A stretch of DNA of 62,555 nt from Bacteroidales bacterium (GTDB lineage Bacteria > Bacteroidota > Bacteroidia > Bacteroidales > UBA932). The stretch lies in contig JAFZZW010000053.1 in the NCBI GenBank assembly GCA_017615615.1, positions 1-62,555 of the forward strand, in the 5' to 3' direction. Positions 1-62,555 of the stretch are shown here, one piece after another. The position numbers and the translations under genes are program-made. The notes beneath the pieces were generated by a model, which was given only the letters and a program-made list of their open reading frames with translations, ran no database searches and was not told the origin of the DNA. The first letter of the stretch is position 1, and the number at the start of each line of letters is the position of its first letter.

Positions 1-701
1 CAGGCGGCGCCGCAGACGCCCCGGCTGCGGGCTATCCGCAGACAGGCGGCAGGTCCCTGGAAGGGCCCCAGGACCAGCTCGTCGCCGTCGACGCGGTAGA
101 ATCCCACCCAGAAGAATCGCATGCGCTCGAAGATGAGCGCGGCGGCCTCGGCCATGCGGGCGACGGGGTCGGGCTCTCCGGCGAGCATCAGGCGGATATC
201 CTGATACAGGCGGAGGTAGCGGAATACCTTGAGCGGCAGATGGCAGTAGCCGCCGGCGTTCTTGTCCAGATAGTCGCGGTGGCGCTCCTCGGCGCCATAG
301 AAGCAGCGCAGGGGCTGCAGTTCCACCACGGGACCGGCTCCGAGGCGCTCCCGCAGGGCGGAGAATTCGGCCTCGATGACCGGAAGGTCCTCCGGCGAAT
401 CGTAATAGACTCCGGTACGGTAGCGGGTGCCCTCGTCGTGCCCCTGCCTGTTGAGGGACATGGGGTCGATTATCGTAAAGAACAGCCTCACCAGCAGGCT
501 CAGGCCCACGCGGGACGGGTCATAAAGCACCCGCACCGTCTCGGCAAAGCCGGTGGTGTCGGTATATACCTGCTCGTAGGTTGGGTTGGCGATGTTGCCG
601 TTGGCGTAGCCGGGCTCGGTGCCGAGTACGCCGTCAACACCTTTGAAGAAATGCTCGACGCCCCAGAAGCAGCCGCCGGCGAAATAAACGGTACGGCTCA
701 T
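1..701 (-). CDS. msrA: MsrA fused to a free-methionine-(R)-sulfoxide reductase (GAF) domain, 3' partial
   Basis: The ATG at 701 opens an uninterrupted frame that runs off the window edge (233 codons visible). Residues 1-165 are peptide methionine-(S)-sulfoxide reductase: GCFWG with catalytic Cys11, then the family blocks EPGYANG and NRQGHDEGTRYR, and a late GGYCHLP. From about residue 180 the frame continues into a GAF domain of the fRMsr type, recognisable from FFWVGFYRVDGDEL, LGPFQG and RGVCG. MsrA reduces the S epimer of free or protein-bound Met sulfoxide; fRMsr reduces free Met-R-sulfoxide, so one chain would cover both epimers of the free amino acid. No signal peptide, so cytoplasmic. 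It starts 3 bp after the DUF6935 gene and is probably co-transcribed with it. The GAF C-terminus with the remaining cysteines lies outside the window. Confidence 0.88.
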   Translation of the reverse strand, partial: MSRTVYFAGGCFWGVEHFFKGVDGVLGTEPGYANGNIANPTYEQVYTDTTGFAETVRVLYDPSRVGLSLLVRLFFTIIDPMSLNRQGHDEGTRYRTGVYYDSPEDLPVIEAEFSALRERLGAGPVVELQPLRCFYGAEERHRDYLDKNAGGYCHLPLKVFRYLRLYQDIRLMLAGEPDPVARMAEAAALIFERMRFFWVGFYRVDGDELVLGPFQGPAACLRIARSRGVCGAA

Positions 702-704
702 CCG

Positions 705-1298
705 TCAGGCCCATTTGTCCTGGGCGACGGGAACGCGGATATCGCCGAGGAACTGGATCTCCACCAGGAACCACTGGCCGGTACTCGGCTTCTTGCGGAG
801 ACGCACCGGGCGGGGATTGTCCGCTCCGCCGCTGTGCAGGTAGAGCGTAGCCCAGCCTTCGTTGTCGAAGGAATACGGGTTGGACGACACCTGGATGCGC
901 AGGGGGCTGGACGGGGTGTAATTGTTGGCGGGGGTGGCGCCGTCGAAGAACGAACGGACCTTGTAGTTCTTTCCGTCCATGAAGCGGTCGGCGATGTACT
1001 GGCGCTCGGCGTTGGAAAGGTTGTCGGGGCCCTTGAGCCAGTCGAGCATGGCCAGGGAGGCGTCGCGGTCCTGCTCGTAGCGCGCGAGGGCCAGGACGGT
1101 GAGGGCCGCGGTGGCGTAAACGTCGGTAAGGGAGGCCTCCGGCAGGGCCTGGAGATCAGGCAGGGCGGAAGGCACAGCCTGGAAGGTAAACGACTTGGTT
1201 TTGTTGCCCGCTCCGGGGATGACGGTTTTGACTTTGCCCAGGTTGATGCCCAAGGAAGAGGCAATCCCGGAAAGTTTATTCAGAAAGTTCTTGTCCAT
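705..1298 (-). CDS. DUF6935 family protein
   Basis: A 197-residue cytoplasmic protein with no signal peptide or membrane segment. The order IPGAGNKTKSF, LPEASLTDVYATAALTVLAL, LDWLKGP, RFMDGKNY, FDGATPANNYTPS, NPYSF...GWATLYL and SGGADNPRPV matches a Bacteroidetes/Firmicutes family I recognise as DUF6935. Its function is unknown. I chose the ATG at 1298 over an in-frame one at 1334 because the longer form would start upstream of the candidate promoter box at 1302-1309. It is the first gene of a two-gene unit with msrA. Confidence 0.75.
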   Translation of the reverse strand: MDKNFLNKLSGIASSLGINLGKVKTVIPGAGNKTKSFTFQAVPSALPDLQALPEASLTDVYATAALTVLALARYEQDRDASLAMLDWLKGPDNLSNAERQYIADRFMDGKNYKVRSFFDGATPANNYTPSSPLRIQVSSNPYSFDNEGWATLYLHSGGADNPRPVRLRKKPSTGQWFLVEIQFLGDIRVPVAQDKWA

Positions 1299-1301
1299 AC
1301 G

Positions 1302-1309
1302 CAAAAGTA
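1302..1309 (-). promoter_or_regulatory. Candidate -7 box TACTTTTG for the DUF6935 gene
   Basis: Exact match to the Bacteroidetes -7 consensus TAnnTTTG. It ends 3 nt before the ATG at 1298, so the transcript would be leaderless or nearly so. No clear -33 TTG at the usual spacing. Confidence 0.4.
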
Positions 1310-1323
1310 AGATAAAAATTGGA

Positions 1324-1331
1324 TATATTTG
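1324..1331 (+). promoter_or_regulatory. Candidate -7 box TATATTTG for the RNase H operon
   Basis: Exact TAnnTTTG match 15 nt upstream of the ATG at 1347. It lies back to back with the box at 1302-1309, so the two make a compact divergent promoter region. Confidence 0.5.
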
Positions 1332-1346
1332 CATCTGACAGCAGAT

Positions 1347-1775
1347 ATGTTCGACTACATAATTTACACGGACGGAGGTTATTCAGCCAGCGACAACGTA
1401 GGGGCGGCGGCATATATCATTTTGTCCGCAAGCGGAGGGAACCTGGTGAAGAAAGACACCTTCGTCCTGCGCAACGAAACCAGCCAGCGGGCGGAGATAA
1501 AGGCCATCCTGGCGGCGATGGACGCCCTCCCGGACGGCAGCAAAGCACAGGTCATTACGGATTACCTGTACGCCGCCATAGGGCTCGGCAGGCTTCCCAG
1601 GCGCAAGAACCAGCCGGACAGCGACCTGCTTGTCCTGTACCGCCAGCTGCGCAAGCAGAAACACCTGAGGATAGAATTCAAGTGGGTGCGCAGCCATTTC
1701 GGCGACTGTTGGAACGAACTCTGCGACAGCCTCTGTACCGAGGCCCTGACGCAAATTGAAGACCAAATCATATGA
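1347..1775 (+). CDS. Ribonuclease HI family protein
   Basis: A 142-residue single-domain RNase H. The acidic catalytic set is visible: Asp9 in YTDGG, Glu50 in SQRAEIKAI, Asp72 in VITDYLY, and the C-terminal H117-x-x-D120-x-x-N123-x-x-x-D127 pattern. The family cleaves the RNA strand of RNA-DNA hybrids using two metal ions. A TTG at 1329 in the same frame would overlap the -7 box, so the ATG at 1347 is preferred. The stop overlaps the start of the next gene by 4 bp (ATGA), implying coupled translation with a secreted phosphatase, an unexpected partner. Confidence 0.85.
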   Translation: MFDYIIYTDGGYSASDNVGAAAYIILSASGGNLVKKDTFVLRNETSQRAEIKAILAAMDALPDGSKAQVITDYLYAAIGLGRLPRRKNQPDSDLLVLYRQLRKQKHLRIEFKWVRSHFGDCWNELCDSLCTEALTQIEDQII

Positions 1776-3913
1776 AGAGATTATTGCTCATCTGCCTGGC
1801 CCTGTGGAGCGTGACGGCGCTGGCCCAGCGTACCGGCGTACGCGAGGAGGTCCTGGCCGACTGGAACAAATGTTCCGGGCTCGACTGCCTGTACGACTTT
1901 TCACCCAAGGCTTCCACGCCCGTTCCCAAGGGGTACGAGGCCGTCTATATCAGCCATTACGGACGCCACGGGTCGAGGTACGCATATACGGAAAAGGCCT
2001 ACACCATCTTCCTCAACCTTCTTTCCGAGGGCCGCAGGCAGGACAACCTCACCCCCTACGGCGAGGCCCTTCTGAACAAGCTCGAGCCTTTCTGGGACAA
2101 CGTAAAATACCGTGTCGGCGACCTTACTCCGCTGGGCTGGGAGCAGCATCAGTACATAGGCAGGACCATGGTGAAGAGCTTCCCTACCGCCTTCGGGAAG
2201 GGCAGCGTGGTGGATGCCTGTTCGTCCGGCTCCACCCGCTCAATCGTAAGCATGGGCTCCTGCTGCGCCGCCATCAGCAGGGAGGCTCCCCTGGCGTCGG
2301 TATATGGGCACCAGAGCAAGCTGGACATACAGGCCACCCGCCCCAACGAAGGCCCCAACCCCTTCAAATACACCGGTCCGGCCAACGTCTTCCCGTATCC
2401 GGAAAGCTCCGAGGACTTCTTCCTCCGCCGTTTCCCGGGGTACAGGGACGTCCTCGCCCGCGTGTTCAAGGACCCGGACTCCTGCCTCGGCAGGTATAAT
2501 CCGTACAGGGTATTCTTCCACCTATACATGCTCATCGCCGGCATGAACAGCCTGCCGGAGGACATCCGGGTCGATATCAGCGACCTCGTCACGCCGCAGG
2601 AGTACGCCACCCTGTGGGAATGCGACAATTACGAACGCCTGCGGGAGTATATCGCCTACCGCACCCCCTGCAGCTCCATAGTTGACGACATCATCGCCAA
2701 GGCCGACGAAGCCCTTGCCTCCGGCACCCGCGGCGCGCACCTGCGCTTCGGGCACGACCACGTCGCCATGGCGCTCTTCATGATAATGGACATCGACGGC
2801 TTCGACCATTTCCCCTCCGACCCCGACGACCTCGTCTATTGGTTCCAGACCTTCCGCGCCCGGATGGCCACCAACATCCAGCTGGTGTTCTTCGCCCCCA
2901 AGAAGAACAGGAAGGGCGACGTCCTCGTCAAGCTGCTGCTCAACGGCGAGGAAGCGAGGCTGGGCGACCTCGAGCCATACAGCGGGCCTTACTACAGGTG
3001 GAGCGACGCCCGGTCGTACCTGGCGCAGAGGGCCAACCGTTTCGTCACCCGTCCGCCGGAGAACGAATGGACGGCGACGGATGTGGCTCCCGGCATTGTC
3101 TATCGCAGCTACGTCGGCGTAGATCCGGTATCGGGCAGGGCACAGAAGGTGTTCGTGGCCGACTGGGACATGTCTTCGCCGGGGTACGCCCTCAAGTTCA
3201 ACACCACCGCGGATGCGGTCGTAACCTCCCGGGCGATGGAATCCTCCGGCGCCGTGGTCGCCATGAACGCCTGCTACGAGCCCGCCTCGGTGGTAATCAA
3301 GGCCGACGGGAAATACATATCGGACATCCCCAACAACACCATCATGGACAGCGGCGTCCCCAACTGGAAGAACGAGGGCGCCATCTACACCGACGGCGGC
3401 CGCAACGTCTCCATCTCCTATGACTCCAGGGGCAGGGACCTCGCTCAGTTGCGCAAGTTCTACAAGAGCAGCACCGCTCCCAACATCTTCTCCAGCGCCC
3501 CCATGCTGATCGACGACTACGTCCCCGTAGGCAAGAGCTTCGCCGGCTACTACAACGGAGACGCCCTCAAGGAATTCAACTACGAAGACTCCCGCCGCCA
3601 CCAGGGGGTACGCCACCCGCGTACGGCGGTGGCCATAACCGCCGACAACCACCTTCTGATGGTGGTCGTTGACGGACGCCGGCCCGGCGTAAGCGAGGGC
3701 ATGACCTGCCGCGAGCTAACGGAGTTCCTGCGGCAGAACTTCAACCCCCGCTACGCCCTCAACATGGACGGCGGCGGTTCGTCAACCCTCTGCATCTCCG
3801 GCCAGGGCGATCCTGCGACCCACGTCGTCAACTACCCTTCCGGCTCCAGGCGCTACGACCACTCCGGCGAGCGCAGGCTGTTTACCCACTTCGTACTTGT
3901 GAAAGAACAATGA
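1772..3913 (+). CDS. Secreted histidine acid phosphatase fused to a phosphodiester glycosidase (NAGPA) domain
   Basis: A 713-residue exported protein (signal peptide 1-19, ending ALAQ). The N-terminal half is a histidine acid phosphatase: ISHYGRHGSRY places the nucleophile in RHG at 65-67, and a later RFGHDH supplies the proton-donor HD-type motif near residue 328. From about 430 to the end is a DUF2233/NAGPA-like domain, marked by VVAMNACYE and a terminal NMDGGGSSTL. NAGPA removes a sugar from a sugar-1-phosphodiester, leaving a phosphomonoester, which is what a histidine phosphatase would hydrolyse. The combined activity on phosphodiester-decorated glycans is my inference. It overlaps the GDPD gene downstream by 4 bp. 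Confidence 0.85.
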   Translation: MKRLLLICLALWSVTALAQRTGVREEVLADWNKCSGLDCLYDFSPKASTPVPKGYEAVYISHYGRHGSRYAYTEKAYTIFLNLLSEGRRQDNLTPYGEALLNKLEPFWDNVKYRVGDLTPLGWEQHQYIGRTMVKSFPTAFGKGSVVDACSSGSTRSIVSMGSCCAAISREAPLASVYGHQSKLDIQATRPNEGPNPFKYTGPANVFPYPESSEDFFLRRFPGYRDVLARVFKDPDSCLGRYNPYRVFFHLYMLIAGMNSLPEDIRVDISDLVTPQEYATLWECDNYERLREYIAYRTPCSSIVDDIIAKADEALASGTRGAHLRFGHDHVAMALFMIMDIDGFDHFPSDPDDLVYWFQTFRARMATNIQLVFFAPKKNRKGDVLVKLLLNGEEARLGDLEPYSGPYYRWSDARSYLAQRANRFVTRPPENEWTATDVAPGIVYRSYVGVDPVSGRAQKVFVADWDMSSPGYALKFNTTADAVVTSRAMESSGAVVAMNACYEPASVVIKADGKYISDIPNNTIMDSGVPNWKNEGAIYTDGGRNVSISYDSRGRDLAQLRKFYKSSTAPNIFSSAPMLIDDYVPVGKSFAGYYNGDALKEFNYEDSRRHQGVRHPRTAVAITADNHLLMVVVDGRRPGVSEGMTCRELTEFLRQNFNPRYALNMDGGGSSTLCISGQGDPATHVVNYPSGSRRYDHSGERRLFTHFVLVKEQ

Positions 3914-4878
3914 AAGCATCCCGTTTGTCTATTTCAGGCATCCTGATCCTGCTTGTCCTCTGCTCCTGCGGACCGCAGAAGCAGCAGTATGCCAACAGGG
4001 CCGAGGCCATTGCGGCGCAGATACATGACCCGGCGTCCAAATACGTAATCGTGGCGTGCCACAGGGGCGACTGGCGCAATTTCCCGGAGAATTCCATCCC
4101 CGCCATCGAGAGCGTCATCCGCATGGGGGCCGACATTGTGGAAATCGACATCCGCCGTACGGCCGATTCCGTCCTGGTGCTGTGCCACGACCGGGATGTG
4201 CTGCGGATGAGCAACTTCAGCCTGATTTACCGCTCCAATCCCGACAAGAGCGCCCGCATCGAGGACCTCACGCTGGCGGAGATAAAGTCCCTGAGCCTCA
4301 ACCGCGCCCACGGCATAGCCATCGACACCCTGCGCTTCCCCACCCTGAGGGAGGCTCTGATGTGCACCAAGGACCGCATCTGCGTCAACATAGACAAGGG
4401 ATATGACTACTACGACGAGGTTCTCGCCATCACCGAAGAACTCGGCGTGACGGACCAGGTGCTCATAAAAGGAAAGAAGCCTATCGAAGTAGTCGCCGAA
4501 CACGAGGCCGCATACCCCCGCAACATGATGTACATGCCTATCGTGGATATCCAGAGGCCCGCCGGGCAGGCGCTGTTCAACTCATACCTCGAGCAGGGAG
4601 TCGTTCCGCTCGCCTACGAAGTATGCTGGAATGTAAATGACGGGGCCTTCGAGGACGCATGCCGCAAAATACTTGACCAGGGGTCCAAAATCTGGGTCAA
4701 CACCATCTGGGCAAGCCTCTGCGGCGGCGACGGAAATGATGACGACGCCGCTTTCCAGGCCGCCGACCCGGGCTCAGTGTACCAGCAGTACATAGACGCC
4801 GGCGTCACCATGATCCAGACCGACCGCCCCGAGATGCTTATCGGCTGGCTCAGCCGGAACGGACATCATACGCTTTAG
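3910..4878 (+). CDS. Glycerophosphodiester phosphodiesterase lipoprotein
   Basis: A 322-residue protein with a lipoprotein signal (Cys18/Cys20 in LVLCSCG). The GDPD catalytic set is present: CHRG with His51-Arg52, Glu60-Asn61, Glu78-x-Asp80 and His93. The family hydrolyses glycerophosphodiesters to glycerol-3-phosphate and an alcohol with a divalent metal. The start overlaps the stop of the phosphatase/NAGPA fusion (ATGA), so two different phosphodiester-cleaving enzymes and a phosphatase are made together outside the inner membrane. Substrates could be phospholipid head groups, teichoic acids or phosphoglycans; the sequence does not decide. Confidence 0.9.
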   Translation: MKASRLSISGILILLVLCSCGPQKQQYANRAEAIAAQIHDPASKYVIVACHRGDWRNFPENSIPAIESVIRMGADIVEIDIRRTADSVLVLCHDRDVLRMSNFSLIYRSNPDKSARIEDLTLAEIKSLSLNRAHGIAIDTLRFPTLREALMCTKDRICVNIDKGYDYYDEVLAITEELGVTDQVLIKGKKPIEVVAEHEAAYPRNMMYMPIVDIQRPAGQALFNSYLEQGVVPLAYEVCWNVNDGAFEDACRKILDQGSKIWVNTIWASLCGGDGNDDDAAFQAADPGSVYQQYIDAGVTMIQTDRPEMLIGWLSRNGHHTL

Positions 4879-4886
4879 GGCGCGGG

Positions 4887-6557
4887 TTAATCCATCAACT
4901 CGAAATACGGAAGACGGTCGACGGGAACGTCGGAGAGAGAGAGCACCTGAGGGCCTTCGAAAGTGGCTCCGAGGTCGTCGCGCCATGTGCCGGCTGGGAG
5001 ATATACGGTCTTGGAATCGTCTTCCTGCGTGACGGGCGCAACCAGGTACCGCGGGCCGAGCATGAACTGCTGGTTGACCCTTTCGTACCCGCAACCCGGG
5101 AATTCATACTCCATGCTGCGCATGATGGGCTCGCCGGTCGCCGATGCTTGGTGCACCTGTTCCATGATATATGGACCGAAATCCACATGCAGCCGGGCAT
5201 AATTCCGGCACACCTCACATTCTTCCGGAGTGAGGACGCGCCAGGGAGCGGCGCTGAACTGCATCATCGGCATGAGCGCCTGCAGTTCGCATGAACGCAG
5301 AAACAGCTTATGCGAGAAACTCTTCCCCGGCATGTAGCTGCCGGACAGTCCGCCGCCTATCATGTCGGCAAAGACGTATGGATTGCCCATAAGGCCGGCG
5401 GCGAGCAGGTCGGGGATGACGGAGCGGAACTCTTCCCATGAATGGCCCACGTCATAGTGGCGTATCACGATGGGCATACCGCCGGTTTTGAAGGCGGACC
5501 GGTACTCGTTGTATGGAAAGGATTCGCCCACACGGGCGTAAGCATGACCGAAGTCGGCAGGTTCCATCCAGGGTTCGCTGAAAACGGCGTCCGACCGGAA
5601 ATACTCCGGGTCGCCTCCGTCGAATTTGAAGCCTTCGAAGTGGAAGCGGTCGGCCATATCCTTGAGCTCACGGGTGAATTTGTCGCGAATGTCATCCCGA
5701 GTGAGGTCCATGGTGACGCTGATGCCGTTCCACCACCAGACCAGCGCGGGGTCGGCGGAATCGTGTCTGCTGTGAACCAGGATGTCCTGCATCCCCGGCT
5801 TGTAGCTGGTAAACTCCGGACGGCTGTCGGCAGAGAGGAAGTAGGAGCACCAGAGCACCCCTTTGTAGCCGTAATCGCGAATCTTGTCGAAGAGACGGGC
5901 CGCGTCGGGGAAGGTGTCGGGGTTGAAATCGCGGCAGCCGTGGTAGCGCTGCCACCCGCCGTCTATCATAACCACTCCGCAGGGGAATCCGCTGTCGTGG
6001 AGGGCGTCGACGAACTTCTCGGCATTCTCCTGGTTGATGCCCAGCACCACCGTTTCTATCCAGTTGTTGAACTGCGGCATGGTAAACATCAGCTCGGCCG
6101 GTTCCCTTCCGTCGAAGGGAAAATGCGCGGCGCAGGCTGCCTGATACGCATCCCTGAGCGTCTCCCCTGCAACTACGGGCTCGAGCTTCTCATACTTCGA
6201 GCTCAGATGCAGGACGCCGCCGGCGAACTTGAAGCCGAAGGGGCGGTCGCTCCACACATATCGTCCCTTGCTGGAAACAAGCAGAGGGGCGGTCACGCCC
6301 TTCACGCTCATCGTGCCGAGGTCGAAAGGCTTTTCGTCGCCGGGCTTGGGCTCCGGAACCGGGTCGTCCAGAAAGTAATTGTCCCCGGCGCTGAAATCCA
6401 CATAGGGCTGGATGTAGCCCTTGTTTACGACGGCGCCCCACCAGAATTCGCCGTCAAGGGGTCGGACCGTGGTAGTCCACTCCCGGGAACCGGTTCCGCA
6501 GGATAACAGAACCAGTGACGGAATCAGCAAAAAGATAAATCGTCTCATAACTGTCAT
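4887..6557 (-). CDS. GH31 glycoside hydrolase lipoprotein, MYORG-like
   Basis: A 556-residue lipoprotein (lipobox ending LVLLSC). The (beta/alpha)8 barrel is clear from PCGVVMIDGGWQ, GYKGVLWCSYF and FEGFKFDGGDPEYF; Asp313 in KFDGG is the likely nucleophile. The KFD-G-(E/D) arrangement resembles the myogenesis-regulating glycosidase branch of GH31, one member of which is an alpha-galactosidase, but the specificity here is not proven. The ATG at 6557 overlaps the upstream amidohydrolase stop by 4 bp; an ATG at 6548 would give a more ordinary signal peptide (MRRFIFLL). Convergent with the GDPD gene, 8 bp away. Confidence 0.87.
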   Translation of the reverse strand: MTVMRRFIFLLIPSLVLLSCGTGSREWTTTVRPLDGEFWWGAVVNKGYIQPYVDFSAGDNYFLDDPVPEPKPGDEKPFDLGTMSVKGVTAPLLVSSKGRYVWSDRPFGFKFAGGVLHLSSKYEKLEPVVAGETLRDAYQAACAAHFPFDGREPAELMFTMPQFNNWIETVVLGINQENAEKFVDALHDSGFPCGVVMIDGGWQRYHGCRDFNPDTFPDAARLFDKIRDYGYKGVLWCSYFLSADSRPEFTSYKPGMQDILVHSRHDSADPALVWWWNGISVTMDLTRDDIRDKFTRELKDMADRFHFEGFKFDGGDPEYFRSDAVFSEPWMEPADFGHAYARVGESFPYNEYRSAFKTGGMPIVIRHYDVGHSWEEFRSVIPDLLAAGLMGNPYVFADMIGGGLSGSYMPGKSFSHKLFLRSCELQALMPMMQFSAAPWRVLTPEECEVCRNYARLHVDFGPYIMEQVHQASATGEPIMRSMEYEFPGCGYERVNQQFMLGPRYLVAPVTQEDDSKTVYLPAGTWRDDLGATFEGPQVLSLSDVPVDRLPYFELMD

Positions 6558-8008
6558 ATGGCGTAGTCCAGCGGCGGCTTCCTGTCGCCCATCAGGGGGA
6601 CAAATACGGGGTCGGGGCCCTGCACCGCTTCGAATTCATCCCGTATGGCCTTGAGCTTTGCGGGATCCGTGTACAATCCGACGGCTGTAAGATAGAAAAT
6701 TTTCGCGACATTCAGCAGCGCCTTGGTGCCTATGGTAGTGCCTCCGATGGCTGTCTGCTGCCAGGTATGGATGCCGCCGGTGGTGGTGGACACCCTCAGC
6801 CTTGCCACCGGAACGACTTGCGACACGTTCCCCACGTCGCTCGAGCCGCCGCTGGACCCGGCGGGCCCGAATTCCTGCCTGACGGTCAGCAGGTCGCCGA
6901 GTTCCTTCTCGATATCCTTGGATCCGGAATTGGACAGTACATCCCTTACGAATGCCTTCTCCCTGTCGTCCAGATCCAGTCCGCCGACCTTTTTGAGGTT
7001 GTCCAGCATCAGGGATGCAAGGCTCCTGTTGATCAGGCGCTCGTAGTTGCCGTTGACTATTTCGTACTCCATGGTGGTCCCGGTCCCGAGCGCGGCGCCT
7101 TCCGCAGCCTTTATCGCCCTGGGCAGTATTTCACGCAGCTCGGTGCCTTTGGGGTGCCGGAAATAATAGTACACCTGTGCATATTCCGGCACCACGTTGG
7201 GCGCCTCTCCGCCGTGGGTTATCACATAGTGGAACAGTGTCCCGGCGGGCAGGTGCTCGCGCATCATGTTCATCATATAGTCGAACGCTTCGACGGCATC
7301 CAGGGCGGAACGGCCGTTCCAAGGAGCCGAGGAAGCATGGGCGGACGTCCCGTGGAACGAGAACTTTACGCCGATGTTGGCCTTCCCGGAGGTGAGCGGA
7401 ACTTCGTTGAGCGCGGCGGGGTGCCAGTCGAAAACGGCATCGCATCCGTCGAAACATCCGGCCTGGGTCATATAGGCCTTGCCGCCGCCCCCTTCTTCCG
7501 CCGGGCATCCGAACACCTTGACGGTGCCGCTAATGCCGCTCCCGGCAAGGAATCGCGATATCGAGACGCCGGAGGCTGCCGCGGCGGTACCGATGAGGTT
7601 GTGTCCGCACCCGTGGCCGAAGGCTTTGCCCTCCAGCGGCTTGCGATACGCCACCGTATCCTGCGAGAGGCCGGGCAGGGCGTCATACTCCGCCATGACA
7701 CCGATTACCGGATGGCCGCTTCCGTAAGTGGCGACGAATGCCGTGGGTATGCCGGCAACGCCCCTTTCCACCGCGAATCCGTTTTCTTCCAGGAAGGACG
7801 CCAGCAGGGCCGAACTCTTGTACTCATGATATCCGGGTTCCGCATAATCGTGAAGCTGTTTCTGGATCTTGTCGTAAACGGCAAAACTCCGGTCGAGGTA
7901 ATCCATGCCGCAACGCTGTACGGACTTCTTGACGCTCCTGGCAGGCACTGCGGTGCAGAGCAGGAGCAGCGCGGCCGCCAGAAGGATGGTTTTAACAGAT
8001 GAACTCAT
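6554..8008 (-). CDS. Exported M20-family amidohydrolase, AbgB-like
   Basis: A 484-residue protein with a cleavable signal peptide (about 1-24). It carries the M20D/AbgB zinc-site blocks GVMAEYDALPGL, GHGCGHNLIG, AEEGGGGKAYM and DWHPA, plus GTSAHASSAPWNGRSALDAV of the lid domain. Characterised AbgB is a subunit of p-aminobenzoyl-glutamate hydrolase, and the wider family cleaves N-acyl amino acids and dipeptides. Export is notable because E. coli AbgB is cytoplasmic. It is the first gene of a coupled pair with the GH31 lipoprotein and is divergent from the symporter gene. Confidence 0.85.
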   Translation of the reverse strand: MSSSVKTILLAAALLLLCTAVPARSVKKSVQRCGMDYLDRSFAVYDKIQKQLHDYAEPGYHEYKSSALLASFLEENGFAVERGVAGIPTAFVATYGSGHPVIGVMAEYDALPGLSQDTVAYRKPLEGKAFGHGCGHNLIGTAAAASGVSISRFLAGSGISGTVKVFGCPAEEGGGGKAYMTQAGCFDGCDAVFDWHPAALNEVPLTSGKANIGVKFSFHGTSAHASSAPWNGRSALDAVEAFDYMMNMMREHLPAGTLFHYVITHGGEAPNVVPEYAQVYYYFRHPKGTELREILPRAIKAAEGAALGTGTTMEYEIVNGNYERLINRSLASLMLDNLKKVGGLDLDDREKAFVRDVLSNSGSKDIEKELGDLLTVRQEFGPAGSSGGSSDVGNVSQVVPVARLRVSTTTGGIHTWQQTAIGGTTIGTKALLNVAKIFYLTAVGLYTDPAKLKAIRDEFEAVQGPDPVFVPLMGDRKPPLDYAI

Positions 8009-8082
8009 ATACGTGGTATGACAATTATCATTAAATTCAGAACGGTCGGCAATAGTCCGGCGACGAGCAGTATATTGGTGTC

Positions 8083-9258
8083 ATGAAAAAAATCAAGCTC
8101 TCCCTTTTCGTGAAGGTGCTGATAGCGATCGCTCTCGGCGCGGCTCTGGGCCTTATCATACCGGACGTGCTCATGCGCCTGCTCAAGACGTTCAACGTGC
8201 TGTTCGCCCAGCTGCTGAAGTTTATAGTTCCGCTGCTGGTGCTCGGCCTCGTGACCCCGGCCATTTACGGACTGGGTAAGGGCGCCGGAAAGATGCTGCT
8301 TGTCGTCGTAGGCGTCGCTTATCTTTCCACCGTCTGCGCCGGCCTTTTCGCATACGGCAGCGCCTCGGCATTCTTCCCGCATATACTCCATGCAGGCGAC
8401 CTGTCGGCGAATACGGCGGAAACGAAGACCTTCGAGCCTTTTATCGACCTTAAGATCAAGCCGCTCTGCGACATTCTCACGGCGTTGTGCCTGTCTTTCA
8501 TGGTGGGAGTCTGCTGCATCTACATCAAGGGAGACGCCCTGAGAAAATGGTTCGACGAATTCGGCGAAGTGGTGAAGATGACCATCGAGAAGGCCATTAT
8601 CCCCCTGATGCCCGTTTACATTTTCACGATGATGTGCGAGATGAGCGCCGCAGGAAAGCTTGCCGTAGTGGTGGGTTCCGGCGCGCTGGTGATCGGTACG
8701 GGCGTGGCGCTGTCCATCCTGTACCTGGTCGTACAGTATCTGATTGCAGGATCCATCGCCGGAAAAAACCCCTTCAAGTGCCTCTGGAACATGGTACCGG
8801 CATATCTGACCGGATTCTCCATCTGCTCCTCCTCTGCCGTGATTCCCGTCACGCAGAACTGCACCCTGAAAAACGGGGTGAGCGAGGAAGTGACCAATTT
8901 CGTCGTGCCGCTGTGCTCCAACGTACATATGTGCGGCTCGGTAATCAAACTGGCAACCACCGCCGTCGCAGTGGCGATCATGATGGGAACGCCGATCAGC
9001 TTCCCGGTATTCATGGAATTCATTCTTGTGCTGGCGGTCGCCACGGTGGCATCCCCGGGAGTGATGAGCGGCGTGCTGATGGCATCCGTCGGTTTCCTTG
9101 AAAGCATCCTTGGATTCACGCCAGATATGATAGCGCTCCTTATGGCCATCTACCTGGCGCTCGACGGATACGGTCCGGCGTGCAACGTAACCGGAGACGG
9201 AGCCATCGCCCTTGGCGTCGACAGGTTTTTCAGGAAGCGGGAAACTGCTCATTTATAG
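8083..9258 (+). CDS. Dicarboxylate/amino acid:cation symporter (DAACS family)
   Basis: A 391-residue polytopic membrane protein starting MKKIKLSLFVKVLIAIALG. It shows the family pattern of hydrophobic helices and the serine-rich segment CSSSAVIPVT (around residue 250), followed by the conserved late helices. Family members bring glutamate, aspartate, serine/threonine or C4-dicarboxylates in with Na+ or H+. With an amidohydrolase divergently next to it, import of a released amino acid is plausible but inferred. Its 3' end overlaps the convergent metallophosphoesterase gene by 10 bp. Confidence 0.88.
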   Translation: MKKIKLSLFVKVLIAIALGAALGLIIPDVLMRLLKTFNVLFAQLLKFIVPLLVLGLVTPAIYGLGKGAGKMLLVVVGVAYLSTVCAGLFAYGSASAFFPHILHAGDLSANTAETKTFEPFIDLKIKPLCDILTALCLSFMVGVCCIYIKGDALRKWFDEFGEVVKMTIEKAIIPLMPVYIFTMMCEMSAAGKLAVVVGSGALVIGTGVALSILYLVVQYLIAGSIAGKNPFKCLWNMVPAYLTGFSICSSSAVIPVTQNCTLKNGVSEEVTNFVVPLCSNVHMCGSVIKLATTAVAVAIMMGTPISFPVFMEFILVLAVATVASPGVMSGVLMASVGFLESILGFTPDMIALLMAIYLALDGYGPACNVTGDGAIALGVDRFFRKRETAHL

Positions 9259-10190
9259 GGGAATACACAGACGGCACCCGTATTCTCCCGCTCGATCTCC
9301 GTCCAGAATGCGGGCTTTTTCTCCCCCTCCCTGCAGGGTCCGGGGAAGAAGAACTCCTGCTCGTGGTTGGTGGCGACCGCCCGGTCGCTTTCCAGCGCGA
9401 GAGTCACGAATCCGATGTCTCCCCAGTGGCCCGTGGAGGGAATGCAGAGGGTCCTCAGGACGTCGCGGTCGCGGAAATTGGCATGAATCCAGTCCGAATT
9501 CCAGACATGTTTGTGCCCGTATATGAAACCCTGGCAGGAGGGGCAGTTGAACATGGGCTTGCGGAGCGCCTTGAGGTCGTCGAGGGCGTGATGAGCCATT
9601 ACGAACACAGGCTTGCCGTCCGTACGGGACGACAGCTGCGCGTTGAGCCATTTCATCTGCCTGTCGTCAATCACTCCGGGATTGATCCAGGTAGTCTTGT
9701 CCTCGCCCTCCTGAAGGGAGTCCAGCAGAATGAAATCAGCCCGGGGCGTCTCTACCAGATAAACGTAACGGTCCGGCAGCAGGGACGCCGCCGCATGGGC
9801 GGGAAAGACCTCCGCAAACTCGGCCCTGCGGTCGTGGTTTCCCATTGTCATGGTCAGCTTCATGCCGGCTTTTTCCAGCTTGTCAAGATATCGCTTGGCG
9901 GCGGCATACTCCTCGGGCTTCCCTGTAAGATAGGCGATATCGCCCAGGCAGAGCACATACCGCGGACGGGGATTGAGCGTGAGGATCTGGTCGACTATAC
10001 CGGCGAAATACTGCTCCTGGTGCCGGCCGGGATTGATGTGCAGGTCCGAGATGATGCACACGAGATTCTCGTCGAAGCGGAAATGTCCATCCGTCTTCTT
10101 GCTTACGGGAGGGAGGACTCCGCAGGCCTCGAACGAAAGGCCCAGGACTCCCAGTGCGGCCAGACTGCCGAGAAAATCACGTCTATCCAT
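9249..10190 (-). CDS. Tat-exported metallophosphoesterase
   Basis: A 313-residue calcineurin-like phosphoesterase with the metal-binding blocks ISDLH, LGDIAYL, MGNHDRR, AHHAL and GHKH in order. The N-terminus MDRRDFLGSLAALGVLG has a twin-arginine RRxFL motif and then SFEACG, which could be a lipobox, so it is probably a folded, metal-loaded protein exported by Tat and perhaps lipidated. Substrate unknown. It ends inside the convergent symporter gene (10 bp overlap). It adds another phosphoester hydrolase to the set at 1.8-4.9 kb but is not in the same operon. Confidence 0.87.
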   Translation of the reverse strand: MDRRDFLGSLAALGVLGLSFEACGVLPPVSKKTDGHFRFDENLVCIISDLHINPGRHQEQYFAGIVDQILTLNPRPRYVLCLGDIAYLTGKPEEYAAAKRYLDKLEKAGMKLTMTMGNHDRRAEFAEVFPAHAAASLLPDRYVYLVETPRADFILLDSLQEGEDKTTWINPGVIDDRQMKWLNAQLSSRTDGKPVFVMAHHALDDLKALRKPMFNCPSCQGFIYGHKHVWNSDWIHANFRDRDVLRTLCIPSTGHWGDIGFVTLALESDRAVATNHEQEFFFPGPCREGEKKPAFWTEIERENTGAVCVFPYK

Positions 10191-10403
10191 GTCTTATAGG
10201 GGCTACAAAGTAATCATTTGGTTTGCCGGAGCGATGCTGAATGTCCGAAGTTATTCAAAATGGGCGGAGTGGTTTCGGGTGGTCCGAAAATGCCGTTGTT
10301 TTTCATACCCATTATTGGCTTTACATGCGTCTGCAATTGTTAAACCGGTGCGAAAACAAGGGGTAAAATCAGACTGTTTTCGCGCCATTTCGCAAAAAAG
10401 AAT

Positions 10404-10411
10404 TATATTGC
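10404..10411 (+). promoter_or_regulatory. Weak -7-like box (TATATTGC) upstream of the PL22-like operon
   Basis: One base off TAnnTTTG and 30 nt upstream of the ATG at 10442, in the 251 bp spacer 10191-10441. No other convincing feature was seen in that spacer. Confidence 0.25.
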
Positions 10412-10441
10412 AATGTTAATGTAACGATTAAAGCAATAACC

Positions 10442-11779
10442 ATGGACAAAAGTGTAGCCGCTATTCTTCTGGTTGCCGCCGCCCTTATCACCGTTTCCTG
10501 CGACAAGACCGAACAGCTGTTCCCCAAGGCCCCCGACAAACCGACTCACGAAGGAACCCAGGATATCCCTTTGCCTGAGAATATCTTTACTGACGATTTC
10601 TTCGAGACGTTCACGGATCCTACGTCCGGAGTGGTTTCCTATTGGCTCAAGAGCGACGCCATAGGAAAAGACAACTCCCAGACGGTCTATTTCAACGGAT
10701 GCGAGATGACCGACGACGAGCGCTTCATCTACGCCCTCACCTCTACCAACGAGGAGAGAATCCGGCTCAAGCAGACCACCGAGTCCCAGGAGAAGCACGG
10801 CATCATCATAGATATGGCCGCACGCAAGATGTACAGGGTGCCCAATCCCCACGGCTACCCCTGGCTCGACCCGGAAACCGACGTGTATTATTACTGCACG
10901 CTTTCCCCGGACAGGACTTCCGCCACATTCTACAAGAGGGAGCTCCTCGTCGACCCCGCCAAGGTTATCAAGCTTGCATCCATTCCTTCGTCAATAGTCC
11001 CTACGGGCGTCAACAAGCCCCTTTCCAGGGTGCTATCCCATATCACCCTCACGTCCGACAAACAGAAGGTTTTCATCGATGCATGGATTGCAGACCAGTT
11101 CTGCTGGGGTCTCCTAGACCTGTACACCGGCGCATGGGAGGAATGGGGCCACAGCACCTCCGTCCACATTACGCACGGCCAGCTGAATCCAAGGCACGAC
11201 GACGAAGCGCTCTGTGCAGTGGACGCCTGGGACGACCGGTCCGGCGCCAACCACCCCATAATGTACGACCCGGACGGGACTTACCCCCGCATCCAGTATG
11301 TCAAGAAGGGCCTGCGGCAGACCATCCAGCCCGACCCGGAAAGGAACAACGCCACCCACGAAGGCTGGGCCCCCGACGGCGACCAGGTCTACTGGTGCTC
11401 CTCGGGCATCCACGTACGCAACATCCGCAACGGCAACTACCGTAAGATCGTCGAGACCACTCCCGGCATCGACCAGGCGACCCACTGCAACCCCACGGCC
11501 GACATGAAATACTGGACCTACGACGACAACACTCCCGGATACTACAGGGGATGCAGCTGGAAAGTGAATTTCTTCAATACCGTTACGGGCAAGCGCGTCC
11601 TTGTTTATGACTCCCGCCCGCAGATGAACGACGGCAATCACGAGTCCACCCTCCACCCCGATCCTCACCCCCATTTCGTCTGCAACGACAAATACATCAT
11701 CTGTACGGTCGTCGGGGACGACCTCAACATGCACTGGAGCATAACCCCCGTTGACCAGCTCATCGAAAAGACCAAATGA
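10442..11779 (+). CDS. PL22-like (oligogalacturonate lyase-like) beta-propeller lipoprotein, stand-alone
   Basis: A 445-residue lipoprotein (lipobox LITVSC) followed directly by a beta-propeller. It carries histidine motifs resembling those of oligogalacturonate lyase: HITHGQLNP, NATHEGWAPDGDQVYW, QATHCNP and HPDPHPHF. PL22 enzymes cleave unsaturated pectic oligomers using a metal-bound histidine cluster. The match is by motif layout, so a divergent or binding-only role is possible. The same domain forms the C-terminal half of the proteins at 25779-28001 and 52411-54717, but here the shared N-terminal F module is absent and the lipobox is joined by a short linker. It overlaps the GH97 gene by 4 bp. 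Confidence 0.65.
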   Translation: MDKSVAAILLVAAALITVSCDKTEQLFPKAPDKPTHEGTQDIPLPENIFTDDFFETFTDPTSGVVSYWLKSDAIGKDNSQTVYFNGCEMTDDERFIYALTSTNEERIRLKQTTESQEKHGIIIDMAARKMYRVPNPHGYPWLDPETDVYYYCTLSPDRTSATFYKRELLVDPAKVIKLASIPSSIVPTGVNKPLSRVLSHITLTSDKQKVFIDAWIADQFCWGLLDLYTGAWEEWGHSTSVHITHGQLNPRHDDEALCAVDAWDDRSGANHPIMYDPDGTYPRIQYVKKGLRQTIQPDPERNNATHEGWAPDGDQVYWCSSGIHVRNIRNGNYRKIVETTPGIDQATHCNPTADMKYWTYDDNTPGYYRGCSWKVNFFNTVTGKRVLVYDSRPQMNDGNHESTLHPDPHPHFVCNDKYIICTVVGDDLNMHWSITPVDQLIEKTK

Positions 11780-13737
11780 CGAAACGAATACTCTATCTTG
11801 CAATCTGCCTCCTCATGACGGCCGGCCTGCAGGCCAGGGACTACACTGTGCAGTCTCCGGACGGAAGCATCTGCGTAACGGTAAGCGCCGGGGCGGATCT
11901 TTCCTGGCAGATTTCCCTGGACGGAGAACGGATTCTGTGCCCTTCCCAGATTGCCCTCACCCTTTCCGACGGCACGGTCTATGGCCGCAATGCCAAAATC
12001 AGGAAAGTAAAGCGCAAAAGCGTCAGCCAGGTCCTCGACGCCCCCTTCTTCAAGCGGAGCAAAGTGACGGACAGCTATAACGAGATGCTGCTGGTCTGCC
12101 GCGATTTCGACCTCGTTTTCCGCGTGGCGGACGACGGCGCCGCGTATCGTTTCGTCACCAGAAAGGGCGTGACTGTGAGGGAGGAGACCGCAGAATTCCG
12201 GTTTCCCGGCGATCACCGCTCATGGGTGCCCTATGCCAACGAGGACGGCACCGTAGAGCAGCAGATGCACAATTCGTTCGAGAACCACTATGCCGACGTC
12301 CCCCTCTCCGGATGGGATCCGGACAGGATCGCTTTTCTCCCCGTAACGGTTGAAGGGAAAGGCGGAGTGAAGATGTGCATAACGGAAACGGACCTCTTCA
12401 ATTATCCCGGCATGTTCCTGGCCAACCCGGACGGTTCAAATACGGTCCGCGGCATCTTCGCCGCAGTACCGGATGAAATTGAGCAGGGCGGGCACAACAT
12501 GCTGGAAGGCCTTGTGAAAAGCCGCAAGCCGTACATTTATGAAGGGACTGCCGGAGAAGAACTCCCCTGGCGCATCGTTGCGATTGCGCGCGAGGACCGC
12601 GCCCTTGCGCAGAGCGACCTCGTATGGCGTCTCTCGAGGCCATCCTGCGGGGATTATTCCTGGGTCAGGCCCGGCAAGGTCGCCTGGGACTGGTGGAACG
12701 ACTGGAACCTGCGCGGCGTGGACTTCCCCGCCGGAATCAATACCGAGACCTACAAGTACTACATCGACTTTGCCGCCGCCCACGGCATTGAATACGTCAT
12801 CCTGGATGAGGGCTGGGCCGTAAACCTCGAGGCCGACCTTATGCAGGTTGTCCCGGAAATCGACCTCCCCGGCCTGTGCTCCTATGCTGCCGGCAAAGGT
12901 GTAGGCCTTGTCCTCTGGGCTGGATACTGGGCCTTCAACAGAGACATGGAGGCCGTGTGCGGGCACTACGCCAAGATGGGAATAGCCGGTTGGAAAATCG
13001 ACTTCATGAACAGGGACGACCAGCCCATGGTGGCGTTCTACACCAAAGCGGCAAAAACGGCGGCCAGGTATCATCAGATAGTGGATTTCCACGGCGCCTT
13101 CAAGCCTTCCGGCCTCACCCGGGCATACCCCAATGTCCTCAACCACGAGGGCGTCGCCGGCCTGGAGCAGATGAAATGGGCCCTTGAAGACTACGACCAG
13201 GTAACCTATGACGTTACCATCCCCTTCGTCCGCCTCGTGGCCGGTCCCGCCGACTATACGCAGGGTGCGATGCGCAATGCCACCAGGCAGAACTACCATC
13301 CGGTATGGGGCGAGCCCATGAGCCAGGGGACCCGCTGCCGCCAGCTGGCGGAGTACATCGTATTCGACGCCCCGTTCACGATGCTCTGCGACACGCCTTC
13401 CAACTACATGGCGGAGCCTGAATGCACCGCCTTCATAGCTTCCGTCCCCACCGTCTGGGACGACACCGTCGTGCTCGACGGCCGCATCGGAGAATACATA
13501 GTCACGGCAAGGCGGAGCGGCGGCAAATGGTACGTCGCCGCGATGACCGACTGGTCGGAGCGCGACATTACGATAGAGCTGCCCGTTCCGGCCACATCCG
13601 GCATCCTCTGGCGCGACGGCGTCAATGCGGAGCGCAGCGCCTGCGACTACCGGAAAGAAAACGTCGTCATCCGAGACAACCGCATCACCATCCACCTCGC
13701 CCCCGGAGGCGCCTGCGTCCTGGAACTACATGAATAA
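11776..13737 (+). CDS. GH97 alpha-glycosidase
   Basis: A 653-residue exported enzyme (signal peptide ending LQAR). The GH97 N-terminal beta-sandwich begins YTVQSPDGSICVTVSAG. The barrel carries EYVILDEGWA, GWKIDFMNRDDQPMV and LNHEGVAGLEQMKW. GH97 contains inverting alpha-glucosidases (SusB type) and retaining alpha-galactosidases. The Asp in KIDFM occupies the place of the retaining nucleophile, so I lean towards the retaining subgroup, without proof. Coupled on both sides: 4 bp overlap with the PL22-like gene and 8 bp with the FAD oxidoreductase gene. Confidence 0.9.
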   Translation: MTKRILYLAICLLMTAGLQARDYTVQSPDGSICVTVSAGADLSWQISLDGERILCPSQIALTLSDGTVYGRNAKIRKVKRKSVSQVLDAPFFKRSKVTDSYNEMLLVCRDFDLVFRVADDGAAYRFVTRKGVTVREETAEFRFPGDHRSWVPYANEDGTVEQQMHNSFENHYADVPLSGWDPDRIAFLPVTVEGKGGVKMCITETDLFNYPGMFLANPDGSNTVRGIFAAVPDEIEQGGHNMLEGLVKSRKPYIYEGTAGEELPWRIVAIAREDRALAQSDLVWRLSRPSCGDYSWVRPGKVAWDWWNDWNLRGVDFPAGINTETYKYYIDFAAAHGIEYVILDEGWAVNLEADLMQVVPEIDLPGLCSYAAGKGVGLVLWAGYWAFNRDMEAVCGHYAKMGIAGWKIDFMNRDDQPMVAFYTKAAKTAARYHQIVDFHGAFKPSGLTRAYPNVLNHEGVAGLEQMKWALEDYDQVTYDVTIPFVRLVAGPADYTQGAMRNATRQNYHPVWGEPMSQGTRCRQLAEYIVFDAPFTMLCDTPSNYMAEPECTAFIASVPTVWDDTVVLDGRIGEYIVTARRSGGKWYVAAMTDWSERDITIELPVPATSGILWRDGVNAERSACDYRKENVVIRDNRITIHLAPGGACVLELHE

Positions 13738-14971
13738 GCATTTTCATATCTTCTGCTGTTTCCTGCTGTCGTTGTGCCTGTCCTGCACGAACTCAGGAAT
13801 AGACGTTCCCGTCATTGCCGGCGGCGACGTCGTTGTGGTGGGAGGCGGACCGGCAGGCGTTTCAGCCGCATATGCCGCGGCACGTGAAGGCGCGCAAGTC
13901 GTTCTGATAGAAAGGGACGGCTATCTGGGAGGCCTTTGGACAGGGGGCCTTGTCCTGCCGCTCAACGCCTCCAGGGCTTTGGAGAAGGACGGGCAGGCCA
14001 GGCAATCCTGTACGGGAATCATGGGAGAGATGGTGTCGCGACTGGAGGGTATGGATATGATCTACCCCAACGAAGGAAGATCCGGCCCCGTACCGGACCC
14101 GGAAGCCACCAAATATATGCTCCAATGCATGCTGGAAGAGGTTGGCGTGCAGGTTATCTATTACGCATTGGCCTGCGACATAGTCAAGAAAAGGGACAGC
14201 ATCAAGGCCGTCATAATCGAGACGAAAGGCGGCAGGCTGGCAGTCACGGGGAAGCAGTTCATCGACTGCACCGGAGACGGTGACGTATTTGCCTGGGCCG
14301 GCGAGGATTTCGATCTGCGGAAATACCATATCGGCGCCATGTATCGCGTGGGTGGCGTTCCCGAGGAAATGAAACTTGGCACCAGGACGCCCATATCCGG
14401 AGTGCGGGTGATGAATATCCGGAGTGAAGATGACCAGAACGGGCTGGACGTGCTGAACAACTCCCGTCTTCAAAACCTCATCCGGAAGCGCATTTGGGAA
14501 GAAACCCAGGACCTCAAGAAGAAAGAAGGAGGGGAAAACATCTATCTGCTGGACACTCCCGCCAAGCTGGGAATCCGCATGACCAGGGTTCTCAAGGGGC
14601 AATACTGCTTGACCCTGGACGATTCGATGAAGTGGACCGAATTCCCGGACTGCATCGGCCTTGCCGGACGCGACGCCACGATTGAATACAACGGGACAAA
14701 GTATAAATGGTCCGAGCGCCCAATCTGGCAGATTCCATACAGGTCCCTGCTGCCCGTAAAGACAGCCAACCTTCTCGTTGCCGGCCGTTGCTGCTGCTTT
14801 GACGAAGGCCTTACCTGGGATGCCAGGGAGGTAGGCACCTGCATAGTCACGGGCCAGGCCGCAGGCACGGCGGCGGCACTATGCGCACGGGAGAATACCT
14901 CCCCTGGCAAATTACAGGTCGACTCGCTCCGGAGCGTCCTTCGCGAGAGGGGTGTGAGGCTGGAGTTCTGA
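13730..14971 (+). CDS. FAD-dependent oxidoreductase lipoprotein (PF12831-like)
   Basis: A 413-residue protein with a lipobox-like end to its signal peptide (LCLSC), then a GxGxxG dinucleotide-binding fold (VVVVGGGPAGVSAAYAAAREG), GYLGGLWTGGLVLP, FIDCTGDGDVFAWAG and, near the C-terminus, LLVAGRCCCFDE...REVGTCIVTGQAAGTAA. This is the pattern of FAD_oxidored proteins that often accompany glycoside hydrolases. The real start at 13730 lies inside the end of the GH97 gene (8 bp overlap); longer frames extend into GH97 and are spurious. A lipidated flavoenzyme made with GH97 suggests sugar oxidation outside the cytoplasm, which is inference. Convergent with the regulator gene, 6 bp away. Confidence 0.83.
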   Translation: MNKHFHIFCCFLLSLCLSCTNSGIDVPVIAGGDVVVVGGGPAGVSAAYAAAREGAQVVLIERDGYLGGLWTGGLVLPLNASRALEKDGQARQSCTGIMGEMVSRLEGMDMIYPNEGRSGPVPDPEATKYMLQCMLEEVGVQVIYYALACDIVKKRDSIKAVIIETKGGRLAVTGKQFIDCTGDGDVFAWAGEDFDLRKYHIGAMYRVGGVPEEMKLGTRTPISGVRVMNIRSEDDQNGLDVLNNSRLQNLIRKRIWEETQDLKKKEGGENIYLLDTPAKLGIRMTRVLKGQYCLTLDDSMKWTEFPDCIGLAGRDATIEYNGTKYKWSERPIWQIPYRSLLPVKTANLLVAGRCCCFDEGLTWDAREVGTCIVTGQAAGTAAALCARENTSPGKLQVDSLRSVLRERGVRLEF

Positions 14972-14977
14972 AAACGG

Positions 14978-15952
14978 CTACAGCGTATTACGCATAATCA
15001 GCTTCCAGGGATTGTGGACCGTCCGGATACCTGGCTGCCGGATTAATTCCGCTATTGTCCTGCCCATTTGGACGAAGTCGGTGGAAAGCGTGGTCAGGCC
15101 GCCGGAGATGACTTTTTTGAGGACCGTTTCGTTGAAAGTAATCAGTCCGAAGTCGCGGCCGATAACGAGATTCTGCTTTTCCATGGCCGTCAGGATGAAC
15201 ACGATTTCCCTGTCTTCCGGTGTCAGATAAATGGCTCCCTGCTTGATGGGAAGGTTTTCCATCGTCTTGATGTAGCCGACCTCGAAGTTGTAGGTCGCAC
15301 AGAAACGCTTGATTCCATCCATGCGCGACATAGGCTCAAACCTGCTGTTCTGGACAAGGATAATCTCTTTGTACCGGCGGATGGCGGGAAGACAGGACTC
15401 CAATGCATCATATGTGTCATTGGCAAAGTCCTGGGTGACGGAAGAGAATTTCCCTATCAGGGAATCCACATAATAGTCGGCCAGGATAACTTTCCCGCCC
15501 AGTCGCTTCAATTTGCTTTCAATATTGCAGTTTACGCTGGGTATGATCACGTAGACCGAATACTTTCCTGCGACCTTGTCCAGCAGCAAGTCGAGCGTTT
15601 CAGGGTCTGCTCCGTGAAACAGGATGTCCACGGTTACGCCGTTACCGAGCGACTGGATGAGAGAATTGCTGATATCTTCCTTGAACAGGCTGGGTATACC
15701 GAACAGCAGCAGGATACGGTACACAACCTCTATCTTAGTACTGCTCACGAAATAGCCGACCGATTGATCGGATTCTATGATGCCGCGCGACTTGAGCTCC
15801 TTGAGGGCGAGAATGATGGAACTGCGGCTGAGACCGGTCCGGATGCGCCATGAGTTGATGGAGGGGATCCGGTCGCCCAGCTTGTACTTCCCGTCGAGAA
15901 TGCCTTTCTCCACGGCGTGGACAACCTGCTTGTAGCGTTTCTCGCGAAACAT
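14978..15952 (-). CDS. GntR-type winged-helix regulator with a LacI-like ligand-binding domain
   Basis: A 324-residue cytoplasmic regulator. Residues 1-70 are a GntR winged helix (KYKLGDRIPSINSW, TGLSRSSIILALKELKSRGIIES). Residues about 80-320 resemble a periplasmic-binding-protein fold as in LacI or AraR (IIPSVNCNIESKLKRLG, GRDFGLITFNE, LTTLSTDFVQMG). I prefer the ATG at 15952; a TTG at 15961 overlapping the upstream stop is possible. It is the last gene of the utilisation locus, so it probably senses a sugar product and controls the locus. This differs from the hybrid two-component or SusR-type regulators more usual in such loci. Confidence 0.88.
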   Translation of the reverse strand: MFREKRYKQVVHAVEKGILDGKYKLGDRIPSINSWRIRTGLSRSSIILALKELKSRGIIESDQSVGYFVSSTKIEVVYRILLLFGIPSLFKEDISNSLIQSLGNGVTVDILFHGADPETLDLLLDKVAGKYSVYVIIPSVNCNIESKLKRLGGKVILADYYVDSLIGKFSSVTQDFANDTYDALESCLPAIRRYKEIILVQNSRFEPMSRMDGIKRFCATYNFEVGYIKTMENLPIKQGAIYLTPEDREIVFILTAMEKQNLVIGRDFGLITFNETVLKKVISGGLTTLSTDFVQMGRTIAELIRQPGIRTVHNPWKLIMRNTL

Positions 15953-15957
15953 AGGGA

Positions 15958-17568
15958 TCAATCCGGAATGTCAAACTTCCACAGTCCCAGATCTTTGAGT
16001 CCGTGGGCAATCATTGAGGCTACTGTTTCGGCTCCCAATTTTGTAAGGTGTGTATTATCCGGCACGAAGTAAGGCTCGGTACCGTCATAGCCGAGGGACA
16101 CGAACAACTGATAAGTAAGTTGGTTAATGTCGATAAGGGCAACGCTCTTTGTCTTTGCTACCGACCGCATTGCATTTGCATAGCTGACAGTCGTCTGATA
16201 AAGTGTCGTATGGGCATCGTTGTACATGCGGCTGTTTACGCTTGTAAGAAGAACGGGTGTAGCACTCTTGCCGCGAATATCATTGATAAACTTGATCAGG
16301 TTCTGGTCGTATGTGCTGCCCGGGTCGGTGTGCCTGTCAGCATCGGTGGAACTGTCGTTGTGGGCGAACATGACGAGCACAAGATCCCCGGCCTGAACAC
16401 CGTTAATCAGCGTCTGCCACTTTCCGCTGTCGATGAAAGATTTGGTACTCGCTCCGCTTGCTCCGCGGTTGACGACCGTTACGTCACCGCCGCCGAGCGC
16501 TGCTGCCAGACACATTCCCCATCCTGTGCGGGAAGATGTTGCGGAGTATTCGCAACAGAGAGAGTCACCTGCCAGATGCAGCGTAGGTTTGCGCATTGCG
16601 TTAGGCGAAATTATGCCTGCATTGGTGTACTGTCCGCGCTTCACCACGACTGCATTCTTGCTGCTGAGGACATAGGGCTCGCCGGTCGCAGCATCCTCAG
16701 CGGCGGCATCGCCGGCAAACGGAGTGACCGTAAGCGTCAGGTGGTGATATGTACCGGCAGGAAGGACGGCGAACAGGGTGCCGGCTTCGTAGCCGCTGCC
16801 GTTGAAGCGTGTGTTGACAGTAAGGAACTGCGACCCGTCGGCAACTATACGCGTCCTGGGTTCATCTCCGGAGTAATCGATCTGGATTTCACCGGCAAGG
16901 TTTTCGTCGGCAGAGAAGGTGACGGACTTGATCGTCGCATGCCCGCCCTCGCCGGCAGGAATGGTGAAACGGATGTATCCCATGGCATTGCGGAGCGTAG
17001 CGTCGCCGGGTTTCATCACGGCTATGTTGGCCTCCTGGGCAAAGGAGTTGGGGCTGGAGATATTCTGAGGATTGATGACCCGGAGACTGCTTCCGGCGAA
17101 GACGGCACGGCCGGCGCTTCCAGCTTTTGTCTGAAACTGAATCGAGCCTCCGGTGCCGATCGGCTCGTAGCCGGCACCGAACGAATCGGTCGTCGAACTC
17201 TCCAGGACAATGGCGCTCTGATCTTCGGCCGCAACCTTTCCGGACCAGAGAACCCACTGGACTTCCGATCCTTCCGAGACAGTCCCGGAGAATGCCCTGG
17301 TGGCACTCTCCGATGTATCTTCGCTGGTGAAGACGTTCTTGACGCCCTTGCTGTCGAAGACATAGAGAACCCTGTCCTGGGCGCAGGAAGACCATTGGAT
17401 TGCGGAACCGCCCTCGACGTAGGTTTTGGAGCCGACCGATTCGCCGGTCATGCTTTCAAAACCGGCCTTGATGACAATGTTGTCAACCGGTTTGTCCACG
17501 TTGATTTGGTGAGTGCAGGAAAACAGCGAGAGCAGCAGCGCCGGAAACAACAAAAAGCGATTGTTCAT
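15958..17568 (-). CDS. Modular lipoprotein: F module plus SGNH (rhamnogalacturonan acetylesterase-like) esterase
   Basis: A 536-residue lipoprotein (Cys18 in LLLSLFSC). Residues about 25-325 form the F module: KTYVEGG...IQWSS, VLYVFDSKGVKNVFTS, LRVINPQNIS, ANIAVMKPGDATLRNAMGYIRFT, TLFAVLPAGTYHHLTLTV and VVVKRGQYT. Residues about 335-536 are an SGNH hydrolase with LAGDSLC (Ser nucleophile), NRGASG, MFAHND (Asn of block III) and DNTHLT (catalytic Asp/His). The arrangement fits carbohydrate esterases that deacetylate pectin. It lies 9 bp downstream of the glycan-binding gene in the SusC/D operon. No missing catalytic residue was seen. Confidence 0.87.
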   Translation of the reverse strand: MNNRFLLFPALLLSLFSCTHQINVDKPVDNIVIKAGFESMTGESVGSKTYVEGGSAIQWSSCAQDRVLYVFDSKGVKNVFTSEDTSESATRAFSGTVSEGSEVQWVLWSGKVAAEDQSAIVLESSTTDSFGAGYEPIGTGGSIQFQTKAGSAGRAVFAGSSLRVINPQNISSPNSFAQEANIAVMKPGDATLRNAMGYIRFTIPAGEGGHATIKSVTFSADENLAGEIQIDYSGDEPRTRIVADGSQFLTVNTRFNGSGYEAGTLFAVLPAGTYHHLTLTVTPFAGDAAAEDAATGEPYVLSSKNAVVVKRGQYTNAGIISPNAMRKPTLHLAGDSLCCEYSATSSRTGWGMCLAAALGGGDVTVVNRGASGASTKSFIDSGKWQTLINGVQAGDLVLVMFAHNDSSTDADRHTDPGSTYDQNLIKFINDIRGKSATPVLLTSVNSRMYNDAHTTLYQTTVSYANAMRSVAKTKSVALIDINQLTYQLFVSLGYDGTEPYFVPDNTHLTKLGAETVASMIAHGLKDLGLWKFDIPD

Positions 17569-17577
17569 GATTTATTT

Positions 17578-18864
17578 CTATTCGTTGGCCGCAGGGGTCC
17601 ATGTAATGGGATAAAGGGAAATCTTTGCCACGCCGCCGAAAACATATACGGTGGCAGCGTCATCGATGCCCATCAAGGCGTCTCTGGTGACGTCGATCGT
17701 TACCCTGTTCTCTTCGTTCTTCTCCTTGATGGTGGGGGTGACGGTGACATTGTTCTCGGACAAATAACTGAACGTCGTCACTCCCATCTTGGTAGTCTTG
17801 ACGGCGACGAAAAGCTTGGGCGAAGTGGATCCGGAGAGCCTGACGATGAAGCTGAGGCTCCCGGGCTTGTTGACGTCGAAACGCAGATAACGGTTAAGGG
17901 GGAAATTACGGGCGTAGTTTGTCTTGTCCCAACTGTTGCAGGCGGAAAGCGTAACCCTGTCGCCTGCCGATTCGAACAGGACGTCCGGACCATAGGTGAT
18001 GCCGTCTACGGTATATTCCGTGTCTGCGGGAACCTTATCGCCCGGAGCCCATCCTGCGGCGGCAAAAGCTTCCGCAGAAACAGTGGACGTCCTCGGTCTG
18101 GCAGGGGTGTATCCGTAATCGAATGCATCTTTGTTGACAGGCCATTCATAGGCGGAGGTCGCGAAAGAACCCCGGACCCAGCTGGAAGGCTTAAGCCCGT
18201 CCTCTTCGTTTATGCCGCGGACGCGATAGTAGAACTTCCTGATGGGGAATTCCATGGTAAACGGGATCTCGGTCACTGACTTCACTATCTTCGGGCAGTA
18301 GAGATTCTCCTTGAAAGGTTCCCCGCTGGTGGGCATCGGTTCTTTGTAAATCTCTATCTCGTACTGCTTCACGTTGGCGGCCTGGGTCCATGAGAATTTG
18401 ACCGACGTGTAAGTGGCCACGGCCTTGGCATCCGCGGGCCTGACGCAAGTATGCTCGGGATCCACTCCCGTCATCACATAGCCGCATGTCCAGCGGGAAG
18501 GCTTTTTCCCCGCCAACTCGTTGATCGCCCTCAGGCGCATGTAGCATGGGGTCTCATCCGGACCGATGAACGTGTACGGAAACTCCTCGAATACATCCCT
18601 CTTTATAAGGTCCGTATCATTGACCTCATCATCGGCGGGAAGAGGCTCGGAATAGACCTCAAGTTCAAACTTCTCCGCATCCGGGAAGGATTTCTCGCAG
18701 TTCACGGTTACGCTGACGTTCTCCACCTTGAAGCGTACTTCGACGGGCGCGAGGCACTGGTCGAATTCAATCTGGTCGTAGATGACCACGTCGGGATCCT
18801 TGCTGCACGACAGGAGACCAAGCCCCAGAAGTATCAGTATTGCATATCTGTTAAACGATTTCAT
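17578..18864 (-). CDS. SusE-position surface glycan-binding lipoprotein with two Fn3-like repeats and a C module
   Basis: A 428-residue lipoprotein (lipobox LGLLSC). After Cys there are two related beta-sandwich repeats: FELEVYSEPLP...CYMRLRAINE and YEIEIYKEPMP...FYYRVRGINE, each closing with KPSRW or KPSSW. From about 225 comes the C module (WPVNKDAFDYGY, FDVNKPGSLSF, DDAATVYVFG, YPITWTPA) that is also found in the proteins at 24012-25598, 47222-49633 and 57813-59309. Position directly after SusD is typical of SusE-like glycan-binding proteins. Ligand unknown; binding is inferred from position and fold. Confidence 0.75.
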   Translation of the reverse strand: MKSFNRYAILILLGLGLLSCSKDPDVVIYDQIEFDQCLAPVEVRFKVENVSVTVNCEKSFPDAEKFELEVYSEPLPADDEVNDTDLIKRDVFEEFPYTFIGPDETPCYMRLRAINELAGKKPSRWTCGYVMTGVDPEHTCVRPADAKAVATYTSVKFSWTQAANVKQYEIEIYKEPMPTSGEPFKENLYCPKIVKSVTEIPFTMEFPIRKFYYRVRGINEEDGLKPSSWVRGSFATSAYEWPVNKDAFDYGYTPARPRTSTVSAEAFAAAGWAPGDKVPADTEYTVDGITYGPDVLFESAGDRVTLSACNSWDKTNYARNFPLNRYLRFDVNKPGSLSFIVRLSGSTSPKLFVAVKTTKMGVTTFSYLSENNVTVTPTIKEKNEENRVTIDVTRDALMGIDDAATVYVFGGVAKISLYPITWTPAANE

Positions 18865-18876
18865 CGGAGCTCATTT

Positions 18877-20670
18877 TTAGAATGTATAACCATAATCGTT
18901 CTGGAGAACGCCCATATTGGAAGTGATGACAGAGGCCGGGATGGGGCGGTACATGTTCATGTCGGGATCGGCGAGGAAAAGATTGTCGATCCTCTTCTGG
19001 CTCAGCGTAGAGAAGAATGTGCGCCTGTGCCATCCTCCATCCGGATCCTCGACTGTCATATCAAGCGTTTCTCCGGGTTCCAGTCCGTACATCTCCGCGT
19101 CGATTCCGTCTTCTTTCACCCTCCAGTAGATATTGTCGTTGTAACCCGACCACTTGCCGGTGCGGTCTCTCATGTTCTGCAGTTCAATCTTGTGCAGTTC
19201 AAGGGTTTCCTTGAGGATGCCCCAGCGGATAAGGTCCTGGCGGCGGAGAAGCTCTCCGCACAACTCGAAGGCGCGCTGGTCCTTGACGGCATCGAAGAAG
19301 AGTTCCTTGTCGACAAGGGCGGAAAGGTAGTCGTCCGCGAGCTCTTCGCTCCTGTAGGCACGCACCAGGACGGGACGCATATAGGCTTTGGCGCGGTCAA
19401 GATACCCCAGCTCGTTGGCTATTTCGGCCGCCATTAGCAGGACATCCGCATAGCGAAGGTAGGGGAACTTGGCTCCGTCTTCCGACGCGTTGCTGGTTAT
19501 AGGCTGCCGGATCATCCAGTCGAGGCGGAACTTGCCGTTATACCAGGTGGAGCAGGCATTGCTGTTCCAGTTGGGGCCGCCGTCGGTGCCGTACTGGTAG
19601 GGGATGCATGTAACGTTGCGCCGGGTGTCGTTCTTGTCGAATTTGAAATAAAGCACGGGGCTTGGGCCGACCCTTCCGCCTGTGATACCGAAGTTGTATT
19701 TCGTATTGGGAACGGAGTTGCGCACAAGGTGCTGGCCGCGGGTGTCCGAGAAAGGCAGACCGAAAATGACTTCCTTGCCGTATTCGGCATGAAGGTCGCA
19801 GTACCATTTCCAAAGGTCCTCGAAATTGTCGAAGAGAGAGAGTCCGGCGTTGTTGATAATCTCATCCAGCGCTTCCAGGGCCTGGGGATACAACACCTCC
19901 GCCTGCAATTCGGGGTCCGTGGACTTGCGGACGGTTCCGAAGGCTCCCGTATTGACCTTCCCTTCGTCGGGACGGCAGGAATAGCCGGACGCCTGAAGGG
20001 CGAGTCGTGCATACATGCCGAGGGCGCAGGCCTTGCCGGGAACGGTAATCCGGTCCTGCTTCCAATCCATATAGCCTGCAGCCTTCTGCAGGTCGCCGAG
20101 CAGCTGTTTGTAAATGACGTCCTTGTCGGACTTGGGAAGGTAGATCGTTTCCTGCGTTACAGGCTTGAAACGCGCAGGCACCTCGCCGTAGACATTGAGC
20201 AGGTCGGCGTACAGAAGGGCGCGGGCCGTCAGGGCCTCACCGTACAAAGCGCCCATCCTGGGCTTGTTGTCGATGTCGCCATACAGCTCCAGATTCTCGA
20301 TGCAGATATTAGCCCTTTCTATACCTTTGAAATTCCCGGAATACAAGTATGCCTCGTCCGTTTTGTCGAACATGCTGTTCGTAGGCGACATCTTGTACTG
20401 GCTGAAGTTGACTTTCTCTATGTCGGAAAACTCCTTGTTCAGATCCACGTCCGTATTGGTGCCGTAGCCGTCCAGGAAGTCTGTGCGGTACGAAGCAGTC
20501 ATGATGTAGGACTCGTAGATGCTGTTGAGGGCATAACGGGCCAGGGTTTCGTTGGAGAATACCGCCATGTCATCATACGTGGACTTGGCTGTCTGGTTGA
20601 GGATGTCATCCTCTTCGCTGCAAGCGACGGCCAGGCATAAAAGAACGAATAATCCAAATGCTTTTTTCAT
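18877..20670 (-). CDS. RagB/SusD family nutrient-uptake lipoprotein
   Basis: A 597-residue lipoprotein (lipobox CLAVACSEED). The SusD fold is recognisable: tetratricopeptide-like helices with ALYGEALTARALLYADLLNVYG, a mid-protein SDTRGQHLVRNSVP loop, and the C-terminal FPYLRYADVLLMAAEIANELG followed by DKELFFDAVKDQRAFELCGELLRRQDLIRWG. SusD proteins form the lid over the SusC barrel and bind the glycan at the cell surface. 12 bp separate it from SusC upstream and 12 bp from the SusE-like gene downstream. Confidence 0.95.
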   Translation of the reverse strand: MKKAFGLFVLLCLAVACSEEDDILNQTAKSTYDDMAVFSNETLARYALNSIYESYIMTASYRTDFLDGYGTNTDVDLNKEFSDIEKVNFSQYKMSPTNSMFDKTDEAYLYSGNFKGIERANICIENLELYGDIDNKPRMGALYGEALTARALLYADLLNVYGEVPARFKPVTQETIYLPKSDKDVIYKQLLGDLQKAAGYMDWKQDRITVPGKACALGMYARLALQASGYSCRPDEGKVNTGAFGTVRKSTDPELQAEVLYPQALEALDEIINNAGLSLFDNFEDLWKWYCDLHAEYGKEVIFGLPFSDTRGQHLVRNSVPNTKYNFGITGGRVGPSPVLYFKFDKNDTRRNVTCIPYQYGTDGGPNWNSNACSTWYNGKFRLDWMIRQPITSNASEDGAKFPYLRYADVLLMAAEIANELGYLDRAKAYMRPVLVRAYRSEELADDYLSALVDKELFFDAVKDQRAFELCGELLRRQDLIRWGILKETLELHKIELQNMRDRTGKWSGYNDNIYWRVKEDGIDAEMYGLEPGETLDMTVEDPDGGWHRRTFFSTLSQKRIDNLFLADPDMNMYRPIPASVITSNMGVLQNDYGYTF

Positions 20671-20682
20671 AACGGTCGTTTA

Positions 20683-23600
20683 TTAGAAACCAAGATTGAC
20701 GCCCCCGATGATGCCGAGGCTCTTAGGATATGCGGAGTAATCGACTCCGGGAGTCAGAGGAGTGCTGCGGCGGCAGTCCACCTCGGGGTCGTAGCCCGTG
20801 TATTTGGTAAGGCAGAAAAGGTTGGATGCCGTTGCATAAATGCGGAGTTTCGAGATATGCACCTGCTGCGTAATGCTCTGGGGGAGGGTATAACCGACGG
20901 TCAGCGAACTGAAACGCAGGAACGATGCGTCCTCGACGTAATAGTCGGACAGGTAGAACTTGTTCATCGTGGGAGCGAACATCTTGCAGTCCTTGTTGAC
21001 TTCTTCAAGAAGGTCGGGGTCGGTGATGACTTCCCCGGTACTCCAGTCGATGTTGGTCCATGCCGTACCGGGGGCGCAGATAGCCAGAAGCCTGCGGTAC
21101 CTGCCGTCCCTGGTGCGCTGGGTAAGGGACAGCTTGTCGCCGTTGTAGACACTGTTGCCCACCGAATAGTTGAACGAAGCGTTGATGTCGAAACCGTAGA
21201 GGTAAGCGGTGAGGTTGAAGCCGCCCGTCAGGTACGGAAGAGCGGAGCCGATGCGGACTTTGTCTTTGGAATTGATTATGCCGTCGCCCTCGTAGTGATC
21301 GATAACAGGATTGCCGGAAGCATCCAATAAAACGTTGCCGGCTTCGTCTGTTTTGTAAACAGGCTCGGTGGGCTGGTCCTTGAATTTTGGCGATCCGGGA
21401 CGGATGCCGTTCGATTCCAGTACGTTGGTGGCGTCCGCGACCCCTTCCTTCAGCTTCCATGAGGGAAGACCGGTATTGGAGTTGATGTTCATGTTGAAAT
21501 CATCGACCATATACCAGCCGTCGCTTTCGTAGCCGTAAATCACGCCGAGCGGCTCATTCTCCTTGACCAGATACTCCCATCCGATGCTGTTCTGGATTTT
21601 GGATTCGTTCTCGATCTTTTCCAGGCCGCCGAGAGAAATCACCTTGTTCTGGTTGAACGCGGCGTTGCCGGACAGGGTCAGGCCGAAATTCTTCTTCTCC
21701 AGAAGTACGCCGCGCAGCGAGATCTCCACGCCCTGGTTGAGAACGGAACCTATGTTCCTGTATTGCGATGAATAGCCTACGCCGGAGAGCGGGAAGTTGA
21801 TGAGAAGGTCCTTGTTGGTGTTGTGATAGAGCTCAATGGTGCTGCTCAGGCGCTGCTTGAAGAAGGCCATGTCGAGTCCGATGTTGTGGGAGAGGGTGGT
21901 CTCCCACTTGAGGTCCGCATTGGGCATGACGGTTTTTGCGGTGATGCGGTTAGTGACACCGTCGATCCGCGCTTCCTGTGCGGTGATGAACTGACGGAAT
22001 ACCGATCCGGACGGAATGCGGTTGTTGCCGGCGGCGCCGAAGCTGTAGCGGAGCTTGAGCAGATCGACGTTCCTGACCCCCTTGAGCCAGGGTTCGTTGG
22101 TTATGTTCCACGAAACGGCGGTGGAAGGGAAACATCCCCACTTGTGTCCCGGAGCGAATTTACTGGAACCGTCCGCGCGGATGGCGGCAGAGACGGAATA
22201 CCTGCCGTCGAAGACATAGTTTGCACGCCCGAAGAATGACAGCAGTACTTCATTCTCGGCATAAGAGAGGGTAGCGGAAACGATGTCGGAGGCTGAACCG
22301 CGGTAACGGCGGGCCATATCCGCATCGTAGAAGGCCGGAAATCCTTCGGCAACGACCGTCTCCGTACGGGACTCCTTGTAGCTCAGTTCCTGACCGGCAA
22401 GGAAATCCAGACGGTGGCGCTTGTCTTCGAACACCTCACCGAAATTGTAGGAGAGAGTATTCACGTTACGATAGGTGCGGCTGTAGCTGGTTTTGTTGTC
22501 TGTGGTCGGATGGTTCTTGACGGTGGCTTTCTCGCGTACATAGTAGGAACTCAGGCCATAGTAGCGTTCCTGAATCTCCTGCCAGTTGTCAAGCCCCCCC
22601 TCAACCTTGAGCTTCATGTTGGGGATGATGGTCCAGACCATGCTGCCGCTGATGTTCATATTCTCCCTCTGGCGGTGGTTGTCGTTGTCGATCACGTTGC
22701 GGACGGGGTTGGAGCCGAAATCGGCGCTGTAAATGTCGTAATCCTCGAGATCCTGCAGGTAGTTCATGGGAATCGGGGAGTACTTCAATGCGCCGAGCAG
22801 GCGGCCAGTGCCGCTGCCGCCCTTGTCGTTGACGGAGTTGGAGCCGGCGCCCTCGATAGTCGTGGAGGAGAGACGCATCTGGAAATTGAACTCCAGGTTC
22901 TTGACGGGGTTGTAGTAGGTGCGGAAGGACAGGTTGTTGCGGTGGTACGAAGAATAGATCATGATGGCGTCTTCGTCCATGCGTCCGAAGCTGGCCGACC
23001 ACCGGACCTTGTCCGAGCTGCCGCTGAGGCTGACGAAGTGGTTCATAGTAGTGCCCGTGCGGCCGAAGAGGCGCTTCCGCCAGTCGTTGCCTTCGAAATT
23101 CTTGTACAACTCCATGTCCTTGAATATGCCGAAGCGGTCGGTGTACGCGGTCGGGGTATTCCAGATCATGGCGTTCTCATAGACTGACTGGGCGAACTGG
23201 TAGGGCGTCATAAGCTCATAGGCGTCCATGTTCGCCATCTTCTTGATACCGCCGTAGCCGTCGTAATTGACGCTGATCTTGCCGCGCGAGCCCTGGTTCG
23301 TGGTGATAAGGACCACACCGTAAGCGCCGCGGCTACCGTAGATAGCCGTGGAGAAGGCGTCCTTAAGTACGTCGACGCTCTTGATGTCCTGGGCGTTGAT
23401 GTCGCTGATGCTGTTGACCGGGAAGCCGTCCACGATATAGAGCGGGGAGGCATCCTGGGTAATGGAGCCTGTGCCCCGGACGCGGATCTGGACATCGGCG
23501 TCCGGGTCGCCCTCGGTGGTCTTCACCTCGACGCCGGCCAGCTTGCCGGTCAGCGCGGATGAAAAGTTGGGTGCGGGAATGGATTTGATGTCCTTGTTGT

Positions 23601-23985
23601 CGGCCGAGGCGACGGCCCCCATCAAATCCCTGCGCTGGACTTGTTGATAACCGATTACAACGGTTTCATCAAGAAGGTTGACGTCCTCCTCCATCATTAC
23701 GTTGATGGTGTTCCGGCCGGCGATGGCCATCTCGATCTCCTTGAGGCCAAGGCAGGAAAAGACGAGAGTCTTCGCACCGTTGCTGTTGTTTATGGAATAG
23801 CTGCCGGCATTGTCGGTCATGACACCGTTGGAGGTGCCCTTCAGGTACACGGAAACGCCGGGGAGCGGATTCTTGTCCTGGTCTACGACGGTTCCGGTAA
23901 TGGTCTGTGCAAAAGCCTCCGCTCCGCAAAGGAAAACCAATGCGGAGAGGAGGAATTTTACAAAACCGGAAGTATTTTTAAACAT
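20683..23985 (-). CDS. SusC/RagA family TonB-linked outer membrane transporter
   Basis: An 1100-residue outer-membrane protein with signal peptide (to AFAQ), a carboxypeptidase-regulatory-like domain at about 28-110 (GTVVDQDKNPLPGVSVYLKGTSNG), a plug starting QVQRRDLMGAVAS and including IRVRGTGSITQDASPLYIVDGFPV...NAQDIKSVDVLKDAFSTAIYGSRGAYGVVLITT, and a long beta-barrel. It imports the glycan bound by SusD using TonB energy. Length and domain order are normal. It lies 26 bp downstream of the F-C lipoprotein gene, all probably one transcript from 28 kb. Confidence 0.96.
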   Translation of the reverse strand: MFKNTSGFVKFLLSALVFLCGAEAFAQTITGTVVDQDKNPLPGVSVYLKGTSNGVMTDNAGSYSINNSNGAKTLVFSCLGLKEIEMAIAGRNTINVMMEEDVNLLDETVVIGYQQVQRRDLMGAVASADNKDIKSIPAPNFSSALTGKLAGVEVKTTEGDPDADVQIRVRGTGSITQDASPLYIVDGFPVNSISDINAQDIKSVDVLKDAFSTAIYGSRGAYGVVLITTNQGSRGKISVNYDGYGGIKKMANMDAYELMTPYQFAQSVYENAMIWNTPTAYTDRFGIFKDMELYKNFEGNDWRKRLFGRTGTTMNHFVSLSGSSDKVRWSASFGRMDEDAIMIYSSYHRNNLSFRTYYNPVKNLEFNFQMRLSSTTIEGAGSNSVNDKGGSGTGRLLGALKYSPIPMNYLQDLEDYDIYSADFGSNPVRNVIDNDNHRQRENMNISGSMVWTIIPNMKLKVEGGLDNWQEIQERYYGLSSYYVREKATVKNHPTTDNKTSYSRTYRNVNTLSYNFGEVFEDKRHRLDFLAGQELSYKESRTETVVAEGFPAFYDADMARRYRGSASDIVSATLSYAENEVLLSFFGRANYVFDGRYSVSAAIRADGSSKFAPGHKWGCFPSTAVSWNITNEPWLKGVRNVDLLKLRYSFGAAGNNRIPSGSVFRQFITAQEARIDGVTNRITAKTVMPNADLKWETTLSHNIGLDMAFFKQRLSSTIELYHNTNKDLLINFPLSGVGYSSQYRNIGSVLNQGVEISLRGVLLEKKNFGLTLSGNAAFNQNKVISLGGLEKIENESKIQNSIGWEYLVKENEPLGVIYGYESDGWYMVDDFNMNINSNTGLPSWKLKEGVADATNVLESNGIRPGSPKFKDQPTEPVYKTDEAGNVLLDASGNPVIDHYEGDGIINSKDKVRIGSALPYLTGGFNLTAYLYGFDINASFNYSVGNSVYNGDKLSLTQRTRDGRYRRLLAICAPGTAWTNIDWSTGEVITDPDLLEEVNKDCKMFAPTMNKFYLSDYYVEDASFLRFSSLTVGYTLPQSITQQVHISKLRIYATASNLFCLTKYTGYDPEVDCRRSTPLTPGVDYSAYPKSLGIIGGVNLGF

Positions 23986-24011
23986 ACTCGGTTATTTGGC
24001 TGAAAAAGATG

Positions 24012-25598
24012 CTAGTTCTGGGTTTCTTTGGCAGTGGGAGTCCATTTGATGGGGAAGTGATGGACCTGGATATTCTGCTTGGAAGTACAATAAGCATAGA
24101 AATAAAGCGTCGCGGCCTCGTCGATGCCGACAAGCTTGTCTTTAGGTACCACGAATTCCACATAACTCTCGGGATGGTTCCAGGGCTGACGGGTAAAGTC
24201 GATAGGAACTGCGTGTTCCTCAGGCAGATACTCTTCACATTTCTCGGTGGCGACATAATCTATAAGCACCTCGGCGGTCGTATCTCCGGCGACGGTCTTG
24301 ACAAGGACGACCTTGTATCCGACACCTCTCTTTGCATACTCAGCACTCTGTACACAGAGGAAATACTGGAATTTTCCGGGCCTGTTGATCTTCCAGGAGA
24401 AGCAGCGGTTCTGGGGAACGATATTGTCATATGCATCATCCTCAAAGTCCATCCAGGTATCAGGACCGGGAACGCCTCCGGTACTCCAGCGGTTGCTGTT
24501 GAAAGTGAGAACATAGTAGTATGTCACCCTGTCCAGCGTGCACTGTGCCAGTCCGTCTTTCGTGAGCTTGGTATTACTCACAATCTGAGGATCATAAGCA
24601 AGACGCTCTTCAGAAGGATATGTAGCCTCATGGGTCACACCCTTGGCATAACCATAGTCGAAAGCAGTAGGATCGTTCGGCCACTCGATATCATCATCCT
24701 CTTCTTCCTCGTTGGGATCGACGGAAGGCAGTTCGCCGGCTTCTGTGAATTTGCCGCGCTCAACTATTACGTCGCCCTTTGCGGACAGGGTGAAAGGTGC
24801 GGCCGCCATGGCGTTTTTCTGGGTGCGGTCCGCATTTTCGGCAAACGGAGTGATGGTGATCTTGAGATTATGGTAGGTCCCCGGGGCAACTGCCAAATAG
24901 TAAGAGCCGGGCTCGTAACCGCCGTTGAAATTGACGTCGGCGGTTACAGTCTTCTGGCCGGTACCGGTGATGGTGGCGACAGGGTCGGAGCCGGAATAAT
25001 CGACCTGCAGCGGACCTGCGAGGTACTCGTCCGCCGTGATGCTGACGTTCTTGATGCTGGCGTAACCGCCTACATCGGGAATGGTATAACGAATATAGCC
25101 GAGCACATTGCGGAGCGAGGAGTCGCCGGGCTTCATGACGGCGAGGTTCACATTGTAGGCAAATGAGCTCGCGTGGTCATTGTACTGGGTAGGAGGGATG
25201 ACAAGGCCGCTGATGACGTCTCCGTCGACTGTCGTAGCGTCAGCGGAATTGCCGGAGGCCAGCTTGCCGGACCAGACGGTAAAACCCTGCTGCGCCTCGA
25301 CGGGCCAGGTGGCGCAGGAGAACTCTCGTACCGCCTCGGGAGTGGTGGAGGCAGATTCGAAGTTGTACTTGTTGCAGTCGGCGTCGAAGACATAAATGAT
25401 CTGGTCGACCGTGCTGGCGCCCCACCAGACAGTGCCGGCCTGAGGGTCTTTCACAAAAGTTTTTGTGTCGGCGAGACGATCTTCAAATCCGAGGGAAATA
25501 GTCTTTACGGTCGTGATGCCGGTACTCTGTTCCTTGTTGCAGGAAACGGCGGCCACAAGGGCTGCAGCAAAAGCTGCGAAAGCGATAATTTTTTTCAT
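24012..25598 (-). CDS. Modular lipoprotein: F module plus C module
   Basis: A 528-residue lipoprotein (Cys20 in VAAVSC). The F module spans about 25-300: KTFVKDPQAGTVWWG, IIYVFDADCNKYNF, NLAVMKPGDSSLRNVLGYIRYT, YYLAVAPGTYHNLKITITPFA, VIVERGKFTEAG. An acidic linker EEEEDDD follows. The C module is about 315-528: WPNDPTAFDYGY, FSWKINRPGKFQYFL, DEAATLYFYA, FPIKWTPTA. No catalytic motif is visible; binding is the best guess. It sits directly upstream of SusC and 16 bp downstream of a 45-residue peptide gene. The same peptide-then-F-C order recurs at 57667-59309. Confidence 0.8.
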   Translation of the reverse strand: MKKIIAFAAFAAALVAAVSCNKEQSTGITTVKTISLGFEDRLADTKTFVKDPQAGTVWWGASTVDQIIYVFDADCNKYNFESASTTPEAVREFSCATWPVEAQQGFTVWSGKLASGNSADATTVDGDVISGLVIPPTQYNDHASSFAYNVNLAVMKPGDSSLRNVLGYIRYTIPDVGGYASIKNVSITADEYLAGPLQVDYSGSDPVATITGTGQKTVTADVNFNGGYEPGSYYLAVAPGTYHNLKITITPFAENADRTQKNAMAAAPFTLSAKGDVIVERGKFTEAGELPSVDPNEEEEDDDIEWPNDPTAFDYGYAKGVTHEATYPSEERLAYDPQIVSNTKLTKDGLAQCTLDRVTYYYVLTFNSNRWSTGGVPGPDTWMDFEDDAYDNIVPQNRCFSWKINRPGKFQYFLCVQSAEYAKRGVGYKVVLVKTVAGDTTAEVLIDYVATEKCEEYLPEEHAVPIDFTRQPWNHPESYVEFVVPKDKLVGIDEAATLYFYAYCTSKQNIQVHHFPIKWTPTAKETQN

Positions 25599-25614
25599 GG
25601 CATTTCCGTTTTAA

Positions 25615-25752
25615 TTATTCCCATTCGATACTGTGGCCGGAATCGACGATGTCTTCGTTCCCGAGTCCATCGAGCAAACTGTCGCAGATAAGAGAATCGG
25701 GAAGCTTTTCCTCGACTTCTGCAAAAGGAGAGATGTAATTTTTCTTGAGCAT
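25615..25752 (-). CDS. 45-residue conserved small peptide upstream of an F-C lipoprotein
   Basis: A short frame, ATG at 25752 to TAA at 25615-25617. It begins MLKKNYISPFAEVEE, has one Cys (ICDSLL), is acidic, and ends DSGHSIEWE. No signal peptide or membrane segment. Small Bacteroidales proteins starting (K/N)YISP are common near fimbrillin-like genes, function unknown. The case for it being real is a second gene of exactly the same length at 57667-57804, with YLSP near the N-terminus and SSGDILEW near the C-terminus, in the same position directly upstream of an F-C gene. Confidence 0.7.
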   Translation of the reverse strand: MLKKNYISPFAEVEEKLPDSLICDSLLDGLGNEDIVDSGHSIEWE

Positions 25753-25778
25753 AAAACTAATGGATTATGATTGAATTA

Positions 25779-28001
25779 TTATTGAGTCAAAGTTATCAGC
25801 TGACTGACAGGTGTTATGCTGAGATGGAGGTTGCCGTCGTCCTGTCCGGCCGAACAAATGATATATTTGTCGTTGCACACGAAGTGGGGATGAGGGTCCG
25901 GGTGGAGGTATGACGGCTGCGAGGCGGTGGCGATGGCCGGCAGGTGGGAATGGATGAACACCTGCTTGCCGGTCTGCCCGTTCAGGAAACTGACCTTCCA
26001 GCGACATCCCCTGTAATAGTCCGGAGAATTGTCGTCGTACGTCCAGTACTTCATGTCGCTCGAAGGATTGCAGTGGGTGGCCTGCGTCACGCCCGGATTG
26101 GTCCTCAGGACCAGGCGGTACTCGCCGGTGCGTATGTTGCGGACGTGAATTCCGGCGCTGCAGAAATACACGTGGTCTCCGTCGGCGGCCCATCCCTCAT
26201 GGGAGGCGTTGTTTTTCTCGGGATCGGGCGGGATAGTCTGCATCGATCCCTTCTTGACTAACTGCATCCTGCGGTAATAACCGTTTTCGTCATATCCGAC
26301 ACTTTGCGTAGTGCCGCTGCTGTCTTTCCACCCGCCGTCTATGGCGCAGAGCGCTTCGTCATCGTGCCTGGGATTGATCTGGCCGTGGGTGATGTTGGTG
26401 GTCTTGCTCCTGCCCCATTCATCCCACGCGCCTGTGTAGAGGTTCATCAGGCCCCAGTAGAACGTGTCGTCAATCCATGTGTCGATGAATACGCTCTGCC
26501 TGTCGGTAGTGAGAGTGACGTGGGAAAGCGGACGGTGCTGCGAGCGTCCTCCGTTGGTGGGAAGGAGGGCCTGCGGGAAGTCGTTCATGTATATTTCGTT
26601 TGCAGGATTGTCCAGGAGGTCGCGGCGGTAGAACTTGGCGGTACTCCCGTTCCATCTGCAGTAATAGAGCTTGTCGGTCTCGGGGTCGACGTACGGATAG
26701 CATCCGGCGTCGGCGTAGAAATTATAGATCTTTTTGTTCTTGAGGTCCAGGATCCTTGCGTTCTTGGCCGGATTGTGGTATTCCGGGGTGAACTCGTTGT
26801 CAGAGACCATGACGATGAGGAAGCGCTCGTCGTTGGTCATTTCGCATCCGGAGAAATAAACCGACTGCGAGTTGGCCCAATAGCCGCCGGAACTGCCGCT
26901 GCGGGGGAGGACGTCGCTGCGTACCAGATATGACGTGACCCCGGAATCGTCGATGACGCGCTTGAAGAAACCGCTGGACAGCAAGGCCTGCTCGTCCTGC
27001 GACGGACTTATGTAAGGAAGGGTTCCGAGGCTGGAAAAACAGCCGCGCTTGATAATTACGTCTCCCTTGCAGCTGATCGTGATGGGGGTGCTTGTGGCGG
27101 CATCCCTGGTCCTGGAACTGCCCGCAAAGGGAGTGATGGTAATCTTCATATTGTGGTAGGTCCCTGCCGGAAGCACGGCGTAAAGTGTACCGGGCTCGTA
27201 ATAGCCTCCTTCCTTGGTGGTCCAGCCTGTATTGACCGTGAGGCTTTTGGAACCGCCGGATACGATTTCAGCCGTGGGCTCGGCCACGGAGCAATCGACC
27301 TCGACCAGGCCGGCTAGGTCTTCATCGGCCGAGATGGTGATGGACTTGATGGTGGCGCTGCCGTCCACTCCGGCGGGAATGGTATACTTCATGAATCCGA
27401 AGACGCTTTTCAACTTGCCGTCCCCGGGACGCATCACCGAGATGTTGGCGTCTGTGGCGAAAGAGTTGGCATAATCGACATTCTGCGGATTGACTACCGC
27501 GAGGCTGGGTCCGGACAGGACGGCACGGCCGGAGGACGAACCCGCTTTGGTGTTGAACACTATCGTTCCGCCCTGGCCTATCGGATCGTAGCCCGCTCCG
27601 GTCGATTCATTGCCGGAAGAAGAAGAGACCGTCAATTCGCTGCTGTCGTTCTCTTGCGTCTTGCCGGACCACAGGATGAGCCGCACATCGGCCCCCTCGG
27701 AGACGGTGCCCGAGAAAGACCTGGTGCTGCCTGCATTTGTGGTGGTGGAAGTGAAGGTGTTCTTGACGCCCTTGGTGTCGAAGACATAGATGACTTTGTC
27801 TACGGCATTGGAACTCCAGCGGACCTGGGTGCCGTTGTAGACGAAAGTCTTTGTGGAGGCGTCCGGAGCCTCGGGAGTCTCGAAACCGACGGTAATCGTC
27901 ATCTCCCTGCCTTGCCCGGGAGTCAGGTCTTCCTTCTCAGATACGCATGAGAAGAGTGCCGGCACAAACAAGGAAATCCCTATCAACCAGTGCTTGTTCA
28001 T
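25779..28001 (-). CDS. Modular lipoprotein: F module plus PL22-like beta-propeller
   Basis: A 740-residue lipoprotein (Cys19 in VPALFSC). F module about 25-330: KTFVYNGTQVRWSS, VIYVFDTKGVKNTFTS, LAVVNPQNVDYANSFATDANISVMRPGD, TLYAVLPAGTYHNMKITITPFA, VIIKRGCFSSLGTLP. The PL22-like propeller runs about 345-740 with NITHGQINP, NASHEGWAADGDHVYF, QATHCNPSSDMKYWTYDDNSP and HPDPHPHFVCNDKYIIC. It matches the stand-alone protein at 10442-11779 over the propeller and the protein at 52411-54717 over its full length. First gene of the SusC/D operon, with a good -7 box upstream. Lyase activity is predicted, not shown. Confidence 0.75.
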   Translation of the reverse strand: MNKHWLIGISLFVPALFSCVSEKEDLTPGQGREMTITVGFETPEAPDASTKTFVYNGTQVRWSSNAVDKVIYVFDTKGVKNTFTSTTTNAGSTRSFSGTVSEGADVRLILWSGKTQENDSSELTVSSSSGNESTGAGYDPIGQGGTIVFNTKAGSSSGRAVLSGPSLAVVNPQNVDYANSFATDANISVMRPGDGKLKSVFGFMKYTIPAGVDGSATIKSITISADEDLAGLVEVDCSVAEPTAEIVSGGSKSLTVNTGWTTKEGGYYEPGTLYAVLPAGTYHNMKITITPFAGSSRTRDAATSTPITISCKGDVIIKRGCFSSLGTLPYISPSQDEQALLSSGFFKRVIDDSGVTSYLVRSDVLPRSGSSGGYWANSQSVYFSGCEMTNDERFLIVMVSDNEFTPEYHNPAKNARILDLKNKKIYNFYADAGCYPYVDPETDKLYYCRWNGSTAKFYRRDLLDNPANEIYMNDFPQALLPTNGGRSQHRPLSHVTLTTDRQSVFIDTWIDDTFYWGLMNLYTGAWDEWGRSKTTNITHGQINPRHDDEALCAIDGGWKDSSGTTQSVGYDENGYYRRMQLVKKGSMQTIPPDPEKNNASHEGWAADGDHVYFCSAGIHVRNIRTGEYRLVLRTNPGVTQATHCNPSSDMKYWTYDDNSPDYYRGCRWKVSFLNGQTGKQVFIHSHLPAIATASQPSYLHPDPHPHFVCNDKYIICSAGQDDGNLHLSITPVSQLITLTQ
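25788..25795 (-). promoter_or_regulatory. TAACTTTG box inside the 3' end of the PL22-like gene
   Basis: Exact TAnnTTTG match about 35 nt upstream of the small peptide gene, lying within the last codons of the preceding gene. It could be a secondary promoter for peptide, F-C, SusC and SusD, but it may be chance because it is also coding sequence. No -33 TTG. Confidence 0.25.
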
Positions 28002-28024
28002 ACGCTTTAGTGCTATTGGTCATT

Positions 28025-28032
28025 CAAATATA
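28025..28032 (-). promoter_or_regulatory. Candidate -7 box TATATTTG for the SusC/D utilisation operon
   Basis: Exact TAnnTTTG match 23 nt upstream of the ATG at 28001, in the 80 bp gap behind the GH36 gene. The likely main promoter for 28001 down to 14978. No clear -33 element. Confidence 0.5.
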
Positions 28033-28081
28033 GCAAATATGAAGCACGTGGTATGGAGTGGTATGAAAACGGGGTCGATTA

Positions 28082-30313
28082 TTATACCGCTTCCAGGAGG
28101 AACACCGCGCTGGTATCGGCCTCGCGGAAGACGGGATTGAAGCCTCCCCCGGAGAGGAAGGAGCCGGAGAATGTGCGGCCGTCGCCCCACCAGCAGCTGC
28201 CGTCCACATTCTGTTCGGTGACCCTGTATTTGAGTGCGGGATCCAGTCCCCGGAGGCGGAAGACATGCCCGCCGATGGAATGGTTCTGGAAGCGCAGGCA
28301 GTAGCAGAAGACGACGGCGCGGCGGCGGTCCGGCGACACGTACATCAGCGAATAGAAATCGCCCTCGTAAGGCGACGAGAGGCGGTAAAGGTCGCCGTTG
28401 AATACGAGGTCGCGGTAGCCTTTGTAGGACCGGATGCAGCGGTCGGCGAGCGCACGTTCCTCGTCCGTAAGGGTCTTGGGCTGAAGCTCCATGCCGAGCC
28501 TGCCGGAGGAGGCCACGTCGAAGCGGAACTTGAGCGGGGTGACGTTCCCCGTCTGGTGGTTGGGGACGGCCGAGACGTGGGAGCCCATGACGCACGGAGG
28601 ATAGACAAGCGACGTGCCCCACTGGATGCGGGTGCGGGAGATGGCGTCGGTGTTGTCGCTGGTCCAGACCTCGTTGAACCAGCGCATCGAGCCGTAATCC
28701 ACCCTGTTGCCGCCGGACGAGCAGCACTGGACTATGATGTCGGGGTACTTCTCGCGCATGCGGCGGCACACGTTGTACAGCCCCTGTACGTATTCGATGA
28801 AGAAGCGGTCCTGCTCATCGCCCAGGTACGGGCTGCCGAAGGACATGACGCGGCGGTTGCTGTCCCACTTGATGTAGTCGATGTCGGGAGACAGGGAGAC
28901 GGTACGGTCGAACACGCCGAAGACGAAGTCCTGTACGGCGGGATTGGTAAGGTCCAGCAGCCACTGGTTGCGGGACATGTAGATGTCGCGTCCGGGGCTC
29001 TGGACAATCCATTCGGGATGCGCCGCGGCGAGGTTGGAGTCGGGATTGACCATTTCCGGTTCAATCCATATTCCGAACTTGAGGCCCTTGGAATGGGCGT
29101 ATTTTGCCACGTAGTCGATGCCCTCGGGGATTTTGTCGGTGTTGACCTCCCAGTCGCCGAGGCCTGCCTTGTCGGAGTTGCGCGGATGCTCGAGGCCGAA
29201 CCAGCCGTCGTCCAGGACGAACATCTCCAGCCCCATCGAGGCGGCGTCGTCAATCATGCGGAGAAGCGTTTCGGTGGCGAAGGTGAAGTAGGCGCCCTCC
29301 CAGCTGTTGAGCAGCGTGGGATTGACCTGGCCGCCCTTCCAGACGCCGTATTTGCGTGCCCAGCGGTGCATGTTGCGGGACGCGCCGCCGGCGCCCTCGC
29401 CGCTCCAGGTGTAGATCATCTCGGGAGTGGTGAAGCTGTCGCCGGCCCTGAGGGGATACGCCGAGGCGAAGGGATTGATGCCGGAAACTATGTTGAGGCG
29501 GTCGCTCTGGTCGATCTCGAAGCTGATGCGGAAATTGCCGCTCCAGGCGAGGGCGCCGGCGATGGCCTCGCCGTCCGTTTCGCTGTAGGTGCCGCCCGGG
29601 GACAGCATGAACGAGGGATTGTTGCCCTGGGTGGCCTGGGTGCCGCGGCGCGTCTCTATGACCTTGGTGTCGTGGGTGAGTATGGTCTGGTCCATTTGCA
29701 TCTCGGTGGCCCATCCCCCGTAGAAGTGCGTGAGGAGGTATTTGCCGGCGGGAAGGTTGAGGGAGGCGGAAGCGGCGTTGCGGAGTTCGACAGCCTTCTT
29801 GCCGCAGTTGCGTATGACGGCGTGCATTAAGATTACGTCCTCGGGCACACAGGCGTCATATATCAAGTCCGCTTCCAGGGAGGTGACATAGTCTTTCAGA
29901 TGGACGGTCGTGGTGGTGATGCCGTCGCGGACCTGAACCTCGTGCGAAGTGTAGTAAAGCTCGGTGTTCTGGGAGCCGTCGGAGTACTTGACATGCAGGG
30001 CGTCAAGGCCGTTGAAGGTGCCCCCTGCGGTGGGATAAGTCGTGGGCGCGCTGAAATTGTGCTGGCCGCCGGCGTCGAACTCCATGAACTGGGCGGGGTC
30101 TCCGGCCGGGGCTCCGTAGTGGACGGTGCGCACCGTGCCCTTGGCATCTACCTGCAGCACCAGTTGCGTGCCAGAGGTTTCAACGTCTATCACGCGGGGC
30201 TGAACGGCTGGAATGTCGAAGGTCTGATGGGAGAACTTCTGGGGCCTTTTGCGGGCGTCGGCGGGGATGACGGCGACAAGGAGGGCCGCAAGCAGGAGGA
30301 GACGGAATTTCAT
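28082..30313 (-). CDS. GH36 alpha-galactosidase
   Basis: A 743-residue exported enzyme (signal peptide ending ADAR). N-terminal beta-supersandwich about 30-330, then a (beta/alpha)8 barrel: MFVLDDGWFG, GLKFGIWIEPEMV, DYIKWDSNR with nucleophile Asp484, and VQCCSSGGNRVDYG...WTSDNTDA with acid/base Asp near 553. These are the complete GH36 catalytic motifs. The family releases terminal alpha-1,6-galactose. The leader targets it to the periplasm, consistent with trimming imported oligosaccharides. It has its own promoter box at 30339-30346 and precedes the SusC/D operon on the same strand. Confidence 0.94.
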   Translation of the reverse strand: MKFRLLLLAALLVAVIPADARKRPQKFSHQTFDIPAVQPRVIDVETSGTQLVLQVDAKGTVRTVHYGAPAGDPAQFMEFDAGGQHNFSAPTTYPTAGGTFNGLDALHVKYSDGSQNTELYYTSHEVQVRDGITTTTVHLKDYVTSLEADLIYDACVPEDVILMHAVIRNCGKKAVELRNAASASLNLPAGKYLLTHFYGGWATEMQMDQTILTHDTKVIETRRGTQATQGNNPSFMLSPGGTYSETDGEAIAGALAWSGNFRISFEIDQSDRLNIVSGINPFASAYPLRAGDSFTTPEMIYTWSGEGAGGASRNMHRWARKYGVWKGGQVNPTLLNSWEGAYFTFATETLLRMIDDAASMGLEMFVLDDGWFGLEHPRNSDKAGLGDWEVNTDKIPEGIDYVAKYAHSKGLKFGIWIEPEMVNPDSNLAAAHPEWIVQSPGRDIYMSRNQWLLDLTNPAVQDFVFGVFDRTVSLSPDIDYIKWDSNRRVMSFGSPYLGDEQDRFFIEYVQGLYNVCRRMREKYPDIIVQCCSSGGNRVDYGSMRWFNEVWTSDNTDAISRTRIQWGTSLVYPPCVMGSHVSAVPNHQTGNVTPLKFRFDVASSGRLGMELQPKTLTDEERALADRCIRSYKGYRDLVFNGDLYRLSSPYEGDFYSLMYVSPDRRRAVVFCYCLRFQNHSIGGHVFRLRGLDPALKYRVTEQNVDGSCWWGDGRTFSGSFLSGGGFNPVFREADTSAVFLLEAV

Positions 30314-30338
30314 ATCGGTTACAGTTTTATCAGTTCCG

Positions 30339-30346
30339 CAAATATA
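30339..30346 (-). promoter_or_regulatory. Candidate -7 box TATATTTG for the GH36 gene
   Basis: Exact TAnnTTTG match 25 nt upstream of the ATG at 30313, divergent from the box at 30371-30378. Confidence 0.5.
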
Positions 30347-30370
30347 ATCAAATTCTTCCGCGGTTTTTTA

Positions 30371-30378
30371 TATCTTTG
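30371..30378 (+). promoter_or_regulatory. Candidate -7 box TATCTTTG for the alarmone/antiporter operon
   Basis: Exact TAnnTTTG match ending 5 nt before the ATG at 30384, so the six-gene transcript would be leaderless or nearly so. Confidence 0.5.
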
Positions 30379-30383
30379 CAAAC

Positions 30384-31478
30384 ATGAACGATATTCACGC
30401 GCAGGAACTGCTTGCGCAATACCATTCCCTGCTGCCTGCATTGGCACGGATAGAAGAGATTGTCCCCGCCAGGCTCACCGAAGCCTTCAAGGAGGCCGGC
30501 ATAATCGTCGCCGCCGTGGAACACCGCATCAAGACGGAGGAATCCCTCTCCGGCAAGCTCAGGCTCAAGGGCGGCAAGTACAAGGACATTTACGGCATAA
30601 CGGACCTGCTGGGCGTCCGCGTCATCACCTTCTACATCGACGACGTAGACAAAGTGGCCTCCATAGTGGACCGCCTGTTCGACATAGACTGGGACAATTC
30701 CATCGACAAGCGCAAGGCCCACGAAATCGACAGTTTCGGCTATCTGTCCCTGCATTACATCTGCAGCATTCCGCAGTCGCTGTATTCCGACCCGGAGCAT
30801 CCGGAGATTAACAGAATCCGCTTCGAGGTGCAGATGCGCACCGTCCTGCAGCACGCCTGGGCCAACATGAACCACGACACCGGCTACAAGAGCGGCGTGG
30901 AGATTCCCACCATCTACCTGCGCAACCTCAGCCGCCTCGCCGGCATGCTGGAACTTGTGGACGACGAGTTCAGCCGCATACGCCGCGAGCTGTCCGACTA
31001 CCGCCGCCAGGTGCAGAAGCTGGTCGCTTCCGGCAACCTCGGCGAAGTCCAGCTGGACGGCGACTCGTTCAAGAGCTACCTCTCCATCGGCCCGTTCGAC
31101 CGCCTGAGCCGCCGCATCGCATCCATCAACCAGGCGGAAATCCAGGAGGTCAACCTTTCCAATTTCCTCCCGCTTTTCAAGGCCATGGGATTCAAGACGC
31201 TCGGCGACATCGACGCGATGGTGAAGGAGTTTTCCGACGCCGCATACCAGATAGCCTGCTTCCAGATGAGCATAACGGACCTGGACATCCTGTCCTCCTC
31301 CGTCGCCCCGCAGAACCTCTGCACGGCATACATCCTCAGAAACGGCGGCGGGCGCACCGGCCTCAAGCTGATGCTCGACACCCTCAACGGCCCGTCGGAA
31401 AGCAACGAATTCATGGCGGACTACCTTATCGAACAGACAAAAGACCTTCCTTTCTTGAACAAGACCTATGGCAAATAA
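30384..31478 (+). CDS. RelA/SpoT-domain alarmone synthetase-like protein
   Basis: A 364-residue cytoplasmic protein with a stand-alone synthetase domain at about 40-200: RIKTEESLSGKLRLKGGKY, DIYGITDLLGVRVITFYIDDVDKV, HEIDSFGYLSLHYI and RFEVQMRTVLQHAWANM. These correspond to the pyrophosphate-donor and GTP/GDP-binding blocks of (p)ppGpp synthetases. There is no HD hydrolase, TGS or ACT domain; the remaining 160 residues are an unassigned helical extension. The hydrolase is instead the next gene, which overlaps by 11 bp. Roles range from stress alarmone production to a synthetase toxin. The long C-terminal part and operon context favour a regulatory role. Confidence 0.85.
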   Translation: MNDIHAQELLAQYHSLLPALARIEEIVPARLTEAFKEAGIIVAAVEHRIKTEESLSGKLRLKGGKYKDIYGITDLLGVRVITFYIDDVDKVASIVDRLFDIDWDNSIDKRKAHEIDSFGYLSLHYICSIPQSLYSDPEHPEINRIRFEVQMRTVLQHAWANMNHDTGYKSGVEIPTIYLRNLSRLAGMLELVDDEFSRIRRELSDYRRQVQKLVASGNLGEVQLDGDSFKSYLSIGPFDRLSRRIASINQAEIQEVNLSNFLPLFKAMGFKTLGDIDAMVKEFSDAAYQIACFQMSITDLDILSSSVAPQNLCTAYILRNGGGRTGLKLMLDTLNGPSESNEFMADYLIEQTKDLPFLNKTYGK

Positions 31479-32043
31479 ACCCCTGGACACCGAACTTCTC
31501 GACCGCGCGATAATCTTCGCGGTCAAGGCCCACGCCGGCACTGAGCGCCGCGGCAAGGGCTACCCGTACATCGTGCATCCGCTGGAGGCCGTGGAAATAG
31601 TGGCCACCATGACGTCCGACCAGGAGCTCCTGGCCGCCGCCGCCCTACACGACACCGTGGAAGATACGGACGTCACCGTGGAGCAGCTCCGCGCCGAGTT
31701 CGGCGACCGCATCGCATCCCTGGTCGCCGAGGAAAGCGACGTGATGCCGGAAGGCGTGTCCGAGGAAGACAGCTGGCACGGCCGCAAGCAGGCGGCGATA
31801 GACCGCCTGTCGCGCGCCAGCAGGGACGCCAAGATGGTGGCCCTCGGCGACAAGCTGTCCAACATGCGCACCATAGCACGCGACTATTCAGTAATGGGCG
31901 ACGCCCTCTGGAACATCTTCCACGCCAAGGACCCGAAGGACCACGAGTGGCACTACCGCGGCCTTGCCGACGCCCTCCGCGAGCTGGACGGGACCTTTGC
32001 GTTCCGGGAATTCGAAAGACTTATAAATCAGGTATTTGCATAA
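31468..32043 (+). CDS. HD-domain small alarmone hydrolase (SAH/MESH1-like)
   Basis: A 191-residue protein with the SpoT-type HD signature: HAGTERRGKGYPYIVHPLEAVEIV, AAALHDTVEDTDVTVEQLRAEFG (HD and the ED pair), and KMVALGDKLSNMRTIARDY. The size fits small alarmone hydrolases, which remove the 3' pyrophosphate from (p)ppGpp with Mn2+. The start lies inside the synthetase gene (11 bp overlap), so synthesis and hydrolysis, usually on one Rel chain, are split over two coupled genes. The last base of its stop is the first of the next ATG (TAATG). Confidence 0.88.
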   Translation: MANKPLDTELLDRAIIFAVKAHAGTERRGKGYPYIVHPLEAVEIVATMTSDQELLAAAALHDTVEDTDVTVEQLRAEFGDRIASLVAEESDVMPEGVSEEDSWHGRKQAAIDRLSRASRDAKMVALGDKLSNMRTIARDYSVMGDALWNIFHAKDPKDHEWHYRGLADALRELDGTFAFREFERLINQVFA

Positions 32044-32873
32044 TGGAAGCGATTAAAATTTCACTCGACGATTACGTCCTTTCCGGAGGCGGTTTCAACG
32101 GAGAAAGCTACGACCTCAAAGGCGACCCGTCCGTAATGCTGAAACTCTATTTCCCCGGCAAGATCCAGCAGCCGCTGGACGAGATGAATCTTGCCCGGAA
32201 GGTCTACGAGATGGGCATCCCCACCCCCGAACCCGGCGAATATGTGGTGACGGAAGACGGCCGTTACGGCATCCGTTTCAAGCGCATCCTGGGCAAGAAG
32301 TCCTATTCCCGCGCCACCGGTGACGAGCCGGAGAAAGTGAGGCAGTTCGCCGCGGAATTCGCTCAGATGTGCAAGCAGCTGCATGCCACGCATGTGGACA
32401 CCGCCGTCTTCGAGAACGTCAAGGACCGCTATTTCCGCCTGCTTGGGGAGAATCCTTTCTTCACCCCGGAGCAGAAGGACAAACTGGGCCGGTTCATAGC
32501 GGACACCCCCGACGAAGACACCGCCATCCACGGCGACCTCCAGTACAGCAACGCCATCTTCGTCGGCGACAAGCGCTATTTCATCGACCTCGGCGATTTC
32601 TGCTGGGGCAACCACCTGTTCGACGTCGGAATGGTCTATCTGTGCTGCTGCCTGAGCGGCGAGGACTTCATCCAGGAGACCTTCCACATGCCCAAACCTG
32701 TCGCAATCAAGTTCTGGGAAAACTTCGTTCCCGTTTACTTCGGGACGGACGTTCCTCTTAAGGAAGTCAACGAACTCATACGTCCGTTCGCCGGTCTCAA
32801 GACACTCATAGTCGAGCGCGACACCAAGTGCCCCATGCCGGAATTCCGCGCAGCGCTGGCCTCCGTCCTATGA
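32043..32873 (+). CDS. Aminoglycoside phosphotransferase-like kinase (TIGR02172-like)
   Basis: A 276-residue protein with the APH/choline-kinase fold. The Brenner motif AIHGDLQYSNAIF gives the catalytic Asp and Asn, and YFIDLGDFCWG supplies the metal-binding acidic residues. The N-terminus MEAIKISLDDYVLSGGGFNGESYDL...VMLKLYFPGK is the nucleotide-binding lobe. It resembles a family I know as TIGR02172, of unknown substrate; calling it an antibiotic-resistance gene would be unjustified. The frame can be read upstream into the hydrolase, but the ATG at 32043 fits the coupled TAATG junction. Overlaps the antiporter start by 4 bp. Confidence 0.75.
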   Translation: MEAIKISLDDYVLSGGGFNGESYDLKGDPSVMLKLYFPGKIQQPLDEMNLARKVYEMGIPTPEPGEYVVTEDGRYGIRFKRILGKKSYSRATGDEPEKVRQFAAEFAQMCKQLHATHVDTAVFENVKDRYFRLLGENPFFTPEQKDKLGRFIADTPDEDTAIHGDLQYSNAIFVGDKRYFIDLGDFCWGNHLFDVGMVYLCCCLSGEDFIQETFHMPKPVAIKFWENFVPVYFGTDVPLKEVNELIRPFAGLKTLIVERDTKCPMPEFRAALASVL

Positions 32874-34324
32874 TGTCCGAAAACCTGCTTCTGCTTGCTT
32901 CCCTGCTGGTTTTTGTGGCCATTCTGGTCACCAAGGTCGGCAGCAAGCTCGGAGCGCCTTCCCTGCTGTTCTTCCTGCTCCTGGGCATGGCGGTAGGGAC
33001 GGACGGACTGGGATTCCACTTTGAAGACTACGGACTGGCGGAGTCGATAGGCCACTTCGCCATGACCATAATCCTGTTCTCCGCCGGCATGGAAACGTCC
33101 CTTGCTGAGACCAAACCCGTTTTCCGTCAGGGCGTCCTGCTGTCCACTGTGGGCGTACTGATAACCGTCGTGCTGACGGGAGTGTTCATCAAGCTGGTCC
33201 CCGGAGAGATTGCCGGCGACCGCATGATGGCCTGTTTCCTGCTTGCGGCGGTCATGGGCTCCACGGACTCCGCATCCGTGTTCTCCGTGCTGCGCGAGAA
33301 GAAACTTCGCCTGCGCGAGAACCTCGGCCCACTGGTGGAACTTGAATCCGGAAGCAACGACCCCATAGCCTACATGCTGACCATCACCATAGTCAGCTAT
33401 ATCGCAGGAGAGAATGTCCACTTCGGCAGCGGGTGGGGAATGGTGCTCTCCGGCATCCTGGTGCTCCTGCTGCAGATCGTGGTGGGCCTCGCGTTGGGAT
33501 TCGCCCTCGGTTATGCCACCAAATGGCTGCTTGACAAAGTCCATTTCCCCGGATTCGCCCTTACTTCCATATTGATTCTGAGCATAGGGTTCTTTACCAA
33601 CGGTCTCGCAACGCTCCTGCACGGAAACGGCCTCCTGGCCATCTACGTTGCGGCCATCATAATCGGCAACAAGGCCAACCTCAAACAGAAGAAGGAAATC
33701 CAGCACTTCTACGACGGCCTCACCTGGCTGATGCAGCTGGTCATGTTCCTCATCCTGGGCCTGCTGGCGCGGCCCTCGCAGATGCTTCCCGTGCTGCTGC
33801 CCGCCGTCCTCATAGGCGCATTCATGCTGCTCGTGGCACGCCCCGCCAGCGTGTTCCTTTGCCTTCTGCCGTTCCGCAAGATGTCCTTCCGCGCCAAGAC
33901 CTTCATCTCCTGGGTGGGCCTCAAGGGCGCCGGTCCCATACTTTTCGCCCTCTGCCCGGTCGTGGCCGGCCTGGAAGGCGCATCGGACATGTTCAACATC
34001 GTTTTCATCATCACGCTGTTCTCGCTGCTTATCCAGGGCGGTTCCCTCGGGCGTACGGCCAAGTGGCTCAAGCTCAGCTACGAGGAGGAGCCCAAGGCGG
34101 AGACCTTCGGAATGGAGGTCCCGGAAGAGATGGGCATGATGCGCGACCACGTCGTCACCGAGGAAGACCTTGCCGAAGGATCCACCCTTCGCGACATGCA
34201 CCTGCCTCACGGCATCCGCGTGATGATGGTACGCCGCGAGGAGCGTTTCCTGGTACCGCACGGCAGCATGCGGCTCGAGCCCGGCGACCACCTCGTCATA
34301 ATCATCGGAGAATCAGATGACTAA
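32870..34324 (+). CDS. K+/H+ antiporter, CPA1 NhaP2/CvrA type, with C-terminal RCK-C domain
   Basis: A 484-residue membrane protein. About twelve hydrophobic helices cover residues 5-390 with family blocks LLFFLLLGMAVG, ILFSAGMETS, MGSTDSASVFSVL and ELESGSNDPIAYML. The C-terminus, about 415-484, is a TrkA-C/RCK-C ligand-binding domain ending RLEPGDHLVIIIGESDD. The family exports K+ or Na+ in exchange for protons and is often gated by nucleotides through the RCK domain. Placed between alarmone enzymes and a phosphatase, it is a candidate output of the operon's signalling. Starts at 32870 and 32873 are equally possible; the stop overlaps the next gene by 8 bp. Confidence 0.88.
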   Translation: MMSENLLLLASLLVFVAILVTKVGSKLGAPSLLFFLLLGMAVGTDGLGFHFEDYGLAESIGHFAMTIILFSAGMETSLAETKPVFRQGVLLSTVGVLITVVLTGVFIKLVPGEIAGDRMMACFLLAAVMGSTDSASVFSVLREKKLRLRENLGPLVELESGSNDPIAYMLTITIVSYIAGENVHFGSGWGMVLSGILVLLLQIVVGLALGFALGYATKWLLDKVHFPGFALTSILILSIGFFTNGLATLLHGNGLLAIYVAAIIIGNKANLKQKKEIQHFYDGLTWLMQLVMFLILGLLARPSQMLPVLLPAVLIGAFMLLVARPASVFLCLLPFRKMSFRAKTFISWVGLKGAGPILFALCPVVAGLEGASDMFNIVFIITLFSLLIQGGSLGRTAKWLKLSYEEEPKAETFGMEVPEEMGMMRDHVVTEEDLAEGSTLRDMHLPHGIRVMMVRREERFLVPHGSMRLEPGDHLVIIIGESDD

Positions 34325-36362
34325 AAAGAATTTCTTCCAGAACCTCAAGGCCCTTATGCTGGTCCTGGTCGCCGCCGTCACCCTGGAGGCGACCGCCCTC
34401 GTGCAGTACTACTTCTCCCAGAAAGGCATACGGGAAGAGGCGGCAAAGCGTGCCGAAGGCCTGCTCGAGGCCACCAGCAACGAGATACTGGACGTAATCG
34501 ACCAGGGTGAAGCGGCGGTCCGCAACAACATCTGGATAGCACAGTGGACGCTCGACCATCTTGACAGCATGGCCCGGGTAAGCTACCGTCTGGTCCAGGA
34601 CAATCCGGTGGTCGCCGGATCTACGGTAGCGCTGGTCCCCGGATACAACGCCAAAAGGCCCCTGTTCGCACCTTATGTATGCCGCACCGATACCGACAGT
34701 CTGCAAATCCTTTCCCTGGCCACTCCGGAATACGACTATCCTAACCAGGAATGGTTCGTGCGCCCGGTCGAACTGAACAACGGCTACTGGTCCGAGCCCT
34801 ACATCGACGAGGGCGGAGGCGAAATGCTGATGACCACGTACTCCATGCCCGTCCGCGACAAGAATGGCAAAACCGCAGCCGTAATCACCTGCGACATTTC
34901 CCTGGACTGGCTCAACGAACTGATAGAAAGCGTGAAGGCTTACCCCCACTCGTGCTGCATCCTGACCAGCCGCAGCGGAAATGTAATGGTAAGCCCCGCG
35001 GGCGCCGAGGAGGTCCGGAACCAGCCGCACCTGTCATTCGGAACAATCATAGAGCGCACCGGATGGTCGATGACCCTCGTGATTCCCAAGCAGGAACTGT
35101 TCGCCAGCCTGAAGCGCATCGGACTGTTGGTCGGAATTCTCCAGCTGCTGGGCCTTGCGATGCTTATCCTCATGCTGCGTTCGTACATAAAAGGCCAGTT
35201 CCGTTACAAAGCCCTGGACGAAAAACGCCAGAGAATCGAGGGAGAATTGAATATCGCCACCGGCATCCAGATGTCCATGGTTCCCAAAACATTCCCGCCG
35301 TTCCCGGACCGGAACGACCTTGACATGGCGGCCACGATAGTCCCGGCCAAGGAAGTGGGCGGCGACCTCTACGACTTCTTCATACGCGACGAGAAGCTCT
35401 TCTTCTGCGTGGGCGACGTGAGCGGCAAGGGTGTCCCGGCGGCGCTGGTGATGGCCGTCACCCGTACCACATTCCGCAACCTGTCAGCCCATGAAGACAG
35501 CCCCGGACGCATCGTGAAGACCATGAACGACAACCTTTCGTCGATGAACGAAAGCAACATGTTCGTCACCTTCTTCTGCGGCGTACTGGACCTTGCAGGA
35601 GGAATGCTCCGATACTGCAACGCCGGCCACAATCCGCCCAGGATACTGACTGACGCCATCCGCACGCTCCCCGTAGAGCCCAATCTGCCGCTCGGTATCA
35701 TGAACGGGTTCGATTACAAGGAGCAGGAGATCCAGTTGCAGTACGATGACGCACTGTTCCTGTATACCGACGGCCTCACCGAGGCGGAGAACCCGGCGCA
35801 TGACCAGTTCGGGGAAGAGCGCATGGAAGACAGCCTCCGGGGAAGGATGAGCGCGACGGGGCGCCTGGAAAGCATCAAGAAAGATGTCGCCGCTTTCGTG
35901 GGAGAAGCGCCCCAGAGCGACGACCTCACGCTCCTCTTCATCCATTATCTGCCGCGGACCCACCGCCTTACGCTGCACAACGACATCAACCAGATCGCCC
36001 TGCTGCCCGGCTTCGTCGGAGAGGCCGTAAATGCGTCCAAGCTTGACCCCGCCCAGGCCGGAAGCATCAATCTGGCCTTGGAGGAAGCCATTACCAACGT
36101 AATGATGTACGCCTATCCGGAAGGAACGGACGGCATTATCTACCTGGACGCCGCGGTGAGCGGAAACGCCCTCCACTTCACCATAACCGACTGCGGCAAA
36201 GCCTTCGATCCAACTGCCCGCGAAGAAGTCGATGTCAACGCAAGCGTGGAGGAAAGGCCGGTAGGAGGCCTTGGAATCCATCTGGTCCGCCAGATAATGG
36301 ACCGGGTGCGATACGAGCGTATCGGCAACAAGAATATCCTGTATCTAACGAAAAATTATTGA
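34317..36362 (+). CDS. Membrane sensor PP2C (SpoIIE) phosphatase with fused anti-sigma-factor kinase domain
   Basis: A 681-residue signalling protein. A transmembrane helix at about 10-30, a PDC/dCache-like extracytoplasmic sensor at 35-260 (NQEWFVRPVELNNGYWSEPYIDEGGGE), and a second helix at about 265-290. Then a SpoIIE PP2C domain at about 310-545 with VPAKEVGGDLYDFF, VGDVSGKGVPAALVM, FLYTDGLTEAEN and APQSDDLTLLF (metal-binding Asp residues present). Residues about 555-681 are an RsbW-like HATPase: LALEEAITNVMMYAY and RPVGGLGIHLVRQIMD. One chain thus holds both the phosphatase and the kinase of a partner switch. The partner STAS gene follows 4 bp downstream. No cognate sigma factor is in this operon. 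Confidence 0.87.
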   Translation: MTKKNFFQNLKALMLVLVAAVTLEATALVQYYFSQKGIREEAAKRAEGLLEATSNEILDVIDQGEAAVRNNIWIAQWTLDHLDSMARVSYRLVQDNPVVAGSTVALVPGYNAKRPLFAPYVCRTDTDSLQILSLATPEYDYPNQEWFVRPVELNNGYWSEPYIDEGGGEMLMTTYSMPVRDKNGKTAAVITCDISLDWLNELIESVKAYPHSCCILTSRSGNVMVSPAGAEEVRNQPHLSFGTIIERTGWSMTLVIPKQELFASLKRIGLLVGILQLLGLAMLILMLRSYIKGQFRYKALDEKRQRIEGELNIATGIQMSMVPKTFPPFPDRNDLDMAATIVPAKEVGGDLYDFFIRDEKLFFCVGDVSGKGVPAALVMAVTRTTFRNLSAHEDSPGRIVKTMNDNLSSMNESNMFVTFFCGVLDLAGGMLRYCNAGHNPPRILTDAIRTLPVEPNLPLGIMNGFDYKEQEIQLQYDDALFLYTDGLTEAENPAHDQFGEERMEDSLRGRMSATGRLESIKKDVAAFVGEAPQSDDLTLLFIHYLPRTHRLTLHNDINQIALLPGFVGEAVNASKLDPAQAGSINLALEEAITNVMMYAYPEGTDGIIYLDAAVSGNALHFTITDCGKAFDPTAREEVDVNASVEERPVGGLGIHLVRQIMDRVRYERIGNKNILYLTKNY

Positions 36363-36366
36363 TAAA

Positions 36367-36669
36367 ATGGAAGTAAAGATTGAAAAAGGAAACGGAGAAG
36401 TTACCGCATACCTGATCGGGCGTCTGGACACTCCCGCCTCGCAGGAAATAGCCCCCACGATGAACGCCCTGGCAGAAGATGCTTCAGGCACCGTCATCCT
36501 GGACTGCACCGACCTCAGCTATATCTCCAGCTCCGGCCTCCGTATCTTCATCACCCTTCGCAAAGCCGCCGCGGAAAAGGGGGGCAGGATCATAGTCCGC
36601 AACATCACCCACGAAATCCGCAGCGTCTTCATGATGACAGGTTTCCTGAACCTGTTCGAGATTCAGTAG
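36367..36669 (+). CDS. STAS-domain anti-sigma factor antagonist (RsbV/SpoIIAA-like)
   Basis: A 100-residue single STAS domain. The phospho-acceptor region YISSSGLRIF places Ser55 (or 56) where SpoIIAA has its phosphorylated serine, and VILDCTDLSYI is the preceding strand. In partner switching the kinase phosphorylates this serine and the PP2C removes the phosphate; both activities are predicted in the neighbouring protein at 34317-36362. Last gene of the six-gene operon; convergent with the DUF4353 gene, 5 bp apart. Confidence 0.92.
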   Translation: MEVKIEKGNGEVTAYLIGRLDTPASQEIAPTMNALAEDASGTVILDCTDLSYISSSGLRIFITLRKAAAEKGGRIIVRNITHEIRSVFMMTGFLNLFEIQ

Positions 36670-36674
36670 CCGGC

Positions 36675-38654
36675 TCAAGGCCTGCCACCGCCGCCGGGGC
36701 CGCCGCCGCTTCCGGGACCGCCGCCGCCAGGGCTGTTGCCTCCGCCGGAGTAGGTGCCCAGGGATACCTGGGTACCGCCGGATATTCCGGAGACCGCCCA
36801 CATTCCGTTGGCATATGTAGTTCCGCCTACGGAAACGTCGGTATAGCCGTTGGTAATTGACGGGGCCGATACCGCCACGGAAGATACGCCGGAGGGGGCC
36901 TTGAAGGCGCAGATGTAAGCGCCGCCGCCGTAAAGGGCATTCCATTTTCCTGCGGTGCAGCTCATGCTCTTGACCGTCTGCGAGGCCGAGTAACCGCTCT
37001 CCAGGCCGCCGTATGCCACCACAGTGGCGCCGCTTTCGATGTAGAGCTTGTATCCTTCTTCCGTATTGGCATCCAGCGCGACCTCGGGGGTTCCCTTGGT
37101 CGTTACTGCAAACACATAGCCTCCTGATATCTTCAGGTCGTGGTTGGTGTCTATGGCGTCGTTGCCGGACGAGAAAGCGTACACATATCCGCCCGTTATA
37201 TCAGTTTCGCCCTGGCTGTTGATGGCATCGTCGGCATTGGAACTTGCCCATACCTCGCCCCCGCTGATGGTTAGGTTGCCCTTGACCTCGAGGCACTCGG
37301 ACTTGGAGCTGCTGAGGATCAGGCTGCCGCCGCTGATGACGAGGTTGCCAGCGAATGCAGTGACGCGTGCGCGGTCGCCGGTGCCGTTCTTGGTCGCCCA
37401 TCCTATCTTTATTGCCTTGCAGGAGACGTCGTTGGTCTCGCTGCCGGTGGTGGTAACGGTAATGGTACCTCCGGAGACGTAACTGTCGGGAACGGTATAC
37501 TTTGACGCGTCGTAGTCGTAGCTGCCGGCGCGTATGCCTTTGCCGCCGTTTGCCGTATTCTTAATGGTCAGGGTGCCGTCGGTCATACGGAAACAGCCGT
37601 CGGCCTTGACGCCGTCCGTGCCCTTGTATTCTTTGCTTACGCTGTCATATACCACTCCGCCGCTGACGTTGATGGCGGTGCTGCCGCCACGGATGGAGAC
37701 ATAGCCGTCGCTGGCTATTCCGCGCCCGGCGGCTCCCGTGCTGGTGATGGCAATGTCACCTCCTGTTATGACTACTCCCCTGTCGGCCTTGATGCCCGCG
37801 GAATGCTTGAAATCCTTGTCCTCGCTGTCGTAGGCGGAATCTCCGGAGGATTTGAGCACCACGGTGCCGCCGGTAACCGCCACCAGCGAATCGGACGCGA
37901 AGCCCTTCTTCATGGAGGCGCTTGTGGAGGCCTCGATCGAACCGTCAGACACAAGTATGTAGTCCTTGCCGCGTACCGCGTGTCCGGAGGTAGAAGTCAC
38001 TTTTACGGTGGGGCTCGACATGAACCGGACGTAATCGTCGGAGCTGATTCCAGCCTTGCCGCTGGCGGTTACCGAAAGGCTGCCGCTGCCGCTGAATATC
38101 AGCTGGCCCTCGCTGAAGAAGGCCGCCTTTTCGTCTTCGGTGGAAGGGGTAGCAGTATAGCTGGGGCCGTCGGCAAGGCTGTTGGAACCGTTGACGACGA
38201 CGAACGTGCGCTTCTTGCTCTGGTTGTTGATGGCGGCGCCGGAGGGGTTCGTGATGCTTACATCGTTGAGCACTATCGCCTGCTTCTTGGTGCTGTAGAG
38301 CTTGAAGAAGCCGTTGGACGTGGTGCCGGACAGCTCGTATCTTACGACCTTCTGGGTATTGTTGGTGATGGTGACGCCGTTGCCCTCGACCTTGACAGTG
38401 AGATTATCGGCATTGGTGACGGAAGCGCCGGCTTCGTCGGAGAAGACTACATTTACCGTATAGTCGATTGTGGTGTTGCCGATGATGTCTTCGTCGGTTG
38501 AAGGGCTTGGCTCGAGGATTCCGTTGAAATCTTCTTCTTTCGCCTGGGATTCGGTATTCTGGGGGTCGTCCGGCACTTCTACGGTGATGTCGTCCGGGTT
38601 GCAGGCTGCCAGCAACAACAGGACAGCCGCGGCTGTATACAATGTCTTGTTCAT
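36675..38654 (-). CDS. DUF4353 carbohydrate-binding beta-helix lipoprotein (Cthe_2159-like) in the B12 operon
   Basis: A 659-residue lipoprotein (lipobox LLLLAACNPDD). After an acidic linker come many short parallel beta-helix coils rich in SGG, with motifs such as VLNDVSITNPSGAAI, DGYVSIRGGSTAINVSGG, TDGVKADGCFRMTDG, SQGETDITGGYVYAFSSGNDAIDTNHDLKISGGYVFA. The C-terminus is a Gly/Pro tail (about 25 residues). The Cthe_2159 relative binds polygalacturonic acid and cellulose. Here the gene overlaps btuB by 4 bp and is under a cobalamin riboswitch, so a role in B12 capture or in anchoring the B12 receptor at the surface is possible. Confidence 0.8.
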   Translation of the reverse strand: MNKTLYTAAAVLLLLAACNPDDITVEVPDDPQNTESQAKEEDFNGILEPSPSTDEDIIGNTTIDYTVNVVFSDEAGASVTNADNLTVKVEGNGVTITNNTQKVVRYELSGTTSNGFFKLYSTKKQAIVLNDVSITNPSGAAINNQSKKRTFVVVNGSNSLADGPSYTATPSTEDEKAAFFSEGQLIFSGSGSLSVTASGKAGISSDDYVRFMSSPTVKVTSTSGHAVRGKDYILVSDGSIEASTSASMKKGFASDSLVAVTGGTVVLKSSGDSAYDSEDKDFKHSAGIKADRGVVITGGDIAITSTGAAGRGIASDGYVSIRGGSTAINVSGGVVYDSVSKEYKGTDGVKADGCFRMTDGTLTIKNTANGGKGIRAGSYDYDASKYTVPDSYVSGGTITVTTTGSETNDVSCKAIKIGWATKNGTGDRARVTAFAGNLVISGGSLILSSSKSECLEVKGNLTISGGEVWASSNADDAINSQGETDITGGYVYAFSSGNDAIDTNHDLKISGGYVFAVTTKGTPEVALDANTEEGYKLYIESGATVVAYGGLESGYSASQTVKSMSCTAGKWNALYGGGAYICAFKAPSGVSSVAVSAPSITNGYTDVSVGGTTYANGMWAVSGISGGTQVSLGTYSGGGNSPGGGGPGSGGGPGGGGRP

Positions 38655-40561
38655 CTCGGTAAAGGTTTCGACGCGTTTCGATTAGCATAAGTCATGCCAA
38701 AACAGAGCATCACGTTCGCTCCTGGCATGGGGTAGCCCTTTACCATCTGGTACTGTGCGTTGAAGATATTGCCTGCGCGAAGGGAGACGTTGAAGATTCC
38801 GAAAGACTTGCCCAGGCTGACGTCGCTGACGGTCCAGGGCGGAAGATAATAGTCCGCCGTGTTTGATGTGGTGGACCAGCGATGGCCGGTGACGGAGGTC
38901 TCCCAGGCCAGAGTCCAGCCGCGCCATTCCGCCTGAAGGTTGACGCTGCCGCTGTGGACGGGGGCGTACGGAATCTGGTTGCCGTAGGTCTGTCTGGACG
39001 GGTCAGAATGGTCCAGGGCGCTCTGGAAGGTATAGCGGAGTGTGCCTTGCAGCTTGCATTCTCCGAAGGTATTTGACGCTTCCAGCCTTGTATCCACCCC
39101 GGCGATATCCACCTTGCCTATGTTGAGCATGCTCCAGCGGAATTGCGTGGCGGTGGGAAGGGCGACTATCTTGTCCGTCACCAGGTTGCAGTACGGTGAT
39201 ACGCGGAAGGCCAGATGCCGGCCCTGGAGACGCAGGTCGAGTCCCGCCTGGTCTGCGTATTCAGGCCTGAGGTTGACGTTGCCGACGGCGATGTAATAGA
39301 GGTCGTTGAACGACGGCAGGCGGCAGCTGCGCTTGACGAATGCGTCGAGTCCGAGCCACTCAAGAGGCTCCCAGTGAAGGCTGGCCGATGGCATCCAGGC
39401 GCCGCGGAAGGTGCCGGCGTCCCATGCTCCCTGCCAGAGGATGTGGGCGGCGGCGCGGAGCTTCGGGCTCATGTACCGGCCTGCAAGAACGGCGGCGAGA
39501 GTAGTGCGCTCCGGCTTGACGGCGTAGTCCCTGTCGGCCTGCAGGACGCTTCGCTGGGCATCGGTCGAAAGGTCGACGGACCAGCGGTTGCCAAGGGCGA
39601 GAGACTGGGCGAGCGAGACGTACGCGCTCCGCTGCCGGAAATGCAGGTCGTACGGTAGCGCCATCGGGTTTTTCTCCGGATGGGTGTCGTAATGGGTGTA
39701 GCTGTCGGAGAGCTTGAAGCGGACTGCGGCGGAGTACGGGATGCCCGTGTCGTATCGCCAGCCGCCCTGCAGGAAGGCGTCCTGGTCGGCCTGGCGCTCG
39801 GCGCTGAAGGGGAAGCCGGAGGCGCGGCGGATTACCGGTCCCGGGAATCCACGTTCGGAGCCGTAAGCGTACAGGTACAGATCCCAGACACCACCAAGCA
39901 ACCGGCCCTCCAGGCGGCTGTCAAGCTTTAAGGACCTGATGTCGGAGTTCTCCCGGACCAAGGTAGTGTCGAAGAAACGATAGCGGTAGCGGCCGCCGCT
40001 GTAGAGGAACTCGGCGCCGGCGCTAAGGCGCAGGTCCTTCCAGACCTTGTCGCGCCTTACGGCTGCTCCGGCAGTCGGGAAAGATCCTACCCGCGCCCGG
40101 ATGCGCCATGCGTCCTTCTCCGGCTTCGCGGGCTCCAGGTACAGGGCTGCGCCGCTCGCATATTCCTTCGCCGTCTGCAGCCGGCGGCTTTTCTGGCCGT
40201 TGTACAGGGCAACAGAGGAGAAGCTTTCGGTGGAGAACCGCCCCAGGTCGACCTGCATGTTCTGGGCGTTGTCCACCTGGATTCCTCCGATGAAAACGCC
40301 CACGTGCTCGCTGCCGAGACTGCGGACGTTGACGGTCTTGAGCCCCCCGGCGCCGCCGTAGTCCTTGAGCTGGACGCCGGTGAAGCGCCGCACGGCGTCG
40401 GATACCAAAGGTTCCACGCCTGTGAGCCGCATCTCCTCAGCGGCACGTGTTACCGGGAGACTTTTTACGGAACTGACGCTGGAAGCCGCAAGGGTATCGG
40501 CCTCCTGGGCCAGGACGCTCCAGGAGACCGACATAAGCAGTATCGTCAGGACTCCCCTCAA
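38651..40561 (-). CDS. btuB: TonB-dependent outer-membrane cobalamin receptor
   Basis: A 636-residue TonB-dependent receptor with signal peptide (to VLAQ), a plug at about 30-150 (VRRFTGVQLKDYGGAGGLKTVNVRSLGSEHVGVFIGG), and a barrel ending with a GNIFNAQYQ...PGANVMLCFGMTY strand. It lacks the carboxypeptidase-like domain of SusC proteins, as expected for BtuB. Assignment to cobalamin rests on the upstream riboswitch and BtuG. The start is odd: the frame opens with TTG at 40561, immediately after the btuG stop and in the same frame; the first ATG, nine codons later, would leave too short a signal peptide. Confidence 0.88.
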   Translation of the reverse strand: MRGVLTILLMSVSWSVLAQEADTLAASSVSSVKSLPVTRAAEEMRLTGVEPLVSDAVRRFTGVQLKDYGGAGGLKTVNVRSLGSEHVGVFIGGIQVDNAQNMQVDLGRFSTESFSSVALYNGQKSRRLQTAKEYASGAALYLEPAKPEKDAWRIRARVGSFPTAGAAVRRDKVWKDLRLSAGAEFLYSGGRYRYRFFDTTLVRENSDIRSLKLDSRLEGRLLGGVWDLYLYAYGSERGFPGPVIRRASGFPFSAERQADQDAFLQGGWRYDTGIPYSAAVRFKLSDSYTHYDTHPEKNPMALPYDLHFRQRSAYVSLAQSLALGNRWSVDLSTDAQRSVLQADRDYAVKPERTTLAAVLAGRYMSPKLRAAAHILWQGAWDAGTFRGAWMPSASLHWEPLEWLGLDAFVKRSCRLPSFNDLYYIAVGNVNLRPEYADQAGLDLRLQGRHLAFRVSPYCNLVTDKIVALPTATQFRWSMLNIGKVDIAGVDTRLEASNTFGECKLQGTLRYTFQSALDHSDPSRQTYGNQIPYAPVHSGSVNLQAEWRGWTLAWETSVTGHRWSTTSNTADYYLPPWTVSDVSLGKSFGIFNVSLRAGNIFNAQYQMVKGYPMPGANVMLCFGMTYANRNASKPLPR

Positions 40562-41719
40562 CTACCAGATGGCGAAATGCCCGGGGCAGATGCCTGCTCC
40601 GACTGTCCACTTCTTTGCGCCGTCCACGAACAGGCTCACATTGCCGGGATTGAAGTAGTCAACGGCGTCGGCTATGACAAAGCTGTCGTCGGACAGGGCG
40701 GCGAGTCCGTAAGGGTTCACGCCGTCCAGATTGATTGTCCATGAGGCCGCAGCTCCGGCTTTGCACTTCCAGGTTTTCCATTCGGGGAGCGCCAGGTAGT
40801 CGAATTCGTTCTCGTTGCCGATGCAATAGACGGTGTCTCCTTTAATTGCAGTGTAGGTGGCATAATCAGATACTTTGGCCACGGAGCCGTCGGCCTTTAT
40901 CTGCCACAGGCCGGAGTGGACGCTGTAGTAGTTACCGAAGGAGGTTACGTAGATGTTGCCTTTGCCGTCGGAATAAACCTTCTGGAGGTTGATCTCAACG
41001 TCGATGCTCTTCTCCACTTTGAATGTCTTTGTGTCGATTACGCTGACGGTCTTGTCGTAGGCGTATGTGGGGGGAAGGAAATTGGATATGCCTCCGGAGT
41101 TGGCCACATAGAGCTTTCCGTTGTAAACGGCGAGGCCTTCCGGCTGGTAACCGACCTCCACGGAGCCCTCAACCTTCTTCGTCCTGCGGTCTATCCTGTA
41201 AACCGCACCCGTGGGATTCTTTGACTGGGAGGAGTCCACGGACCAGTCGGAGCCATATACGGCCACGGCGCCGTTCCAGGAGCTCACGTAAACATACTTG
41301 TTGTCGTACGCAAGGCTTCGGGGCATCGGCACCTGGATGGGGGCGATTTCCGTCTCGTCCTTTGCACTAAGGACATCCACGATGCCGGAATTGTTGACGG
41401 CGATCCAAAGCTCGTCGCCGATGACAGCGATGTCATTGCCGACGTCGCCCAGGCCTGCCGCCTCTTCCGGATTCATCTTCTTGAATACTCCTGTGATGTA
41501 GCTGGCGTCGGACAGGCGCAGCATGTCCAGCGAAGCGTTGTTGGAGCCCATCTGGCCCTCGTTGAGCACGAAGAGCTTCCTGAAGCCGGCAATGCCGGCA
41601 ATGTCTACTGTTTCTCCCTTGAGGTCTGAGTCGATGGAAGGTTTTTCCGGAAACAGGGTACCGTTGCACGCGGCGAACGCCATCGTGCCGGCGAGCAAAA
41701 GCAAAAATGCTTTTTTCAT
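40562..41719 (-). CDS. btuG: BtuG-type cobamide-binding beta-propeller surface lipoprotein
   Basis: A 385-residue lipoprotein (Cys18 in MAFAACNG) with a YncE-like seven-bladed propeller: FRKLFVLNEGQMGSNNASLDML, GNDIAVIGDELWIAVNNSG, YVYVSSWNGAVAVYG, GYQPEGLAVYNGKLYVANSGG, VNPYGLAALSDDSFVIAD. In Bacteroides, BtuG binds B12 very tightly and sits as a lid on BtuB. The direct downstream neighbour here is btuB, and a complete cobalamin riboswitch lies in its leader. Confidence 0.9.
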   Translation of the reverse strand: MKKAFLLLLAGTMAFAACNGTLFPEKPSIDSDLKGETVDIAGIAGFRKLFVLNEGQMGSNNASLDMLRLSDASYITGVFKKMNPEEAAGLGDVGNDIAVIGDELWIAVNNSGIVDVLSAKDETEIAPIQVPMPRSLAYDNKYVYVSSWNGAVAVYGSDWSVDSSQSKNPTGAVYRIDRRTKKVEGSVEVGYQPEGLAVYNGKLYVANSGGISNFLPPTYAYDKTVSVIDTKTFKVEKSIDVEINLQKVYSDGKGNIYVTSFGNYYSVHSGLWQIKADGSVAKVSDYATYTAIKGDTVYCIGNENEFDYLALPEWKTWKCKAGAAASWTINLDGVNPYGLAALSDDSFVIADAVDYFNPGNVSLFVDGAKKWTVGAGICPGHFAIW

Positions 41720-41776
41720 ATTTGAAAATGTTTTACGTTACAGCCGGAACTTGTCCCCGAGCCCGGACAAAAACTT

Positions 41777-41866
41777 GATACCGGCCGGCATTCTGACTTT
41801 CCCCTCCCGGAGATCTACAGTTGCGGGCACAGCGCCGGACTCTCACCGGATTCCCCCGCCGGTATC
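41777..41866 (-). ncRNA. Cobalamin riboswitch (aptamer core)
   Basis: Read on the minus strand, the leader has GGGAATCCGGTGAGAGTCCGG, then GCTGTGCCCGCAACTGTA (the B12-box region) and GGAAAGTCAGAATGCC. The whole is closed by a perfect 9 bp stem: GATACCGGC at 41858-41866 pairing with GCCGGTATC at 41777-41785. A TTGTCC/GGACAA hairpin lies between the aptamer and the btuG ATG, probably part of the expression platform. It should repress btuG, btuB and the DUF4353 gene when B12 is plentiful. Confidence 0.95.
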
Positions 41867-41874
41867 TTCAGTGG

Positions 41875-41882
41875 CAAAGATA
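41875..41882 (-). promoter_or_regulatory. Candidate -7 box TATCTTTG for the cobalamin operon
   Basis: Exact TAnnTTTG match just upstream of the riboswitch; transcription would begin about 8 nt before the closing stem. Confidence 0.6.
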
Positions 41883-41935
41883 CTACCAGTTCGTCTATTT
41901 TACAACCCCACGTCCCCTCCTCCACCCCTCCCTTG

Positions 41936-42089
41936 TGTGCAAAAACCGCCCTATTTGCACACGGAAGGGTGGTTTTCGGCAGGTTGGTGTGCAAAACAGG
42001 CCCTATTTGCACACGGAAGGGTGGTTATCGGCAGGTTGGTGTGCAAAACAGGCCCGATTTGCACACGGGAGGGTTGTATTCGGCAGGTG
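41936..42089. repeat. Three tandem 52 bp units, each with a TGTGCAAA-N10-TTTGCACA inverted repeat
   Basis: Units begin at 41936, 41988 and 42040 (period exactly 52). Each opens with TGTGCAAA, a 10 nt spacer (aaccgcccta, acaggcccta, acaggcccga) and TTTGCACA, followed by a conserved arm containing CGGCAGGT. The period is not a multiple of three, so frames running through it change phase; I do not regard it as coding. It lies in the 393 bp gap 41720-42112 between the riboswitch and the convergent end of the Ntn-hydrolase gene. The gap holds nothing else I recognise. Confidence 0.9.
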
Positions 42090-42112
42090 ACCCTATTAGA
42101 GCTGATTACCGG

Positions 42113-43246
42113 CTACAGCGCAAAGCGCACCGTGGTGTCGTAGTCGTTCCAGTTGCGCAGGGAGAGTGTAATGGCCTGCTGGTCGTAGACGTTGCTGTAC
42201 TGAGTATCCTCGACCATGCCGTTGTCCCATACGAGGTCTTTCCAGTGAACCTGGGCGAGGCACTCCTGGGCCTGTTCGAAGGTGAGAGCGCCGTCGTGCG
42301 ATGCAAGGTATGCGCCTGCGGTCTCGTAGCGCCACCAGCTGCGGCTGTGAGGGTTGCCCACGGCGGGGTCGGGCTCCGTGGTGTAGTACTTGGGGGACAG
42401 CAGATGGTTGGTGACGAGCATGAATTTGCTGTCTTCGGCCTTGCGGACTATCATCGTCTTCCAGCCGTCGTCCTTGTCGAATTCCACTACTGCACAGTCG
42501 CCGTTCGCATCCGCAACCATGTAGTGGTAGCCAGAACCCACCGCGGCGTCGTGCCGGACGTCAAGGCTTCCCAGCAGCTCCAGCGCCTCATCCACGGTAG
42601 CGCACCTGTCGAGCCAGAGGCGCATGATGATGGTGGTGCCCACCTTGTGCTTGCCGCTTTCCTGGCAGGCGGCCTGCTTGGGCAGGGCCATGATGGACGT
42701 GCAGAGGCCCTTCTCGTTGATGCCGTCGACCGGCGCGTAAACCGCGGCGAGGCAGTTCAGGCGGCTGAGGAACTTCTGCGGCAGTTTGTCGAGCGAATAT
42801 CCGAAGTGGGACATGTCGCTGACTGCGATGGACGCGTAACCCTTTTTGGGACGCGATACCGTCACGAGCGTGGGATTCTTGAAGTAGTCGTAATTGCGGC
42901 CGTACCAATAGCCATCGCCGCCGGCCTTGGCGGCCTGGAAGCTGGTGCAGTTCATGGTGGCCATCTCACCGTTGTCGTCAGCCACCTGGGAGCTTCCTAT
43001 TTTTATGGGAAGGCCCTTTCCGATGCGGCCTACGACATATCCAAGCAGCTTTGCATTGGAGTCGATGTCCTTGGAAACCACATCGTCAAGGTCATACGGA
43101 GCCTTGTACTCCATCTTGTAGAGGTACTGGTTGCCGTCCACCTCCGATACGGTGGCCAGCGATCTGATTTCCCCGCCCCACAGGGCGGCTACGGCGATGC
43201 ACAGCGCTGCTATGATGCCTATTGTCCAGAGTAATGTCTTTTTCAT
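42113..43246 (-). CDS. Choloylglycine/acyltransferase-type Ntn hydrolase (linear amide C-N hydrolase)
   Basis: A 377-residue protein with an N-terminal hydrophobic helix (about 5-25), so membrane-anchored or exported. The nucleophile region ATMNCTSFQ (Cys100) followed by GYWYGRNYDYF matches the Cys-Asn-Arg-Asp arrangement of choloylglycine hydrolases, penicillin V acylases and isopenicillin N acyltransferase-like proteins. VDGINEKGLC and HYMVADANGDCAVVEF are further family blocks. Substrate (bile salt, acyl-homoserine lactone, peptide amide) cannot be told. Start at 43246 overlaps the PreA-like stop by 4 bp; longer frames reach into preA and are spurious. Confidence 0.82.
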   Translation of the reverse strand: MKKTLLWTIGIIAALCIAVAALWGGEIRSLATVSEVDGNQYLYKMEYKAPYDLDDVVSKDIDSNAKLLGYVVGRIGKGLPIKIGSSQVADDNGEMATMNCTSFQAAKAGGDGYWYGRNYDYFKNPTLVTVSRPKKGYASIAVSDMSHFGYSLDKLPQKFLSRLNCLAAVYAPVDGINEKGLCTSIMALPKQAACQESGKHKVGTTIIMRLWLDRCATVDEALELLGSLDVRHDAAVGSGYHYMVADANGDCAVVEFDKDDGWKTMIVRKAEDSKFMLVTNHLLSPKYYTTEPDPAVGNPHSRSWWRYETAGAYLASHDGALTFEQAQECLAQVHWKDLVWDNGMVEDTQYSNVYDQQAITLSLRNWNDYDTTVRFAL

Positions 43247-44706
43247 ATTGTGTTCATCTTTGCGATTCTTTTTGCCGGACTGATGGCCCCAGTGGGGCAG
43301 ACGAGACGGCAGAGGAGGCATCCTACGCACTTGGAACCGTTGACGCGGGGCTTGCGGTCTTCACCGAAGGATATGGCCTGATGGCCGCCGTCCGAGCACG
43401 AGGTGTAGCAACGGCCGCAGCCGATGCAAACTTCGCGGTCGATCCTGGGGAAGACTATAGTGTCACGGTCAAGGTCGTGGGGCAGGTAGAATATCGGCAG
43501 CAGTTCGCCTACCAGAGAGGCGATGTCGCTGATGCCGCGGCCTGCCATATAGTTCTGCATGCCGAGTATCATATCGTCGATGATGCGGTAGCCATACTGC
43601 ATCACGGCGGTGCACACCTGAACGTTGCGGCAGCCAAGCTGGATGAATTCCAAAGCGTCCCGCCAGGTCTCGATTCCGCCGATACCGCTGTACTGGAGGT
43701 TCCTCATGACGGGATTCTTGACCATGGCCAGGATGTGGCGCAGGGCGATGGGCTTGACGGCCCTGCCGGAATAACCGGAACCGGTCTGGCAGCCGTTGAC
43801 CTCGGAACCCTCGCCAAGAGTGACGCTCTTGATGGTGTTGATGGCCGATATGGCATCAGCCCCGCCGGCATAGGCACCCATTGCGGGCTCGCAGATATGC
43901 GCGATATTCGGAGTCATCTTGGGGATGACTGGGATCTTGACGCTGCGCTTGACGAATGCGGTGAAGAAGGTGACGAGTTCCGGATCCTGGCCCACGTCGC
44001 AGCCCATGCCGGTTTCGCGCATCTGGGGGCAGGAGAAGTTGAGCTCGACGGCGTCGCAGCCGGCGTCCTCGGCCATTTTGGCGAGGCGTATCCATTCATC
44101 CTCCGTCTGGCCCATTATGGAGGCTACGACGACTTTGGTGGGATAATTCTGCTTGAGCCGCTTGAGGATGTCGAAATCCACATCCACGGGGTTCTCGCTC
44201 AGCTGCTCCATGTTGCGGAAACCGTAGAAATCGCCCTTGTGGCCGCTCTCGTAGACGGCGTCGAAGCGGGGAGAAACCTCACGGATGTCCTGCATGCATA
44301 TTGTTTTATAGAAAACCCCGGCCCATCCGGCGTCGAAAGCGCGGGCCACCATCTCGTAGTTGGTGCATACGGCGGACGACGCCAGGAAGAACGGATTCTC
44401 GCAGCGGATGCCGCAGAAGTCGATGGCTAAGGAGATCTCTCCACGCGCTTCGCTTGGTCGGGATGACACAGGCAGCGCCCCGGCTATCTCCCTGATACGG
44501 ACGGGGCGGTCGTAATGGATGCAGGCCTTTTCCGCCGCCTCCAGCTCCGCCTCGCCTGCCCCGGCGAGCCATTGCGAGGCAATGGCCTCGTTGCCGAACC
44601 GCACGGCCCGGATGGCCCTTGCGGGATCTGCATTCCTGCAGGCTTTGCTGCAGGGGGCATCTGCGCATAACAGGCAGCGTGCCGCTTCTTCGTGAATGTG
44701 TATCAT
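43243..44706 (-). CDS. preA: Dihydropyrimidine dehydrogenase PreA-like subunit with partial N-terminal Fe-S segment
   Basis: A 487-residue enzyme. Residues about 95-400 are the flavin barrel of dihydropyrimidine/dihydroorotate dehydrogenases (DFCGIRCENPFFLASSAVC, ELNFSCPQM, SGIGGIETWRDALEF). The C-terminus has two 4Fe-4S motifs (CIGCGRCYTSC, CVGCLLCRLVC). The N-terminus has a complete CLLCADAPCSKAC cluster motif as in PreT/DPD, but the second cysteine set expected before ACIHYDRPVRI has lost most ligands. No PreT partner is seen nearby. The ATG at 44706 overlaps the DUF5723 stop (ATGA). Residues about 80-92 are encoded by a repeat-like insert at 44431-44470. Confidence 0.82.
   Translation of the reverse strand: MIHIHEEAARCLLCADAPCSKACRNADPARAIRAVRFGNEAIASQWLAGAGEAELEAAEKACIHYDRPVRIREIAGALPVSSRPSEARGEISLAIDFCGIRCENPFFLASSAVCTNYEMVARAFDAGWAGVFYKTICMQDIREVSPRFDAVYESGHKGDFYGFRNMEQLSENPVDVDFDILKRLKQNYPTKVVVASIMGQTEDEWIRLAKMAEDAGCDAVELNFSCPQMRETGMGCDVGQDPELVTFFTAFVKRSVKIPVIPKMTPNIAHICEPAMGAYAGGADAISAINTIKSVTLGEGSEVNGCQTGSGYSGRAVKPIALRHILAMVKNPVMRNLQYSGIGGIETWRDALEFIQLGCRNVQVCTAVMQYGYRIIDDMILGMQNYMAGRGISDIASLVGELLPIFYLPHDLDRDTIVFPRIDREVCIGCGRCYTSCSDGGHQAISFGEDRKPRVNGSKCVGCLLCRLVCPTGAISPAKRIAKMNTI
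44431..44470 (-). repeat. Repeat-like insert within the preA reading frame
   Basis: On the minus strand this 40 bp carries GTCATCCCGACC, AAGCGAAGCG and GAGAGATCTCC, a composition I associate with short dispersed intergenic repeats in many bacterial genomes. It encodes about VSSRPSEARGEIS in the linker between the N-terminal Fe-S part and the barrel and keeps the frame. Only one copy was noticed in this window, so repeat status rests on recollection. Confidence 0.4.
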
Positions 44707-46019
44707 TTGATCAAATATGTCAGTCCGACGAGGATGGTCTTGTTGTTGGCCTTGAGGGGCGTACCCTCGTAAGGGATAACTCCGCCGATACCGTTTTCGT
44801 ATCCGGCGTACAGCCTGAAGGACAGGAATTCCAGGCTTCCCTTGACACCGTAAACGAAGCCATAGGCCCCCGTACCGGCGTTGGCTCCGATGTGGAAGGC
44901 TCCGGGGAAATCCAGGGACAGTCCGCATCGAGCCTCCCAGTAAGGGGCGCACCAGCTGTAGCCCGTATAGAGTCCGGAGGCGTCGAGGGAAAGATTCTTC
45001 CAGAACGGCATGGCGTAGCTGGCTGCTGCGCTGGCGGTGAGAGGTATGGACCTGAACTTGAACCGGCCGTCCACGGCCCTTGGCTTGATGACGCCGAGGA
45101 CTTCCTCCCCTGTCGCTTTGAGCCTCTCCATTATCTTTTCCTGGCTGAGTTCGTCGGTGGTGAGGCCCTTGAGGCCCTCGAAAGAATAGGTGCCGGACGA
45201 GAGGCCCGCATTGCCGTAGTACCAGATGATACCGCCGAGATCCTGCAGCGAGGCCGACAGGGAGAAGCCGTCGAAGGGCCTCCACACGAATCCCAGGTCC
45301 AGGGCGAGGCCGCCGCCGGTGGGAGCTCCGAGTTTACCCTTTCCGGAGAAGCTGGTGTAGTCCAGGCAGCCGGCCTCGTCGGTGCCTATCTTTTTGCTGC
45401 CGTTGGTAATGTCGAGGAAGGCGTGCAGATCGAACTCGTACCGGTCTTCGGTGGTGGTAAGATTGAACTGCCTGGCGAATAAATTGACACTGTTGAGTCC
45501 AACCAGCAGCTTGACGCGGCCTCCGAGGGAGAAGTTGTCGCCCAGCGGGACGGCATAACCGTAGGCAATCTCTCCATACACATTGCCGAAGGCGCGGAGG
45601 GCGGAAAGGTCGTACGGGGACTGGGCGGTACCGTTCTTGAGGATATGGAATATCTCCTTGGGGATGGAAAGTCCGTAATTGACTTTGGCCCCCAGCTCGA
45701 TGGTGTGGAATCCGGGGCCGGAGCCCTTCCAGCCGTAGGAGACGAGGTTGTAGCCGATCTGATTGTACATGCTGTTGACCGCCTGGAGCCCGCCCAGGAA
45801 CTCTTCGCTCGATACGGAAGAATGGAGACCAGTCACCAGCTTGTCCTCCCTGGGGAAGAGGAAGGACGAGGCGCCGACGTTGTTGCGGCTGATACTCTGG
45901 AACTCCCCGATACGGACGAAGCCGCCGGCGAGGGCGGCGTTCTCGGCGGGATTGCCCTGGGCCAGGGCTCCTGTGGCCGCTACGAAAGCGGCAAGGATGA
46001 GGATCAATATCTTTTTCAT
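44703..46019 (-). CDS. DUF5723 outer-membrane beta-barrel protein
   Basis: A 438-residue protein with a signal peptide (MKKILILILAAFVAATGALAQ) and alternating hydrophobic strands of a PorV/OmpP1-like barrel, ending KTILVGLTYLIK. The N-terminal GGFVRIGEFQSISRNNVGASSFLFPREDKLVTGLHSS and IGYNLVSYGWK segments match the DUF5723 family. Function unknown. It overlaps the lipoprotein gene upstream and the PreA-like gene downstream by 4 bp each. Confidence 0.75.
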   Translation of the reverse strand: MKKILILILAAFVAATGALAQGNPAENAALAGGFVRIGEFQSISRNNVGASSFLFPREDKLVTGLHSSVSSEEFLGGLQAVNSMYNQIGYNLVSYGWKGSGPGFHTIELGAKVNYGLSIPKEIFHILKNGTAQSPYDLSALRAFGNVYGEIAYGYAVPLGDNFSLGGRVKLLVGLNSVNLFARQFNLTTTEDRYEFDLHAFLDITNGSKKIGTDEAGCLDYTSFSGKGKLGAPTGGGLALDLGFVWRPFDGFSLSASLQDLGGIIWYYGNAGLSSGTYSFEGLKGLTTDELSQEKIMERLKATGEEVLGVIKPRAVDGRFKFRSIPLTASAAASYAMPFWKNLSLDASGLYTGYSWCAPYWEARCGLSLDFPGAFHIGANAGTGAYGFVYGVKGSLEFLSFRLYAGYENGIGGVIPYEGTPLKANNKTILVGLTYLIK

Positions 46020-47158
46020 AGGCCCTGGATGGTTATTCCGCCGGAAACCGTAGCGCGGAGGTTGTTGAAACTGATGGTCTGGTTCATGCCCAGCCTGTGG
46101 TCGCCGGAGCCCGTTGGGGCCTTTATGGAGAAACTGAGCCTGAGACCGCTGATGTCGGGGATCGTGCCTTCCTGTGCCTTGATTTCTATCTCAAGCGGTG
46201 AGACTGCAGGGGTGCCGGTACAGCCGGACTGAATGGTGATGCCCGGGGTTACGCTTATGTCTTCCGAGGGGACGATGGACTCGTTGCCGTCATCGTCCGT
46301 CTGCTTGACAAGCACCTGGACGTTGTCCACCACCAGGGTGACGGGAATCTCGCTAGAGACTTCGGTACAAATCCGGGCTTCCTTTACGCGATATCGAGCA
46401 AGAGGAATGTCGAGGTCGCTTATATCAAAAGGAAGGCTCTCGGGGAAGTCGCTCGCGAGGGCGAGGTAGGATTTGTAATGATACGACAGGACGAAGGCGC
46501 CGAGGCCTCCGAGAGGGTCCTTTTCCAGCATGGAGGCCGGAAGATGCAGGAAAATGTTCTCCACGCGGCAGCCGAAGAAGGGCTTTCCGGAGGAGCGTTC
46601 TTCGCTGAGAATCTCTCCGTCCGCACCGGCATCCACCTTGACCCGGGAGAACTCGCGACAGATCAGGGTCTCCGCCGGATCGTCGCCGTCCGGCTGAGAG
46701 GAAACTGTCAGTTTGCCGGAAACGGCGATTTCTTCGGTCAGGGGGTTCTTCGCTTTGACGGTGAATTCCTGACGGGCCAGGGACAGGCCCAGCGAGCTGA
46801 CGGACGATGCGGTGGTGCCGAGGTTTCCGGACCAGGCGTCGGCCGGAAAGTCCACGGGTACCGACTGGTCCGGAAGAAAGAAGGCTATGAGCATCACATG
46901 GTTGCTGTAGACCGGCTCTTCCTTTTCGATGACAAGATATCCGTCTTCGTCTTCATTGACGAAGTCCTTGAGCATATCGCCAAGGCCGGATTTGTCGAGA
47001 AGGGACTTGGGGGTCAGCGGGCCGACGTCTCCAAGAGGGAGGCTCACCTGGTCGGTAAAAAGGGTTACCTCTTTGTCTATCCCCCGGCTGAGGTCGTACG
47101 CGTCGTGCGTACAGGCCGGGACCAGAATGAGTGCCAGAACAAGAAGTTTCAGTTTCAT
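46016..47158 (-). CDS. Lipoprotein of unknown function, partner of the DUF5723 barrel
   Basis: A 380-residue lipoprotein starting MKLKLLVLALILVPACTHD. The sequence is beta-rich with no catalytic motif I recognise: LFTDQVSLPLGDVGPLTPKSLLDKSGLGDMLK near the N-terminus and RATVSGGITIQGL at the end. The ATG at 47158 is chosen because it directly precedes the lipoprotein signal and follows a -7 box by 3 nt; the ATG-less extension to 47173 would overlap that box. First gene of a four-gene coupled operon (lipoprotein, barrel, PreA-like, Ntn hydrolase). Confidence 0.7.
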   Translation of the reverse strand: MKLKLLVLALILVPACTHDAYDLSRGIDKEVTLFTDQVSLPLGDVGPLTPKSLLDKSGLGDMLKDFVNEDEDGYLVIEKEEPVYSNHVMLIAFFLPDQSVPVDFPADAWSGNLGTTASSVSSLGLSLARQEFTVKAKNPLTEEIAVSGKLTVSSQPDGDDPAETLICREFSRVKVDAGADGEILSEERSSGKPFFGCRVENIFLHLPASMLEKDPLGGLGAFVLSYHYKSYLALASDFPESLPFDISDLDIPLARYRVKEARICTEVSSEIPVTLVVDNVQVLVKQTDDDGNESIVPSEDISVTPGITIQSGCTGTPAVSPLEIEIKAQEGTIPDISGLRLSFSIKAPTGSGDHRLGMNQTISFNNLRATVSGGITIQGL

Positions 47159-47161
47159 ACC

Positions 47162-47169
47162 CAAAGGTA
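47162..47169 (-). promoter_or_regulatory. Candidate -7 box TACCTTTG, 3 nt before the ATG at 47158
   Basis: Exact TAnnTTTG match. The spacing to the start codon leaves no room for a leader or ribosome binding site. Confidence 0.5.
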
Positions 47170-47209
47170 ACAATTTTGGACAATAAATACATATTTCGCG
47201 AAATAGTAT

Positions 47210-47217
47210 TACCTTTG
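47210..47217 (+). promoter_or_regulatory. Candidate -7 box TACCTTTG, 4 nt before the ATG at 47222
   Basis: Exact TAnnTTTG match, same octamer as the divergent box at 47162-47169. The transcript would again be leaderless or nearly so. Confidence 0.5.
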
Positions 47218-47221
47218 AGAT

Positions 47222-49633
47222 ATGAAACTTCGCTTTATCATCGGATTAGCCTTGACGGCTTCACTTTGTGCGTGCTCACGCGAAACGGACCAGACTCCCG
47301 ATCAACCCGACGGAAAGACGGTCATCACTGCAAGTATTGAAAAATGGACCCCGGCAGACCCCGGCTCCAAAACCTTTGTGGCCGGCGGCACAGAGATCCA
47401 CTGGTCATCCTCGGACGCCGACAAGGTCCTGTATGTCTTCGACAGCAAGGGCGCCAGGAACGTCTTTACAAGCGCCGAGACGCAGGCAAGCGCCAAACGC
47501 TCTTTCTCCGGAACCATCTCCGCGGATTCGGAATACAGGAGCGCCCTCTGGTCCGGCAAGGTTGCAGCCGACGACAAGAGCTCGCTGGCCGGTGGAAGCA
47601 CGGCGGACAGCCCCGTCTTCACCGGGTCCTCACTCAGGGTCGTCAACCCCCAGAATATAACCAGCGCCGGATCCTTTGCCCAGGACGCCAACATAGCCGT
47701 CATGAAGTCCGGCGAGGGCGTGCTGCGCAACGTCTTCGGCTATATCCGCTTCACCGTTCCCGCCGGGGATGGCGGGCATGCGACAATCAAGTCCGTCACC
47801 TTCTCCGCCGACGAGGACTTTGCCGGCGAGATTCAGATAGACTATTCCGGCAGCGACCCCGTCGCCAGCATAGTGGCCGACAGCTCCAAGTCCCTGACGG
47901 TCAACATGAACAAGCAGGGAGACAATTATGAGGCCGGCACCCTGTTCGCCGTCCTTCCCACGGGCACCTACCATAATATGAGCGTCACCGTCATGCCCGT
48001 CACGGGTGAGTCCGTCACCTTCAAGAGCAAGAGCGAAGTTGTCATCAAACGCGGACAGTATACCGATGCCGGGACGCTCTCGTCCGAAAGCGCCCGCAAG
48101 CCTGTGCTGCATCTGGCCGGAGATTCGCTCTGCGCGCCTTACGGCGAGAGTTCCGCCCCCCAGTGCGGATGGGGCCAATGCCTCAGTGCGGCCCTTTGCG
48201 GAGCCGAGGTCGACAACCGCGGCTACGGAGGGACGAGCACCAAGTCTTACATCGACACCGGCAGATGGGATAACCTTCTTTCCGCGATTGTGCCCGGAGA
48301 CCTCGTGCTGATCATGTTCGCCCATAACGACGGCAGTTCGGAAGAGGCCCGCCATACAGACCCCAACACCACGTACAAGGAGAACCTCAACAGATTCATC
48401 AACGAGACCACCGCGGCCGGCGGCACTCCGGTACTTCTTACCAGCATAAGCAGCCGTTATTTCAACGGCAACACCTTGAAGCATACCACCGCGGACTATG
48501 CGACCGCCATGCGTGAGGTGGCGACCGCCACAGGCACCGCCCTTATTGACATCAACGAGCAGACCTATCAGTTCTTCAACAACCTGGGCGTCGCGGGTAC
48601 CGAACCGTACTTTGTAATGGACAAGCGCAACCCGACCTCCATGGACAACGTCCACATCACCAGGAACGGCGCCGAGCTGGTTGCCTCCATGATCGCCCAC
48701 GGCCTCAAAGACCTGGGGCTTTGGAAGTATCCCATTTCCGAGGAACCGCTCGTTGTAGGCCTCGTCACCATTTCCAGCAGCCAGGCGTTCAGTTTCGAAT
48801 CCGCAGGCGGAACCGCATCCATCACCTTTACGTCCACCAAGAACTGGAAGGTGTCCTCGTCCGCCAGCTGGGTCCAGGTCTCTCCCGCTTCCGGCGCTGC
48901 CGGGGAGAACTCCTCTATTACAATAACCGTAGCCGCCAGCGCCCTTAACGAGATGCGCTCCTCTTATGTCACCATCGGCTGCGACGGTTATGCCAAGCAT
49001 GTCACGATTACGCAGTCCGGAGTGGAAGGCGGCTCCGGCGAGACTCCCAATGCGGAGGATTCGTTCGATTACGGACTTGCTCCCGGCGAGTCCCGCACCG
49101 CCTCGTATACAGGTTATGCGGCCGCCGGAATCGAGAGCCAGAAAAATATTCCCGAACCCGTTCTCCTGAACAAAGTCGTCTATGGCGGCCCCGGCATAAC
49201 CTTCTACGGCAACCGTATGACCGCGCACAAGGTGAACAATGAATGGAACACGGAGTATTCGGGCATAATTCCGTCTTCGCGCTATTTCTCTTTCAAGATA
49301 AACAGGCCGGGAAGCATCACATTCTACCAGTCTATCGGCAGCGGCATAGAAAGGATACCCACCTACTATCTGGCCATAGTCGTTTCGCGCGGAGGTGCCA
49401 GGTCGGCCAAGATCGTGGACAGTCTCACGCCGACGGAAGTGACTGAGGCCCGTCCGGGAAGCGCGGCTTCCGGGGATCCCAAGTATTTCGTTACCATGAC
49501 AGTCCCCGCCTCCGAATTTGAAGGAGTCTCAGATCCCATAACGGTGTATCTGTACCACAGATGGACCTCCGGCAACACCTGCCTGGTCCATTATTATCCC
49601 TTCACCTGGACATCCTGGGACGGAAGCATTTAA
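47222..49633 (+). CDS. Four-module lipoprotein: F, SGNH esterase, BACON and C modules
   Basis: An 803-residue lipoprotein (Cys16/Cys18 in ASLCACS). F module about 25-290 (KTFVAGGTEIHWSS, VLYVFDSKGARNVFTS, LRVVNPQNITSAGSFAQDANIAVMKSGE, TLFAVLPTGTYHNMSVTV, VVIKRGQYTDAGTLS). SGNH hydrolase about 298-500 with LAGDSLCAPYG (Ser), NRGYGG, MFAHND and MDNVHITRNG (Asp/His). BACON domain about 503-595 (TASITFTSTKNWKVSSSASWVQVSPASGAAGENSSITITV). C module about 605-803 (EDSFDYGLAPG, FSFKINRPGSITFY, DPITVYLYHRW). The esterase resembles that at 15958-17568. It has its own promoter box and is probably monocistronic; no SusC/D pair adjoins it. Confidence 0.86.
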   Translation: MKLRFIIGLALTASLCACSRETDQTPDQPDGKTVITASIEKWTPADPGSKTFVAGGTEIHWSSSDADKVLYVFDSKGARNVFTSAETQASAKRSFSGTISADSEYRSALWSGKVAADDKSSLAGGSTADSPVFTGSSLRVVNPQNITSAGSFAQDANIAVMKSGEGVLRNVFGYIRFTVPAGDGGHATIKSVTFSADEDFAGEIQIDYSGSDPVASIVADSSKSLTVNMNKQGDNYEAGTLFAVLPTGTYHNMSVTVMPVTGESVTFKSKSEVVIKRGQYTDAGTLSSESARKPVLHLAGDSLCAPYGESSAPQCGWGQCLSAALCGAEVDNRGYGGTSTKSYIDTGRWDNLLSAIVPGDLVLIMFAHNDGSSEEARHTDPNTTYKENLNRFINETTAAGGTPVLLTSISSRYFNGNTLKHTTADYATAMREVATATGTALIDINEQTYQFFNNLGVAGTEPYFVMDKRNPTSMDNVHITRNGAELVASMIAHGLKDLGLWKYPISEEPLVVGLVTISSSQAFSFESAGGTASITFTSTKNWKVSSSASWVQVSPASGAAGENSSITITVAASALNEMRSSYVTIGCDGYAKHVTITQSGVEGGSGETPNAEDSFDYGLAPGESRTASYTGYAAAGIESQKNIPEPVLLNKVVYGGPGITFYGNRMTAHKVNNEWNTEYSGIIPSSRYFSFKINRPGSITFYQSIGSGIERIPTYYLAIVVSRGGARSAKIVDSLTPTEVTEARPGSAASGDPKYFVTMTVPASEFEGVSDPITVYLYHRWTSGNTCLVHYYPFTWTSWDGSI

Positions 49634-49657
49634 AAAAGTTGTTAACAAAATAAGGGG

Positions 49658-49687
49658 TTGTAAGTCTTATTATCAGTTTTAACTTTT
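49658..49687 (+). promoter_or_regulatory. Candidate promoter for the DUF4252/ECF operon
   Basis: TTG at 49658-49660 and TAACTTTT at 49680-49687, separated by the 19 nt typical of Bacteroidetes -33/-7 pairs. The last base of the -7 box is off consensus. It ends 4 nt before the ATG at 49692. Confidence 0.35.
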
Positions 49688-49691
49688 TTTT

Positions 49692-50192
49692 ATGAAACGG
49701 TTTTTTCTGATTATCAGCATTCTTCTTCCCCTGCTGGGGTGTTCCTGCAATTCGGGGAATACGGAGACGGAAGTCTCCACAGCTCTTGCCGAATGCGGCC
49801 GGTACGATGGCGCAATAGCCATTAAACTTGGACGCACGGCATTGACAACGCTCAAAGGCGTCGTGCGCGTCGCCGGAATCGACGACCCCGACGTACGCAA
49901 GGCCATCGGCCTGGTAAAGGACATCCGCGGCCTGTCGGTCCTGACTTTCGACGACTGTTCCGCAGAAGACAAGTCAAGCATTTCACATACGCTCGAACGT
50001 GCCCTGGACGGCAGCGAGATGCTGCTTGAGGCCATCGACAGCGGAGAGAAGGTGCGACTGTACGGCCGCCTGGATGATGACACCGACATTGTCCGCGACA
50101 TCGTAGTGTATGTGCCGTCAAGCTGTGTCGTAGCCTGCATCTCCGGCTCCGTTTCGATGGAGACCTTGGCCAGGTTCTCTTGCGATGACTGA
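49692..50192 (+). CDS. DUF4252 lipoprotein
   Basis: A 166-residue lipoprotein (lipobox LLGCSC). It matches the DUF4252 layout: short helices after the signal, VRKAIGLVKDIRGLSVLTFDDC, LERALDGSEMLLEAIDSGEKVRLYGR, then DIVVYVPSSCVVACISGSVSMETLARF. Function unknown; such proteins often lie beside ECF sigma factors in Bacteroidetes. Its 3' end overlaps the sigma gene by 8 bp. A second DUF4252 gene closes the same operon at 51059-51544. Confidence 0.8.
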   Translation: MKRFFLIISILLPLLGCSCNSGNTETEVSTALAECGRYDGAIAIKLGRTALTTLKGVVRVAGIDDPDVRKAIGLVKDIRGLSVLTFDDCSAEDKSSISHTLERALDGSEMLLEAIDSGEKVRLYGRLDDDTDIVRDIVVYVPSSCVVACISGSVSMETLARFSCDD

Positions 50193-50664
50193 ATCGCGCT
50201 TCCATAAAGACTACCTCCCGCTTGCCCAAACGCTCTACCGGATCGCGTTCTATATTCTCGAATCCGAGGCGGAGGCGGAAGACGCGGTGCAGGAAGTATA
50301 TGCCAAGCTGTGGGAGGCAAGGGACAGTCTCGACAGCGTAGACTCGCCGAAGGCCTATTGCATCCGGATGGTGAAGAACCTCTGCCTGGACCGCGTCCGC
50401 AGGGCACAGTTCATCAGCTATCAGGACGTCCTGCCGGACAAGATGTGCACTCCCGGGCCCGACGATACGATCGACGCCAAAACCCGCCTGAACAAAGTGC
50501 TGGAGGCCGTCAAGGCGCTCCCCGAGAGGCATCGGAACGTGCTGGTTCTCCGTATCGTAGAGGGTCTCTCATACGAAGAGATCGCCGATCGGACCGGAAT
50601 GAATTACCTTACCTGCCGCGTACTGCTCTCGCAGGCCCGGACAAAAATCAGATCGAAAGTATGA
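50185..50664 (+). CDS. ECF-type RNA polymerase sigma factor
   Basis: A 159-residue sigma-70 family protein. Region 2 is YRIAFYILESEAEAEDAVQEVYAKLWEARD with LCLDRVRR; region 4 is ALPERHRNVLVLRIVEGLSYEEIADRTGMNYLTCRVLLSQARTKIRSK. No region 3 or 1, as expected for ECF sigmas. Overlaps the genes on both sides (8 bp and 4 bp). The next gene encodes a small one-helix membrane protein in the usual anti-sigma position. Confidence 0.95.
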   Translation: MTESRFHKDYLPLAQTLYRIAFYILESEAEAEDAVQEVYAKLWEARDSLDSVDSPKAYCIRMVKNLCLDRVRRAQFISYQDVLPDKMCTPGPDDTIDAKTRLNKVLEAVKALPERHRNVLVLRIVEGLSYEEIADRTGMNYLTCRVLLSQARTKIRSKV

Positions 50665-51062
50665 AAAGTATAGAAGAAATAGAGAAACTGGAACTGGAGG
50701 AGCTGGAAGCCGCCGCGCTCCAAAACGAGGGGCCCGTTCCCTCCGGACTCGAAGACCGCATCCTGGCGTCGCTTGCCGCCAAAGAGATTGTGGCCTTGCA
50801 GCCCGAACCGTCTCCGAAAGCCTGGCTCCCTTATGCCGCCCTGGCGGTCGCCGCCGCACTCGCAGCCGTCGTGATCATCCCCCGGAGCGGATCCCATAAA
50901 CTCATGGACACTTTCGACGATCCCTATCTTGCTTACGCCGAGGTGGAAGCAACATTCAACAGAATATCGGACAAAATGGCGGCCGGCGTCGAACTGGCGG
51001 CCAAGGCGGGTGAAACCGCCGACAAAACAGTAGAACTTATCAACAAATTCTCAGAACAATGA
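50661..51062 (+). CDS. Small single-pass membrane protein, candidate anti-sigma factor
   Basis: A 133-residue protein: acidic helical N-terminus (MKSIEEIEKLELEELEAAAL...GLEDRILASL), one transmembrane helix at about residues 54-74 (PYAALAVAAALAAVVIIP), and a short external part. Size, topology and position after the ECF sigma gene fit an anti-sigma factor, but no ZAS or RskA motif is seen, so this is inference. Overlaps by 4 bp on both sides. Confidence 0.6.
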   Translation: MKSIEEIEKLELEELEAAALQNEGPVPSGLEDRILASLAAKEIVALQPEPSPKAWLPYAALAVAAALAAVVIIPRSGSHKLMDTFDDPYLAYAEVEATFNRISDKMAAGVELAAKAGETADKTVELINKFSEQ

Positions 51063-51544
51063 AACGCATCATCATACTTGCAGCCCTGCTGCTCATCACA
51101 ATAGCATCCTTCGCCCAGAGCGGAAAAAGCATTTATCAGAAATATTCGGAAGCGGAAGGCGTGAGCGCCGTGTACATCTCGCCGGCGATGTTCCGGCTGA
51201 TCGGCAAGATTCCCGACCTTACCGTAGAGGGAAAGCACGTGAACCTGGCGCCGATTATCCAGAACCTGTCCGGGCTCTATCTGATCGACAGCGAGAATGC
51301 CAGGATCAACTCAACCCTGAAGGCCGACGCAGAGAAGTTTGTCCAGAACGGGCACTACGAGATGCTCATGGAGGCCAAGGAATCGGGCGAAAGCGTGAGA
51401 ATGTATTCCGTCGGCTCGGAAGCCATAGTGAACGGATTCGTAATGATTGCCGACGAGGGCCCCGAAACGACCTTCATCTACCTGGACGGCAAAATGAACA
51501 GGGACGATCTCGAGAGGCTCATCGCCGAGAAGATCAAGGATTGA
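51059..51544 (+). CDS. DUF4252 protein, exported
   Basis: A 161-residue protein with a cleavable signal peptide (ending ASFAQ) instead of the lipobox of its paralogue at 49692-50192. DUF4252 blocks are clear: GVSAVYISPAMFRLIG, LSGLYLIDSENA, LMEAKESGESVRMYSVG, FVMIADEGPETTFIYLDGKMNRDDLERLI. Last gene of the four-gene operon; convergent with the SGNH esterase gene, 11 bp away. Confidence 0.85.
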   Translation: MKRIIILAALLLITIASFAQSGKSIYQKYSEAEGVSAVYISPAMFRLIGKIPDLTVEGKHVNLAPIIQNLSGLYLIDSENARINSTLKADAEKFVQNGHYEMLMEAKESGESVRMYSVGSEAIVNGFVMIADEGPETTFIYLDGKMNRDDLERLIAEKIKD

Positions 51545-51555
51545 CCAACGAGTAG

Positions 51556-52266
51556 TCAATACTTCCAGACACCGAGGTCCTTCAGCCCCTTGGCGACCAT
51601 TCCCGCCACTATCGCGGCTCCTTCTCCGGTAAGGTGGGAACGGTCGTCTTTTGAAGCGTCGCGCTTGTCCCGGACAAAATACGGGGTCGCAGCCTCCAGC
51701 GAACCGAGTTCCTTCAGCCACTGGTATGTGAGCTCCTCCAGGTCTATCACTGGAGTACCGGTCGACGCGCCCAGCGCCTTCATGGCGGCGGGGTAATCGC
51801 CGTGGGTGCGCATGGGATTTCCGTTGCTGTGATAGTAAAGCCGGCACATGCTGGTCACCAGCACCGGGACTCCGCCTTTGGCGCGGGTCTCGTCAATCAT
51901 AGTCTTAAGGTTGGCCTGATAGGTGGTATAAGGGTCCGTCGCGTGAGCTTCGTCGGATTTCTCATCATTTGCGCCGAAATGGATAAGCACGACGTCGCCG
52001 GTGACTATGCCCGCACGGAGCCCGGCCCACCGGCCTTCTTCGATAAACGACTTGGTACTCTCTCCGCCTATTGCATGGTTGCTGATCATGACACCGCCGC
52101 CCAGGGCGTCCGAGAGGCATTCGCCCCAACCGGTCTGGGGGCGGGATTCGGCTCCGTAAACGCAACATCCGGAGTCCCCGGCTATCAGGATCTTGGGAAC
52201 ACGCTCGCAGGTGGCACCTGTAATCAACAGTGCGGCGGCAATCCCACAGAATAAGAATCTTCTCAT
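51556..52266 (-). CDS. Stand-alone SGNH esterase lipoprotein (rhamnogalacturonan acetylesterase-like)
   Basis: A 236-residue protein starting MRRFLFCGIAAALLITGATC, a lipoprotein signal. The SGNH blocks follow almost at once: IAGDSGCCVYG (Ser), NHAIGGEST, IHFGANDE (Asn) and DRSHLTGEG (Asp/His), ending GLKDLGVWKY. It aligns along its length with the esterase parts of 15958-17568 and 47222-49633, which end GLKDLGLWK. The F module is missing, so this is the esterase without its carrier. The ATG at 52266 is chosen because the upstream extension has no signal-peptide character. Confidence 0.85.
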   Translation of the reverse strand: MRRFLFCGIAAALLITGATCERVPKILIAGDSGCCVYGAESRPQTGWGECLSDALGGGVMISNHAIGGESTKSFIEEGRWAGLRAGIVTGDVVLIHFGANDEKSDEAHATDPYTTYQANLKTMIDETRAKGGVPVLVTSMCRLYYHSNGNPMRTHGDYPAAMKALGASTGTPVIDLEELTYQWLKELGSLEAATPYFVRDKRDASKDDRSHLTGEGAAIVAGMVAKGLKDLGVWKY

Positions 52267-52410
52267 ATCGATTTTTAGTAATGGCGGGTAAATGTAGTCA
52301 TTTTTAAGCAAATAGCTGATTATCCGGTCCGGAAAAGACACCAATTTTAAAACCACATCGAACAGTTCAGAATAGTATCGTTAACTTCGCAACCTTGTTT
52401 ATTACAAACC

Positions 52411-54717
52411 ATGACCAACCGCATTCTAATTGGATTAAGCACATTGTTTGTCCCTCTTCTCCTTTGCTGTACGCAGGAGGAGTCAGAGCCCATCTGTCCG
52501 GGTGGCGGCAAACAGATCGTGATCACAGCCGGGTTCGAGCAGCAGGCCCCCGCCGGCGCGCAAACCAAAACCTATGTGGCCGGCGGCTCGGAAATCCGCT
52601 GGAGCTCAGCAGGAATTGACAAGGTAATCTACGTCTTCGACAGCGCCGGAAACAAGAACGTCTTCACCAGCACTTCTACGACGGCAGAAGCAGTCCGTAC
52701 ATTTACCGGCACCATCACCGACAACTCAACCATAGAGTATGTCCTTTGGACTGGAAAGAGCTCGGGAAGTGATAAGAGCGAACTTGTCAAGACACCAGGA
52801 GGAGCCGGAACCGAGACCGTCACCTCCGGCGGAAGCGCCTCGTTCACCAAGACTGAATTGCTTCCGGAAGCGTCTATCTTTTCCGGAACCACCCTGGCTC
52901 TGCCCGCAACCCAGACCGTAAATAACTACAACTCTTTCGCGGCAAATGCCAACATTGCGGTGATGAAGGCCGGAGACAGCTGCCTCAAGAGCGTATTCGG
53001 CTATCTCCGGTACAGGATTCCCCTGTCGAACGTGGACAATTATGCCACCATCAAGTCCATCACCATCTCTGCAGATGAAGACATCGCAGGCCGGGTGGAA
53101 ATAAACTATACCGGGGACGAGCCGGTTGCCACCATAGTTGCCAACGGCTCAAAGACCGTCACGGTAAACACCCGCTGGCAGACCAACTCGCCCGCTCATT
53201 ACGAGCCCGGCATTTACTTCGCCGTCCTTCCGGTGGGCACATATCACAATGTGAGCATAGAAATCACACCACTTGCCTACGGCACCTCTACCGATAGTAC
53301 CGCCACCAAAGATCCCTTCACCATCTATTGCCGCGGTGATGTCGTAGTTGAACGCGGCAAATATACGGACCTGGGCACTCTTCCAATAGCTGAATCGGCA
53401 TCCTCCAACCCGGGATTCAAGTTCGACACGGACCTCTTCCAGGAGTTTACCGACCCCGTATCCGGCGTGGTTTCGTACCAGCTCAAGTCCGAAGCCCTTG
53501 GCTGGGACAACTCGCAGTCCCCTTACTACGTGACCAAGGCCATGACCAACGACGAGCGTTTCATCTTCTTCATGGTATCTGCCAATGAATTCAGGCCTTC
53601 CTACCACAGTCTCTCCAAATATGAGCGCTCGGCCAAAATCCTGGACCTGGAGACCAGGAAACTGTATACTTTCTATGCCACGGACGGATGCTATCCATAC
53701 ATGGACCCCGTGAACGACAAGATATATTATTGCATCCTCAACGATACAAGGACTGCCGCCAAGTTCTACATGAGAGACCTTCTGAACGCCCCCGACGTTG
53801 AAGTCCCCCTTGCCGATTTCCCCCAGCAGCTTCTTTCCTCCGGCGGAACAATCAAGAGGGTTTGTTCGCACCTTACCCTTACCCAGGACAAGACCAAGGT
53901 CTTCCTGGATTCCAGGGTGGGAGATACATTCTACCAGGGCCTTCTGGACCTCTACTCCGGCGTCTGGACCGAATGGAGCCACAACAGCGAGGTCAACCTC
54001 ACTCACGGTCAGCTCAACCCCACCAGGGACGATGAAGCCCTGCTTGCCGTTGACGGCTGGGACGACACCAGCGGCGTCCACCACTCCATTGTGAAAGACC
54101 CGGACGGGGAGTTCAACGGAGACGGGACCTATCCCCGCATGCAGATAATGACCTCGGACGGCAACCGCCGGACGATCCGCCCCAGCGATCCCTGGAACGG
54201 CGCCACTCACGACGGCTGGCATCCCGACGGCAATCATCTCTACTGGTGTGCCGGCATGCACTTTGACAACCAGGGCAATCCTATTCTCACCGGCGGAACA
54301 GCCACAGGCGGCTTCCATACCCGCAGCATCCGCAACGAAAGCGAGTATGTGTATTACGTTGTCGGACGGGCCACCCACTGTTTCCTCTCTGAAGACTGGT
54401 TTACAAACGAAAACAAGATGTACGCCGTATATGACGATGACCGTCCTTACGGTCCTTACACGACGGGTTACTACCGCGGCGGCCCCTGGAAAGTCTGGTT
54501 CTACAACGCCCAGACCCAAAAGGAAATAGCCATCTACTCGGGCATGGTTCCTTATGCCATGGATCCCGCGAAGGAGTCCCGAATCCATCCAGACCCTCAC
54601 CCGAATTTCGTAGTGCATGACAAATATGTCATTTGCACCGCATACGGATCCGACGGCAATCTGCATCTCAGCATAACGCCAGTCGACCAGCTTATTACCA
54701 AATCTCTTGAAAACTGA
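52411..54717 (+). CDS. Modular lipoprotein: F module plus PL22-like beta-propeller (second copy)
   Basis: A 768-residue lipoprotein (Cys19/Cys20 in LLLCCTQEE). F module about 25-325: KTYVAGGSEIRWSS, VIYVFDSAGNKNVFTS, ANIAVMKAGDSCLKSVFGYLRYR, IYFAVLPVGTYHNVSIEITPLA, VVVERGKYTDLGTLP. Propeller about 335-768: TDPVSGVVSYQLKSEALG, NLTHGQLNP, GATHDGWHPDGNHLYWC, RATHCFLSEDW, HPDPHPNFVVHDKYVIC. Compared with the copies at 10442 and 25779 it has insertions before and after the HDGWHPDG block. It begins an operon with the LVIVD lipoprotein 5 bp downstream. A weak TAACTTCG box lies at 52382-52389. Confidence 0.75.
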   Translation: MTNRILIGLSTLFVPLLLCCTQEESEPICPGGGKQIVITAGFEQQAPAGAQTKTYVAGGSEIRWSSAGIDKVIYVFDSAGNKNVFTSTSTTAEAVRTFTGTITDNSTIEYVLWTGKSSGSDKSELVKTPGGAGTETVTSGGSASFTKTELLPEASIFSGTTLALPATQTVNNYNSFAANANIAVMKAGDSCLKSVFGYLRYRIPLSNVDNYATIKSITISADEDIAGRVEINYTGDEPVATIVANGSKTVTVNTRWQTNSPAHYEPGIYFAVLPVGTYHNVSIEITPLAYGTSTDSTATKDPFTIYCRGDVVVERGKYTDLGTLPIAESASSNPGFKFDTDLFQEFTDPVSGVVSYQLKSEALGWDNSQSPYYVTKAMTNDERFIFFMVSANEFRPSYHSLSKYERSAKILDLETRKLYTFYATDGCYPYMDPVNDKIYYCILNDTRTAAKFYMRDLLNAPDVEVPLADFPQQLLSSGGTIKRVCSHLTLTQDKTKVFLDSRVGDTFYQGLLDLYSGVWTEWSHNSEVNLTHGQLNPTRDDEALLAVDGWDDTSGVHHSIVKDPDGEFNGDGTYPRMQIMTSDGNRRTIRPSDPWNGATHDGWHPDGNHLYWCAGMHFDNQGNPILTGGTATGGFHTRSIRNESEYVYYVVGRATHCFLSEDWFTNENKMYAVYDDDRPYGPYTTGYYRGGPWKVWFYNAQTQKEIAIYSGMVPYAMDPAKESRIHPDPHPNFVVHDKYVICTAYGSDGNLHLSITPVDQLITKSLEN

Positions 54718-54722
54718 GCGCC

Positions 54723-57665
54723 ATGAACAGATACTTATTTACAGGATTCGTTTTCGTCCTCTTTGCTCTGGCTTCATGCGAACAGAAGGAGACCCCGGAG
54801 AGTGAAAACCCCGAGGTTGTCAACCGCAGCGAAAAGATTTCCCTCACCCTGGGATTCGAGAACCAGCTTTCGACCGACACAAAAATCCACGTTTCCGGAG
54901 ACAGAATCCTCTGGAGCAGTGGCGATCGAACCGTCTACGTCTTTGACAGCGAAGGCAACAAGAACACATTCACCAGCGAGGAAAACACAGTTTCTGAGAC
55001 CCGCACCTTCGAAGGCACCATCACCGCCGGCTCCGAAATCGCGTATATCCTCTGGACCGGCAAGAACAGTAATGACGAAAGCGCCCTCTCCACAGTATAT
55101 GGCGGCCCTTTGACAGGTGAAGGAATTACCGAAGGCAACGGCGGCTCCGTGGTTGAATGGGACAGGACCAAATCTTCCGGCTTCTTCACGCACGAAATCA
55201 TCAGCGGCAGCACGCTGCAGGTCGTCAACCCCCAGAATATATCCACCACCAACACCTTTGCCTCCAATGCCAACATCGCCATAATGAAAAAAGGCGACAC
55301 CGTATTCCGGAACGTATTCGGCTATATCCGTTTCACTGTTCCCCAGGGTGCCGACGGCAACGCCGCCATCAAGTCCGTGTCTTTCACGGCCGACGAGGAC
55401 ATCGCAGGCAAAATCCAGATAGAGTATGCCACAGACGAGCCGGTAGCAACCATCGTCGAAGACGGGGTTAAAACCGTTACTGTGAACATGCGCTGGAATG
55501 AAAAAACCAACCGATATGAGGACGGAACGTTCTACGCCGTCGTCCCTCCGGGAACGTACAACAACCTGAAAATCATCGTCACCCCCTTTGCCGACGGCGC
55601 CTCCGCACAGGATGCCGCCACCGGGACTCCCTTTACGCTTGCCAGCGCAAGGGCTGTCACGATAAAGAGGGGCAAGTACATCAACTGCGGAACGCTTCCG
55701 GGGACCAAACCAGGCTCGTCGGACGTAATCGGCCAGGTTGCCGAAGTGCTTCCCGGCCATATCGGCGGCATCTGTGTCGAGGGCAATGTGCTCTATGCCG
55801 GCAGCAATGGAAAGATCTATGTTTACGACATCAGCACCCCCATGTCGCCCAAGCTCTCCACCACCCTGTCAATCCGTGGCAACGCCCGTCAGATTACCGC
55901 ATATAACGGAAGGCTCTACGTAACATCCCGCGACTCCGGCGTTTGGATATTCACCATCGGGAATCCCCTGAGGCCGATGTTCTCCAAGCGCTACGACACA
56001 GTTGAGCTTGCAACCGGCATTGACGCCGCCGGAAACTGCATGTTCGTAGGAGAGCGGCAGAACGGCGTGGAGTTCGTGGACGTGTCCGACGAAACGTCAC
56101 CGAAACATATCAGGATAATCAAGACGGACGAGTCCCAGAGCGTATTCTATCACAACGGATACCTCTACTCCGGGGAGTGGGCCGCCGGAAAGGTCACAAT
56201 CTTCAATGCCCAGCAACTGCATAATATCCAGAAACTGAAGACAATCAACCTTCAGGGCTACGGAGACGGTCTTTGGGCTACCGGGAACAGACTGTATGTC
56301 TCTACCGGCCACCATCACCGCAACGAAACGCCTTCAACGGTGAATGGCGACGGGCACGGTGTGGAAATCTGGGATGTAGAAAACCCGGCGGATCCCAGGT
56401 TCATCTCCCGTGTAGAATTCGACAATTTCTACCAGTCCGGAATCGACTACTGGCTCCCCCGCCCGTCAGGAGACGGCAAGACGCTGTTCTGCGGCGACGT
56501 CTTCAACGGCCTTTACATTGTGGATATCACCGATGAGAACAACCCCTCCATCATCAAGCACTACACCCTGAGTGCAGGAAAGGCGGTAACATCCCTTGCC
56601 CTTGCCGACGGCGTCGTTTACGTCGCAACTTCCGGAGACGGCCTCCTTGCCATGAAATGCTCCCGTGCAAAACCTTGCACCCGTGACCGCGGAACACTGC
56701 CTACCGGTAATTTCGCAAGATACGATTACACCACCTCCGGAGACAGGTTCACCGTCTGGAAGCCCACCGGACGCGGTGCCGTCCACAGCGTAGCCGCCTG
56801 GGGAGACGCCCTCTTCGTGGGATGCGGCGACGCCGGATTCTCCGTTGTGAAAGTCACAAGGAACGGTAACGACGTTACGGCAACCCAATACTCCAGGCTT
56901 GACCTGCCTTTTGCCGGCGGCGTTGCAGTGCGCGGCAACAGGCTGTACGTATCAACCGGAGAAAACGGCATTGCCGTGTACAACATCTCCAGCGGGCCGG
57001 TCCTTACCTATGTCGGCCGGATCAAGGAAGACCTTGAGACGAACGAAGTGAACCGCTTCAGCGGCTGGGTAAGCGCGCCTAACGACAAATACGTCGTGAA
57101 CGCATCCCGTTATTCCGGCTTCCAGTTCATATCCGTAGGAGGCACCGACTCGGAGCCTGTCTTTACCTACCGCGGCTCAAAGAGCCAGAACCTGAACTAC
57201 AACAAGTTCATTTCCGAGGAAGTCTGCGACGGAGACCGTCTTCCTTACGCCACCCGCGACGGACTTATCTGGATAGACCTCTCCTCCACGGAATCCATAA
57301 GCACATCCGCCCTCCAAACGAACATCAAGAGCACGGTTTCCAGCGGCGTCACCAACTTCAAGGACGGCAAGGCCCTGGTGTCCCTGAGCAATAAGTTCTG
57401 CCTCGTTGACAGCGGAGCCGGTTCCGGAACCGAGATCGGCAACAACTCAGCCTTCACGGGCATCCCCCGCTGGGACGGCAACAATACTGTGCTTATAACC
57501 AATTTCTCCGGCCAGTACGTCACAAAGGTTGACTTCACAAACGTGAACAGCCCCTCGATCCTCTGGCAGGAAACCGATATGTCCGGCAATCCCGAGCCGG
57601 GAATCATACTCAACGGAAAAGCAATAATCCCCTGTGGTTATCAGGGACTGTTAATAGAGAAATAA
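54723..57665 (+). CDS. Modular lipoprotein: F module plus LVIVD-repeat beta-propeller
   Basis: A 980-residue lipoprotein (Cys19 in FALASC). F module about 25-330: IHVSGDRILWSS, TVYVFDSEGNKNTFTS, LQVVNPQNISTTNTFASNANIAIMKKGD, TFYAVVPPGTYNNLKIIVTPFA, VTIKRGKYINCGTLPG. The rest, about 335-980, is built of LVIVD-type repeats (GNVLYAGSNGKIYVYDIS, NGRLYVTSRDSGVWIFTI, GVEFVDVSDETSPK, FNGLYIVDITDENNPS, NRLYVSTGENGIAVYNIS), long enough for more than one propeller. No catalytic signature is seen; binding or scaffold function is inferred. Only 1 nt separates its stop from the next small gene. Confidence 0.83.
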   Translation: MNRYLFTGFVFVLFALASCEQKETPESENPEVVNRSEKISLTLGFENQLSTDTKIHVSGDRILWSSGDRTVYVFDSEGNKNTFTSEENTVSETRTFEGTITAGSEIAYILWTGKNSNDESALSTVYGGPLTGEGITEGNGGSVVEWDRTKSSGFFTHEIISGSTLQVVNPQNISTTNTFASNANIAIMKKGDTVFRNVFGYIRFTVPQGADGNAAIKSVSFTADEDIAGKIQIEYATDEPVATIVEDGVKTVTVNMRWNEKTNRYEDGTFYAVVPPGTYNNLKIIVTPFADGASAQDAATGTPFTLASARAVTIKRGKYINCGTLPGTKPGSSDVIGQVAEVLPGHIGGICVEGNVLYAGSNGKIYVYDISTPMSPKLSTTLSIRGNARQITAYNGRLYVTSRDSGVWIFTIGNPLRPMFSKRYDTVELATGIDAAGNCMFVGERQNGVEFVDVSDETSPKHIRIIKTDESQSVFYHNGYLYSGEWAAGKVTIFNAQQLHNIQKLKTINLQGYGDGLWATGNRLYVSTGHHHRNETPSTVNGDGHGVEIWDVENPADPRFISRVEFDNFYQSGIDYWLPRPSGDGKTLFCGDVFNGLYIVDITDENNPSIIKHYTLSAGKAVTSLALADGVVYVATSGDGLLAMKCSRAKPCTRDRGTLPTGNFARYDYTTSGDRFTVWKPTGRGAVHSVAAWGDALFVGCGDAGFSVVKVTRNGNDVTATQYSRLDLPFAGGVAVRGNRLYVSTGENGIAVYNISSGPVLTYVGRIKEDLETNEVNRFSGWVSAPNDKYVVNASRYSGFQFISVGGTDSEPVFTYRGSKSQNLNYNKFISEEVCDGDRLPYATRDGLIWIDLSSTESISTSALQTNIKSTVSSGVTNFKDGKALVSLSNKFCLVDSGAGSGTEIGNNSAFTGIPRWDGNNTVLITNFSGQYVTKVDFTNVNSPSILWQETDMSGNPEPGIILNGKAIIPCGYQGLLIEK

Positions 57666-57666
57666 T

Positions 57667-57804
57667 ATGACCAGAATGCAATATCTGTCGCCCTCGACTA
57701 AAACAGTTTACATCAAAGCTGCAAGGCCTGTTTGCACATCATCGTACGGAATCGAAAAAATGGAGTCTTCCGGGGACATTCTCGAATGGCGCGTGGAAGA
57801 ATAG
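57667..57804 (+). CDS. 45-residue conserved small peptide upstream of an F-C lipoprotein (second copy)
   Basis: ATG at 57667, TAG at 57802-57804. It begins MTRMQYLSPSTKTVYIK, has one Cys (RPVCTSS) and ends SSGDILEWRVEE. Same length (45 residues), same (I/L)SP near the N-terminus, one mid-protein Cys and same (S/D)SG..(I/L)EW near the C-terminus as the peptide at 25615-25752; both directly precede an F-C gene. No export signal. The larger overlapping frame from 57732 begins inside it and is not needed. Confidence 0.68.
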   Translation: MTRMQYLSPSTKTVYIKAARPVCTSSYGIEKMESSGDILEWRVEE

Positions 57805-57812
57805 TGATGACC

Positions 57813-59309
57813 ATGAAAAAGTTGTTATTTTTTGTCACGGTATTGATTACCGCCGCTTCCTGCACCAAAGAGCTGGAGCCCAGCGCCGCCGATAATCACA
57901 CCCTTACCATTTCTGCCGGTTTCGAACGGGACGCGGCCGATGGAACCAAGACCTATATGAAGGACTATGCCGCAGGAACCATCTGGTGGGGCAACACCAC
58001 CCAGGACAAGACCCTCTTCGTATTTGACGGTTCCGACACCAAGAACACCTTCACCAGCAACTCCGAGCAGTCCGAGGCTATTCGCCGCTTCACCTGCGAC
58101 AACTGGAGCGGCGGGGACTGGAAACTGGCCGTATGGACCGGCCGGAATGCCGGAAGCGACCAGTGTTCATTAAGCGGAAACATACTTACAGGCTCCACCC
58201 TGAAGGTTAATAATCCGCAGACCGTGAGCAACTCCAATTCCTTCAACAACACCTCCAACATTGCGGTGATGAAGCCCGGTGACGGTTCTCTGAAGAATGT
58301 CTTCGGTTACCTCCGTTTCACTCTTCCCACTTATCCCGAAACCACCCTTGCCGCAATCAAGTCCGTGGTCCTGAGTGCCGACGAGAACGTTGCAGGCGAC
58401 GTCCGGATTGATTATTCCGGAGCAAATCCTGTCACCACAATCATTGCCAACGGTTCCACGGCGCTCACGCTCAACACCCGTTACAAAGACAGCGGTCCTA
58501 CAGGATATGAGGCAGGCACCGTGTTCATGATACTTCCTGCAGGCACATATCACCACGCCAAGCTTACTATCACTCCCTTCACCTCAACGCCGAACACCCA
58601 GGACGCCACCACCGGCACTCCCTTCACCCTGGATTGCAACGGAGACCTGGTAATACAGCGCGGAAAATATACCGACTGCGGAACCCTTCCCGCCAAAAAG
58701 CCATGGCCAAACGACAGTGACGCCTTTGACTACGGACTTTCTGCAGGAAGTACCCGTAAGGCAAACATATCCGGTCTGTTAGGCGCTCAGGGCGCCATCA
58801 GCGAACCTGTCCTTCATAACGGAGTAACCTATGGCGGCCCGGGAATGAATTATTACGGGAACAGGATACTGAGCCAGAAGGTTGCATCCGAGTGGAGTAC
58901 GGAATACCCCGACGTTATCCCGGCGTCCCGCTACTTCTCCTTCAAGATAAACCGTCCCGGCACGGTACGCTTCTATCCCGCCCCGGCAAGTAAGGACGGA
59001 GATGTCCTGAGGGTGCCCACCTATCACCTTGCAGTTGTCACCATCGTGGACGGAGTAACCACGGCTAAGATTGTCCGGACGTTTACCCCGGAGGCATCAG
59101 ATATCGCTGACGGGACTATCTCTGCAAACCGCCAAGACGCAAACGTCTATTCGGATGATTGGCAACACTTCTGGGTTTCCATTGCTATTAGTGAAGAGGA
59201 TATCAAGGGCATAGACTCCGCCGCCACAGTATATCTTTACCATAGGAATACCGCCGTAAATACTCTGGCCGTCAATTACTGGCCGCTCGAGTGGACCGTG
59301 GCCGACTAA
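57813..59309 (+). CDS. Modular lipoprotein: F module plus C module (second copy)
   Basis: A 498-residue lipoprotein (MKKLLFFVTVLITAASCTKE, Cys17); an ATG at 57807 two codons upstream is an alternative start. F module about 20-285: KTYMKDYAAGTIWWG, TLFVFDGSDTKNTFTS, LKVNNPQTVSNSNSFNNTSNIAVMKPGD, VFMILPAGTYHHAKLTITPF, LVIQRGKYTDCGTLP. C module about 290-498: NDSDAFDYGLSAG, FSFKINRPGTVRFYP, DSAATVYLYHRN, YWPLEWTVAD. Closest in design to 24012-25598, sharing even the WWG and KPWPND/WPND linkers. Last gene of the cluster starting at 52411. Confidence 0.8.
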   Translation: MKKLLFFVTVLITAASCTKELEPSAADNHTLTISAGFERDAADGTKTYMKDYAAGTIWWGNTTQDKTLFVFDGSDTKNTFTSNSEQSEAIRRFTCDNWSGGDWKLAVWTGRNAGSDQCSLSGNILTGSTLKVNNPQTVSNSNSFNNTSNIAVMKPGDGSLKNVFGYLRFTLPTYPETTLAAIKSVVLSADENVAGDVRIDYSGANPVTTIIANGSTALTLNTRYKDSGPTGYEAGTVFMILPAGTYHHAKLTITPFTSTPNTQDATTGTPFTLDCNGDLVIQRGKYTDCGTLPAKKPWPNDSDAFDYGLSAGSTRKANISGLLGAQGAISEPVLHNGVTYGGPGMNYYGNRILSQKVASEWSTEYPDVIPASRYFSFKINRPGTVRFYPAPASKDGDVLRVPTYHLAVVTIVDGVTTAKIVRTFTPEASDIADGTISANRQDANVYSDDWQHFWVSIAISEEDIKGIDSAATVYLYHRNTAVNTLAVNYWPLEWTVAD

Positions 59310-59357
59310 TCACGAAAGCCCACAGGTTGCAGCGGGCCATTTCATGAGTCCGGCCGC

Positions 59358-59376
59358 TTTGCAACCGAGTTGCAAA
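59358..59376. repeat. Perfect inverted repeat TTTGCAAC-CGA-GTTGCAAA
   Basis: 8 bp arms with a 3 nt loop in the gap between the F-C gene and the DUF6512 gene. No U-tract follows, so an operator is as likely as a terminator. Confidence 0.55.
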
Positions 59377-59412
59377 ATATAAGCGTTTTCTTTGCGGAAA
59401 TCATACAACGTT

Positions 59413-59904
59413 ATGTCCCGCAAAGAAACGCTTGTTGTTACCGTTTTTCTGATTCTGGTTGGAACCGGCATGCATTTCGTGCACCACTTCCCGTTTTTCA
59501 ATCACTTCTGGGGCTATATCTTCCCGGTGCAGGAAAGCGTGATGGCGCACATGAAAATGGTGCTTTATCCCATGCTGCTGCTGAGCCTCTACCTGGTCGT
59601 CAGCCGGCGGGACATCCGCGAATTCGGCGCCCCAATCCTGGCCGGATTGGCGGTAATGCCCCTGATCGTCGCGGTTTTCTTCTCCTACTGGGTGTTCGTG
59701 CGTCATGAAATCATGGCCCTGGACATCGTCATCTATGTGGCTTCCATCGTGGGCGCCGTCCTGCTGGCCCTGCGTTGGCGCAAAAGCCGTTTCGTGCGCA
59801 AATTCTGGCCGCTCTGGATACTGGTCTTTATCATGGCGGCCCTCCTGACCGGCTACCTGACCTACCACGGGCCGGACTGGATTATATTCGCCAATCTGGG
59901 ATAG
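59413..59904 (+). CDS. DUF6512 family membrane protein
   Basis: A 163-residue protein with five hydrophobic helices (ETLVVTVFLILVGTGMHFVHHF, VLYPMLLLSLYLVV, AGLAVMPLIVAVFFSYWVFV, LDIVIYVASIVGAVLLALRW, WPLWILVFIMAALLTGYLTY). The HFVHHFPFFNHFWGYIFPVQESVMAHMKMVLYP and YHGPDWIIF segments fit DUF6512. Function unknown. The ATG at 59413 is preferred over an upstream alternative at 59392. Confidence 0.75.
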   Translation: MSRKETLVVTVFLILVGTGMHFVHHFPFFNHFWGYIFPVQESVMAHMKMVLYPMLLLSLYLVVSRRDIREFGAPILAGLAVMPLIVAVFFSYWVFVRHEIMALDIVIYVASIVGAVLLALRWRKSRFVRKFWPLWILVFIMAALLTGYLTYHGPDWIIFANLG

Positions 59905-59921
59905 ACAGTCAGTCCACAATT

Positions 59922-60182
59922 ATGACCTTTTTGATTGAATCACTTATCGCCTGCGCCTTGTTCACGCTGCTTGTGTTTCTGATGTCCAGGAACCCGATTA
60001 AGATCATCTTCAACTATTCCCCTGCCATTATCCGGCATTGCGATGAGTTGGGGCTGGATTGCATCTGGTTCTGCCACGACAAGCATTTCGTAATTCCCGG
60101 TTGGTTTCACATCAAAGGCGCCCTTATCGGAATGCTGCTTGGAATTCCGGCGGCTGTGGTGGCAGGAATTTTTGCTGGATGA
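59922..60182 (+). pseudogene. Internally deleted small membrane protein
   Basis: An open 86-codon frame: one N-terminal helix (MTFLIESLIACALFTLLVFLMS), RNPIKIIFNYSPAIIRHCDELGL, then DCIWFCHDKHFVIPG and a C-terminal helix FHIKGALIGMLLGIPAAVVAGIFAG. I recall full-length relatives of about 150-160 residues with extra helices between ELGL and DC(I/L)WFCH and a further short segment after VIPG. On that basis this copy has lost the middle of the protein, in frame. It may still be translated. Called from memory of the family, so treat it as tentative. Confidence 0.45.
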
Positions 60183-60345
60183 GACACATTCCCGACACAA
60201 TAGTTCTTTGGGGCTGCCTGCCATGCTGTTTTGGTCCATTATCCACATTGCCGTCGTAGCAGGTATCGCCACCTTTGCCGCCATTCAGGAAGGACATTTC
60301 ATCCGAACTGCTGCCCTTTTCTCCGGTAATCCTATTTTTATCGGG

Positions 60346-60451
60346 TGACGTGACAGAAAGGGGCTCCAGAGTCACGTCATAAGCGGTTTTCCTCCGGAAA
60401 AGCTCCAAAACGGTCTGTGACGTGATAAAACGGGGTGCAGGATTCACGTCG
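60346..60451. repeat. Two units of TGACGTGA-N18-TCACGTC(A/G), 72 bp apart
   Basis: Unit 1 is 60346-60379 and unit 2 is 60418-60451; each is 34 bp with 8 bp inverted arms and an 18 nt spacer (cagaaaggggctccagag; taaaacggggtgcaggat). They lie in the 490 bp gap 60183-60672. That gap also holds a ZIP-like remnant, a short hydrophobic frame (60223-60348) of unknown origin, and the promoter of the ferritin operon. Confidence 0.8.
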
Positions 60452-60473
60452 CGTTTGGAGGCGCCAGAAAAAC

Positions 60474-60548
60474 CGCCTGCAGAAAGCGCTGCTGGGATTT
60501 GCTTCGGGCCTTGCACTGATGATGGTACTGGATGTCGTAATGGAATAA
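60474..60548 (+). pseudogene. C-terminal remnant of a ZIP-family metal transporter
   Basis: The frame ending TAA at 60546-60548 reads LQKALLGFASGLALMMVLDV followed by VME. ZIP/ZupT-type transporters end with a helix of the form GF(x)LGFALMM(V/I)LDVALG. No upstream part of such a transporter is present; the second inverted-repeat unit lies immediately before it. Too short to be functional; identification rests on this one motif. Confidence 0.45.
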
Positions 60549-60594
60549 TAGACTTTGAGTTTTCATTGCTCATTATTTTGTCACTTTTTTCAAA

Positions 60595-60610
60595 ATATCG
60601 CTTGCGATAT
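60595..60610. promoter_or_regulatory. Candidate operator: palindrome ATATCGC-TT-GCGATAT on the -33 element
   Basis: Perfect 7 bp arms around TT. Its centre coincides with the -33 TTG of the downstream promoter, and the half-site ending CGATATAAA recurs at 60643-60651. OhrR, encoded in the operon, is the obvious candidate binder, though the sequence differs from the AT-rich Bacillus OhrR operator. Confidence 0.5.
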
Positions 60611-60631
60611 AAAAATAAAGTCGTATATTTG
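60602..60631 (+). promoter_or_regulatory. Promoter of the ferritin-like/gpx/ohrR operon
   Basis: TTG at 60602-60604, 19 nt spacer, and TATATTTG at 60624-60631: the best -33/-7 pair in the window. The leader is about 35-40 nt. Confidence 0.7.
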
Positions 60632-60672
60632 CATCGTGAACGATATAAACAACAACAAAACAATATAGAATC

Positions 60673-61128
60673 ATGGACTTCACTACTACTCTTCAGATCT
60701 CTCAGATGATCGTAAACGAACTCGCCGGAAGCGCTTTTGTACACAAAATGCAGGGTCAGCTCTTCAAGAGCCAGGGTTTCACTAAGCTTGGCCAGAAATA
60801 CCTGGACCATTATACCGAGGAAATGGGATGGGTTGAGAAATACACTGACCGTCTTCTGGACCTTGGATGCGTGCCCGAGGTGAAGGTTTGCAGCCAGGCC
60901 ACCCTGATCGAGGACCCCAAGGCTTATCTGGAGGCCGACCTCAAACTGCAGAAAGAAGGTGTTGAAGCCCTTTACGGGATCATGCCCAAGCTGGCGGCCG
61001 ATCCTACCACCTACGACCTCACGAAGGCGTATCTGCTGGACGAGGAAGAGGACCTGTACTGGGACGAGGAGCAGCTTGATCTCATTGAGAAGATCGGTTA
61101 TCAGAACTGGCTGGTAAAGCAGCTCTGA
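60673..61128 (+). CDS. Ferritin-like (bacterioferritin/Dps-type) protein
   Basis: A 151-residue four-helix protein. Candidate iron ligands are distributed as in bacterioferritin-like proteins: VNELAGSAF, YLDHYTEEMGWVEKYTDRLLDLG, LQKEGVEALY and LLDEEEDLYWDEEQLDLIEKIGYQNWLVKQL. Iron storage or protection against iron-driven oxidation is the expected role. The first gene of an operon with glutathione peroxidase (1 nt gap) and OhrR, which fits a peroxide-defence unit. Confidence 0.8.
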   Translation: MDFTTTLQISQMIVNELAGSAFVHKMQGQLFKSQGFTKLGQKYLDHYTEEMGWVEKYTDRLLDLGCVPEVKVCSQATLIEDPKAYLEADLKLQKEGVEALYGIMPKLAADPTTYDLTKAYLLDEEEDLYWDEEQLDLIEKIGYQNWLVKQL

Positions 61129-61129
61129 T

Positions 61130-61672
61130 ATGGCAAAGATTTATGATTTCAAGGCCCTTAGCAACAAGGGCCTTGACTTTGACTTCGCGCAGTTCGAAGG
61201 CAAGGTCCTGATGATTGTCAACACCGCCTCCAAGTGCGGTTTCACTCCACAGTATGACGGCCTGGAGGCCCTCTATCAGAAGTATAAGGACCAAGGGTTG
61301 GTTATCGTAGGATTCCCCTGCGACCAGTTCGCTCATCAGGAACCCGGCAGCGACGAGCAGATTGCCGAGTTCTGCCGCATCAACCATGGGGTAACGTTCC
61401 CGCTGATGAAGAAGGTCGATGTCAACGGTCAAAATGCCCATCCCATCTTCGAGTACCTCAAATCGGTAGCTCCGGCCGAAGAATACAAGGGCTTGAAAGC
61501 CAAGGCCACGCATGCCATGCTCAAAGGCATCAGCAAGAGCGTCGAGAAGGACAGCGACATTCTTTGGAACTTTACCAAGTTCCTCATAGGCCGCGACGGA
61601 ACCATCGTCAAGCGTTTCCCGCCCGTCACAACACCGGAAGGGATGGAAGACGAAATCAAAGCAATGCTTTAA
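61130..61672 (+). CDS. Glutathione peroxidase family protein (Cys type)
   Basis: A 180-residue thioredoxin-fold peroxidase. VLMIVNTASKCGFTPQY carries the peroxidatic Cys36 (Cys, not Sec), VIVGFPCDQFAHQEPG provides the conserved Gln and a further Cys, and DILWNFTKFLIGRDG the Trp-Asn. Bacterial Cys-type members usually use thioredoxin to reduce hydroperoxides. The stop overlaps the OhrR ATG by 1 nt. Confidence 0.93.
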   Translation: MAKIYDFKALSNKGLDFDFAQFEGKVLMIVNTASKCGFTPQYDGLEALYQKYKDQGLVIVGFPCDQFAHQEPGSDEQIAEFCRINHGVTFPLMKKVDVNGQNAHPIFEYLKSVAPAEEYKGLKAKATHAMLKGISKSVEKDSDILWNFTKFLIGRDGTIVKRFPPVTTPEGMEDEIKAML

Positions 61673-62133
61673 TGGTTAAGGAAGATTTTAAACTGGATAA
61701 TCAACTCTGTTTCAGGCTGTACACCGCTTCGCGCCTTCTCACGCAGGCCTATCATCCCTTGCTCTCGGAGCAGGGGTTGACCTACCCGCAGTATCTGGTA
61801 TTGTTGGTTCTGTGGGAGAAAGACACGCAGCCGGTGAATGACATCGCCAAGCGTCTGCTCCTGGAAACGAACACGGTGACACCTCTTCTCCAGCGTATGG
61901 AAAAGGAAGACATCCTGACTCGCGCAAAAGGAAAGAAGGACGCCCGGCAGATCATTGTCTCTTTGACCCGGAAGGGTAAAGATCTTCAGAAAAAGCTCTC
62001 CTGCGTTCCCAAGACAGTCGGCGATGCCGTCATGTGCGACAGCGTCACCACCGAGACCGTCCCGGAACTCTTCCGGATGCTGGACGATATGATTGCCTGC
62101 TTGAGAGCACAGCTGGAAAAGCAAGAGCAATGA
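61672..62133 (+). CDS. ohrR: OhrR-type MarR-family organic hydroperoxide sensor
   Basis: A 153-residue winged-helix repressor. LDNQLCFRLYTASRLL places Cys13 where Bacillus OhrR has its reactive Cys15, and LTYPQYLVLLVLWE contains the tyrosine pair position that tunes that cysteine. The wing and recognition helix are VNDIAKRLLLETNTVTPLLQRMEKEDILTRAKGKKDARQIIVSLT. It should release DNA on peroxidation of Cys13. Last gene of the operon, so autoregulation through the palindrome at 60595-60610 is likely. The ATG at 61672 overlaps the gpx stop. Confidence 0.9.
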   Translation: MVKEDFKLDNQLCFRLYTASRLLTQAYHPLLSEQGLTYPQYLVLLVLWEKDTQPVNDIAKRLLLETNTVTPLLQRMEKEDILTRAKGKKDARQIIVSLTRKGKDLQKKLSCVPKTVGDAVMCDSVTTETVPELFRMLDDMIACLRAQLEKQEQ

Positions 62134-62195
62134 GTATTGAGGCCTTATTATCGGATGGGAGTACTACGTTTTGTGGCTAATTAACTATTATTGAG

Positions 62196-62203
62196 TACCT
62201 TTG
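62196..62203 (+). promoter_or_regulatory. Orphan -7 box TACCTTTG in the gap after ohrR
   Basis: Exact TAnnTTTG match, but the next start codon is 113 nt downstream and has its own box. It may serve a long leader or a small RNA over 62210-62290; the gap 62134-62316 shows no other gene. Confidence 0.3.
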
Positions 62204-62296
62204 CAGACGCGCCCCGTGTTTTACTGAAACCATACTGAAACATTTCTGTCAGTCAGTGTCTTTCTATGTCACAATAAACAATATAAATATTGTTAT

Positions 62297-62304
62297 TATC
62301 TTTG
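62297..62304 (+). promoter_or_regulatory. Candidate -7 box TATCTTTG for the terminal gene
   Basis: Exact TAnnTTTG match 12 nt upstream of the ATG at 62317, in AT-rich sequence. Confidence 0.5.
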
Positions 62305-62316
62305 CAAAAAGAAGTT

Positions 62317-62555
62317 ATGACGTTTGATAAGATACTTGACGATAAACGGCTGTGGGCTGTGAAATATGATGGGGAAAAGGCTAATTGTTTTGACCAGCTG
62401 TTCTCAAGTTGGTATGACATGAATTGGCTGCGGTCTTTCTTTCAAGAGAACCTTGCAGATCTGTCATCATACTTCCATATCACGGACGTTTATGAAGCTG
62501 TAATGGAAACCATCGATGAGGCAAAGAGGCTGGAGTGTGTGATGATGGATATAAC
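62317..62555 (+). CDS. Partial protein resembling a Bacteroidales toxin-antitoxin-associated family
   Basis: The frame begins MTFDKILDDKRLWAVKYDGE and continues FDQLFSSWYDMNWLRSFFQENLADL...SYFHITDVYEAV...AKRLECVMMDI to the window end (79 codons). I recall this family in Bacteroidales as short proteins encoded next to a helix-turn-helix gene and sometimes annotated as a toxin component; the partner would lie beyond the window. The gene is clearly more AT-rich than its neighbours, consistent with recent acquisition. Confidence 0.5.
   Translation, partial: MTFDKILDDKRLWAVKYDGEKANCFDQLFSSWYDMNWLRSFFQENLADLSSYFHITDVYEAVMETIDEAKRLECVMMDI

Follow-up and report, generated by a model that had tools for sequence, protein, structure and literature searches.

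Surface lipoproteins of the Bacteroidales need a stalk linking the lipid to the working part of the protein. Described stalks of this kind are the BACON (PF13004) and DUF1735 (PF08522) domains and the Ig-like domains of SusE/SusF proteins, the first two having been proposed as spacers of the same layout as the module reported below (excerpts of PMC11216935); no word beginning with 'fimbri' occurs in the text of that paper. Another system to be considered is that of the type V (Mfa/FimA) pilins (PF13149), whose precursors are cleaved at an Arg or Lys in the first loop; this residue is absent from the anchor Mfa2, and no trimming has been reported for the tip protein Mfa5 (PMC5789003). In tip pilins one more domain is often found at the C-terminus, and a surface clostripain carries out the cleavage (PMC12632263).

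The window, i.e. the whole 62,555-nucleotide stretch of DNA analysed here, originates from an uncultured Bacteroidales bacterium and encodes seven proteins with a common lipidated N-terminal module of about 270–310 residues, named F, which is found in no other protein of the window. A profile of the seven F modules was searched, with filters off, against all stop-to-stop pieces of at least 50 amino acids in the six frames of the window. This search recovered the seven proteins with domain E-values of 2e-106 or better, while the next piece had an E-value of 3, and no further F-like module was found. In pairwise BLASTP comparisons of the seven proteins the F parts shared 36–54% identity (E 7e-51 to 6e-109), and 44 columns, including the lipobox Cys, were invariant across all of them. 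These searches rule out chance similarity, and the central statement of the initial annotation, that one N-terminal module is carried by seven lipoproteins, was confirmed. Pfam and NCBIfam scans of the seven proteins placed no model above its cut-off on F and gave only chance-level matches there (e.g. rRNA_methylase, E 0.024, and NAGLU_N, E 0.07); the F profile had one chance match among PDB sequences (E 0.97). It can thus be rejected that F is an already described enzyme-specific domain, a possibility that the initial annotation had put up for checking. Nor is F a BACON or DUF1735 domain, since no PF13004 or PF08522 match lies within it and the BACON of one F protein is a separate domain.

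Three of the F proteins are encoded on the complementary strand. These are: (i) the F-SGNH protein (ORF 15958–17568), with F at 16609–17517 and an SGNH/GDSL esterase-like domain at 15961–16608 (PF13472, E 1.1e-15), which weakly resembled pectin acetylesterase PaeY, with a score well short of the cut-off of that model; (ii) the first F-B protein (ORF 24012–25598), with F at 24729–25541 and a beta module, B, at 24015–24728 that shares 27% identity with the B copies elsewhere in the window; and (iii) the first F-PL22-like protein (ORF 25779–28001), with F at 27018–27947 and a PL22-like propeller at 25782–27017 (profile match to 3pe7, E 5e-4). The forward strand encodes: (iv) the F-SGNH-BACON-B protein (ORF 47222–49633), composed of F (47273–48079), an SGNH/GDSL domain (48119–48673, residues 300–484; PF13472, E 2.2e-16), a BACON domain (48776–49021, residues 519–600; PF19190, E 1e-12, and PF13004, E 4.6e-10) and module B (49031–49624; B profile); (v) the second F-PL22-like protein (ORF 52411–54717), with F at 52468–53382 and a propeller at 53383–54714 (sequence comparison and five-sequence profile), to which the propeller of the first is 44% identical; (vi) the F-LVIVD protein (ORF 54723–57665), with F at 54777–55697 and an LVIVD propeller at 55698–57662 (PF08309, E 1.2e-13); and (vii) the second F-B protein (ORF 57732–59309), with F at 57861–58688 and module B at 58689–59306 (B profile and sequence comparison). 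All seven F modules were delimited with the window F profile and its invariant columns. The last ORF runs from a TTG at 57732, but the in-frame Met at 57813, given earlier as its beginning, is the likely start.

All four payload kinds named in the initial annotation were therefore seen: SGNH in two of the seven proteins (59 and 61 bits against a cut-off of 32.9), a PL22-like propeller in two, LVIVD in one and module B in three. The PL22-like payloads matched no Pfam family at E 1, one chance match aside, and a single-sequence search against the PDB gave no match; of the 418 positions of a five-sequence profile, about 144 aligned with the oligogalacturonate lyases 3pe7 (E 5e-4) and 3c5m (E 7e-3). 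The best PDB match of module B was to Crov588 (E 0.002), with no single stretch passing alone. Taken together, the esterase, the two propeller types and module B look like a set suited to pectic glycans, the presumed substrate.

The same payloads are also found in other company. A PL22-like protein (10442–11776, forward strand; sequence comparison; no Pfam family at E 0.01) and an SGNH/GDSL protein (51559–52356, complementary strand; PF13472, E 3.8e-17) of the window have no F. Three PL22-like proteins of the whole genome carry F and two do not, and the genome also encodes LVIVD and SGNH proteins that lack strict F. On contig C48, an F-B-SGNH protein adjoins a BACON-B-SGNH protein, in which BACON occupies the place of F. 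The SusC/D operon of the window (complementary strand) comprises a SusC-type TonB-dependent transporter (20686–23985; PF13715, PF00593 and PF07715), a SusD-type protein (18880–20670; PF07980, E 1.4e-25) and, in the SusE position, a lipoprotein without F (17581–18864) whose end (17581–18153) is module B (B profile, E 7e-31 and 1e-31), a feature that the initial annotation did not mention. In both loci, module B terminates the SusE-position protein, as it does the F-B proteins. The Ig-like repeats of these proteins were recognized by eye and have no Pfam match. Because the payload types found with F also stand alone or follow BACON or Ig-like repeats, F behaves like an exchangeable N-terminal spacer. 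The suggestion that it constitutes an alternative to SusE/F-type organisation had to be abandoned, as the operon retains its SusE-position protein, carrying B.

The genome of origin (1.93 Mb, 72% complete) contains 51 F-like modules, or about 55 once a run with the filters off is taken into account; the default filters of HMMER hid several true matches, and the run that yielded 44 F-like ORFs of this genome was made without them. In 79 of 84 F-like ORFs the start lies immediately after a lipobox Cys, the other five being cut at locus edges; within the genome this applies to 43 of the 44, the remaining one being cut on its 5' side (the lipobox rule was devised here and put the Cys of L072:2111-4273 in the wrong place). 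A payload of at least 150 amino acids lies behind F in 40 of the 44 ORFs. Payloads, scanned for 29 of them, include a nuclease, phosphatases, a peptidase, a pectate lyase, a SusG-like amylase and GLUG, so that the wider family carries many more than four kinds. One window protein, at 47222, combines SGNH with BACON and B, which the initial annotation did not mention. L074:12816-15542 has a beta-helix, seen by eye and without a Pfam match.

Among 400 sampled genomes of the genus, with no more than five candidates scored in each, 4 gave a strong match to strict F. In the family, a threshold of E 1e-20 left 1 of 299 genomes, namely that of the window; the other three carriers were not part of this sample but would have passed if drawn. 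At E 1e-10 it occurred in 2 of 393 genomes of the order, the second holding half the module, and the wide F-like profile at E 1e-6 in 5 of 149. These surveys reject F as a common feature of the Bacteroidales.

The initial annotation had likened F to the Mfa/fimbrillin fold and proposed a comparison with PF13149; its interpretation was borne out in part. This family was above its cut-off in none of the seven proteins, had no match on the whole contig of the window and none, at E 0.1, among 28 F and near-F proteins; in the wider set, 1 of 29 F-like proteins of the genome had a match, with a score at the cut-off. The seven F modules alone reached only 7.3% against PF13149 in a profile–profile comparison, whereas the enlarged F-like family (48 sequences) aligned with the PF13149 family (26 sequences) at 93.8% in hhalign (E 1.7e-7, 175 columns), with 0.2% for the single control comparison. 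The F-like alignment held 48 of 67 wide segments; among the 19 omitted were L006 and L007, which match PF13149 and would have made the comparison circular. The PF13149 alignment held 26 of 33 places (omitted were L002, L005–L007, L092, L103 and L104). Of the seven places in the genome that match PF13149, an iterated F HMM picked up three and left four unjoined, with the best decoy at E 0.018. The proposed likeness thus stands for the enlarged family and not for the seven modules on their own, and the profile evidence assigns F to the Mfa/fimbrillin (type V pilin) superfamily as a strongly diverged branch, presumably with a fold of two beta-sandwiches. The accompanying claim that this fold is known from pilins and not as a general carrier for glycan enzymes was too strong: 8 of the 26 PF13149 loci carry at least 228 residues behind the matched domain, and Pfam names a second family in two of these eight (scanned together with L006 and L007).

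Our preferred explanation, which we consider probable, is that F is a divergent type V pilin branch turned into a general N-terminal stalk for surface display. The F protein would be exported, lipidated on the Cys at the start of F and, as knowledge of the family suggests, set on the outer face of the outer membrane, where the two-sandwich F part may keep the C-terminal payload off the membrane, here beside the SusC/D pair. Whole genes would have been copied, with occasional payload exchange behind F and occasional exchange of F for BACON, Ig-like repeats or nothing. Against this explanation speak the 7.3% of the seven modules, the wider F-like profile, which matched no PDB chain at E 10, the four PF13149 places that the iterated HMM left unjoined, and the many payloads that are not glycan enzymes. 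A plain stalk also leaves one residue unexplained. F-like N-termini consist of the lipobox, a hydrophobic strand and T-[K/R]-T, and Lys or Arg occupies the position of the type V cutting site in 72 of 73 F-like sequences and in 104 of 106 of a larger set (101 of 106 when counted without alignment; shuffled mean 43, maximum 54). In the F-SGNH protein it is the invariant Lys48 (codon 17425–17427, complementary strand), found at the same place in the other six, as in the second F-PL22-like protein (residue 53, invariant K34 of F; codon 52567–52569, forward strand). In these sequence features the F proteins resemble the lipoprotein precursors with a first-loop Arg/Lys from which type V pilin subunits are made.

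It is conceivable, though we think it unlikely, that F proteins are themselves type V tip pilins, which would be cut after Lys/Arg and lose the first strand, a stalk pilin filling the groove and the payload standing at the tip. This reading agrees with the known cutting site, missing from Mfa2, with the extra C-terminal domain and clostripain cleavage of tip pilins, and with a C11 protease gene and pilin-like loci (contigs C14 and C68) in the genome. However, F genes have no adjoining stalk or anchor gene, since the contig holds no PF13149 match and the window no further F-like module; the C14 and C68 loci hold, by eye, large domain-bearing proteins of their own; some 50 tips for few stalks would be odd; no trimming has been reported for Mfa5; and the Lys/Arg could be structural, e.g. 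packing on a nearby Trp that is conserved in 71 of 73 sequences. A wider form of this reading, likewise unlikely, has tip pilins that bear enzymes or receptors and whose genes lie in carbohydrate loci and elsewhere; each precursor would be cut after the Lys/Arg and mounted on a shared type V pilus, where lyases, esterases, an amylase and nucleases would act away from the cell as exchangeable tips, dozens in number. We regard as improbable that F is itself a glycan-binding or docking unit, for instance with SusC/D as the shared partner, and the C-terminal parts its cargo: in the window and on contig C48, strict F genes do lie near SusC/D-type or SusD-like genes, but the one on contig C43 is flanked by two genes whose products, an M64-peptidase and a phosphoesterase protein, have F-like modules themselves; F-like modules are also found ahead of nucleases, phosphatases and a peptidase; and it is B, not F, that is common to the SusE-position proteins. 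That F is a releasable anchor, cut at the Lys/Arg by a surface protease so that the payload is shed, for example into the medium or from vesicles, is very improbable, as the SusG-like amylase and the B proteins beside SusC/D are expected to stay on the cell, even with the residue conserved and a C11 protease at hand.

A display stalk of pilin ancestry would thus appear to act genome-wide, with 51 matches in 1.93 Mb and Pfam recognizing one of the 29 scanned, and the F module would offer an initial entry point to surface proteins that by the dozen are still without a name. It also raises the questions of whether the kept Lys/Arg is still cut and whether F proteins occur in pili. The F-payload architecture was not found described in the open PMC literature on Mfa_like_1/fimbrillin-like terms, as judged by listings and abstract starts. 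Among known systems, the type V pilins share with F the remote profile–profile link, the lipobox start, the first-loop Lys/Arg and, in their tip pilins, an extra C-terminal domain (excerpts of PMC12632263), but PF13149 does not recognize the window modules, and F genes are numerous and sit with SusC/D and enzyme genes instead of stalk and anchor genes. SusE/SusF-type surface glycan-binding proteins resemble F-B proteins in their module B and differ in their stalk, which consists of Ig-like repeats (by eye), not F. The BACON and DUF1735 spacers are likewise N-terminal, lipidated, present in many copies with varied C-termini and partly located in PULs; unlike them, F is about 300 residues long and of pilin type, and what is new compared with these spacers is the pilin ancestry, the scale and the near-invariant Lys/Arg.

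F is an exchangeable N-terminal module of about 270-310 residues, led by a lipobox and linked to pilins at the profile level. The initial annotation had placed it in seven lipoproteins, and these are present at 15958, 24012, 25779, 47222, 52411, 54723 and 57813, which confirms the observation of one shared module with different payloads (the parts C-terminal to F). With filters off, a profile of the seven F parts matched only these seven among the six-frame pieces of the window of at least 50 aa (domain E-value of 2e-106 or better, the next piece having an E-value of 3); pairwise identity among the F parts is 36-54% and the lipobox cysteine is in each case the first residue of F. The four payload kinds originally named (SGNH, PL22-like, LVIVD and a beta-rich module, B) were borne out with two additions: the protein at 47222 has the architecture F-SGNH-BACON-B, and B also ends an F-less protein (17581-18864; E 1e-31) encoded at the SusE place beside SusC/D-type genes. 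Weak direct support for the PL22-like assignment comes from a five-sequence profile matching the oligogalacturonate lyases 3pe7 (E 5e-4) and 3c5m (E 7e-3) over about one third of its length; no match to solved structures was found with a single sequence as the query.

The genes for SusD (18880-20670) and SusC (20686-23985) lie between those for F-SGNH and F-B, and a GntR-type regulator, GH36, GH97, GH31 and an FAD oxidoreductase are encoded near the F genes of the window. One PL22-like protein (10442) and one SGNH protein (51559) of the window lack F. A sister locus on contig C48 of the window's genome encodes F-PL22-like, F-LVIVD, F-B, F-B-SGNH and BACON-B-SGNH proteins, a SusD-like protein (judged by eye), a GH88-family plus beta-helix protein and, at the SusE position, a protein that lacks F but has B at its end (E 2e-24). 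Two LVIVD proteins of C48 lack F in the strict sense (close relatives of the seven), one of them starting with a very divergent F-like part (E 2e-4, filters off). The C48 F-LVIVD gene (L071 6060-9334, minus strand) is split between two frames and is perhaps broken or mis-assembled. The gene order F-PL22-like, F-LVIVD, then F-B or F-SGNH is common to the window, C48 and G170, another genome of the genus. Since B recurs on SusE-position proteins (17581-18153, minus strand, and C48:25888-26463; a more distant copy is found on C69), it may be, and likely is, a glycan-binding part. The PL22-like domains, the SGNH domains with their weak likeness to PaeY, and the GH88-family neighbour suggest a pectic substrate. 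The window also encodes a sodium/proton exchanger carrying TrkA_C and, after it, a SpoIIE-type phosphatase that has PDC sensor and HATPase domains (32828-36359, plus strand). On the minus strand at 36678-41719, a Cthe_2159 carbohydrate-binding-type protein, a TonB-dependent barrel and a DUF5074 protein are encoded in a row.

Beyond the window, the analysis covered 14 strict-F proteins from four genomes belonging to a single genus (five in the window's own genome, three in G170, five in G268 and one in G233); of 400 genomes sampled from that genus, 4 gave a strong match to strict F. Two are incomplete, through a contig end (L075) or an early stop (L076), and a payload-less protein of 318 aa (L074:5693-6646, minus strand), which adjoins F-B, is perhaps a stalk-like subunit, or else a remnant. 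A tree built from 21 F modules has 18 inner branches, 6 of them firmly supported. With four states, the first domain behind F shows six changes (minimum possible, three), and all eight labels require 11 changes against a shuffled mean of 14.1, a value as low being reached in 2 of 200 shuffles. Much of the pattern thus comes from entire genes being copied, but some payloads have been exchanged, as where SGNH replaces B within one clade supported at 100/99.

The extent of the system had been understated, as about 55 F-like modules (the enlarged, more divergent family) were counted in the window's genome. A wide profile gave 51 matches in this genome (1.93 Mb, 72% complete), four of the 55 being outside them, and a filters-off search of the own-genome stretches read yielded 44 F-like ORFs in addition to the seven in the window and four on C48. 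A lipobox is present in 43 of the 44, the remaining one being cut at its 5' side, and in 40 the part behind F is at least 150 aa long (median 540). When 29 of the 44 were scanned one by one against Pfam, a payload family was recognised in 22 and Mfa_like_1 (PF13149, fimbrillin) in one. The payloads include DNA/RNA endonuclease, endonuclease/phosphatase fold, calcineurin phosphoesterase, M64 peptidase, GLUG repeats, Big_2 and Lcl_C, GDSL, cleaved adhesin, beta-helix, pectate lyase and SusG-like alpha-amylase (with SusG_C behind the F-like module in L192 305-2824, contig C9). On C79 (14500-29965), about 15 kb of sequence encodes four large F-like lipoproteins; two measure 1657 and 1706 aa, and one has phosphoesterase and GDSL parts. 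A set of 52 wide relatives, nine from this genome and the others from its genus, adds LRR_5, tyrosine phosphatase and others, with PF13149 matched in two. At E 1e-6 the wide profile was found in 5 of 149 genomes of the order, and the expansion of F is therefore not general. Such fusions are not confined to F, since 8 of 26 PF13149 ORFs read have at least 228 residues behind that domain (two of the eight with a second Pfam family).

The F part of the seven reached the cut-off of no Pfam model, and a scan of 28 F and near-F proteins at E 0.1 did not bring up PF13149. An iterated HMM search of 641 ORFs from the loci read grew from 63 ORFs to 84 in the fourth round and 83 in the fifth, taking in three of the genome's seven PF13149 places and leaving four out; the 84 include proteins counted in two loci and have 73 distinct N-termini. 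The best of 1282 reversed or shuffled decoys had an E-value of 0.018 in any round. Aligned with hhalign, 48 F-like sequences and 26 PF13149 domains gave 93.8% (E 1.7e-7), the 175 aligned columns running in order through most of each profile, against 0.2% in the one control run. The likeness to fimbrillins proposed initially gained a profile-profile link through the enlarged family, but the seven modules alone gave 7.3% and the F-like profile matched no PDB chain at E 10; the PF13149 set matched six PDB sequences, including 3sy6 (fimbrial protein) and 3ufi. We take F to be a divergent member of the Mfa/fimbrillin superfamily, whose fold it would share.

F would hold its payloads away from the outer membrane, and the strongest argument for such a spacer is that the same payloads occur behind F, BACON, Ig-like repeats or nothing; the initial interpretation is partly supported. 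The N-terminus runs from the lipobox through an often acidic stretch (positions 2-12 have 2.6 Asp or Glu on average) and a hydrophobic strand-like stretch to T-[K/R]-T. Lys or Arg occupies the aligned column in 72 of 73, and in 104 of 106 (74 Lys, 30 Arg), distinct N-termini, and an alignment-free search found the motif in 101 of 106 (mean of 43, maximum of 54 in 200 shuffles). PF13149 pilins have, by eye, a similar Lys/Arg place. According to PMC5789003, type V pilin precursors are cut at Arg or Lys on this loop and lose the first strand; the anchor Mfa2 is described there as having no cutting site, and no trimming is reported for the tip protein Mfa5. The genome encodes a C11 protease, and its contigs C14 and C68 have loci that look pilin-like from PF13149 matches and by eye. 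On C14, three tandem, alike lipoproteins of about 790-820 aa (L128 4275-11471) stand behind PF13149 pilin-like genes and by eye resemble alternative tip pilins. As a passive stalk does not explain the kept Lys/Arg, there is room for F proteins being tip pilins, which we consider unlikely. Release of the payload at this residue would draw on the same conservation and is very improbable.

The preferred reading, F as a spacer, has a counterpart in BACON and DUF1735, for which a role as membrane-bound spacers with the same layout has been proposed (PMC11216935). Both N-terminal spacers and tip pilins with extra domains have been described before; what a specialist would find surprising is the probable pilin ancestry, the scale and the retention of a putative processing site.
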